Shown here: positions 1 through 64,000 of the stretch, piece after piece | How positions within the stretch are numbered: the stretch's first letter is position 1 | How the letters are laid out: each line of letters starts with the position of its first letter | DNA from: Chamaelirium japonicum | Taxonomy: Eukaryota > Streptophyta > Magnoliopsida > Liliales > Melanthiaceae | Length of the DNA stretch: 64,000 nt | Reading direction: 5' to 3' | Assembly: GCA_947650365.1 (NCBI GenBank) | Contig: CANTAL010000004.1 | Coordinates: 62,001-126,000, forward strand | The notes under the pieces: model-generated | What the model was told of the DNA's origin: nothing | The model's database searches: none | Seen by the model: only the letters and a program-made list of their open reading frames with translations | Position numbers and translations under genes: made by a program

Positions 1-172
1 CGTGCGAATGAATTAGAATGGATCGTACGAATGAGTAAGAATGGATCGTACGAATGAATTAGAATGGATTGAATTAGAATGAATCGTACGAATGAATTAG
101 AATGGCTCGTACGAATGAATTAGAATGGATCGTGCGAATGAATTAGAATGGGTCGTATGAATGAATTAGAAT

Positions 173-191
173 GGATACACGATCCAGATCC
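173..191. repeat. Switch type 3: GGATACACGATCCAGATCC
   Basis: A G-to-C strand switch with a distinct joint. The same joint occurs near 16489, 20843, 41384 and 60360. Its exact reverse complement, GGATCTGGATCGTGTATCC, occurs near 17197, 19085, 21530, 22024 and 30028. About ten copies of one non-consensus joint point to a single origin followed by copying and inversion. Confidence 0.9.
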
Positions 192-539
192 ATTCTAATT
201 CATTCACACAATCTATTCTAATTCATTCGTAGGATCCATTCTAATTCATTACTACGATCCATTCTAATTCATTCATACGATCCATTCTAATTCATTCGTA
301 CGATCCATTCTAATTCATTCGCACGATCCATTCTAATTCATTCATACGATCCATTCTAATTCATTCGTATGTATCCATTCGAATTCATTCATACGATCCA
401 TTCTAATTCTACGATCCATTCTTACTCATTCGTATTATCCATTTTAATTCATTCACACGAATGTATCAACTCTAATTCATTCGTATGATCCATTTTAATG
501 CATTCGCACGAATGTATCCATTCTAATTCATTCGTACGA

Positions 540-3350
540 TCCATTCTAATTCATTCGTACGACCCATTCTAATTCATTCGTACAATCTATTCTAATTCAT
601 TAGTACGATCCATTCTAATTTATTCGAACAATCCATTCTAATTCATTCATACGATCCATTCTAATTCATTCGCACGAATGTATCCATTCTAATTCATTCA
701 TACGATCCATTCTAATTCATTCGTACAATCCATTCTAATTCATTCGCACGATCCATTCGCATTTACTCAAACGATCCATTCTAATTCATTCATATGATCC
801 ATTCTAATTCATTCGCACGAATGTATTCATTCTAATTCATTCGTACGATCCATTCTAATTCATTTGTACGAATGTATCCACTCTAATTCATTCATACGAT
901 CCATTCTAATTCATTCGCACGAATGTATCCATTCCAATTCATTCGTACGATCCATTCTAATTCATTCGCACAATCTATTCTAATTCATTCGTACGATCAA
1001 TTCTAATTCATTCGTAGGATCCATTCTAATTCATTACTACGATCCATTCTAATTCATTCGCACGATCCATTCTTACTCATTCGTACGATCCATTCTAATT
1101 CATTCATACAATCCATTCTAATTCATTCATATGATCCATTCTAATTCATTCGCACGATCCATTCTAATTCTTTCGCACGAATGTATCCATTCTAATTTAT
1201 TTGTACGACCCATTCTAATTCATTCGCACGATCCATTCTAATTCATTCGTACGATCCATTCTAATTCATTCGTACGATTCATTCTAATTCAATCCATTCT
1301 AATTCATTCGTACGATCCATTCTTACTCATTCGTACGATCGATTCTAATTCATTCATACGATCCATTCTAATTCATTCGTACGATCTATTCTATTTAATT
1401 CGTACAATCCATTCTTACTTAATCGTATGATCCATTCTAATCCATTCGCACAATCTAGTCTAATTCATTCGTACGATCCATTCTAATTCTTTCGCACGAA
1501 TGTATCCATTCTAATTCATTCGTACGATCCATTCTAATTCATTCGTACGATCTATATTCTAATTCATTCGCACGATCCATTCTAAATTCATTCGTACGAT
1601 CCATTCTAATTCATTCGCATGATCCATTCTAATTCCTTCGTACGATCCATTTTAATTCATTCGCACAATCTATTCTAATTCATTCGCACAATCTATTCTA
1701 ATTCATTCGTACGATCAATTCTAATTCATTAGCATTATCCATTCTAATTCATTCGTACGATCTATTCTAATTCATTCGTACGATCTATTCTATTTCATTC
1801 ATACGATCCATTCTAATTCATTAATACGATCCATTCTAATTCATTCGCACGATCCATTCTAATTCATTCACATTCATACAATCCACTCTAATTCATTCGC
1901 ATGAATGTATCCATTCTAATTCATTCGTATGAGCCATTCTAATTCATTCGCACGAATGTATCCATTCTAATTCATTCGTACGATCCATTCTAATTCATTC
2001 GTACGATCCATTCTAATTCATTCGTACAATCCATTCTAATTCATTCGTACGATCCATTCTAATTTATTCGTACAATCCATTCTAATTCATTCATACGATC
2101 CATTCTAATTCATTCGCACGAATGTATCCATTCTAATTCATTCGTACGATCCATTCTAATTCATTCGTACAATCCATTCTAATTCATTCGCACGATCCAT
2201 TTGCATTCAATCAAACGATCCATTCTAATTCATTCATATGATCCATTCTAATTCATTCGCACGAATGTATTCATTCTAATTCATTCGTACGATCCATTCT
2301 AATTCATTTGTACGAATGTATCCACTCTAATTCATTCATACGATCCATTCTAATTCATTCGCACGAATGTATCCATTCCAATTCATTCGTACGATCCATT
2401 CTAATTCATTCGCACAATCTATTCAAATTCATTCGTACGATCAATTCTAATTCATTCGTAGGATCCATTCTAATTCATTACTACGATCCATTCTAATTCA
2501 TTCGCACGATCCATTCTTACTCATTCGTACGATCCATTCTAATTCATTCATACGATCCATTCTAATTCATTCATATGATCCATTCTAATTCATTCGCACA
2601 ATCCATTCTAATTCTTTCGCACGAATGTATCCATTCTAATTCATTTGTACGACCCATTCTAATTCATTCGCACGATCCATTCTAATTCATTCGTACGATC
2701 CATTCTAATTCATTCGTACGATTCATTCTAATTCAATCCATTCTAATTCATTCGTACGATCCATTCTTACTCATTCGTACGATCGATTCTAATTCATTCA
2801 TACGATCCATTCTAATTCATTTGTACAATCTATTCTATTTAGTTCGTACAATCCATTCTTACTCAATCGTATGATCCATTCTAATCCATTCGCACAATCT
2901 AGTCTAATTCATTCGTACGATCTATTCTAATTCTTTCGCACGATGTATCCATTCTAATTCATTCGTACGATCCATTCTAATTCATTCGTACGATCCATTC
3001 TAATTCATTCGTACGATCTATATTCTAATTCATTCGCACGATCCATTCTAATTCATTCGTACGATCCATTCTAATTCATTCGCATGATCCATTCTAATTC
3101 CTTCGTACGATCCATTTTAATTCATTCGCACAATCTATTCTAATTCATTCGCACAATCTATTCTAATTCATTCGTACGATCAATTCTAATTCATTAGCAT
3201 GATCCATTCTAATTCATTCGTACGATCTATTCTAATTCATTCGTACGATCTATTCTATTTCATTCATACGATCCATTCTAATTCATTAATACGATCCATT
3301 CTAATTCATTCGCACGATCCATTCTAATTCATTCACATTCATACAATCCA
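540..3350. repeat. 1.44-kb tandem duplication of satellite
   Basis: Two direct copies, roughly 540-1895 and 1985-3350. Diagnostic variants line up at one offset: AATTTATTCG at 617 and 2061, CGCACGATCCATT with a CATTTGC/CATTCGC-type core at 745 and 2189, ATTCC at 931 and 2375 (all 1444 bp apart). Toward the right the offset becomes 1465 (ATTCACATTC at 1866 and 3331), consistent with about one extra unit in copy 2. It is a higher-order unit of about 63 basic units. Confidence 0.85.
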
Positions 3351-3779
3351 TTCTAATTCATTCGCACGATCCATTCGCATTCACTCAAACGATCCATTCT
3401 AATTCATTCATATGATCCATTCTAATTCATTCGCACGAATGTATCCATTCTAATTCATTCGTACGATCCATTCTAATTCATTTGTACGAATATATCCACT
3501 CTAATTCATTCATACGATCCATTCTAATTCATTTGTACGAATGTATCCACTCTAATTCATTCGTACGAATGAATTAGAATGGATCGTATGAGTGTGAATG
3601 AATTAGAATGGATCGTACGAATGAATTAGAATGGATCGTATTAATGAATTAGAATGGATCGTATGAATGAAATAGAATAGATCGTACGAATGAATTAGAA
3701 TAGATCGTACGAATGAATTAGAATGGATCATGCTAATGAATTAGAATTGATCGTACGAATGAATTAGAATAGATTGTGC
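3151..3779. repeat. Inverted duplication flanking the 3.57-kb switch
   Basis: The C-orientation segment 3151-3346 and the G-orientation segment about 3585-3779 are near-identical reverse complements, sharing the same ordered rare variants: GATCAATTC, ATTAGCATGATCC, CTATTTCATTC, ATTAATACG and a CATTCACA(T/C)TCATAC unit. Beyond 3779 the right arm matches C-block sequence at about 740-985 or 2190-2420 rather than what precedes 3151, so it is a chimera of two parts of the 1.44-kb module. Confidence 0.8.
3551..3578. repeat. 28-bp perfect palindrome at a strand switch
   Basis: Two cores meet head-to-head across TCGTACGA: left arm TCTAATTCATTCGT, right arm ACGAATGAATTAGA. The unit linker already contains this 8-bp palindrome, so the strand change adds no foreign base. 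Confidence 0.95.
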
Positions 3780-4061
3780 GAATGAATTAGAATGGATCGT
3801 ACGAATGAATTGGAATGGATACATTCGTGCGAATGAATTAGAATGGATCGTATGAATGAATTAGAGTGGATACATTCATACAAATGAATTAGAATGGATC
3901 GTACGAATGAATTAGAATGGATACATTCGTGGGAATGAATTAGAATGGATCATATGAATGAATTAGAATGGATCGTTTGAGTGAATGCGAATGGATCGTG
4001 CGAATGAATTAGAATGGATTGTACGAATGAATTAGAATGGATCGTACGAATGAATTAGAAT

Positions 4062-4081
4062 GGATACATTCGTGCGAATCC
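4062..4081. repeat. Switch type 1: GGATACATTCGTGCGAATCC
   Basis: A G-to-C switch followed by CATTCTATTTCATTCG. The same joint with the same downstream variant is at 15553, 40448, 55906 and 57151, and at about 18155, 32575, 42790, 45353, 48770 and 60490; near-matches lie at about 47604, 54458, 60860 and 61900. It is followed in several copies by GCACGAAGGTATCC and CGTACGGTATGATTC markers, so a module of several hundred bases moves with it. Confidence 0.9.
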
Positions 4082-4806
4082 ATTCTATTTCATTCGTACT
4101 ATCCATTCTAATTCATTCGCACGATCCATTCTAATTCATTCATACGATCCATTCTAATTCATTCGTACGATCCATTCTAAATCATTCGTACGATCCATTC
4201 TAATTCATTCGCACAATCTATTCTAATTCATTCGTACGATCCATTCTAATTCATTCGCACGATCCATTCTAATTCATTCATACGATCCATTCTATTTCAT
4301 TCGTACGATCCATTCTTACTCATTCGTACGATCCATTCTAATTCATTTGCACGAAGGTATCCATTCTTATTCATTCGTACTATCCATTCTAATTCCTTCG
4401 TACGATCCATTCTAATTCCTTCGTACGATCCACTCTAATTCATTCGTACGATCCATTCTAATTCCTTCGTATGATCCATTCTAATTCATTCGTACGGTAT
4501 GATTCATTCTAATTCATTCGTACGATTCATTCTAATTCAATCCATTCTAATTCATTCGTACGATCCATTCTAATTCATTCGCACGATCTATTCTAATTCA
4601 TTCATACGATCTATTCTAATTCATTCGCACGAATGTATCCATTCTAATTCATTCGCACGATCCATTCTAATTCATTCATACAATTTATTCTAATTCTTTT
4701 GCACGAATGTATCCATTCTAATTCATTCGTACGATCCATTCTAATTCATTCGTATGATCTATTCTAATTCATTCGCATGATCCATTATAATTCATTCATA
4801 CGATCC

Positions 4807-7800
4807 ACGAATGAAATAGAATGGATTAGAATGGGTTAGAATAGATTGTGCGGATTAATTAGATTGGATCGTACGAATGAATTAGAATGAATCATACCGT
4901 ACGAATGAATTAGAATGGATCATACGAAGGAATTAGAATGGATCGTACGAATGAATTAGAATGGATCGTACGAATGAAATAGAATGGATTGTACGAATGA
5001 GATAGAATGGATCGTACAAATGAATTAGAATGGATACATTCATGCGAATGAATTAGAATGGATCATACGAATGAATTAGAATGGATTCATTCGTGCGAAT
5101 GAATTAGAATGGATCGTACGAATGAGTAAGAATGGATCGTACGAATGAATTAGAATGGATTGAATTAGAATGAATCGTACGAATGAATTAGAATGGATCG
5201 TACGAATGAATTAGAATGGATCGTACGAATGAATTAGAATGGATTGAATTAGAATGAATCGTACGAATGAATTAGAATGAATAATACCGTACGAATGAAT
5301 TAGAATGGTTAGAATGGAAAGATTCGTGCGAATGAATTTGAATGGATCGTACGAAGGAATTAGAATGGATCGTACGAAGGAATTAGAATAGATCATACGA
5401 AGAAATTAGAATGGATCGTACGAATGAATTAGAATGGATCGTATGAATGAATTAGAATGGATCGTGCGAATGAATTAAAATGGATCGTATGAATGAAATA
5501 GAATGGATCGTATGAATTAGAATGGATCGTACGAATGAAATAGAATAGATCGTACGAATGAATTAGAATAGATTGTGCGAATGGATTAGAATGGATCATA
5601 CGATTGAGTAAGAATGGATTGTACGAATGAAATAGAATAGATCGTACGAATGAATTAGAATGGATCATGCTAATGAATTAGAATTGATCGTACGAATGAA
5701 TTAGAATAGATTGTGCGAATGAATTAGAATGGATCGTACGAATGAATTGGAATGGATACATTCGTGCGAATGAATTAGAATGGATCGTATGAATGAATTA
5801 GAGTGGATACATTCGTACAAATGAATTAGAATGGATCGTACGAAGGAATTAGAATGGATCGTACGAAGGAATTAGAATGGATAGTACGAATGAATTAGAA
5901 TGGATACCTTCATGCAAATGAATTAGAATGGATCGTACGAATGAGTAAGAATGGATCGTACGAATGAAATAGAATGGATCGTATGAATGAATTAGAATGG
6001 ATCGTGCGAATGAATTAGAAAGGATCGTACGAATGAATTAGAATAGATTGTGCGAATGAATTAGAATGGATCCTACGAATGAATTAGAATGGATCGTACG
6101 AATGAATTAGAATGGATCGTACGAATGAATTAGATTGGATCGTATTAATGAATTAGAATGGATCGTACGAATGAATTAGAATAGATCGTACGAATGAATT
6201 AGAGTGGATACGAATGGATCGTACGAATGAGTAAGAATGGATCGTACGAATGAAATAGAATGGATTGTATGAATGAATTAGAATGGATCGTACGAATGAA
6301 ATAGAATAGATCGTACGAATGAATTAGAATGGATCATGCTAATGAATTAGAATGGATCGTTCGAATGAATTAGAATAGATTGTGCGAATGAATTAGAATG
6401 GATCGTACGAATGAATTAGAAAGGATAGATTGTGCGAATGAATTAGAATGGATCGTACGAATGAATTAGAATGGATGCATTCGTGCGAATGAATTAGAAT
6501 GGATCGTACGAATGAATTAGAATGGATCGTAAGAATGAATTAGAAAGGATCGTATGAATGAATTAGAATGGATCGTGCGAATGAATTAGAATGGATCGTA
6601 CGAATGAAAAAGAATGGATTCGTACGATAGTATCCATTCTAATTCATTCGTACGATCCATTCTAATTCATTCGTACAATCCATTCTAATTCATTCGCACG
6701 ATCCATTCGCATTCACTCAAACGATCCATTCTAATTCATTCATATGATCCATTCTAATTCATTCGCAGAATGTATCCATTCTAATTCATTCGTACGATCC
6801 ATTCTAATTCATTTGTACGAATATATCCACTCTAATTCATTCATACGATCCATTCTAATTCATTCGCACGAATGTATCCATTCCAATTCATTCGTACGAT
6901 CCATTCTAATTCATTCGCACAATCTATTCTAATTCATTCAAACGATCCATCCTAAGTCATTCGCACGAATGTATGCATTCTAATTCATTCGTACAATCCA
7001 TTCTATTTCATTCATACGATCCATTCTTACACATTCGTACGATCCATTCGTATCCATTCTAATTCATTCGTACGATCTATTCTAATTCCTTCGTACGATC
7101 CATTCTAATTCCTTCGTATGATCAATTCTAATTCAATCCATTCTAATTCAATCGTACGATCCATTCTAATTCATTCGTATGATCTATTCTAATTCATTCG
7201 CATGATCCATTCTAATTCCTTCGTACGATCCATTTTAATTCATTCGCACGATCCATTCTAATTCATTCATACGATCCATTCTAATTCATTCGTACGATCA
7301 ATTCTAATTTCTTCGTATGATTTATTCTAATTCCTTCGTACGATCCATTCTAATTCATTCATACGATCTATTCTAATTCTTTCGCACGAATGTATCCATT
7401 CTAATTCATTCGTACGATCCATTCTAATTCCTTCGTACGATCCATATTCTAATTCATTCGTACGATCCATTCTAATTTATTCGTACAATCCATTCTAATT
7501 CATTCGCACGAATGTATCCATTCTAATTCATTCGTACGATCCATTCTACGAATTAGAATGGATCGTATGAATGAATTAGAATGGATCGTGTGAATAAATT
7601 AGAATGGATCGTATGAATGAATTAGAATAGATTGTGCGAATGAATTAGAATGGATCGTACGAATGAATTAGAATGGATACATTCGTGCGAATGAATTAGA
7701 ATGGATCATACGAATGAATTAGAATGGATCATATGAATGAATTAGAATGGATCGTACGAATGAATTAGAATGGATACATTCATGCGAATGAATTAGAATG

Positions 7801-10529
7801 GATCATACGAATGAATTAGAATGGATTCATTCGTGCGAATGAATTAGAATGGATCGTACGAATGAGTAAGAATGGATCGTACGAATGAATTAGAATTGAT
7901 TGAATTAGAATGAATCGTACGAATGAATTAGAATGGATCGTACGAATGAAATAGAATGGATCGTATGAATAAATTAGAATGGATCGTGCGATTGAATTAG
8001 AATGGATCGTACGAATGAATTAGAATAGATTGTGCGAATGAATTAGAATGGATCGTGCGAATGAATTAGAATGGATCGTGCGAATAAATTAGAATGGATC
8101 GTATGAATGAATTAGAATAGATTGTGCGAATGAATTAGAATGGATCGTACGAATGAATTAGAATGGATACATTCGTGCGAATGAATTAGAATGGATCGTA
8201 TGAATGAATTAGAATCGATCGTACGAATGAATTAGAATGGATCATACGAATGAATTAGAATGGATCGTGCGAATGAATTATAATGGATCGTACGAATGAA
8301 ATAGAATGGATTGTACGAATGAGATAGAATGGATCGTACGAATGAATTAGAATGGATACATTCATGCGAATGAATTAGAATGGATCATACGAATGAATTA
8401 GAATGGATTCATTCGTGCGAATGAATTAGAATGGATCGTACGAATGAGTAAGAATGGATCGTGCGAATGAATTAGAATGGATCGTATTAAAGAATTAGAA
8501 TGGATCGTATGAATGAATTAGAATGGATCATACGAAGGAATTAGAATGGATCGTACGAAGGAATTAGAATGGATAGTACGAATGAATTAGAATGGATACC
8601 TTCGTGCAAATGAATTAGAATGGATCGTACGAATGAGTAAGAATGGATCGTACGAATGAATTGGAATGGATTGAATTAGAATGAATTGTACGAATGAATT
8701 AGAATGGATCGTACGAATGAATTAGAATGGATCGTACGAATGAATTAGAATGGATTGAATTAGAATGGATCGTACGATAAGAATGGATCGTACGAATGAA
8801 ATATAATAGATCGTAGGGATAAATGAATTTGGATCGTGCTAATGAATTAGAATGGATCGTACGAATGAATTAGAATAGATCGTACTAATGAATTAGAATA
8901 GATTGTGCGAATGAATTTGAATAGATCGTACGAATGAATTAGAAAGGATATATTCGTGCGAATGAATTAGAATAGATCGTATGAATGAATTAGATTGGAT
9001 CGTATTAATGAATTAGAATGGATTGTGCGAATGAATTAGAATGGATCGTACGAATGAAATAGAATGGATTGTACGAATGAGATAGAATGGATCGTACGAA
9101 TGAATTAGAATGGATACATTCATGCGAATGAATTAGAATGGATCATACGAATGAATTAGAATGGATTCATTCGTGCGAATGAATTAGAATGGATGGCACG
9201 AATTAGTAAGAATGGATCGTACGAATGAATTAGAATGGATTGAATTAGAATGAATCGTACAAATGAATTAGAATGGATCGTACGAATGAATTAGAATGGA
9301 TCGTACGAATGAATTAGAATGGATTGAATTAGAATGAATCGTACGAATGAATTAGAATGAATCATACCGTACGAATGAATTAGAATGGATCATACGAAGG
9401 AATTAGAATGGATCGTACGAATGAATTAGAATGGATCGTACGAATGAATTAGAATGGATCGTACGAAGGAATTAGAATGGATCGTACGAAGGAATTAGAA
9501 TGGATAGTACGAATGAATTAGAATGGATACCTTCGTGCAAATGAATTAGAATGGATCGTACGAATGAGTAAGAATGGATCGTACGAATGTCCATTCTAAT
9601 TCATTCGTACTATTCATTCTAATTCCTTCGTACGATCCATTCTAATTCCTTCGTACGATCCATTCTAATTCATTCGTATGATCCATTCTAATTCATTCGT
9701 ACAATCCATTCTAATTCATTCACATGATCCATTCTATTTCATTCGTACGAAAGATTCTAATTCATTCATACGATCCATTCTAATTCATTCGCATGATCCG
9801 TTCTAATTCATTCGTACGATCGATTCTAATTCATTCATACGATCCATTCTAATTCATTCGCACGAATGTATCCATTCTAATTCATTCGTACGATCCATTC
9901 TAATTCATTCGCACAATCTATTCTAATTCATTCATACGATCCATTCTAATTTATTCGCACGATCCATTCTAATTCATTCATACGATCCATTCTAATTCAT
10001 TCATATGATCCATTCTAATTCATTCGCACGATCCATTCTTACACATTCGTACGATCCATTCTAATTCATTCGCACAATCCATTCTAATTCATTAATACGA
10101 TCCATTCTAATTCATTCGCACGATCCATTCTAATTCATTCACACTCATACGATCCATTCTAATTCATTCGCATGAATGTATCCTTTCTAATTCATTCGTA
10201 CGATCCATTCTAATTCATTCGCATAATCTATTCTAATTCATTCGAACGATCCATTCTAATTCATTCGTACGATCCATTCTAATTCATTCGTACGATCCAT
10301 TCTAATTCATTCGCGCGATCCATTCTAATTCATTCGAACGATCCATTCTAATTCATTAGCACGATCCATTCTAATTCATTCGTACGATCCATTCTAATTC
10401 ATTTATACGATCCAATCTAAGTCATTCATACGATCCATTCTAATTCTTTCGCACGAATGTATCCATTCTAATTCATTCGTACGATCCATTCTAATTCTTT
10501 AGCACGAAAAAACACGATCCACTCACATA
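4807..10529. repeat. Satellite strand map 4.8-10.5 kb
   Basis: Blocks: G 4807-6620, C 6630-7550, G 7551-9590, C 9590-10525. The G blocks hold repeated modules with GAATGAGATAG units, GGATTCATTCGTGCG inserts and GTACGATAAGAATGG short units (near 8770). A slightly degenerate stretch with an A-run occurs near 10501-10530 at the C-to-G switch. No gene seen. Confidence 0.85.
5429..5668. repeat. Recurrent module with an 18-bp short unit
   Basis: A marker module containing a unit that lacks 5 bases (GATCGTATGAATTAGAATGG), then AAATAGAATGG, GTGCGAATGGATTAG, ATACGATTGAGTAAG and ATGCTAATGAATTAG variants. It recurs at about 14983-15222, 34546-34760 (cut short by different flanking variants, just before the LTR), 39878-40117 and 59820-60030, with a partial version near 60693-60890. 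The variants remove the usual TAA stop on the minus strand, so the same 79-codon frame appears at three of the sites. I read it as a repeat marker, not a gene. Confidence 0.8.
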
Positions 10530-10661
10530 CGAATAAATTAGAATGAATTAGAATGGATTGTGTGAATGAATTAGAATGGATCGTATGAATGAATTAGAAT
10601 GGATCGTGCGAATGATTTAGAATATGGATCGTATGAAGGAATTAGAATGGATCGTACGAAT

Positions 10662-10677
10662 GAATTCGAATGTATCC
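10662..10677. repeat. Switch type 4: GAATTCGAATGTATCC
   Basis: A G-to-C switch through an EcoRI-type GAATTC palindrome. Also at 17023, 21357 and 30875, and as GAATTTGAATGTATCC at 41895. Each is followed by TTTCTA in place of ATTCTA, a shared marker. A related joint, CATTCGAATTCATTCG, lies near 16667, 19875, 20999, 22905 and 41560. Confidence 0.88.
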
Positions 10678-10999
10678 TTTCTAATTCATTCGTACGATCC
10701 ATTCTAATTCCTTCGTACGATCCATTCTAATTCATTCGTACGATCCATTCTAATTCATTCGCACGATCCATTCTAATTCATTCGTACGATCCATTCTATT
10801 TCATTCATACGATCCATTTTAATTCATTCATACGATCTATTCTAATTCTTTCGCACGAATGTATCCATTCTAATTCATTCGTACGATCCATTCTAATTCA
10901 TTCGCACGATCCATTCTAATTCATGCATACGATCCAATCTAATTCATTCATACGATCCATTCTAATTCATTCGCACGAATGTATCCATTCTAATTCATT

Positions 11000-11015
11000 C
11001 TTACATGTATGAATG
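11000..11015. repeat. Switch type 6: joint with TACATGTA palindrome
   Basis: A C-to-G switch through ACATGT. Similar joints are near 31215, 42412, 54260 and 56820 (CATGTATGAATG or CATGTACGAATG). Confidence 0.85.
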
Positions 11016-11323
11016 AATTAGAATGGATTGTACGAATGAATTAGATTGGATCGTGCGAATGAATTAGAATGGATCGTACGAATGAATTAGAATGGATCGA
11101 ACGAATGAATTAGAATGGATACATTCGTAAAAAAAAATTAGAATGGATTGTATGAATGAATTAGAATGGATCGTGCGAATGAATTAGAATGGATCGTACG
11201 AATGAATTAGAATGGATACATTCGTGCGAAAAAATTAGAATAGATCGTATGAATGAATTAGAATGGATCGTGCGAATGAATTAGAATGGATCGTACGAAT
11301 GAAATAGAATGGATTGTACGAAT

Positions 11324-12400
11324 GAGATAGAATGGATCGTACGAATGAATTAGAATGGATACATTCATGCGAATGAATTAGAATGGATCATACGAATGAA
11401 TTAGAATGGATTCATTTGTGCGAATGAATTAGAATGGATCGTACGAATGAGTAAGAATGGATCGTACGAATGAATTAGAATGGATTGAATTAGAATGAAT
11501 CGTACAAATGAATTAGAATAGATCGTACGAATGAATTAGAATGGATCGTACGAATAAATTAGAATGGATCGTGCGAATGAATTAGAATGGATCGTGCGAA
11601 TGAATTAGAATGGATCATATGAATGAATTAGAATTAGAATGGATCGTACGAATGAGTAAGAATGGATCTTACGAATGAAATAGAATGGATCGTACGTATC
11701 AATTAGAATGGATACATTCATGGGAATGAATTAGAATGGATTGTACGAAGGAATTAGAATGGATCGTACGAAGAAATTAGAATGGATCGTACGAATGAAT
11801 TAGAATGGATACATTCGTACGAATGAAATAGAATAGATTGTACGAATGAGATAGAATGGATCGTACGAATGAATTAGAATGGATACATTCATGCGAATGA
11901 ATTAGAATGGATCATAGGAATGAATTAGAATGGATTCATTCGTGCGAATGAATTAGAATGGATCATACGAATGAGTAAGAATGGATCGTACGAATGAGTT
12001 AGAATGGATTGAATTAGAATGAATCGTACGAATGAATTAGAATGGATCGTACGAATGAATTATAATGGATCGTACGAATGAATTAGAATAGATCGTGCGA
12101 ATGAATTAGAATGGATCGTGCGAATGAATTAGAATGGATCATATGAATGAATTAGAATTAGAGTGGATCGTACGAATGAGTAAGAATGGATCATACGATT
12201 GAAATAGAATGGATCGTACGTATCAATTAGAATTGATACATTCATGGGAATGAATTAGAATAGATCGTACGAAGGAATTAGAACGGATCGTACGAAGGAA
12301 TTAGAATGGATCGTACGAATGAATTAGAATGGATACATTCGTACGAACGAAATAGAATGGATTGTACGAATGAGATAGAATGGATCGTACGAATGAATTA
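11324..12400. repeat. 524-bp tandem higher-order module
   Basis: The rare unit variant GAGATAG occurs at 11324, 11848 and 12372, exactly 524 bp apart each time. Between these the same ordered series appears twice: GGATTCATT(T/C)GTGCG, the doubled GAATTAGAATTAGA near 11624 and 12150, ACGTATCAATTAGAA near 11695 and 12217, and CATTCATGGGAATG. 524 is not a multiple of 23 because several units carry inserts or are truncated. Confidence 0.85.
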
Positions 12401-14749
12401 GAATGGATACATTCATGCGAATGAATTAGAATGGATCATACGAATGAATTAGAATGGATCGTACGAATGAGTAAGAATGGATCGTACGAATGAATTAGAA
12501 TGGATTGAATTAGAATGAATCGTACGAATGAATTAGAATGGATCGTACGAATGAATTAGAATGGATCGTACGAATGAATTAGAATGGATTGAATTAGAAT
12601 GGATCGTACGATAAGAATGGATCGTACGAATGAAATAGAATAGATCGTACGGATAAATGAATTTGGATCGTGCTAATGAATTAGAATGGATAGTACAAAT
12701 GAATTAGAATGGATCGTACTAATGAATTAGAATAGATTGTGCGAATGAATTAGAATGGATCGTACGAATGAATTAGAAAGGATATATTCGTGCGAATGAA
12801 TTAGAATAGATCGTATGAATGAATTAGATTGGATCGTATTAATGAATTAGAATGGATCGTGCGAATGAATTAGAATGGATCGTACGAATGAAATAGAATG
12901 GAATGTACGAATGAGATAGAATGGATCGTACGAATGAATTAGAATGGATACATTCATGCGAATGAATTAGACTGGATCATACGAATGAATTAGAATGGAT
13001 TCATTCGTGCGAATGAATTAGAATGGATCGTACGAATGAGTAAGAATAGATCGTACGAATGAATTAGAATGGATTGAATTAGAATGAATCATACGAATGA
13101 ATTAGAATGGATCGTACGAATGAATTAGAATGGATCGTACGAATGAATTAGAATGGATTGAATTAGAATGAATCGTACGAATGAATTAGAATGAATCATA
13201 CCGTACGAATGAATTAGAATGGATCATACGAAGGAATTAGAATGGATCGTACGAATGAATTAGAATGGATCGTACGAATGAATTAGAATGGATCGTACGA
13301 AAGAATTAGAATGGATCGTACGAAGGAATCCATTCTAATTCATTCGTACGATCCATTCTAATTCATTCGCACAATCTATTCTAATTCATTACGAATGAGT
13401 AAGAATGGATTGTACGAATGAATTAGAATGGATACATTCGTGCGAATGAATTAGAATGGATCGTACGAATGAAATAGAATGGATCGTACGAATGAATTAG
13501 AATGGATCGTGCGAATAAATTAGAATGGATCATACGAAGGAATTAGAATGGATCGTACGAATGAATTAGAATGGGTCGTACGAATGAATTAGAATGGATC
13601 GTATGAATGAATTAGAATGGATACATTCGTGCGAATGAATTAGAATGGATCATACGAATGAATTAGAATGGATTCATTCGTGCGAATGAATTAGAATGGA
13701 TCGTACGAATGAGTAAGAAAGGATCGTACGAATGAATTAGAATGGATTGAATTAGAATGAATCGTACGAATGAATTAGAATGGATCATACGAAGGAATTA
13801 GAATGGATCGTACGAATGAATTAGAATGGATCGTACGAATGAATTAGAATGGATCGTGCGAATGAATTAGAATGGATCGTGCGAATGAATTAGAATGGAT
13901 CGTGCGAATGAATTAAAATGGATCGTATGAATGAAATAGAATGGATCGTACGAATGAATTAGAATGGATCGTACGAATGAATTAGAATGGATCGTACGAA
14001 GGAATTAGAATGGATCGTACGAAGGAATTAGAATGGATAGTACGAATGAATTAGAATGGATACCTTCGTGCAAATGAATTAGGAAGGATCGTACGAATGA
14101 GTAAGAATGGATCGTACGAATGAAATAGAATGGATTGTATGAATGAATTAGAATAGATCGTGCGAATGAATTAGAATGGATCGTACGAATGAGTAAGAAT
14201 GGATCGTACGAATGAAATAGAATGGATTGTATGAATGAATTAGAATGGATCGTGCGAATGAATTAGAATGGATCGTACGAATGAATTAGAATGGATACAT
14301 TCGTGCGAATGAATTAGAATGGATCGTATGAATGAATTAGAATGGATCGTACGAATGAATTAGAATGGATCATGCGAATGAATTAGAATGGATCGCGCGA
14401 ATGAATTATAATGGATCGTACGAATGAAATAGAATGGATTGTACGAATGAATTAGAATGGATTGAATTAGAATGGATCGTACGATAAGAATGGATCGTAT
14501 GAATGAAATAGAATAGATCGTACGGATAAATGAATTTGGATCGTGCTAATGAATTAGAATGGATCGTACGAATGAATTAGAATGGATCGTACTAATGAAT
14601 TAGAATAGATTGTGCGAATGAATTAGAATGGATCGTACGAATGAATTAGAAAGGATATATTCGTGCGAATGAATTAGAATAGATCGTATGAATGAATTAG
14701 ATTGGATCGTATTAATGAATTAGAATGGATCGTGCGAATGAATTAGAAT

Positions 14750-17030
14750 GGATCGTACGAATGAATTAGAAAGGATATATTCGTGCGAATGAATTATAAT
14801 AGATCGTATGAATGAATTAGATTGGATCGTATTAATGAATTAGAATGGATCATGCGAATAAATTAGAATGGATCGTACGAATGAATTAGAATGGATAGAT
14901 TCATGCGAATGAATTAGAATGGATCGTACGAAGGAATTAGAATATATCATACGAAGAAATTAGAACGGATCGTACGAATGAATTAGAATGGATCGTATGA
15001 ATGAATTACAATGGATCGTGCGAAAGAATTAAAATGGATCATATAAATGAAATAGAATGGATCGTATGAATTAGAATGGATCGTACGAATGAAATAGAAT
15101 GGATCGTACAAATGAATTAGAATAGATTGTGCGAATGGATTAGAATGGATCATACGATTGAGTAAGAATGGATTGTACGAATGAAATAGAATAGATCGTA
15201 CGAATGAATTAGAATGGATCATGCTAATGAATTAGAATTGATCATACGAATGAATTAGAATAGATTGTGCGAATGAATTAGAATGGATCGTACGAATGAA
15301 TTGGAATGGATACATTCGTGCGAATGAATTAGAATGGATCGTATGAATGAATTAGAGTGGATACATTCATACAAATGAATTAGAATGGATCGTACGAATG
15401 AATTAGAAAGGATACATTCGTGCGAATGAATTAGAATGGATCATATGAATGAATTAGAATGGACCGTTTGAGTGAATGCGAATGGATCTTGCAAATGAAT
15501 TAGAATGAATTGTACGAATGAATTAGAATGGATCGTACGAATGAATTAGAATGGATACATTCGTGCGAATCCATTCTATTTCATTCGTATGATCCATTCT
15601 AATTCATTCGCACGATCCATTCTAATTTATTCATATGATCCATTCTAATTCATTCGTACGATCCATTCTAATTCATTCGTACGATCCATTCTAATTCATT
15701 CGCACAATCTATTCTAATTCATTCGCACGATCCATTCTAATTCATTCATACGATCCATTCTATTTCATTCGTACGATCCATTCTTACTCATTCGTACGAT
15801 CCATTCTAATTCATTTGCACGAAGGTATCTATTCTAATTCATTCGTACTATCCATTCTAAATCCTTCGTACGATCCATTTTAATTCCTTCGTACGATCCA
15901 TTCTAATTCATTCGTACGATCCATTCTAATTCATTCGTACGATCCATTCTAATTCCTTCATATGATCCATTCTAATTCATTCGTACGGTATGATTCATTC
16001 TAATTCATTCGTACGATTCATTCTAATTCAATCCATTCTAATTCATTCGTACGATCCATTCTAATTCGTTCGTACGATCCATTCTAATTCATTCGTACGA
16101 TTCATTCTAATTCAATCCATTCTAATTCATTCGTACGATCCATTCTTACTCATTCGTACGATCCATTCTAATTCATTCGTACGATCCATTCTAATTCATT
16201 CGCACAATCTATACGTTCCATTCTAATTCATTCGTAAGATCCATTCTAATTCATTCGTAAGATCCATTCTAATTCATTCGCACGATCCGAATGAATTAGA
16301 ATGGATCGTACGAATGAATTAGAATGGATCGTATGAATGAATTAGAGTGGATCATATGAATGAATTAGAATGGATCGTATAAATGAATTAGAATGGATCG
16401 TGCGAATGAATTAGAATGGATCGTGCGAATGAATTAGAATGGATCATACGAATGAATTAGAATGGGTCGTACGAATGAATTAGAATGGATACACGATCCA
16501 GATCCATTCTAATTCATTCGCACAATCTATTCTAATTCATTCGTAGGATCGTGCGAATGAATTAGAATGGATCGTGCGAATGAGTTACAATGGATCGTAC
16601 GAATGAATTAGAATGGATCGTACGAATGAATTAGAATGGATCGTACGAATGAATTAGAAAGGATACATTCGAATTCATTCGTACGATCCATTCTAATTCC
16701 TTCGTACGATCCATATTCTAAGTCATTCGCACGATCCGTTCTAATTCATTCGTACGATTCATTCTAATTCAATCCATTCTAATTCATTTGTACGATCTAT
16801 TCTAATTCATTCGTACGATCCATTCTAATTCATTAGTACGATCCATTCTAATTAGAATAGATTGTATGAATTAGAATGGATCGTATGAATGAATTAGAAT
16901 AGATCGTACGAATGAATTAGAATGGATTGAATTAGAATGAATCGTACGAATGAATTAGAATGGATCGTGCGAATGAATTAGAATATGGATCGTACGAAGG
17001 AATTAGAATGGATCGTACGAATGAATTCGA
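14750..17030. repeat. Segmental duplication, copy A (partner 39.64-41.90 kb)
   Basis: Matches 39640-41900 in order. Checked offsets: AAAGGATAT at 14770/39642 (24872), the C-block start at 15569/40464 (24895), ACGTTCCATTC at 16213/41131 (24918), the ACACGATCCAG switch at 16491/41386 (24895), ATTAGAATAG at 16851/41722 (24871), the GAATT(C/T)GAATG switch at 17023/41895 (24872). Offset steps of about 23 are single-unit gains and losses. At least seven strand switches are shared. Confidence 0.85.
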
Positions 17031-20000
17031 ATGTATCCTTTCTAATTCATTCGTACGATCCATTCTAATTCATTCGTACGATCCATTCTAATTCATTCGT
17101 ACGATCCATTCTAACTCATTCGCACGATCCATTCTAATTCATTCGCACGATCCTACGAATGAATTAGAATAGATTGTGCGAATGAATTAGAATGGATCTG
17201 GATCGTGTATCCATTCTAATTCATTCGTACGACCCATTCTAATTCATTCATACGATCCATTCTAATTCATTCGTACGATCCATTCTAATTCCTTTGTACG
17301 ATCCATTCTAATTCCTTCGTACGATCCATATTAATTCATTCATACGATCCATTCTAATTCCTTCGCACGATCCATTCTAATTCATTCGTACGATCCATTC
17401 TAATTCATTCATATGATCCATTCTAATTCATTCGTATGATCCATTCTAATTCATTCGCGCGAATGTATCCATTCAAATTCATTCGTACGATCCATTCTAA
17501 TTCATTCGCACAATCTATTCTAATTCATCCATACGATCCATTCTAATTTATTGGCACGATCCATTCAAATTCATTCATACGATCCATTCTAATTCGTAGA
17601 ATGGATCGTACGAATGAATTAGAATGGATACATTCGTGCGAATGAATTAGAATGGATTGTACGAATAAATTAGAATGGATCGTACGAATGAATTAGAATA
17701 CGGATCGTACGAAGGAATTAGAATGGATCGTACGAATGAATTAGAATGGATACATTCGTGCGAAAGAATTAGAATAGATCATATGAATGAATTAGAATGG
17801 ATCGTACGAAGGAATTAGAATAGATCATACGAAGAAATTAGAATGGATCGTACGAACGAATTAGAATGGATCGTATGAATGAATTAGAATGGATCGTGCG
17901 AATGAATTTAAATGGATCATACGAAGGAATTAGAATGGATCATGCGAATGAATTAGAATAGATCATACGAATGAATTAGAATGGATCGTACGAATGAATT
18001 AGAATGGATACATTCGTGCAAAAGAATTAGAATGGATTTTGTGAATGAATTAGAATGGATCGTTTGAGTGAATGCGAATGGATCGTGAGAATGAATTAGA
18101 ATGGATTGTACGAATGAATTAGAATGGATCGTATGAATGAATTAGAATGGATACATTCGTGCGAATCCATTCTATTTCATTCGTACGATCCATTCTAATT
18201 CATTCGCACGATCCATTCTAATTCATTCGTACGGTCCATTCTAATTCATTCGTACGATCCATTCTAATTCATTCGTACGATCCATTCTAATTCATTCGCA
18301 CTATCTATTATAATTCATTCGAACGATCCATTCTAATTCCTTCATACGATCCATTCTAATTCATTCGTACAATCTATTCTATTTCATTCGTACAATCCAT
18401 TCTTACTCAATCGTATGATCCATTCTAATCCATTCGCACAATCTACTCTAATTCATTCGTACGATCCATTCTATTTCATTTGCACGAAGGTATCCATTCT
18501 AATTCATACAATCCATTCTAATTCATTCATACGATCCAATCTAATTCATTCATACGATCCATTCTAATTCATTCGCACGAATGTATCCATTCTAATTCAT
18601 ACGTACGATCTATTCTAATTCATTCATACGATCCATTCTAATTCATTCGCACAATCCATTCTAATTCATTTGCACGATTTCTAATTCATTCATACAATCC
18701 ATTCTAATTCTTTTGCACGAATGTATCTATTCTAATTCATTACGAATGAGTAAGAATGGATTGTACGAATGAATTAGAATGGATACATTCGTGCGAATGA
18801 ATTAGAATGGATCATACGAATGAATTAGAATGGATCGTACGAATGAATTAGAATGGATCATACAAATGAATTAGAATGGATCGTACGAAGGAATTAGAAT
18901 GGATCGTACGAAGGAATTAGAATGGATCGTACGAATGAATTAGAATGGATCATGTGAATGAATTAGAATGGATCGTACGAAAGAATTAGAATGGATCGTA
19001 TGAATGAATTAGAATGGATCGTAGTAATGAATTAGAATGGATCCTACGAATGAATTAGAATAGATTGTGCGAATGAATTAGAATGGATCTGGATCGTGTA
19101 TCCATTCTAATTCATTCGTACGACCCATTCTAATTCATTCGTACGATCCATTCTAATTCATTCGCACGATCCATTCTAATTCATTCGCACGATCCATTCT
19201 AATTCATTCATACGATCCATTCTAATTCATTCATACAATCCATTCTAATTCATTCGTACGATCCATTCTAATTCATTCGGATCGTGCGAATGAATTAGAA
19301 TGGATCTTACGAATGATTTAGAATGGAACGTATAGATCGTACGAATGAATTAGAATGGATCGTACGAATGAATTAGAATGGATCGTACGAATGAGTAAGA
19401 ATGGATCGTACGAATGAAATAGAATGGATCGTATGAATGAATTAGAATGGATACGTGCGAATGAATTAGAATTGATCGTACGAATGAATTATAATAGATT
19501 GTGCGAATGAATTAGAATGGATCGTACGAATGAATTGGAATGGATACATTCGTGCGAATGAATTAGAATGGATCGTACGAATGAAATAGAATGGATCGTT
19601 TGAGTGAATTAGAATAGATTGTGCGAATGAATTAGAATGGATCGTACGAATGAATTAGAATGGATCGTGCGAATAAATTAGAATGGATCGTATGAATGAA
19701 TTAGAATGGATCGTGCGAATGAATTAGAATATAGATCGTATGAATGAATTAGAATGGATCGTACGATCTATTCTAATTCATTCATGCAATCCATTCTAAT
19801 TCATTCGTACGAAGGAATTAGAAAGGATCGAACAAATGAATTAGAATGGATCGTACGAAGGAATTAGAAAGGATACATTCGAATTCATTCGTACGATCCA
19901 TTCTAATTCATTCGTACGATCTATATTCTAATTCATTCGCACGATCCATTCTAATTCATTCGTACGATCCATTCTAATTCATTCGCACGATCCAATCTAA

Positions 20001-20615
20001 TTCATTCACACGATCCATTCTAATTCATTCATACAATCCATTCTAATTCTTTTGCATGAATGTATCCATTCTAATTCATTCGTACGATCCATTCTAATTC
20101 ATTCGTACGATCCATTCTAATTCATTCGCACAATCCATTCTAATTCATTCACACTCATACGATCCATTCTAATTCATTCGCACGAATGTATCCGTTTTAA
20201 TTCATTCGTACGATCCATTCTAATTCATTCGCACAATCTATTCTAATTCATTCGAACGATCCATTCTAAGTCATTCGTACGATCCATTCTAATACATTCG
20301 TACGATCCATTCTAATTCATTCGCACGATCCATTCTATTTCATTCGTACGATCCATTCTAATTCATTTGCATGAATGTATCCATTCCAATTCATTCGTAC
20401 GATCCATTCTAATTCATTCGCACAATCTATTCTAATACATTCGTACGATCAATTCTAATTCATTCGCACGTATCCATTCTAATTCATTCATACGAACCAT
20501 TCTATTTCATTCGTACGATCCATTCTTACTCATTCGTACGATCCATTCTAATTCATTCGTACGATCCATTCTAATTCATTCGTACGATCCATTCTAATTC
20601 ATTCGCACAATCTAT
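16213..20615. repeat. Long higher-order module, copy 1 (about 4.4 kb)
   Basis: Starts at the rare ACGTTCCATTC unit (16213) and ends where that unit recurs (20616). 16213-17285 matches 20616-21620, and about 18650-20600 matches about 21630-23640. The intervening part (about 17285-18650) is absent from copy 2, so the pair differ by a 1.4-kb gain or loss. The ACGTTCCATTC unit is also at 29128 and 41131. Confidence 0.8.
16497..16552. repeat. About 50-bp C block between two fixed switches
   Basis: A very short C-orientation block bounded on the left by switch type 3 and on the right by TTCGTAGGATCGTGCG. The whole block recurs near 20848-20906, 41390-41446 and 60366-60424, in each case followed by a GCGAATGAGGTAG or GCGAATGAGTTA unit. 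It is a compact marker for a moving module. Confidence 0.85.
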
Positions 20616-23600
20616 ACGTTCCATTCTAATTCATTCGTAAGATCCATTCTAATTCATTCGCACGATCCGAATGAATTAGAATGTATCGTACGAATGAATT
20701 AGAATGGATCGTATGAATGAATTAGAATGGATCGTATGAATGAATTAGAATGGATCGTGCGAATGAATTAGAATGGATCGTGCGAATGAATTAGAATGGA
20801 TCGTACGAATGAATTAGAATGGGTCGTACGAATGAATTAGAATGGATACACGATCCAGATCCATTATAATTCATTCGCACAATCTATTCTAATTCATTCG
20901 TAGGATCGTGCGAATGAATTAGAATGGATCGTGCGAATGAGGTAGAATGGATCGTACGAATGAATTAGAATGGATCGTACGAATGAATTAGAAAGGATAC
21001 ATTCGAATTCATTCGTACGATCCATTCTAATTCCTTCGTACGATCCATATTCTAATTCATTCGCACGATCCATTCTAATTCATTCGTACGATTCATTCTA
21101 ATTCAATCCATTCTAATTCATTCGTACGATCCATTCTAATTCATTCGTACGATCTATTCTAATTCATTAGTACGATCCATTCTAATTAGAATAGATTGTA
21201 TGAATTAGAATGGATCGTATGAATGAATTAGAATAGATCGCACGAATGAATTAGAATGGATTGAATTAGAGTGAATCGTACGAATGAATTAGAATGGATC
21301 GTGCGAATGAATTAGAATATGGATCGTACGAAGTAATTAGAATGGATCGTACGAATGAATTCGAATGTATCCTTTCTAATTCATTCGTACGATCCATTCT
21401 AATTCATTCGTACGATCCATTCTAATTCATTCGTACGATCCATTCTAACTCATTCGCACGATCCATTCTAATTCATTCGCACGATCCTACGAATGAATTA
21501 GAATAGATTGTGCGAATGAATTAGAATGGATCTGGATCGTGTATCCATTCTAATTCATTCGTACGACCCATTCTAATTCATTCATACGATCCATTCTAAT
21601 TCATTCGTACGATCCATTCTAATTCATTCGCACAATCCATTCTAATTCATTCATACAATCCATTCTAATTCTTTTGCACGAATGTATCCATTCTAATTCA
21701 TTACGAATGAGTAAGAATGGATTGTACGAATGAATTAGAATGGATACATTCGTGCAAATGAATTAGAATGGATCATACGAATGAATTAGAATGGATCGTA
21801 CGAATGAATTAGAATGGATCGTACGAAGGAATTAGAATGGATCGTACGAAGGAATTAGAATGGATCGTATGAATGAATTAGAATGGATCGTGCGAATGAA
21901 TTAGAATGGATCGTACGAATGAATTAGAATGGATCGTATGAATGAATTAGAATGGATCGTAGTAATGAATTAGAATGGATCCTACGAATGAATTAGAATA
22001 GATTGTGCGAATGAATTAGAATGGATCTGGATCGTGTATCCATTCTAATTCATTCGTACGACCCATTCTAATTCATTCGTACGATCCATTCTAATTCATT
22101 CGCACGATCCATTCTAATTCATTCGCACGATCCATTCAAATTCATTCATACGATCCATTCTAATTCATTCATATGATCCACTCTAATTCATTCATACGAT
22201 CCATTCTAATTCATTCGTACGATCCATTCTAATTCATTCGGATCGTGCGAATGAATTAGAATAGATCTTACGAATGAATTAGAATGGAACGTATAGATTG
22301 TGCGAATGAATTAGAATGGATCGTACGAATGAATTAGAATGGATCGTACGAATGAATTAGAATGGATCGTACGAATGAGTAAGAATGGATCGTACGAATG
22401 AAATAGAATGGATCGTATGAATGAATTAGAATGGATACGTGCGAATGAATTAGAATTGATCGTACGAATGAATTAGAATAGATTGTGCGAATGAATTAGA
22501 ATGGATCGTACGAGTGAATTGGAATGGATACATTCGTGCGAATGAATTAGAATTGATCGTACGAATGAAATAGAATGGATCGTTTGAGTGAATTAGAATA
22601 GATTGTACGAATGAATTAGAATGGATCGTATGAATGAATTAGAATGGATCGTGCGAATAAATTAGAATGGATCGTATGAATGAGTTAGAATGGATCGTGC
22701 GAATGAATTAGAATATAGATCGTACGAATGAATTAGAATAGATTGTGCGAATGAATTAGAATGGATCGTATGAATGAATTAGAATGGATAGTACGATCTA
22801 TTCTAATTCATTCATGCAATCCATTCTAATTCATTCGTACGAAGGAATTAAAAAGGATCGTACGAATGAATTAGAATGGATCGTACGAAGGAATTAGAAA
22901 GGATACATTCGAATTCATTCGTACGATCCATTCTAATTCATTCATACGATCTATATTCTAATTCATTCACACGATCCATTCTAATTCATTCGTACGATCC
23001 ATTCTAATTCATTCGCACGATCCATTCTAATTCATTCGCACGATCCATTCTAATTCATTCATACAATCCATTCTAATTCTTTTGCACGAATGTATCCATT
23101 CTAATTCATTCGTACGATCCATTCTAATTCATTCGTACGATCCATTCTAATTCATTCGCACAAATCATTCTAATTCATTCACACTCATACGATCCATTCT
23201 AATTCATTCGCACCAATGTATCCGTTTTAATTCATTCGTGCGATCCATTCTAATTCATTCGGACAATCTATTCTAATTCATTCGAACGATCCATTCTAAG
23301 TCATTCGTACGATCCATTCTAATTCATTCGTACGATCCATTCTAATTCATTCGCACGATCCATTCTATTTCATTCGTACGATCCATTCTAATTCATTTGC
23401 ACGAATGTATCCATTCCAATTCATTCGTACAATCCATTCTAATTCATTCGCACAATCTATTCTAATTTATTCGTACGATCAATTCTAATTCATTCGCACG
23501 TATCCATTCTAATTCATTCATACGATCCATTCTATTTCATTCGTACGATCCATTCTTACTCATTCGTACGATCCATTCTAATTCATTCGTACGATCCATT

Positions 23601-23640
23601 CTAATTCATTCGTACGATCCATTCTAATTCATTCGTACGA
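20616..23640. repeat. Long higher-order module, copy 2 (about 3.0 kb)
   Basis: The tandem partner of 16213-20615, lacking about 1.4 kb of it. Shared markers include the ACACGATCCAG switch, the ATTCTAATTAGAAT switch, two GGATCTGGATCGTG switches (near 21530 and 22025), the short C block with TTCATGCAATCC (about 22795-22839), the ATTCTAAGTCATTCG unit (about 23285) and CGCACGTATCC (about 23498). Confidence 0.8.
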
Positions 23641-26400
23641 TCCATTATAATTCATTCGCACGAATTAATGAATCCATTCTAATTCGTGCAAAAGAATTAG
23701 AATGGATACATTCGTGCAAAAGAATTAGAATGGATTGTATGAATGAATTAGAAGGGATCGTGCAAATGAATTAGAATGGATTGTGCGAATGAATTAGAAT
23801 GGATCGTACGAATGAATTAGTATAGATCGTACGTATGAATTAGAATGGATACATTCGTGCGAATGAATTAGAATGGATCGTATGAATGAATTAGATTGGA
23901 TCGTATGAATGAATTAGAATGGATTGTATGAATTAGAATGGATACCTTCGTGCAAATGAATTAGAATGGATCGTACGAATGAATTAGAGTAGATTGTGCG
24001 AATGGATTAGAATGGATCATATGATTGAGTAAGAATGGATTGCACGAATGAAATAGAATAGATCGTACGAATGAATTAGAATGGATCGTACGAATGAATT
24101 AGAATGGATCGTTCGAATGAATTAGAATAGATTGTGCGAATGAATTAGAATGGATCGTGCGAATGAATTAGAATGGATCGTACGAATGAAATAGAATGGA
24201 TTCGCACTAATGTATCCATTCTAATTCATTCGTACGATCCATTCTAATTCATTCGTACAATCCATTCTAATTCATTCGCACGATCCATTCGCATTCACTC
24301 AAACGATCCATTCTAATTCATTCATACAATCCATTCAAATTCTTTTGCACGAATGTATGCATTCTAATTCATTCGTACGATCCATTCTAATTCATTCGTA
24401 TGATCTATTCTAATTTATTCGCATGATCCATTCTAATTCCTTCGTACGATCCATTTTAATTCATTCGCACGATCCAATCTAATTCATTCATACGATCAAT
24501 TCTAATTCATTCGTACGATCCATTCTAATTTCTTCGTATGATCTATTCTAATTCCTTCGTACGATCCATTCTAATTCATTCATACGATCTATTCTAATTC
24601 TTTCGCACAAATGTATCCATTCTAATTCATTCGTACGATCCATTCTAATTCCTTCGTACGATCCATATTCTAATTCATTCGTACGATCCATTCTAATTTA
24701 TTCGTACAATCCATTCTAATTCATTCGCAAGAATGTATCCATTCTAATTCATTCGTACGATCCATTCTACGAATTAGAATGGATCGTATGAATGAATTAT
24801 AATGGATCGTGCGAATAAATTAGAATGGATCGTATGAATGAATTAGAATAGATTGTGCGAATGAATTAGAATGGATCGTACGAATGAATTAGAATGGATA
24901 CATTCGTGCGAATGAATTAGAATGGATCATACGAATGAATTAGAATGGATCATATGAATGAATTAGAACGGATCGTACGAATGAATTAGAATGGATACAT
25001 TCATGCGAATAAATTAGAATGGATCATATGAATGAATTAGAATGGATTCATTCGTGCGAATGAATTAGAATGGATCGTACGAATGAGTAAGAATGGATCG
25101 TACGAATGAATTAGAATGGATTGAATTAGAATGAATCGTACGAATGAAGGGATCGTACGAATGAATTAGAATGGATCGTACGAATGAAATAGAATGGATC
25201 GTATGAATGAATTAGAATGGATCGTGCGAATGAATTAGAATGGATCGTACGAATGAATTAGAATAGATTGTGCGAATGAATTAGAATGGATCGTGCGAAT
25301 GAATTAGAATGGATCGTACGAATGAATTAGAATAGATTGTGCGAATGAATTAGAATGGATCGTACGAATGAATTAGAATGGATCGTACGAATGAATTAGA
25401 ATGGATCGTATGAATGAATTAGAATGGATCGTGCGAATGAATTAGAATGGATCGTACGAATGAAATAGAATCGATTCGCACGAATGTATCCATTCTAATT
25501 CATTCGTACGATCCATTCTAATTCATTTGTACAATCCATTCTAATTCATTTGCACGATCCATTCGTATTCACTCAAACGATCCATTCTAATTCATTCATA
25601 TGATCCATTCTAATTCATTCGTACGATCCATTCTATTTCATTCGTACCATCCATTCTAATTCATTCGCTCAATCTATTCTAATTCATTCGTACGATCCAT
25701 TCTAATTCATTCGCACGATCCATTCTAATTCATTCGTACGATCCATATTCTAATTCATTCGCACGATCCATTCTAATTCGAACCATTCTAATTCATTCGT
25801 ACGATCCATTCTAATTCATTCGTACGATCCATTCTAACTCATTTGTACGATTCATTCTAATTCAATTCATTCTAATTCATTCGTACGATCCATTCTTACT
25901 CATTCGTATGATCCATTCTAATTCATTCGCACGAATGAATCCATTCTATCTCATTCGTACAATCCATTCTATCTCATTCGCACAATCTATTCTAATTCAT
26001 TCATACGATCCATTCTAATTTATTCGCACGATCCATTCTAATTCATTCATACGATCCATTCTAATTCATTCGTACGATCCATTCTAATTCATTCGTACGA
26101 TCCATTCTAATTCATTCATACGATCCATTCTAATTCATTCGTACGATCCATTCTAATTCATTCGTACGATCCATTCTAATTCATTAATACGATCCAATCT
26201 AATTCATTCATACGATCCATTCTAATTCATTCGTACGATCCATTCTAATTCATTCGCACGATCCATTCTAATTCATTCGCACGATCATTTCTAATTCATT
26301 CATACGATCCATTCTAATTCATTCGTACGATCCATTCTAATTCATTCGCACGATCCATTGTAATTCATTCGTACGATCCAATCTAATTCATTCGTACGAT

Positions 26401-27838
26401 CCATTCTAATTCTAATTCATTCGTACAATCCATTCTAATTCATTTGTACGAATGAATTAGAATGGATCGTACGAATGAGTAAGAATGGATCGTACGAATG
26501 AATTAGAATGGATTGAATTAGAATGAATCGTACGAATGAATTAGAATGGATCGTACGAATGAATTAGAATGGATCGTACGATTGAATTATAATGGATTGA
26601 ATTAGAATGAATCGTACGAATGAATTACAATGAATCATACCGTACGAATGAATTAGAATGGATCATACGAAGGAATTAGAATGGATCATACGAATGAATT
26701 AGAATGGATCGTACGAATGAATTAGAATGGATCGTACGAAGGAATTAGAATGGATCGTACGAAGGAATTAGAATGGATCATACCGTACGAATGAATTAGA
26801 ATGGATCGTACGAATGAATTAGAATGGATCGTACGAATGAATTAGAATGGATCGTGCGAATGAATTAGAATGGATCGTGCGAATGAATTAGAATGGATCA
26901 TACGAATGAATTAGAATAGATTGTGCGAATGAATTAGAATGGATCGTACGAATGAATTAGAATGGATCGTACGAATGAATTAGAATGGATCGTATGAATG
27001 AATTAGAATGGATCGTGCGAATGAATTAGAATGGATCGTACGAATGAAATAGAATGGATTTGCACGAATGTATCCATTCTAATTCATTCGTACGATCCAT
27101 TCTAATTCATTCGTACGATCCATTCTAATTCTAATTCATTCGTACAATCCATTCTAATTCATTTGTACGAATGAATTAGAATGGATCGTACGAATGAGTA
27201 AGAATGGATCGTACGAATGAATTAGAATGGATTGAATTAGAATGAATCGTACGAATGAATTAGAATGGATCGTACGAATGAATTAGAATGGATCGTACGA
27301 TTGAATTATAATGGATTAAATTAGAATGAATCGTACGAATGAATTAGAATGAATCATACCGTACGAATGAATTAGAATGGATCATACGAAGGAATTAGAA
27401 TGAATCGTACGAATGAATTAGAATGGATCATACGAATGAATTAGAATGGATCGTACGAAGGAATTAGAATGGATCGTACGAAGAAATTAGAATGGATCAT
27501 ATCGTACGGATGAATTAGAATGGATCGTACGAATGAATTAGAATGGATCGTACGAATGAATTAGAATGGATCGTACGAATGAATTAGAATGGATCGTGCG
27601 AATGAATTAGAATGGATCGTACGAATGAATTAGAATAGATTGTGCGAATGAATTATAATGGATCGTACGAATGAATTAGAATGGATCGTACGAATGAATT
27701 AGAATGGATCGTATGAATGAATTAGAATGGATCGTGCGAATGAATTAGAATGGATCGTACGAATGAAATAGAATGGATTTGCACGAATGTATCCATTCTA
27801 ATTCATTCGTACGATCCATTCTAATTCATTCGTACAAT
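26401..27838. repeat. 719-bp tandem duplication of satellite
   Basis: The doubled core CCATTCTAATTCTAATTC occurs at 26401 and 27120, 719 bp apart. Both copies continue through a switch at CATTTGTACGAATG, a G block with ATCATACCGTACG or a close variant, and a GGATTTGCACGAATG switch. A single related copy is at 50257, so the diverged partner segment has one copy where this locus has two. Confidence 0.85.
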
Positions 27839-28107
27839 CCATTCTAATTCATTCGCACAATCCATTCGCGCGAATGAATTAGAATGGATCGTGCGAATAA
27901 ATTAGAATGGATCGTATGAATGAATTAGAATAGATTGTGCGAATGAATTAGAATGGATCGTACGAATGAATTAGAATGGATAGATTTGTGCGAATGAATT
28001 AGAATGGATCGTATGAATGAATTAGAATCGATCGTACGAATGAATTAGAATGGATCATGCGAATGAATTAGAATGGATTGAATTAGAATGAATCGTACGA
28101 ATGAGTA

Positions 28108-28123
28108 AGAATGGATCCATTCT
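28108..28123. repeat. Switch type 7: AGAATGGATCCATTCT palindrome
   Basis: A G-to-C switch at GGATCC, a 16-bp perfect palindrome. Also at 51365-51380; 14-bp versions at 47183-47196 and 63537-63550. In three of the four, CTATTTCATTCG and a GATCCTTTCTAATTCC-type unit follow within about 60 bases. Confidence 0.9.
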
Positions 28124-29149
28124 ATTTCATTCGTACGATCCATTCTAATTCATTCATAAAATCCTTTCTAATTCCTTCGTACGAATGAATTAGAATGGAT
28201 TGCATGAATGAATTAGAATAGATCGTACGAATGAATTAGAATGGATCGTACGAAATGTATCCATTCTAATTCATTCGTACGATCCATTATAATTCATTCG
28301 TATGATCCATTCTTACTCATTCGTACTATCCAATCTAATTCATTCATACGATCCATTCTACGATCCATTCTAATTCATTCGTACATTCCATTCTAATTCA
28401 TTCGTACGATCCATTCAAATTCATTAATACGATCCATTCTAATTCATTCGCACGATCCATTCTAATTCATTCGTACGATCCATTCTAATTCATTCGCATG
28501 ATCCATTCTAATACATTCGCACGATTCATTCTAATTCATTCATACAATCCATTCTAATACTTTTGCATGAATGTATCCATTCTAATTCATTCGTACGATC
28601 CATTCTAATTCATTCGTACGATCCATTATAATTCATTCGCACAATCCATTCTAATTCATTCACACTCATACGATCCATTCTAATTCATTTGCACGAATGT
28701 ATCCATTCTAATTCATTCGTACGATCCATTCTAATTCATTCGTACAATCTATTCTAATTCATTCGAACGATCCATTCTAAGTCATTCGTATGATCCATTC
28801 TAATTCATTCGTACGATCCATTCTAATTCATTCGCACGATCCATTCTATTTCATTCGTACGATCCATTCTAATTCATTCGCACGAATGTATCCATTCCAA
28901 TTCATTCATACGATCCATTCTAATTCATTCGCACAATCTATTCTAATTCATTCGTACGATCAATTCTAATTCATTCGCACGTATCCATTCTAATTCATTC
29001 ATACGATCCATTCTATTTCATTCATACGATCCATTCTTACTCATTCGTACGATCCATTCTAATTCATTCGTACGATCCATTCTAATTCATTCGTACGATC
29101 CATTCTAATTCATTCGCACAATCTATACGTTCCATTCTAATTCATTCGT

Positions 29150-32100
29150 ATGAGTGAAATAGAATGGATACCAAGGAATTAGAATGGATCGTACGAAGGA
29201 ATTAGAATGGAGAATGGATCGTGCGAATGAATTAGAATGGATCGTGCGATAAGAATGGATCGTACGGATAAATGAATTTGGATCGTGCTAATGAATTAGA
29301 ATGGATCGTACGAATGAATTAGAATGGATCGTACGAATGTGTAAGAATGGATCGTACGAATAAAATATAATGGATCGTATGAATGAATTAGAATGGATCG
29401 TGCGAATGAATTAGAATGGATCGTACGAATGAATTAGAATGGATACATTCGTGCGAATGAATTAGAATGGATCATACGAAGGAATTAGAATGGATCGTAC
29501 GAATGAATTAGAATGGATCGTACGAATGAATTAGAATGGATACATTCGTGCGAATGAATTAGAATGGATCATACGAATGAATTAGAGTTGATACATTCGT
29601 GTGAATGAATTAAAATGGATAATACGAATAAGTAAGAATGGATCGTAGAATTAGAATGGATCGTATGAATGAATTAGAATGGATACATACGAATGAATTA
29701 GAATGGATCGTATGAATGAATTAGAATGGATCGTGCGAATGAATTAGAATGGATCGTACGAATGAAAAAGTATGGATCGTATGAATGAATTAGAATAGAT
29801 TGTGCGAACGGATTAGAATGGGTCATACGATTGAGTAAGAATGGATTGTACGAATGAAATAGAATAGATCGTACGAATGAATTAGAATGGATCGTATGAA
29901 TGAATTAGAATGGATTGTGTGAATGAATTAGAATGGATCGTACGAATGAATTAGAATGGATCGTAGTAATGAATTAGAATGGATACTACGAATGAATTAG
30001 AATAGATTGTGCGAATGAATTAGAATGGATCTGGATCGTGTATCCATTCTAATTCATTCGTACGACCCATTCTAATTCATTCGCACGATCCATTCTTATT
30101 CATTCGTACGATCTAATCTATTTCATTCGTACAATCCATTCTAATTCATTCATACGATCCAATCTAATTCATTCATACGATCCATTCTAATTCCTTCGTA
30201 CGATCTATTCTATTTCATTCATACGATACATTCTAATTCGTTTGTACGATCCTTTCTAATTCCTTCGTACGATCCATTCTATTTCATTCGTATGACCCAT
30301 TCTAATTCATAAGTACGATCCATTCTAATTCATTCAAACGATCCATTCTAATTCATTCGTACGATCCATTCTAGTTCATTCGCATGATCCATTCTAATTC
30401 ATTCATACGATCCAATCTAATTAATTCTTACGATCCATTCTAATTCATTCGTACAATCCATTCTAATTCATTCGCACGATCCATTCTAATTCATTCGTTC
30501 GATTTATTCTAATTCAATCCATTCTAATTCATTCGTACGATCCATTGATACATTCGTGCGAATGAATTAGAATGGATCGTATGAATGAATTAGAGTGGAT
30601 ACATTCGTACAAATGAATTAGAATGGATCGTACGAATGAATTAGAATGGATACATTCGTGCGAATGAATTAGAATGGATCATATGAATGAATTAGAATGG
30701 ATCGTTTGAGTGAATTAGAAAAGATTGTGCGAATGAATTAGAATGGATCGTACGAATGAATTTGAATGGATCGTGCGAATAAATTAGAATGGATCGTATG
30801 AATGAATTAGAATGGATCGTGCGAATGAATTAGAATATAGATCGTACGAATGAATTAGAATGGATCGTACGAATGAATTCGAATGTATCCTTTCTAATTC
30901 ATTCGTACGATCCATTCTAATTCATTCGTACGATCCATTCTAATTCATTCGCACGATCTATTCTAATTCATTCGCACGATCCATTCTAATTCATTCGCAC
31001 GATCCATTCTAATTCATTTATACGATCCATTCTAATTTATTCGATCGAATGTATCCATTCTAATTCATTCGTTCGATTCATTCTAATTCATTCGTACGAT
31101 CCATTCTAATTCATTCGCACGATCCATTCTAATTCATGCATACGATCCAATCTAATTCATTCATACGATCCATTCTAATTCATTCGCACGAACGTATCCA
31201 TTCTAATTCATTCGTACATGTATAAATGAATTAGAATGGATCTTACGAATGAATTAGAGTTGATACATTCATACGAATGAATTAGAATGGATCGTATGAA
31301 TGAATTAGAATCGATCGTACGAATGAATTAGAATGGATACCTTCGTGCAAATGAATTAGAATGGATCGTACGAATGAGTAAGAATGGATCGTACGAATGA
31401 AATAGAATGGATCGTATGAATGAATTAGAATGGATCGTGCGAATGAATTAGAATAGATCGTACGAATGAAATAGAATGGATTCGCACGAATGTATCCATT
31501 CTAATTCATTCTTACGATCCATTCTAATTCATTCGTACAATCCATTCTAATTCATTCGCACGATCCATTCGCATTCACTCAAACGACCCATTCTAATTCA
31601 TAAGTACGATCCATTCTAATTCATTCATACGATCCATTCTAATTCATTCATATGATCCACTCTAATTCATTCATACGATCCATTCTAATTCATTCGCACG
31701 ATCCATTCTAATTCATTCGTACGATCCATTCTAATTCATTCGTACGATCCATTCTAATTCATTCGTACGATCCATTCTAATTCATTCGCACAATCTATTC
31801 TAATTCATTCGTACGATCCATTCTAATTCATTCGCACGATCCATTCTAATTCATTCATACGATCCATTCTATTTCATTCGTACGACCCATTCTTACTCAT
31901 TCGTACGATCCATTCTAATTCATTTGCACGAAGGTATCCATTCAAATTCATTCGTACTATCCATTCTAATTCCTTCGTACGATCCATTCTAATTCCTTCG
32001 TACGATCCATTCTAATTCATTCGTACGATCCATTCTAATTCCTTCGTATGATCCATTCTAATTTATTCGTACGGTATAATTCATTCTAATTCATTCGTAC

Positions 32101-33775
32101 GATTCATTCTAACTCAATCCATTCTAATTCATTCGTACGATCCATTCTAATTCATTCGTACGATCCATTCTAATTCATTCGTACGATTCATTCTAATTCA
32201 ATCCATTCTAATTCATTCGTACGATCCATTCTAACTCATTCGTACTATCCATTCTAATTCCTTCGTTCGATCCATTCTAATTCATTCGCACGATCCATTC
32301 TAATTCATTCATACGATCCATTCTAATTCATTCGTATGATCCATTCTAATTCATTCGTACAATCTATTCTAATTCATTCGTTAGAATGAATTAGAATGGA
32401 TCGTACGAATGAATTAGAATGGATCGTACAAATGAATTAGAATAGATTGTGCGAATGAATTAGAATGGATCGTACGAATGAATTAGAATAGATCATACGA
32501 ATGAATTAGAATGGATCGTACGAATGAATTAGAATGGTTCGAATTAGAATTGATCGTACGAATGAATTAGAATGGATACATTCGTGCGAATCCATTCTAT
32601 TTCATTCGTACGATCCATTCTAATTCATTCGCACGATCCATTCTAATTCATTCGTACGATCCATTCTAATTCATTCGTACGATCCATTCTAATTCATTCG
32701 TGCGATCCATTCTAATTCATTCCTACGATCCATTCTAATTTATTCGCACGATCCATTCTATCTCATTCGTACAATCCATTCTATTTCATTCGTACGAATG
32801 TATCCATTCTAATTCATTCGTACGATCCATTCTAATTCATTCGTACGATCCATTCTAATTCATTCGCACAATCTATTCTAATTCATTAGTGCGATCCATT
32901 CTAATTCATTCGTACGATCCATTCTAATTCATTAGCACGATCCATTCTAATTCATTCGCACAATCTATTCTAAATCATTCATACGATCCATTCTAATTCA
33001 TTCGTACGATCCATTCTAATTCATTCGCACAATCGATTCTAATTCATTCGTACGATCCATTCTAATTCATTCGCACAATCCATTTTATTTCATTCGTACG
33101 ATCCATTCTTACTCATTCGTACGATCCATTCGTATCCATTCTAATTCATTCGTACGATCCATTCTATTTCATTCGTACGATCCATTCTAATTCATACGAT
33201 CCATTCTATTTCATTCATACGATCCATTTTAATTCATTCGCACGATCCATTCTAATTCATTCATACGATCCATTCTAATTCATTCGCACGATCCATTCTA
33301 ATTCATTCGTACGATCCATTCTAATTCATTTATACGATCCAATCTAATTCATTCATACAATCCATTCTAATTCATTTGCGTACGAATGAAATAGAATGGA
33401 TTGTACGAATGAGATAGAATGGATCGTGCGAATAAATTAGAATGGATCGTATGAATGAATTAGAATGGATCGCACGAATGAATTAGAATGGATCGTACGA
33501 ATGAATTAGAATGGATCGTGCGAATGAATTAGAATGGATCGTACGAATGAAATAGAATGGATTCGCACGAATGTATCCATTCTAATTCATTCGTACGATC
33601 CATTCTAATTCGAACCATTCTAATTCATTCGTACGATCCATTCTAATTTATTCGCACGATCCAATCTAATTCATTCGTACGATCAATTCTATTTCATTTG
33701 TACAATCCATTCTTACTCAATCGTATGATCCATTCTATTCCATTCGCACAATTTATTCGTACGATTCATTCCTAT
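29150..33775. repeat. Satellite strand map 29.1-33.8 kb
   Basis: Blocks: G 29150-30037, C to 30547, G to 30880, C to 31217, G to 31482, C to 32381, G to 32590, C to 33380, G to 33563, C to 33775. The last switch lies at CCTATGCATGAATTAG, where ATGCAT is palindromic. No gene seen. Confidence 0.82.
31478..31497. repeat. Switch type 2: GGATTCGCACGAATGTATCC
   Basis: A G-to-C switch preceded by GAATGAAATAGAAT. Copies or near-copies at about 24198, 25472, 27057, 27776, 33559, 36071, 38107, 42207, 45834, 50912, 53871 and 62607. In most copies the C side continues with the CATTCGCATTCACTCAAACG marker unit within about 100 bp. Confidence 0.88.
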
Positions 33776-34791
33776 GCATGAATTAGAATGGATCGTGCGA
33801 ATGAATTAGAATGGACCGTACGAATGAGTTAGAATGGATACATTCGTGCGAAAGAATTAGAATAGATCGTATGAATGAATTAGAATGGATCGTATGAATG
33901 AAATAGAATGGATCGTACGAATGAATTAGAATGGATCGTGCGAATGAATTAGAATGGATCATACGAATGAATTAGAATGGATCGTACGAAGGAATTAGAA
34001 TGGATCGTACGAATGAATTAGAATAGATCGTACGAATGAATTAGAATGGATACGAATGGATCGTACGAATGAGTAAGAATGGATCGTACGAAGGAAATAG
34101 AATGGATCGTACGAATGAATTAGAATGGATTGAATTAGAATGAATCGTACGAATGAATTAGAATGGATCGTACGAATGAATTAGAATGGATCGTACGAAT
34201 GAATTAGAATGGATTGAATTAGAATGGATCGTACGATAAGAATGGATCGTACGAATGAAATAGAATAGATCGTACGGATAAATGAATTTGGATCGTACGA
34301 ATGAATTAGAAAGGATATATTCGTGAGAATGAATTAGAATAGATCGTATGAATGAATTGGATTGGATCATATTAATGAATTAGAATGGATCGTGCGAATG
34401 AATTAGAATGGATCGTACGAATGAATTAGAATGGATAGATTCATGCGAATGAATTTGAATGGATCGTACGAAGGAATTAGAATGGATCGTATAAAGGAAT
34501 TAGAATAGATCATACGAAGAAATTAGAATGGATCGTACGAATGAATTAGAATGGATCGTATGAATGAATTAGAATGGATCGTGCGAATGTATTAAAATGG
34601 ATCGTATGAATGAAATATAATGAATCGTATGAATTAGAATGGATCGTACGAATGAAATAGAATGGATCGTACGAATGAATTAGAATAGATTGTGCGAATG
34701 GATTAGAATGGATCATACGATTGAGTAAGAATGGATTGCACGAATGAAATAGAATGGATCGTATGAACGAATTAGATTGGATCGTATTAAT

Positions 34792-34796
34792 GAATT
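34792..34796. repeat. Left target-site duplication GAATT
   Basis: GAATT directly before the TG start of the LTR, identical to the 5 bases after its CA end. It belongs to the satellite core (GAATGAATTAG), and the empty site is a normal unit. Five-bp duplications are typical of LTR-retrotransposon integrase. Confidence 0.93.
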
Positions 34797-34829
34797 TGTG
34801 GGTGCAAATCTTGGTAAGAAATCTGCAAG

Positions 34830-35081
34830 CAGCGGGACCCACCAGCCCTGCCTGGTGGGCCCCCGAAGACAACAGCGGGACCCACCAGCCCTGCCTGGTG
34901 GGCCCCCGAGTACCACAGCGGGACCCACCGGCCCTGCCTGGTGGGCCCCGGAAGACTACAACGGGACCCACCGGCCCTGCCTAGTGGGCCCCCGGAGACC
35001 GCAACGGGACCCACCGGCCCTGCCTGATGGGCCCCTGAAGGCTTTCAAGGGACCCACCGGCCCTGCCTGGAGGATCCCCAG
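34830..35081 (+). repeat. 43-bp GC-rich minisatellite in LTR U3
   Basis: Six head-to-tail copies start at 34830, 34873, 34916, 34959, 35002 and 35046; the first four steps are exactly 43 bp, the last 44, and copy 6 is shortened. Each copy has CCCACCAG (or CCCACCGG), spacer CCCTGC, then CTGGTGGG, so copies 1 and 2 each hold a perfect 8-bp-arm hairpin; in copies 3-6 one or more arm positions mismatch. The tract lies about 50-300 bp upstream of the TATA box, where U3 enhancer elements normally sit. The copies also open overlapping frames on both strands (periodic G/P/W-rich peptides), but 43 is not a multiple of 3, so a different frame is read in each copy and nothing suggests coding. Confidence 0.93.
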
Positions 35082-35131
35082 ATACGGTAGCAGAAACCGC
35101 CATTTGCCCCGGAATCCCTCCCAGAGAATCC

Positions 35132-35140
35132 TATAAATAG
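35132..35140 (+). promoter_or_regulatory. LTR TATA box
   Basis: TATAAATAG preceded by CC, a strong plant TATA match, 335 bp into the LTR. A start site about 25-32 bp downstream (near 35163-35170) would mark the U3/R boundary; this position is inferred. It is the only convincing polymerase II promoter element in the window. Confidence 0.75.
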
Positions 35141-35216
35141 CAGAGCCTTCGAATGTAAAAGGATCGATTCTGAAGAAATCGAATTCTCAGTTCTAAAAAC
35201 CAGAGCTCTGGGATTT

Positions 35217-35260
35217 CCAACTTCCCATCTTCCACCTCTCTTTGATCTTCTTTTTCTCTC
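35217..35260 (+). promoter_or_regulatory. Pyrimidine-rich leader of LTR (R/U5)
   Basis: A C/T-rich stretch (TTCCCATCTTCCACCTCTC, then TTCTTTTTCTCTC) about 80-125 bp downstream of the TATA box. Such Y-rich leaders are common in plant 5' untranslated regions and LTR R/U5 segments. Its role here is inferred from position. Confidence 0.45.
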
Positions 35261-35345
35261 AGAGAGATCAGTGTTTACAGTGATACTCGGCCTGTCGAGA
35301 TCACTCCAACATAAGTGTTAGTGAATTCGGGTTGCTCCCTATAGC

Positions 35346-35392
35346 ACGGAGACGTAGGCTTCGGCTGAACTCCGAGATCACATCTCGTGTTA
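35346..35392 (+). other. LTR U5 motif with short hairpins
   Basis: Contains GACGTAGGCTTCGGCTGAAC, similar to the GACGTAGGC...CCGAACCACG motif seen in U5 of many plant LTR retrotransposons (from memory). It also holds two inverted repeats: CGGAG at 35347-35351 with CTCCG at 35370-35374, and CGAGAT, loop CAC, ATCTCG at 35373-35387. These could form RNA hairpins. The motif is the best sign that the element is of plant origin. Confidence 0.6.
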
Positions 35393-35535
35393 ACAATCTC
35401 TCTGATTGCATCTCTGTTTACATATCAAAGACTTCAACTTCAATCAACAAATCGAACAGCGATTTCCTCGAATCAAACCTTCAATTGACTGGTGCTGCGA
35501 GAGTCTTCGGGTCGGCACGAAGATTTTCCCCCACA

Positions 35536-35540
35536 GAATT
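35536..35540. repeat. Right target-site duplication GAATT
   Basis: GAATT directly after the CCCACA end of the LTR, followed by AGAATGGATCG, so the interrupted satellite unit continues in phase. The perfect match to the left copy suggests an insertion young enough not to have accumulated changes in these 10 bases. Confidence 0.93.
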
Positions 35541-38113
35541 AGAATGGATCGTACGAATGAATTAGAATAGATCGTACGAATGAATTAGAATGGATACGAA
35601 TGGATCGTACGAATGAGTAAGAATGGATCGTACGAATGAAATAGAATGGATTGTACGAATGAATTAGAATGGATACATTCGTGCGAATGAATTAGGATGG
35701 ATCGTATGAATGAATTAGAATGGATTGTACGAATGAATTAGAATGGATACATTCGTGCGAATGAATTAGAATGGATCGTATGAATGAATTAGAATCGATC
35801 GTACGAATTAATTAGAATGGATCATGCGAATGAATTAGAATGGATCGTGCGAATGAATTAGAATGGATCGTATGAATGAATTAGAATAGATCGTGCGAAT
35901 GAATTAGAATGGATCGTACGAATGAATTAGAATAGATTGTGCGAATGAATTAGAATGGATCGTCCGAATGAATTAGAATGGATCGTACGAATGAATTAGA
36001 ATGGATCGTACGAATGAATTAGAATGGATCGTGCGAATGAATTAGAATGGATCGTACGAATGAAATAGAATGGATTCGCACGAATGTATCCATTCTAATT
36101 CATTCGTACGATCCATTCTAATTCATTCGTACAATCCATTCTAATTCATTCGCACGATCCATTCGCATTCACTCAAACGATCCATTCTAATTCATTCATA
36201 TGATCCATTCTAATTCATTCGCACGAATGTATCCATTCTAATTCATTCGTACGATCCATTCTAATTCATTTGTACGAATGTATCCACTCTAATTCATTCA
36301 TACGATCCATTCTAATTCATTCGCACGAATGTATCCATTCCAATTCATTCGTACGATCAATTCTAATTCATTCGCACGATCTATTCGAGAATGGATCGTA
36401 TTAATGAATTAGAATGGATCGTGCGAATGAATTAGACTGGATCGTACGAATCAGTAAGAATGGATCGTGCGAATGAATTAGAATGGATCATGCGAATGAA
36501 TTAGAATGGATCGTACGAATGAATTAGAATGGATACATTCGTGCGAATGAATTAGAATGGATCGTATGAATGAATTAGAGTGGATACATTCGTACAAATG
36601 GATTAGAATGGATCGTACGAATGAATTAGAATGGATACATTCGTGCGAATGAATTAGAATGGATCATATGAATGAATTAGAATGGATCGTTTGAGTGAAT
36701 GCGAATGGATCGTGCGAATGAATTAGAATGGATTGTTCGAATGAATTAGAATGGATCGTACGAATGAATTAGAATGGATCGTATGAATGAATTAGAATAG
36801 ATCGTACGAATGAATTAGAATGGATCGTACGAATGAATTAGAATGGATTGAATTAGAATGAATCGCACGAATGTATTAGAATGGATCGTATGAATGATTT
36901 AGAATGGATCGTGCGAATGAATTAGAATGGATCGTATGAATGAATTAGAATGGATCGTATGAATGAATTAGATTGGATCGTATTAATGAATTAGAATGGA
37001 TCGTACGAATGAATAAGAATAGATCGTACGAATGAATTAGAATAGATACGAATGGATCATACGAATGAGTAAGAATGGATCGTATGAATGAAATAAAATG
37101 GATTGTACAAATGAATTAGAATGGATACATACGTGCGAATGAATTAGGATGGATCGTATGAATGAATTAGAATGGATCGTACGAATGAATTAGAATGGAT
37201 ACATTCGTGCGAATGAATTAGAATGGATCGTATGAATGAATTAGAATCGATCGTACGAATGAATTAGAATGGATCATGCGAATGAATTAGAATGGATCGT
37301 GCGAATGAATTAGAATGGATCGTATGAATGAATTAGAATGGATTGTATGAATGAAATAGAATGGATCGTACGAATGAATTAGAATGGATCGTGCGAATGA
37401 ATTAGAATGGATCGTACGAATGAATTAGAATGGATTGTACGAAGGAATTAGAATGGATAGTACGAATGAATTAGAATGGATACCTTCGTGCAAATGAAAT
37501 AAAATGGATCGTACGAATGAATTAGAATGGATCGTTTGAGCGAATGCGAATGGATCGTGCGAATGAATTAGAATGGATTGTACGAATGAAATAGAATGGA
37601 TCGTATGAATGAATTAGAATGGATTGAATTAGAATGAATCGTACGAATGAATTAGAATGAATCATACCGTACGAATGAATTAGAATGGATCGTACGAAGG
37701 AATTAGAATGGATCATACGAATGAATTAGAATGGATCGTACGAATGAATTAGAATGGATCGTACGAAGGAATTAGAATGGATCGTACGAAGGAATTAGAA
37801 TGGATAGTACGAATGAATTAAAATGGATACCTTCGTGCAAATGAATTAGAATGGATCGTACGAATGAGTAAGAATGGATCATACGAATGAAATAGAATGG
37901 ATCGTATGAATGAATTAGAATGGATCGTGCGAATGAATTAGAATGGATCGTACGAATGAATTAGAATAGATTGTGCGAATGAATTAGAATGGATCGTACG
38001 AATGAATTAGAATGGATCGTACGAATGAATTAGAATGGATCGTATGAATGAACTAGAATGGATCGTGCGAATGAATTAGAATGGATCGTACGAATGAAAT
38101 AGAATGGATTCGC

Positions 38114-41100
38114 ACGAATGTATCCATTCTAATTCATTCGTACGATCCATTCTAATTCATTCGTACAATCCATTCTAATTCATTCTCACGATCCATTCTA
38201 ATTCATTCGCACGAATGAATCCATTCTAATTCATTCATATGATCCATTCTAATTCATTAGCATGAATGTATCCATTCTAATTCATTCTAATTCATTCGTA
38301 CGATCCATTCTAATTCATTCGCACAATCCATTCTAATTCATTCGCACAATCCATTTTAATTCATTCGTACGATCCATTCTAATTCATTCGTACGATCCAT
38401 TCTAATTTATTCGCACGATCCATTCTAATTCATTCATACGATCCATTCTAATTCATTCATATGATCCATTCTAATTCATTCGCACGATCCATTCTTACTC
38501 AGTCGTACGATCCATTCTAATTCATTCGCACGATCCATTCTAATTCATTAATACGATCCATTCCAATTCATTCGCACGATCCATTCTAATTCATTCACAC
38601 TCATACGATCCATTCTAACTAATTCGCACGAATGTATCCTTTCTAATTCATTCGTACGATCCATTCTAATTCATTCGCACAATCTATTCTAATTCATTCG
38701 TAGGATCCATTCTAATTCATTACTACGATCCATTCTAATTCATTCATACGATCCATTCTAATTCATTCATACGATCCATTCTAATTTATTCGCACGATCC
38801 ATTCTAATTCCTTCGTATGATCCATTCTAATTCATTCATATGATCCATTCTAATTCATTCGCACGATCCATTCTAATTCATTCGTATGATCCGTTCTAAT
38901 TCATTCGTACGATCCATTCTAATTCTTTCGCACGATCCATTCTATTTCATTCGTACGATCCATTCTAATTCATTCGCACGAATGTATCCATTCCAATTCA
39001 TTCGTACGATCCATTCTAATTAATTCGCACAATCTATTCTAATTCATTCGTACGATCCATTCTAATTCATTCGCACAATCTATTCTAATACATTCGTACG
39101 ATCCATTCTAATTCATTCGCACGATCCATTCTAATTCATTCATACGATCCATTCTAATTCAATCGCACGAATGAATTAGAATGGATACATTCGTGCGAAT
39201 GAATTAGAATGGATCGTATGAATGAATTATAATGGATCGTGCGAATGAATTAGAATGGATCATACCGTACGAATGAATTAGAATGGATCATACGAAGGAA
39301 TTAGAATGGATCGTACGAATGAATTAGAATGAATTAGAATAGATTGTGCAAATGAATTAGAATGGATCGTACGAATGAATTAGAATGGATCGTACGAATG
39401 AATTAGAATGGATCGTATGAATGAATTAGAATGGATCGTACGAATGAATTAGGATGGATCGTGCGAAGGAATTAGAATGGATCGTACGAAGGAATTAGAA
39501 TGGATAGTACGAATGAATTAGAATGGATACCTTCGTGCAAATGAATTAGAATGGATCGTACGAATGAGTAAGAATGGATCGTACGAATGAAATAGAATGG
39601 ATCGTATGAATGAATTAGAATGGATCATGCGAATGAATTAGAAAGGATATTTTCGTGCGAATGAATTAGAATAGATCGTATGAATGAATTAGATTGGATC
39701 GTAATAATGAATTAGAATGGATCGTGCGAATGAATTAGAATGGATCGTACGAATGAATTAGAATGGATAGATTCGTGCAAATGAATTTGAATGGATCGAA
39801 CGAAGGAATTAGAATGGATCGTACGAAGGAATTAGAATAGATCATACAAAGAAATTAGAATGGATCGTACAAATGATTTAGAATGGATCGTATGAATGAA
39901 TTAGAATGGATCGTGCGAATGAATTAAAATGGATCGTATGAATGAAATAGAATGGATCGTATGAATTAGAATGGATCGTACGAATGAAATAGAATGGATC
40001 GTACGAATGAATTAGAATAGATTGTGCGAATGGAGTAGAATGGATCATACGATTGAGTAAGAATGGATTGTACGAATGAAATAGAATAGATCGTACGAAT
40101 GAATTAGAATGGATCATGCTAATGAATTAGAATTGATCGTACGAATGAATTAGAATAGATTGTGCGAATGAATTAGAATGTATCGTACGAATGAATTGGA
40201 ATGGATACATTCGTGCGAATGAATTAGAATGGATCGTATGAATGAATTAGAGTGGATACATTCATACAAATGAATTAGAATGGATCGTACGAATGAATTA
40301 GAATGGATACATTCGTGCGAATGAATTAGAATGGATCATATGAATGAATTAGAATGGATCGTTTGAGTGAATACGAATGGATCGTGCGAATGAATTAGAA
40401 TGGATTGTACGAATGAATTAGAATGGATCGTACGAATGAATTAGAATGGATACATTCGTGCGAATCCATTCTATTTCATTCGTACGATCCATTCTAATTC
40501 ATTCGCACGATCCATTCTAATTCATTCATACGATCCATTCTAATTCATTCGTACGATCCATTCTAATTCATTCGTACGATCCATTCTAATTCATTCGCAC
40601 AATCTATTCTAATTCATTCGTACAATCCATTCTAATTCATTCGCACGATCCATTCTAAATCATTCATACGATCCATTCTATTTCATTCGTACGATCCATT
40701 CTTACTCATTCGTACGATCCATTCTAATTCATTTGCACGAAGGTATCCATTCTAATTCATTCATACTATCCATTCTAATTCCTTCGTACGATCCATTCTA
40801 ATTACTTCGTACGATCCATTCTAATTCATTCGTACGATCCATTCTAATTCATTCGTACGATCCATTCTAATTCTTTCGTATGATCCATTCTAATTCATTC
40901 GTACGGTATGATTCATTCCAATTCATTCGTACGATTCATTCTAATTCATTCCATTCTAATTCATTCGTACGATCCATTCTAATTCATTCGTACGATCCAT
41001 TTTAATTCATTCGTACGATTCATTCTAATTCAATCCATTCTAATTCATTCGTACGATCCATTCTTACTCATTCGTACGATCCATTCTAATTCATTCGTAC

Positions 41101-42415
41101 GATCCATTCTAATTCATTCGCACAATCTATACGTTCCATTCTAATTCATTCGTAAGATCCATTCTAATTCATTCGCACGATCCGAATGAATTAGAATGGA
41201 TCGTACGAATGAATTAGAATGGATCGTATGAATGAATTAGAGTGGATCATATGAATGAATTAGAATGGATCGTATGAATGAATTAGAATGGATTGTGCGA
41301 ATGAATTAGAATGGATCGTGCGAATGAATTAGAATGGATCGTACGAATGAATTAGAATGGGTCGTACGAATGAATTAGAATGGATACACGATCCAGATCC
41401 ATTCTAATTCATTCGCACAATCTATTCTAATTCATTCATAGGATCGTGCGAATGAATTAGAATGGATCGTGCGAATGAGTTAGAATGGATCATACGAATG
41501 AATTAGAATGGATCGTACGAATGAATTAGAATGGATCGTACGAATGAATTAGAAAGGATACATTCGAATTCATTCGTACGATCCATTCTAATTCCTTCGT
41601 ACGATCCATATTCTAATTCATTCGCACGATCCATTCTAATTCATTCGTACGATTCATTCTAATTCAATCCATTCTAATTCATTCGTACGATCCATTCTAA
41701 TTCATTCGTACGATCCATTCTAATTAGAATAGATTGTATGAATTAGAATGGATCGTATGAATGAATTAGAATAGATCGTACGAATGAATTAGAATGGATT
41801 AAATTAGAATGAATCGTACGAATGAATTAGAATGGATCGTGCGAATGAATTAGAATATGGATCGTACGAAGGAATTAGAATGGATCGTACGAATGAATTT
41901 GAATGTATCCTTTCTACCTCATTCGTACGATCCATTCTAATTCATTCGCACGATCCATTCTAATTCATTCGTACGAGCCATTCTAATTCATTTGTACAAT
42001 CCATTCTAATTCATTCGCACGATCCATTCTAATTCATTCGTAAGATTCATTCTAATTCAATCCATTCTAATTCATTCGTACGATCCATTGATACATTCGT
42101 GCGAATGAATTAGAATGGATCGTGCGAATGAATTAGAATGGATCGTATGAATGAATTAGAATGGATCGTGCGAATGAATTAGAATGGATCGTACGAATGA
42201 AATAGAATGGATTCGCACGAATGTATCCATTCTAATTCATTCGTACGATCCATTCTAATTCATTCGTATGATCTATTCTAATTCATTCGCATGATCCACT
42301 ATAATTCATTCATACGATCCAATCTAATTCATTCGTACGATCCATTCTAATTCATTCGCACGAATGTATCAACTCTAATTCATTCATACGATCCATTCTA
42401 ATTCATTCATACATG
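38114..42415. repeat. Satellite strand map 38.1-42.4 kb
   Basis: Blocks: C 38114-39167, G to 40465, C to 41183, G to 41388, C to 41441, G to 41563, C to 41722, G to 41900, C to 42088, G to 42213, C to 42415. The part 39.64-41.90 kb repeats 14.75-17.03 kb with the same series of switches. No gene seen. Confidence 0.82.
39640..41900. repeat. Segmental duplication, copy B (partner 14.75-17.03 kb)
   Basis: The second copy of the module at 14.75-17.03 kb, with the same series of switches and marker variants. Differences include GAATTTGAATG in place of GAATTCGAATG at 41895 and single-unit length changes. Its flanks differ from those of copy A, so it is an internal duplication rather than a uniform tandem period. 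Confidence 0.85.
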
Positions 42416-45400
42416 TACGAATGAATTAGAATGGATACATTCGTGCGAATGAATTAGAATGGATCGTATGAATGAATTAGATTGGATCGTATGCATGAAT
42501 TAGAATGGATCGTGCGAATGAATTAGAATGGATCGTACGAATGGATTAGAATGGATCGAACTAATGAATTAGAATGGATCGTACGAATGAGTAAGAATGG
42601 ATCGTACGAATGAATTAGAATGGATCGTACGAATGAATTAGAATGGATACATTCATGCGAATGAATTAGAATGGATCATATGAATGAATTAGAATGGATC
42701 GTTTGAGTGAATGCGAATGGATCGTGCGAATAAATTAGAATGAATTGTACGAATGAATTAGAATGGATCGTACGAATGAATTAGAATGGATACATTCGTG
42801 CGAATCCATTCTATTTCATTCGTACGATCCATTCTAATTCATTCGCACGATCCATTCTAATTCTTTCGTACGATCCATTCTAATTCATTCGTACGATCCA
42901 TTCTAATTCATTCGTACGATCCATTCTAATTCATTCGCACCATCTATTCTAATTCATTCGTAAAATCCATACTAATTCATTCGCACGATCCATCCTAATT
43001 CATTCATACGATCCATTCTAATTCATTCGTACGATCCATTCTAATTCTTTCGCACGATCCATTCTAATTCATTCATACGATCCATTCTAATTTATTCGCA
43101 CGATCCATTCTAATTCATTCATACGATCCATTCTAATTCATTCGTACGATCCATTCTAATTCATTCGCACGATCCATTCTAATTCATTCATACGATCCAT
43201 TCTATTTCATTCGCACGATCCATTCTAATTCATTCGCACGATCCATTCTAATTCCTTCGTATGATCCATTCTAATTCATTCGTACGATTCATTCTAATTC
43301 AATCCATTCTAATTCATTCGTACGATCCATTCTTACTCATTCGTACGATCCATTCTAATTCATTCGCACGAATGAATCCATTCTAATTCATTCGTACGAT
43401 CCATTCTAATTCATTCGCACGAATGAATCCATTCTAATTCATTCATAAGATCCATTCTAATTCATTCGTATAATCCATTCTATTTCATTCGTACGATCCA
43501 TTCTAATTCATTCGTACGATCCATTCTAATTCATTCGCACAATCTATTCTAATTCATTCGTACGATCCATTCTAATTCATTCGTACGATCCATTCTAATT
43601 CATTCATACGATCCTTTCTAATTCCTTCGTACGATCCATTCTATTTCATTCGTATGACCCATTCTAATTCATAAGTACGATCCATTCTAATTCATTCAAA
43701 CGATCCATTCTATTTCATTCGTACGATCCATTCTAATTCATTCGCACAATCTATTCTAATTCATTCGTACGAATGTATCCACTCTAATTCATTCGCACAA
43801 TCCATTCTAATTCATTCACACTCATACGATCCATTCTAATTCATTCGCACGAATGTATCCGTTCTAATTCATTCGTACGATCCATTCTAATTCATTCGCA
43901 CAATCTATTCTAATTCATTCGAACGATCCATTCTAAGTCATTCGTACGATCCATTCTAATTCATTCGTACGATCCATTCTAATTCATTTGCACGATCCAT
44001 TCTATTTCATTCGTACGATCCATTCTAATTCATTCGCACGAATGTATCCATTCCAATTCATTCGTACGATCCATTCTAATTCATTCGCACAATCTATTCT
44101 AATTCATTCGTACGATCAATTCTAATTCATTCGCACGTATCCATTCTAATTCATTCATACGATCCATTCTATTTCATTCGTACGATCCATTCTTACTCAT
44201 TCGTACGATCCATTCTAATTCATTCGTACGATCCATTCTAATTCATTCGTACAAATGAATTAGAATGGATCGTGCGAATGAATTAGAATGGATACATACA
44301 AATGAATTAGTATGGATCGTAGTAATGAATTAGAATGGATCCTACGAATGAATTAGAATAGATTGTGCGAATGAATTAGAATCGATCGTGCAAAAGAATT
44401 AGAATGGATTGTATGAATGAATTAGAATGGATCGTGCGAATGAATTAGAATGGATCGTACGAATGAAATAGAATGGATCATGCGAATGAATTAGAATGGA
44501 TCGTACGAATGAATTAGAATGGATCGTACGAATGACTTAGAATGGATCGTTCGAATGAATTAGAATAGATTGTGCGAATGAATTAGAATGGATCGTACGA
44601 ATGAATTAGAACCGATACATTCGTGCGAATGAATTAGAATGGATCGTATGAGTGTGAATGAATTAGAATGGATTGTGCGAATGAATTAGAATGGATCATG
44701 CTAATGAATTAGAATTGATCGTACGAATAAATTAGAATAGATTGTGCGAATGAATTCGAATGGATTGTACGAATGAATTGGAATGGATACATTCGTGGGA
44801 ATGAATTAGAATGGATCGTATGAATTAGAATGGATCGTACGATTGAGTAAGAATGGATTGTACGAATGAACTAGAATAGATCGTACGAATGAATTAGAAA
44901 GGATACATTCGTGCGAATGAATTAGAATGGATCGTATGAATGAATTAGAATGGATCGTACAAATGAATTAGCATGGATTGAATTAGAATGAATCGTACGA
45001 ATGAATTAGAATGAATCATACCGTACGAATGAATTAGAATGGATCATACGAAGGAATTAGAATGGATCGTACGAATGAATTAGCATGGATCGTACGAATG
45101 AATTAGAATGGATCGTACGAATGAATTAGAAAGGATACATTCGTGCGAATGAATTAGAATGGATCGTATGATTGTGAATGAATTAGAATGGATCGTGTGA
45201 ATGAATTAGAATAGATCGTATTATTGAATTAGAATGGATCGTGCGAATGAATTAGAATGGATCGTACGAATGAGTAAGAATGGATCGTGCGAATGAATTA
45301 GAATGGATTGTACGAATGAATTAGAATGGATCGTACGAATGAATTAGAATGGATACATTCGTGCGAATCCATTCTATTTCATTCGTACGATCCATTCTAA

Positions 45401-48186
45401 TTCATTTGCACGATCCATTCTAATTCATTTGTATGAATGAATTAGAATGGATCGTGCGAATGAATTAGAATGGATCGTACGAATGAATTAGAATGGATCG
45501 TATGAATGAATTAGAATGGATCGTGCGAATAAATTAGAATGGATCGTATGAATGAATTAGAAAGGATCGTGCGAATGAATTAGAATGGATCGTACAAATG
45601 AATTAGAATGGATCGTATGAATGAATTAGAATGGATCGTGCGAATGAATTAGAATGGATCGTACAAATGAATTAGAATAGATTGTATGAATGAATTAGAA
45701 TGGATCGTGCGAATGAATTAGAATGGATCGTACGAATGAATTAGAATAGATCGTACGAATAAATTAGAATGGATCGTATATTAGAATGGATCGTGCGAAT
45801 GAATTAGAATGGATCGTACGAATGAAATAGAATGGATTCGCACGAATGTATCCATTCTAATTCATTCGTACGATCCATTCAAATTCATTCGTACAATCCA
45901 TTCTAATTCATTCGCACGATCCATTCGCATTCACTCAAACGATCCATTCTAATTCATTCATATGATCCATTCTAATTCATTCGCATGAATGTATCCATTC
46001 TAATTCATTCGTACGATCCATTCTAATTCATTCGTACGATCCATTCTTACTCATTCGTACGATCCATTCTAATTCATTCGTTCGATCCATTCTAATTCAT
46101 TCGTACGATCCATTCTAATTCATTCGCACGATCCATTCTAATTCATGCATACGATCCAATCTAATTCATTCATACGATCCATTCTAATTCATTCGCACAA
46201 ATGTATCCATTCTAATTCATTCGCACGATCCATTCTAATTCATTCATACAATCCATTCTAATTCTTTTGCACGAATGTATCCATTCTAACTCATTCGCAC
46301 GATCCATTCTAATTCTACGATCCATTATTACTCATTCATATGATCCATTCTAATTCATTCGTACGATCCATTCTAATTCATTCGTACGATCCATTCTAAT
46401 TCATTCGCACGAATGAATCCATTCTAATTCATTCGTATGATCCATTCTAATTCATTCGCATGAATGTATCCATTCTAATTCATTCATACGATCCATTCTA
46501 ATTCAATCGTATGAGTGTGAATGAATTAGAATGGATTGTGCGAATGAATTAGAATGGATCGTATGAATGAATTAGAATGGATCGTACGAATGAATTAGAA
46601 TGGATACATTCGTGCAAAAGAATTAGAATGGATTGTATGAATGAATTAGAATGGATCGTGCGAATGATTTAGAATGGATCGTGCGAATGAATTAGAATGG
46701 ATACATTCATGCGAATGAATTAGAATGGATCATACGAATGAATTAGAATGGATTCATTCGTGCGAATGAATTAGAATGGATCATACGAATGTATTAGAAT
46801 AGATCGTACGAATGAATTAGAATGGATCGTATGAATGAATTAGAATGGATCGTGCGAATGAATTAGAATGGATCGTATTAATGAATTTGAATGGATCGTA
46901 CGAATGAATTAGAATGGAACGTATGAATGAATTAGAATGGATCGTAGAATAGATCGTATGAATGAATTAGATTGGATCGTACGAATGAGTAAGAATGGAT
47001 CATACGAATGAATTAGAATGGATCGTACGAATGAATTAAAATGGATACATTTCGTACGATCCATTCTAATTCATTCGTACGATCTATTCTAATTCATTCA
47101 TGCAATCCATTCTAATTCATTCGTACGAAGGAATTAGAAAGGATCGTATGAATGAATTAGAATGGATCGTACGAATGAAATTGAATGGATCCATTCTTAC
47201 TCATTCGTACGATTCATTCTAATTCAATCCATACTAATTCATTCGCATGATCCATTCTAATTCATTCGTACGATCGATTCTAATTCATTCATACGATCCA
47301 TTCTAATTCATTCGCACGAATGTATCCATTCTAATTCATTCGTACGATCCATTCTAATTCATTCGCACAATCTATTCTAATTCATTCATACGATCCATTC
47401 AAATTTATTCGCATGATCCATTCTAATTCATTCATACGATCCATTCTAATTCATTCATATGATCCATTCTAATTCATTTGCACGATCCATTCTTACTCAT
47501 TCGTACGATCCATTCTAATTCATTCGCGTGAATGGATCGTGCGAATGAATTAGAATGGATTGTACGAATGAATTAGAATGGATCGTACGAATGAATTAGA
47601 ATGGATACATTCGTGCAAATCCATTCTATTTCATTCGTACGATCCATTCTAATTCATTCGCACGATCCATTCTAATTCATTCGTACGATCCATTCTAATT
47701 CATTCGTACGATCCATTCTAATTCATTCGCACAATCTATTCTAATTCATTCGCACGATCCATTTTAATTCATTCGCACGATCCATTCTAATTCATTCATA
47801 CGATCCATTTTATTTCATTCGTACGATCCACTCTTACTCATTCGTACGATCCCTTCTAATTCATTTGCACGAAGTAATCCAATCTAATTCATTCGTACTA
47901 TCCATTCTAATTCATTCGTACGATCCATTCTAATTCCTTCGTACGATCCATTCTAATTCATTCGTACGATCCATTCTAATTCCTTCGTATGATCCATTCC
48001 AATTCATTCGTACAGTATGATTCATTCTAATTCATTCGTACGATTCATTCTAATTCAATCCATTCTAATTCATTCGTACGATCCATTCTAATTCATTCGT
48101 ACGATTCATTCTAATTCAATCCATTCTAATTCATTCGTACGATCCATTCTTACTCATTCGTACGATCCATTCAAATTCATTCGTAC
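42416..48186. repeat. Satellite strand map 42.4-48.2 kb
   Basis: Blocks: G 42416-42805, C to 44251, G to 45367, C to 45431, G to 45840, C to 46508, G to 47052, C to 47124, G to 47189, C to 47528, G to 47617, C to 48186. The short C block 47053-47124 matches 19763-19808 and 22794-22839. No gene seen. Confidence 0.82.
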
Positions 48187-51100
48187 AAATGAATTAGAAT
48201 GGATTGTACGAATGAATTAGAATTAGAATGGACCATACGAATGAATTAGATTGGATCGTACGAATGAATTAGAATGGATCGTGTGAATGAATTAGAATGG
48301 ATCGTACGAATGAATTAGAATGGATCGTATGAATGAATTAGAAAGGATCGTGCGAATGAATTAGAATGGATCGTGCGAATGAATTAGAATGGATCGTACG
48401 AATAAATTAGAATGGATCGTATGAATGAATTAAAATGGATCATACCAAAGAATTAAAATGGATCGTACGAATGAATTAGAATGGATCATACGAATGAATT
48501 GGAATGGATTCATTCGTGCGAATAAATTAGAATGGATCGTACGAATGAGTAAGAATGGATCGTACGAATGAATTAAAATGGGTCGTACGAATGAATTAGA
48601 ATGGATCATACGAATGAGTAAGAATGGATCGTACGAATGAGTAAGAATGGATCGTACGAATGAAATAGAATGGATCGTATGAATGAATTAGAATGGATCG
48701 TGCAAATGAATTAGAATGGATTGTACGAATGAATTAGAATGGATCGTACGAATGAATTAGAATGGATACATTCGTGCGAATCCATTCTATTTCATTCGTA
48801 CGATCCATTCTAATTCATTCGCACGATCCATTCTAATTCATTCATACGATCCATTCTAATTCATTCGTACGATCCATTCTAATTCATTCGTACGATCCAT
48901 TCTAATTCATTCGCACAATCTATTCTAATTCATTCGTACGATCCATTCTAATTCCTTCGCACGATCCATTCTAATTCATTCGCACAATCTATTCTAATTC
49001 ATTCGTACGATCCATTCTAATTCATTCGCACGATCCATTCTAATTCATTCATACGATCCATTCTATTTCATTCGTACGATCCATTCAAATTCATTCGTAC
49101 GATCCATTCTAATTCATTCGTACGATTCATTCTAATTCAATCCATTCTAATTCATTCGTACGATCCATTCTTTCCCATTCGTACGATCCATTCTAATTCA
49201 TTCGCACGAATGAATCCATTCTAATTCATTCGTATGATCCATTCTAATTCATTCGTATGATCCATTCTAATTCATTCGCATGAATGAATCCATTCTAATT
49301 CATTCGTACGATCCATTCTAATTCATTCATATGATCCATTATAATTCATTCGTATGATCCATTCTAATTCATTCGCACGAATGTATCCATTCTAATTCAT
49401 TCATACGATCCATTCTAATTCATTCGTGCGAATCCATTCTATTTCATTCGTACGATCCATTCTAATTCAATCGCATGATCCATTCTAATTCATTCATACG
49501 ATCCATTCTAATTCATTCGTACGATCCATTCTAATTCATTCGTACGATCCATATTCTAATTCATTCGCACGATCCATTCTAATTTGAACCATTCTAATTC
49601 ATTCGTACGATCCATTCTTATTTATTCGTACGATCCATTCTAATTCATTCGTATGATTCATTCTAATTCAATCCATTTTAATTCATTCGTACGATCCATT
49701 CTTACTCATTCGTACGATCCATTCTAATTCATTCGCACGAATGAATCCATTCTAATTCATTCGTATGATCCATTCTAATTCATTAGCATGAATGTATCCA
49801 TTCTAATTCATTCGTACGATCCATTCTATCTCATTCGTATAATCCATTCTATCTCATTCGCACAATCTATTCTAATTCATTCATACGTTCCATTCTAATT
49901 TACTCGCACGATCCATTCTAGTTCATTCATACGATCCATTCTAATTCATTCATACGATCCATTCTAATTCATTCGTACGATCCATTCTAATTCATTCGTA
50001 CGATCCATTCTAATTCATTCGTACGATCCATTCTAATTCATTAATACGATCCAATCTAATTCATTCATACGATCCATTCTAATCATTCGTACGATCCATT
50101 CTAATTCATTCGCACGATCCATTCTAATTCATTCGCACGATCATTTATAATTCATTCATACGATCCAATCTAATTCATTCGTACGATCCATTATAGTTCA
50201 TTCGCACGATCCATTTTAATTCATTCGTACGATCCAATCTAATTCATTCGTACGATCCATTCTAATTCTAATTCATTCGTACAATCCATTCTAATTCATT
50301 TGTACGAATGAATTAGAATGGATCGTACGAATGAGTAAGAATGGATCGTACGAATGAATTAGAATGGATTGAATTAGAATGAATCGTACGAATGAATTAG
50401 AATGGATTGTACGAATGAATTAGAATGGATTGTACGAATGAATTAGAATGGATTGAATTAGAATGAATCGTACGAATGAATTAGAATGAATCATACCATA
50501 CGAATGAATTAGAATGGATCATACGAAGGAATTAGAATGGATCGTACGAATGAATTAGAATGGATCGTACGAATGAATTAGAATGGATCATACGAATGAA
50601 TTAGAATGGATCGTACGAAGGAATAAGAATGGATAGTACGAATGAATTAGAATGGATACCTTAGTGCAAATGAATTAGAATGGATCGTACGAATGAGTAA
50701 GAATGGATCGTACGAATGAAATAGAATGGATCGTATGAATGAATTAGAATGGATCGTGCGAATGAATTAGAATGGATCGTACGAATGAATTAGAATAGAT
50801 TGTGCGAATGAATTAGAATGGATCGTACGAATGAATTAGAATGGATCGTACGAATGAATTAGAATGGATCGTGCGAATGAATTAGAATGGATCGTACGAA
50901 TGAAATAGAATGGATTTGCACGAATGTATCCATTCTAATTCATTCGTACGATCCATTCTAATTCATTCGTACAATCCATTCTAATTCGTTCGCACGATCC
51001 ATTCGCGCGAATGAACTAGAATGGATCGTACGAATGAGTAAGAATGGATCGTGCGAATGAATTAGAATGGATCATATGAATGAATTAGAATGGATCGTAT

Positions 51101-54100
51101 GAATGAATTAGAATGGATCGTGCGAATAAATTTGAATGGATCGTATGAAAGAATTAGAATAGATTGTGCGAATGAATTAGAATGGATCGTACGAATGAAT
51201 TAGAATGGATACATTCGTGCGAATGAATTAGAATGGATACATTCGTGCGAATGAATTAGAATGGATCGTATGAATGAATTAGAATTGATCGTACGAATGA
51301 ATTAGAATGGATCATGCGAATGAATTAGAATGGATTGAATTAGAATGAATCGTACGAATGAGTAAGAATGGATCCATTCTATTTCATTCGTACGATCCAT
51401 TCTAATTCATTCATACGATCCTTTCTAATTCCTTCGTACGAATGAATTAGAATGGATTGCATGAATGAATTAGAATAGATCGTACAAATGAATTAGAATG
51501 GATCGTATGAAATGTATCCATTCTAATTCATTCGTACGATCCATTCTAATTCATTCGTATGATCCATTCTTACTCATTCGTACGATCCAATCTAATTCAT
51601 TCATACGATCCATTCTACGATCCATTCTAATTCATTCGTACGTTCCATTCTAATTCATTCATACGATCCATTCAAATTCGTTAATACGATCCATTCTAAT
51701 TCATTCGCACGATCCATTCTAATTCATTCATACGATCCATTCTAATTCATTCGTACGATCCATTCTAATTCATTCGTACGATCCATTCTAATTCATTCGC
51801 ACGAATGAATCCATTCTAATTCATTCGTATGATCCATTCTAATTCATTCGCATGAATGTATCCATTCTAATTCATTCGCACGATCTATTCTAATTCATTC
51901 GCACGATCCATTCTAATTCATTCATACAATCCATTCTAATTCTTTTGCACGAATGTATCCATTCTAATTCATTCGTACGATCCATTCTAATTCATTCGTA
52001 CGATCCATTCTAATTCATTCGCACAATCCATTCTAATTCATTCACACTCATACGATCCATTCTAATTCATTCGCACGAATGTATCCATTCTAATTCATTC
52101 GTGCGATCCATTCTAATTCATTCGCACAATCTATTCTAATTCATTCGAACGATCCATTCTAAGTCATTCGTACGATCCATTCTAATTCATTCGTACGATC
52201 CATTCTAATTCATTCGCACGATCCATTCTATTTCATTCGTACGATCCATTCTAATTCATTCGCACGATCCATTCTAATTCATTCATACAATCCATTCTAA
52301 TTCTTTTGCACGATCGATTCTAATTCATTCGCACAATCTATTGTAATTCATTCGTAGGATCCATTCTAATTCATTACTATGATCCATTCTAATTCATTCG
52401 TATGTATCCATTCTAATTCATTCGCACGATCCATTCTAATTCATTTGTACGAATGAATTAGAATGGATCGTACGAATGAATTAGAACGGATCGTACGAAT
52501 GAGTAAGAATGGATCGTACGAATGAAATAGAATGGATCGTATGAATGAATTAGAATGGATACGTGCGAATGAATTAGAATTGATCGTACGAATGAATTAG
52601 AATAGATTGTGCGAATGAATTAGAATGGATTGTACGAATGAATTGGAATGGATACATTCGTGCGAATGAATTAGAATGGATCGTACGAATGAAATAGAAT
52701 GAATCATGCGAATGAATTAGAATGGATCGTACGAATGAATTAGAATGGATCGTACGAATGAATTAGAATAGATTATGCGAATGAATTAGAATGGATCGCA
52801 CGAATGAATTAGAACGGATACATTCGTGCGAATGAATTAGAATGGATCGTATGAGTGTGAATGAATTAGAATGGATTGTGCGAATGAATTAGAGTGGATA
52901 CATTCGTACGAATGAATTAGAATAGATTGTGCGAATGAATTAGAATGGATCGTACGAATGAAATAGAATGGATCGTTTGAATGAATTAGAATGGATCGTA
53001 CTTATGAATTAGAATGGGTGATACGAATGAAATAGAATGGATCGTACGAAGGAATTAGAAAGGATCGTATGAATGAATTAGAATGGATTGTACGAATGAA
53101 TTAGAATGGATCGTACGAATGAATTAGAATAGATTATGCGAATGAATTAGAATGGGTCGTACGAATGAATTAGAATGGATCGTACTAATGAATTAGAATG
53201 GATTGTACGAATGAATTAGAATGGATCGTACGAATGAATTAGAATGGATTCATTCGTGCGTATGAATTAGAATGGATCGTACGAATGAATTAGAATGGAT
53301 TCATTCGTGCGAATGAATTAGAATGGATCGTACGAATGAGTAAGAATGGATCGTATGATTGAATTAGAATGGATTGAATTAGAATAAATCGTACGAATGA
53401 ATTAGAATGGATCATACGAAGGAATTAGAATGGATCGTACGAATGAATTAGAATGGATCGTGCGAATGAAATAGAATGGAATGTATGAATGAATTAGAAT
53501 GGATCGTGCGAATGAATTAGAATGGATCGTACGAATGAATTAGAATGGATCGTATGAATGAATTAGAATGGATCGTGCGAATAAATTAGAATGGATCGTA
53601 TGCATGAATTAGAATGGATCGTGCGAATGAATTAGACTGGATCGTACGAATGAATTAGAATGGATCGTATGAATGAATTTGAATGGATCGTGCGAATGAA
53701 TTAGAATGGATCGTACGAATGAATTAGAATAGATTGTGCGAATGAATTAGAATGGATCATACGAATGAATTAGAATGGATCGTACGAATGAATAAGAATG
53801 GATCGTATGAATGAATTAGAATGGATCATGCGAATGAATTAGAATGGATCGTACGAATGAAATAGAATGGATTCGCACGAATGTATCCATTCTAATTCAT
53901 TCGTACGATCCATTCTAATTCATTCGTACAATCCATTCTAATTCATTCGCACGATCCATTCGCATTCACTCAAACGATCCATTCTAATTCATTCATATGA
54001 TCCATTCTAATTCATTCGCACGAATGTATCCATTCTAATTCATTCGTACAATCCATTATAAATCATTCGTACGATCCATTCTTACTCATTCGTACGATCC

Positions 54101-54264
54101 ATTCTAATTCATTCGTTCGATCCATTCTAATTCATTCGTACGATCCATTCTAATTCATTCGCACGATCCATTCTAATTCATGCATACGATCCAATCTAAT
54201 TCATTCATACGATCTATTCTAATTCATTCGCACGAATGTATCCATTCTAATTCATTCGTACATG
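48187..54264. repeat. Satellite strand map 48.2-54.3 kb
   Basis: Blocks: G 48187-48780, C to 50307, G to 50915, C to 51003, G to 51372, C to 51441, G to 51512, C to 52449, G to 53875, C to 54264. The section 49.5-52.2 kb is a diverged copy of 25.7-28.9 kb. No gene seen. Confidence 0.82.
49545..52250. repeat. Segmental duplication, copy D (partner 25.7-28.9 kb)
   Basis: Same markers in the same order as 25738-28900 with only one 719-bp module. A third, partial version appears at about 63.1-64.0 kb: TTGAATTAGAATGAATCG units, the GAATGGATCCATTC switch at 63537, GATTGCATGACTG and the CTACGATCC short unit. Confidence 0.8.
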
Positions 54265-57200
54265 TATGAATGAATTAGAATGGATCGTACGAATGAATTA
54301 GAGTTGATACATTCATGCGAATGAATTAGAATGGATCGTACGAATGAATTAGATTGGATCGTATGAATGAATTATAATGGATCATGCGAATGAATTAGAA
54401 TAGATCATACGAATGAATTAGAATGGATCGTACGAATGAATTAGAATGGATACATTTGTGCGAATCCATTCTATTTCATTCGTACGATCCATTCTAACTC
54501 ATTCGCACGATCCATTCTAATTCATTCATACGATCCATTCTAATTCATTCGCACGATCCATTCTAATTCATTCATACTATCCATTCTAATTCATTCGCAC
54601 GAATGTATCAATGGATCGTACGAATGAATTAGAATGGATTGAATTAGAATGAATCGTACGAATGAATTAGAATGGATCGTGCGAATGAATTAGAATGAAT
54701 TGTACGAATGAATTAGAATGGATCGTACGAATGAATTAGAATGGATCGTGCGAATGAATTAGAATGGATCGTACAAATGAATTAGAAAGGATACATTCGA
54801 ATTTATTCGTACGATATATTCTAATTCATTCGCACAATCTATTCTAATTCATTCGTACGATCCATTCTAATTAGAATGGATACATTCGTGCGAATGAATT
54901 AGAATGGATCGTATGAATGAATTAGAATCGATCGTACGAATGAATTAGAATGGATCATGCGAATGAATTAGAATGGATCGTGCGAGTAAATTAGAATGGA
55001 TCGTATGAATGAATTAGAATGGATCGTATGAATGAAATAGAATGGATCGTACGAATGAATTAGAATGGATCGTGTGAATGAATTAGAATGGATCGTAGGA
55101 ATGAGTAAGAATGGATCGTATGAATGAAATAGAATGGATCGTATGAATAAATTAGAATGGATCGTGCGAATGAATTAGAATGGATCATACGAATGAATTA
55201 GACTGGATCGTACGAATGAATTAGAATGGATCGTACGAATGAATTAGAATGGATCGTACGAATGAATTAGAATGGATACATTCGTGCGAATGAATTAGAA
55301 TGGATCATACGAATGAATTAGAGTTGATACATTCGTGTGAATGAATTAAAATGGATAATACGAATGAGTAAGAATGGATCGTAGAATTAGAATGGATCGT
55401 ATGAATGAATTAGAATGGATACATACAAATGAATAAGAATGGATCGTATGAATGAATTAGAATGGATCGTGCGAATGAATTAGAATGAATCGTACGAATG
55501 AATTAGAATGGATCGTACGAATGAATTAGAATGGATCGTACGAATGAATTAGAATGGATCGTACGAATGAATTAGAATAGATCGTACGAATGAATTAGAA
55601 TAGATCGTACGAAGGAATTAGAATGGATCGTACGAAGGAATTAGAATGGATAGTACGAATGAAGTAGAATGGATCGTGCGAATGAATTAGAATGGATCGT
55701 ACGAATGAGTAAGAATGGATCGTACGAATGAATTAGAATGGATCGTATGAATGAAATAGAATGGATACATTCGTGCGAATGAATTAGAATGGATCATATG
55801 AATGAATTAGAATGGATCGTTTGAGTGAATGCGAATGGATCGTGCGAATGAATTAGAATGGATTGTACGAATGAATTAGAATGGATCGTACGAATGAATT
55901 AGAATGGATACATTCGTGCGAATCCATTCTATTTCATTCGTACGATCCATTCTAATTCATTCGCACGATCCATTCTAATTCATTCATACGATCCATTCTA
56001 ATTCATTTGTACGATCCATTCTAATTGATTCGTACGATCCATTCTAATTCATTCGCACAATCTATTCTAATTCATTCGTACGATCCATTCTAATTCATTC
56101 GCACGATCTATTCTAATTCATTCATACGATCCATTCTAATTCATTAATACGATCCAATCTAATTCATTCATACGATCCATTCTAATTCATTCGTACGATC
56201 CATTCTAATTCATTCGCACGATCCATTCTAATTCATTCGCACGAATGTATCCATTCTAATTCATTTGTACAATCCATTCTAATTCATTCGTACGATCCAT
56301 TCTAATTCATTCGTACGATCCATTCTAATTCATTCGCACGATCCATTCTAATTCATTCGCATGATCCATTCTAATTCATTCGTACGATCGATTCTAATTC
56401 ATTCATACGATCCATTCTAATTCATTCGCACGAATGTATCCATTCTTATTCATTCGTACGATCCATTCTAATTCATTCGCACAATCTATTCTAATTCATT
56501 CATACGATCCATTCTAATTTATTCGCACGATCCATTCTAATTCCTTCGTATGATCCATTCTAATTCATTCGTACGGTATGATTCATTCTAATTCATTCGT
56601 AAGATTCATTCTAATTCAATCCATTCTAATTCATTCGTACGATCCATTCTAATTCATTCGTACGATCCATTCTAATTCATTCGTACGATTCATTCTAATT
56701 CAATCCATTCTAATTCATTCGTACGATCCATTCTTACTCATTCGTACGATCCATTCTAATTCATTTGCACGAATAAATCCATTCTAATTCATTCGTAAGA
56801 TCCATTCTAATTCATTCATACATGTACGAATGAATTAGAATGGATACATTCGTGCGAATGAATTATAATGGATCGTATGAATGAATTAGATTGGATCGTA
56901 TGCATGAATTAGAATGGATCGTGCGAATGAATTAGAATGGATCGTACGAATGAGTAAGAATGGATCGTACGAATGAATTAGAATGGATCGTACGAATGAA
57001 TTGGAATGGATACATTTGTGCGAATGAATTAGAATGGATCATATGAATGAATTAGAATGGATCGTTTGAGTGAATACGAATGGATCTTGCGAATTAATTA
57101 GAATGGATTGTACGAATGAATTAGAATGGATCGTACGAATGAATTAGAATGGATACATTCGTGCGAATCCATTCTATTTCATTCGTACGATCCATTCTAA

Positions 57201-59242
57201 TTCATTCGCACGATCCATTCTAATTCATTCGTACGATCCATTCTAATTCATTCGTACGATCCATTCTAATTCATTCGCACAATCTATTCTAATTCATTCG
57301 TACGATCCATACTAATTCATTCGCACGATCCATTCTAATTCATTCATACGATCCATTCTATTTCATTCGTACGATCCATACTTACTCATTCATACGATCC
57401 ATTCTAATTCATTTGCACGAAGGTATCCATTCTAATTCATTCGTACTATCCATTCTAATTCCTTCGTACGATCCATTCTAATTCCTTCGTACGATCCATT
57501 CTAATTCATTCGTACGATCCATTCTAATTCATTCGTACGATCCATTCTAATTCCTTCGTATGATCCATTCTAATTCATTCGTACGGTATGATTCATTCTA
57601 ATTCATTCGTACGATTCATTCTAATTCAATCCATTCTTATTCATTCATACGATCCATTCTATTTCATTCGTACAATCCATTCTAATTCTTTCGCATGATC
57701 CATTCGCATTCACTCAAACGATCCATTCTAATTCATTCATACGATCCATTCTATTTCATTTGCACGAAGGTATCCATTCTAATTCATTCGTACTATCCAT
57801 TCTAATTCCTTCGTACGATCCATTCTAATTCATTCGCACGATCCATTCTAATTCATTCGTACGATCCATTCTAATTCATTCGTACGATCTATACTAATTC
57901 ATTCGCACGATCCATTCTAATTCACTAATACGATTCAATCTAATTCATTCGCACGAATATATCCTTTCTAATTCATTCGTACGATCCAAATTCATTTATC
58001 CGTACGATCTATTCTATTTCATTCATATGATCCATTCGTATCGTACGATCCATTCTAATTCAATCCATTCTAATTCATTCGTACGATCCATTCTAATTCA
58101 TTCGTACGATTCATTCTAATTCAATCTATTCTAATTCATTCGTACGATCCATTCTATTTCATTCATACGATCCATTCTTACTCATTCGTACTATCCATTC
58201 GTATCCATTCTAATTCATTCGTATGATCTATTCTAATTCATTCGTACGATCCATTCTAATTCCTTCGTACGATCCATTCTAATTCATTCGTACGATCCAT
58301 TCTAATTCATTCGCACGATCCATTCTAATTCATTCTTACGATCCATTCTATTTCATTCATACGATCCATTCTAATTCATTCATACGATTTATTCTAATTC
58401 TTTCGTACGAATGTATCCATTCTAATTCATTCGTACGATCCATTCTAATTCATTCGCACGATCCATTCTAATTCATTCATATAATCCATTCTAATTCTTT
58501 TGCACGAATGTATCCATTCTAATTCATTCATTCGATCCATTCTAATTCATTCGTACGATCCATTCTAATTCATTCGCACGATCCATTCTAATTCATGCAT
58601 ACGATCCAATCTAATTCATTCATACGATCCATTCTAATTCAATCGCACGAATGTATCCATTCTAATTCATTCGTATGATCCATTCTAATTCATTCGTACG
58701 ATCTATTCTAATTCATTCATACGATCCATTCTAATTTATTCACACGATCCATTCTAATTCCTTCGTATGATCCATTCTAATTCATTCGTACGGTATGATT
58801 CATTCTAATTCATTCGTACGATTCATTCTAATTCAATCCATTCTAATTCATTCGTACGATCTATTCTAATTCATTCGTACGATTCATTCTAATTCATTCG
58901 TACGATTCATTCTAATTCAATCCATTCTAATTCATTCGTACGATCCATTCTTACTCATTCGTACGATCCATTCTAATTCATTCGCACGAATGAATCTATT
59001 CTAATTCATTCGTATGATCCATTCTAATTCATTCGCATGAATTATCCATTCTAAGTCATTCGTACGATCCATTCTATCTCATTCGTACAATCCATTCTAT
59101 TTCATTCGTACGATCCATTCTAATTCATTCGCACGATCCATTCTAATTCATTCACATGATCCATTCTAATTCATTCGTCCGATCGATTCTAATTCATTCA
59201 TACGATCCATTCTAATTCATTCGCACGAATGTATCCATTCTA
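54265..59242. repeat. Satellite strand map 54.3-59.2 kb
   Basis: Blocks: G 54265-54468, C to 54608, G to 54797, C to 54870, G to 55922, C to 56822, G to 57167, C 57169-59237. The last C block, about 2.1 kb, is one of the longest uninterrupted blocks outside the first 3.5 kb. No gene seen. Confidence 0.82.
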
Positions 59243-62200
59243 AATGAATTAGAATGGATCGTACGAATGAGTAAGAATGGATCGTGCGAATGAATTAGAA
59301 TGGATCATATGAATGAATTAGAATGGATCGTATGAATGAATTAGAATGGATCGTGCGAATAAATTAGAATGGATCGTATGAATGAATTAGAATCGATCGT
59401 ACGAATGAATTAGAATGGATCATGCGAATGAATTAGAATGGATCGTGCGAATGAATTAGAATGGATCGTACGAATGAAATAGAATGGGTTGTACGAATGA
59501 GATAGAATGGATCGTACGAATGAATTAGAATGGATACATTCATGCGAATGAATTAGAATGGATCATACGAATGAATTAGAATGGATTCATTCGTGCGAAT
59601 GAATTAGAATGGATCGTACGAATGAGTAAGAATGGATCGTACGAATGAATTAGAATGGATTGAATTAGAATGAATCGTACGAATGAATTAGAATGGATCG
59701 TACGAATGAATTAGAATGGATCGTACGAAGGAATTAGAATGGATCGTACGAAGGAATTGGAATGGATAGTACGAATGAATTAGAATGGATAGAACGAATG
59801 AATTAGAATGGATCGTGCGAATGAAGTAAAATGGATCGTATGAATGAAATAGAATGGATCGTATGAATTAGAATGGATCGTACGAATGAAATAGAATGGA
59901 TCGTACGAATGAATTAGAATAGATTGTGCGAATGGATTAGAATGGATCATACGATTGAGTAAGAATGGATTGTACGAATGAAATAGAATAGATCGTACGA
60001 ATGAATTAGAATGGATCTTGCTAATGAATTAGAATTGATCGTACGAATGAATTAGAATAGATTGTGCGAATGAATTAGAATGGATCGTACGAATGAATTG
60101 GAATGGATACATTCGTGCGAATGAATTAGAATGGATCGTATGAATTAGAATGGATATTACGCTTGAGTAAGAATGGGTTGTACGAATGAAATAGAATAGA
60201 TCATACGAATGAATTAGAATGGATAATGCTAATGAATTAGAATTGATCGTACGAATGAGTAAGAATGGATCGTACGAATGAAATAGAATGGATCGTATGA
60301 ATGAATTAGAATGGATCGTACGAATGAATTAGAATGGGTCGTACGAATGAATTAGAATGGATACACGATCCAGATCCATTCTAATTCATTCGCACAATCT
60401 ATTCTAATTCATTCGTAGGATCGTGCGAATGAATTAGAATGGATCGTGCGAATGAGTTAGAATGGATCGTACGAATGAATTAGAATGGATACATTCGTGC
60501 GAATCCATTCTATTTCATTCGTACGATCCATTCTAATTCATTCGCACGATCCATTCTAACTCATTAGTATGAATGAATTAGAATGGATCGTGCGAATGAA
60601 TTAGAATGGATCGTACGAATGAATTAGAATGGATCGTATGAATGAATTAGAATGGATCGTGCGAATAAATTAGAATAGATCGTATGAATGAATTAGAATG
60701 GATCGCACGAATTAGAATGGATCGTACGAATGAAATAGAATGGATTGTATGAATGAATTAGAATAGATTGTGCGAATGGATTAGATTGGATCATACGATT
60801 GAGTAAGAATGGATTGTACGAATTAAATAGAATAGATCGTACGAATGAATTAGAATGGATCATGCGAATCCATTCTATTTCATTCGTACGATCCATTCTA
60901 ATTCATTACTACGATCCATTCTAATTCATTCGTACGATCCATTCTAATTCATTCGTACGATCCATTCTAATTCATTCGCACGATCCATTCTAATTCATTC
61001 ATACGATCCATTCTAATTCATTCATACGATCCATTCTAATTCATTCGTACGATCCATTCTAATTCATTCGTACGATTCATTCTAATTCAATCCATTCTAA
61101 TTCATTCGTACGATCCATTCTAATTCCTTCGTATCCATTCTAATTAGAATGGATCGTACGAATGAATTAGAATGGATCGTACGAATGAATTGGAATGGAT
61201 ACATTCGTGCGAATGAATTAGAATGGATCGTATCAATGAATTAGATTGGATCGTATTAATGAATTAGAATGGATCGTGCGAATGAATTAGAATGGATCGT
61301 ACGAATGAATTAGAATGGATAGATTCGTGCGAATGAATTTGAATGGATCATACGAAGGAATTAGAATGGATCGTACGAATGAACTAGAATGGATCGTACG
61401 AATGAATTAGAATGGATCGTACGAAGGAATTAGAATGGATCGTACGAAGGAATTAGAATGGATAGTACGAATGAATTAGAATGGATACCTTCGTGCAAAT
61501 GAATTAGAATGGATCGTACGATTGAGTAAGAATGGATCATACGAATGAAATAGAATGGATCGTATGAATGAATTAGAATGGATCGTGCGAATGAATTAGA
61601 ATGGATCATGCGAATGAATTAGAATGTATCGTGCGAATGAATTAGAATGGATCGTACGAATGAATTAGAATGGATCGTACGAATGAATTAGAATGGATTG
61701 AATTAGAATGGATCGTACGATAAGAATGGATCGTACGAAGGAATTAGAATGGATCGTATGAAGGAATTAGAATGGATAGTACGAATGAATTAGAATGGAT
61801 ACCTTCGTGCAAATGAATTAGAATGGATCGTACGAATGAGTAAGAATGGATCGTACGAATGAATTAGAATGGATCGTACGAATGAATTAGAATGGATAGA
61901 TTCATGCGAATCCATTCTATTTCATTCGTACGATCCATTCTAATTCATTCGCACGATCCATTCTAATTCATTTATACGATCCATTCTTATCGTACGATCC
62001 ATTCTAATTCAATCCATTCTAATTCATTCGTACGATCCATTCTAATTCATTCGTACGATCCATTCTAATTCCTTCGTACGATCCATTCTAATTCCTTCGT
62101 ACGATCCATTCTTATCGTACGATCCATTCTAATTCAATCCATTCTAATTCATTCGTACGATCCATTCTAATTCATTCGTACGATTCATTCTAATTCAATC

Positions 62201-64000
62201 CATTCTAATTCATTCGTACGATCCATTCCAATTCATTCGTACAATCTATTCTAATTCATTCGTATGATCCATTCTAATTCAATCCATTCTAATTCATTCG
62301 TACGATCCATTCTAATTCATTCGTACGATCCATTCTTACTCATTCGTACGATCCATTCTAATTCATTCGTACGATCCATTCTAATTCATTCGTACGATCC
62401 ATTCTAATTCATTCGCACAATCTATTCTAATTCATTCGTACGATCCATTCTAATTCATTCGCACGATCCATTCTAATTCATTCATACGATCCATTCGATT
62501 TCATTCGTACGATCCATTCTAATTCTTTTGCACGAATGTATCGAACGAATGAATTAGAATGGATCGTACGAATGAATTAGAATGGATCGAACGAATGAAT
62601 TAGAATGGATTCGCACGAATGTATCCATTCTAATTCATTCGTACGATCCATTCTAATTCATTCGTATAGTCCATTCTAATTCATTCGCACGATCCATTCG
62701 CATTCACTCAAACGATCCATTCTAATTCATTCATATGATCCATTCTAATTCATTCGTACGATCCATTCTAATTCATTCGTACGATCCATTCAAATTCATT
62801 CGCACAATCTATTCTAATTCATTCGTACGATCCATTAGAATGGATCGTACAAATGAGTAAGAATGGATCGTGCGAATGAATTAGAATGGATCATATGAAT
62901 GAATTAGAATGGATCGTATGAATAAATTAGAAAGGATCGTGCGAATAAATTAGAATGGATCGTACGAATGAATTAGAATGGATCGTACGAATGAATTAGA
63001 ATGGATCGTACGAATGAATTAGAATGGATTCATTCGGGCGAATGAATTAGAATGGATCGTACGAATTAGTAAGAATGGATCGTACGAATGGATTAGAATG
63101 GATTGAATTAGAATGAATCGTACGAATGAATTAGAATGGATCGTACGAATGAATTAGAATGGATCGTACAAATGAATTAGAATGGATTGAATTAGAATGA
63201 ATCGTACGAATGAATTAGAATGAATCATACCGTACGAATGAATTAGAATGGATCATACGAAGGAATTAGAATAGATCGTGCGAATAAATTAGAATGGATC
63301 ATATGAATGAATTAGAATAGATTGTGCGAATGGATTAGAATGGATCATATGATTGAGTAAGAATGGATTGTACGAATGAAATAGAATAGATCGTACGAAT
63401 GAATTAGAATGGATCATGCGAATAAATTAGAATGGATCGTATGAATGAATTAGAATCGATCGTACGAATGAATTAGAATGGATCATGCGAATGAATTAGA
63501 ATGGATTGAATTAGAATGAATCGTACGAATGAGTAGGAATGGATCCATTCTATTTCATTCGTACGATCCATTCTAATTCATTCATACGATCCTTTCTAAT
63601 TCCTTCGTACGAATTAATTAGACTGGATTGCATGACTGAATTAGAATAGATCGTACGAATGAATTAGAATGGATCGTACGAAATGTATCCATTCTACTTC
63701 ATTCGTACGATCCATTCTAATTCATTCGTATGATCCATTCTTACTCATTCGTACGATCCAATCTAATTCATTCATACGATCCATTCTACGATCCATTCTA
63801 ATTCATTCGTACGTTCCATTCTAATTCATTCGTACGATCCATTCAAATTCATTAATACGATCCATTCTAATTCATTCGCCCGATCCATTCTAATTCATTC
63901 ATACGATCCATTCTAATTCATTCGTACGATCCATTCTAATTCATTCGTACGATCCATTCTAATTCATTCGCACGAATGAATCCATTCTAATTCATTCGTA
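59243..64000. repeat. Satellite strand map 59.2-64.0 kb
   Basis: Blocks: G 59243-60366, C to 60419, G to 60506, C to 60570, G to 60866, C to 61143, G to 61908, C to 62541, G to 62613, C to 62835, G to 63543, C to 63611, G to 63682, C to the window edge. The end (63.1-64.0 kb) resembles 50.3-51.8 kb, including the GGATCC switch. No gene seen. Confidence 0.82.
61133..61154. repeat. Switch type 5: 22-bp palindrome with TCTAATTAGA centre
   Basis: A C-to-G switch in which two cores meet at their central TAATTA. Left arm ATCCATTCTAA, right arm TTAGAATGGAT. The same 22-bp palindrome is at 54860-54881, and a 14-bp version (ATTCTAATTAGAAT) at 16845, 21179 and 41717, the last three inside copied modules. 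Confidence 0.92.

Follow-up and report, generated by a model that had tools for sequence, protein, structure and literature searches.

The window, a 64,000-nucleotide stretch of DNA at positions 62001-126000 of contig C16 in a 1.52-Gb genome, consists almost entirely of strand-mosaic blocks of the Chio1/Chio2 satellite, which the Viterbi strand map described below places to the left (1-34796) and to the right (35536-64000) of a solo LTR, with neither satellite tract assigned to a single strand. The original prediction had taken positions 1-64000 to be satellite throughout, which holds for all but the LTR at 34797-35535. This element (739 bp, TGTGGG...CCCACA), placed on the + strand by reason of a TATAAATA-like stretch, has the 5-bp repeat GAATT on both flanks, contains a G+C-rich 43-bp tandem repeat at 34830-35070 and resembles the LTR stretches of an insert at C16:13430-26570 (80% over 740 bp). 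Satellite was found in every sampled part of C16:1-606000, where the mosaic orientation continues to 606 kb with retrotransposon-type interruptions of about 13 kb (13433-26568) and 5.3 kb (within the sample at 396-406 kb); the C16 sample at 996-1006 kb contained no satellite.

In the window the commonest monomer spacing is 23 bp and the second commonest 28 bp, and the 9-bp motif TTCGTACGA is present in 463 forward and 513 reverse complement copies. The 28-bp variant carries an extra ATGTA and mostly has CGCACG at the place where CGTACG is the commonest form; its CATTCGCACGAATG is a small hairpin by itself. These features point to the satellite of the holocentric plant Chionographis japonica, which is described as CENH3-bound and composed of 23-bp (Chio1) and 28-bp (Chio2) monomers, the latter set apart by 5 bp and one substitution, in mixed forward and reverse arrays with megabase units and higher-order repeats (PMC10264360). 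In that description, based on a HiFi assembly of 12 scaffolds (1,090.73 Mb, N50 81.11 Mb), 100 centromere units are mapped across all 12 chromosomes (PMC10264360), and a later paper speaks of the 'frequently alternating orientation' of Chio (PMC12722358). Because the 23/28-bp spacing, the TTCGTACGA motif and the fit to the published genome agree, the identity of the window satellite as Chio1/Chio2 can be regarded as settled. A text search of 5.39 million papers with six monomer 15-mers gave no match. No structural difference between the window and Chio1/Chio2 was found in the available part of the published account (PMC10264360). A first reading, based on match positions, of the sequence as a subtelomeric satellite was dropped in view of the distribution of the published 100 units over all 12 chromosomes. 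The authors of the published Chio work suggest that the TTCGTACGA motif might form hairpins that lead to breaks, and also discuss amplification and exchange between units for the satellite itself.

For the strand map, each position was compared with all rotations of ATCCATTCTAATTCATTCGTACG ('F') or of its reverse complement ('R'), and a three-state Viterbi path was then drawn through the matches. The path has 126 segments, comprising 125 oriented blocks and one non-satellite insert, with 123 direct switches, of which 62 run R-to-F and 61 run F-to-R, and strand totals of 30.3 kb F and 32.9 kb R. Oriented blocks are 47-3,384 bp long (median 308), so that the earlier count of about 124 blocks, some of only 45-60 bp, was accurate. 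The number of oriented blocks was 125 at each of the switch penalties 20, 30, 40, 60, 80 and 120, and 109 at a penalty of 200; the best match on either strand reached at least 18/23 at 86% of window positions, and 0% of positions reached it in a single mononucleotide shuffle scored with the forward unit only. The frequent changes of direction in the window are therefore real, and the original prediction correctly described a plant satellite of mosaic architecture. It had presented the mosaic as a departure from a simple tandem array, and here it overlooked that this is a known holocentromere satellite whose alternating orientation is already in print (PMC10264360; PMC12722358).

The 123 switches, close to the approximately 120 first counted, are not independent events, since many are copies of one another: they fall into 59 lineages at 92% similarity, and into 21, 42 and 79 at 88, 90 and 95%, respectively. 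A lineage is defined here by 92% similarity over 340 bp and is a similarity group, not a phylogeny. An example of copying is the mosaic segment at 15665-21000, which spans 20 mapped switches and, among three candidates scored by identity, matches C62 at 95% over the whole span, C3 at 95% over nearly all of it (19 switches) and C246 at 91% over nearly all of it, the switch places having been mapped in the window only. The window's first 2 kb likewise recurs at full or near-full length, in both orientations and with 94-99% identity, at 22 or more other places (a lower bound, from 40 scored candidates). Upstream of the window, at about C16:31516-58253, a 9,800-bp repeat with blocks in both orientations stands in three tandem copies, which are 99.95-100% identical where compared. 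The lineage grouping and the copies of this repeat indicate that many switches are inherited; we conclude that they have largely been passed on by the copying of long pieces, between contigs and within the 9.8-kb higher-order repeat, rather than made singly. The original prediction missed both this copying and a difference between the two types of switch on C16.

Individual switches illustrate these types; like the 15665-21000 segment, they are features without strand. An R-to-F switch at 180/181 (feature at 160-205) has the class C core GGATACACGATCCAGATCC and lies at the same place in all eight loci that were cut out, the window included (contigs C16, C246, C14, C2, C41 and C36); one of the eight had to be reverse complemented, and the surrounding substitutions differ among loci. 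At 3540-3590 an F-to-R switch is centred on the TTCGTACGA palindrome (CATTCGTACGAATG), for which a hairpin is predicted, and at 4040-4090 an R-to-F switch has the class A core GGATACATTCG / CGAATGTATCC, a Chio2-type scar.

Such observations bear on the concern that assembly or foldback reads might have produced the switches. Satellites are difficult to assemble, the 9.8-kb repeat could in principle be over-assembled given its 99.95-100% identity, and at a few switches the arms are symmetric over a fair length (up to 369 bp). Foldback artefacts should nevertheless have near-identical arms, whereas no extra likeness of the arms was found where both were at least 184 bp long (157 of the 281 switches in 186 kb of C16): among random arms, a switch's own arm ranked at 0.51 for 82 F-to-R and at 0.39 for 75 R-to-F switches, and mean arm identity was 84.5% (range 79-90%). 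Since the arms are not especially alike and the 180/181 switch recurs at 8/8 loci on six contigs, with differing substitutions nearby, the switches do not look like foldback artefacts; the published assembly is, moreover, HiFi-based, and an artefactual origin is extremely unlikely. The arm comparison also gave no support to a recent fold-back duplication at each switch, the arms being no more alike than random pairs.

Predicted fold-back is pronounced at the switches that were tried and slight within blocks. A 600-nt RNA across one switch has a predicted folding energy of -339 kcal/mol compared with a shuffle mean of -135, and a 600-nt stretch within one block gives -78.5 against a shuffle value of -52; for 120-nt DNA windows, four of four at junctions have z scores of -5.9 to -13.5 and two of two within blocks about -1.7. 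The fold-back potential put forward in the original prediction thus has in silico support for the stretches examined, and the statement that every adjacent pair of blocks can fold back on itself is fair, with the reservation that arm identity is no higher than about 84.5% on average.

If fold-back capacity were itself favoured, the alternating arms might have been selected to form large hairpins or cruciforms that aid CENH3 loading or the folding of the unit, as has been proposed for Tribolium. The predicted folds would suit this idea, and in Tribolium madens inversion sites are conserved and a structural role has been put forward for them (PMC13081366). In Chamaelirium luteum, however, the large CENH3-positive arrays are consistently oriented (PMC12722358), which implies that mixed orientation is unnecessary for large CENH3 arrays. 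Arm identity of only about 84.5% likewise argues against selection for pairing, as do the lengths of the blocks on either side of R-to-F switches, which are uncorrelated over 186 kb of C16 (Spearman -0.04, 141 pairs; 0.09 for 140 pairs at F-to-R switches). In the window alone the coefficients are 0.50 (F-to-R, 61 pairs) and 0.08 (R-to-F, 60 pairs). Selection for alternating orientation is, on balance, an improbable cause of the mosaic.

Hairpin cassettes of equal arm length likewise find no support over the same 186 kb of C16. A broader version of this idea supposes foldback-type mobile cassettes, each with an R-to-F core in the middle and linked to its neighbours through variable F-to-R ends, and it would account for the few R-to-F and many F-to-R cores on C16 and for the conservation of the class consensus, which is highest within about 100 bp on each side of the R-to-F core. 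It is at odds with the absence of equal arm lengths, with arms that show no extra similarity, with the failure to find a sharp outer end within 600 bp of R-to-F cores and with the statement of the Chio authors that the satellite has no similarity to annotated transposable elements (PMC10264360). Cassettes of this kind are therefore highly unlikely.

To compare the two types of switch, 421 junctions were surveyed over about 306 kb on seven contigs, 246 kb of it on C16 (the 186 kb and six further samples), with one sample each from C3, C8, C9, C12, C26 and C246. Loci L001-L008 (copies of one place), junctions less than 230 bp from the end of a piece and junctions beside non-satellite sequence were left out. 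Joints were assigned to the palindrome class by lattice phase, a fuzzy class (12 bases, at most 2 errors) having been dropped because it matched nearly every F-to-R joint, and the scar was defined as CGAATG|TATCC, or as GGATACACGATCC, apparently the same sequence less 6 bp, within 32 bp of the joint. For the class consensus, the motif matches that passed the switch check (96/393 for class A, 36/36 for B and 24/36 for C) were aligned and the others dropped; an earlier, looser class A pattern also matched ordinary 28-bp monomers.

On C16, 29 of 96 F-to-R lineages have their joint at the TTCGTACGA palindrome phase where about 4 are expected (p 6e-17, which is too small, as are the p values generally, because the same founder may enter the lineages more than once through its old copies), against 2 of 53 R-to-F lineages. 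The scar behaves in the opposite manner, being present in 40 of 53 R-to-F lineages and 18 of 96 F-to-R lineages, the latter rate lying near that inside blocks (931 of 4,822 positions, about 19%). The five-base insertion of the scar is the same one that marks the 28-bp variant. Pooled over all seven contigs, the palindrome is found in 31/114 F-to-R and 4/64 R-to-F lineages and the scar in 44/64 R-to-F and 25/114 F-to-R lineages, and both contrasts hold their direction at lineage thresholds of 88, 90, 92 and 95%. The joints are also less diverse in one direction, with 64 R-to-F lineages compared with 114 F-to-R lineages at 92% over 340 bp, and 6.6 effective phase classes compared with 14.2 (none of 2,000 label shuffles was as extreme). 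F-to-R joints overlap the lattices of both strands by 2.3 bp on average and R-to-F joints by 2.0 bp, compared with 0.77 bp for random consensus joins, and 1.4 and 1.8 bp, respectively, once the palindrome class is removed. To judge from their letters, A, B and C, the three principal classes of R-to-F joint, may share one founder. At the centres of the 31 F-to-R palindromes CGTACG occurs 12 times and CGCACG or CGTGCG 7 times; scars are mostly CGCACG. These letters do not support the idea that an exchange between Chio2 and Chio1 yielded R-to-F and F-to-R joints as simple reciprocal products, the palindrome centres mostly being without the C of Chio2.

Beyond C16 the picture differs. The samples of the six other contigs show no scar contrast, either by lineages (4/11 R-to-F and 7/18 F-to-R) or by ungrouped joints (16/26 and 12/28, p 0.19), and no palindrome excess at F-to-R joints (2/18 lineages and 2/28 joints, the chance level). 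The proportion of R-to-F joints with the scar is 5/5 on C9, 6/6 on C3, 4/5 on C246, 0/4 on C8, 0/3 on C12 and 1/3 on C26; these are low counts from an uneven sample. A genome-wide junction rule is not supported by the per-contig split, in which the pattern appears on C16 only, and the C16 pattern may belong to one local lineage of units.

Taken with the copying described above, the preferred reading, to which we give a probability of about 0.7, places the window within a centromere unit of megabase scale in which switches arose at hairpin-prone sites of the monomer and blocks were then copied. The 23-bp Chio1 and 28-bp Chio2 units would bear CENH3 nucleosomes, as published for the satellite of this species. 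Breaks induced by hairpins would be repaired, and microhomology at hairpin-prone monomers would give rise to the joints, with those of F-to-R type on C16 preferring the self-complementary TTCGTACGA core and those of R-to-F type mostly sharing the scar with the Chio2 five-base insertion, as if derived from one old joint. Blocks containing switches would then be copied through unequal exchange inside single units, and from one unit to another through conversion or duplication, and mixed orientation would be mainly a by-product, not a signal. The observed parts of this account are the strand map, the copies and the two C16 junction patterns. A stricter, two-sided rule, in which the TTCGTACGA palindrome repeatedly gives rise to F-to-R flips and R-to-F flips descend from one founder joint that is itself the Chio2 insertion, fits C16, and other contigs may have other lineages and founders; we consider it doubtful. 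If it were true, Chio2 would be a relic, or else the hinge, of an inversion process that scrambled some units, while arrays in the sister genus stayed uniform.

Whereas mosaic orientation is known, the flip-point pattern on C16 may be new: the main texts of the two Chio reports do not contain the word 'junction', and 'breakpoint' occurs once, in another sense (PMC10264360; PMC12722358). The motif for which hairpins and breaks have been suggested is a preferred F-to-R switch point on C16, and Chio2 is tied to R-to-F switches there. The junction data thus bear on a question that the Chio authors leave open, namely how centromere units spread in Chionographis. Among plant satellites, the maize knob repeat TR-1, with a much longer monomer, also has fold-back segments ('fold-back DNA' or 'megatransposons'). 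The Chama satellite of Chamaelirium luteum, in the sister genus, is CENH3-bound and has TTCGTACGA in common with Chio, but differs in its 60-bp monomer and consistently oriented arrays (PMC12722358). The closest parallel to the junction pattern is provided by an insect, Tribolium madens, in which the megabase satellites TmSat1 and TmSat2 form macro-dyad symmetries with inverted subarrays and conserved inversion sites (PMC13081366). Its subarrays are several kb long, mostly two per array, and tend to symmetry (PMC13081366), whereas the window contains more than 100 short asymmetric blocks in 64 kb, and equal subarray lengths on either side of a switch were not found over the 186 kb of C16. A conserved inversion-site sequence may have a counterpart on C16, where the R-to-F scar is seen in 40 of the 53 lineages, but in the small sample of other contigs it is seen in 4 of 11.

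The frequency with which the Chio2-type five-base-insertion sequence CGAATG|TATCC, or its apparent 6-bp-deleted form, accompanies R-to-F strand switches differs between the sampled contigs. This scar is found at only 1/10 such switches in the sampled stretches L049, L051 and L052 (contigs C8, C12 and C26), whereas it marks 15 of the 16 in L050, L053 and L054 (C9, C246 and C3), hinting that the centromere units are of differing lineages. Among the contig starts examined (L031, L036, L037 and L040), that of C3 consists of telomere repeats and those of C8, C9 and C12 lie within satellite; scaffold ends may therefore be broken inside centromere units.

On C16, a mixed-orientation higher-order repeat of 9,800 bp occurs three times in tandem at C16:31516-58253 (L012-L014), its copies being 99.95-100% identical in the compared stretches. 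The window carries a 739-bp solo LTR (window 34797-35535), flanked on each side by GAATT and containing a 43-bp G+C-rich tandem repeat, which is 80% identical over 740 bp to the LTR stretches of the insert at C16:13430-26570. An insert at L010:4419-6887 and L011:1648-3942 has a retrotransposon gag reading frame of 822 aa with sub-threshold protease matches; a frame of 764 aa on the opposite strand matches PF04195, likewise below threshold.
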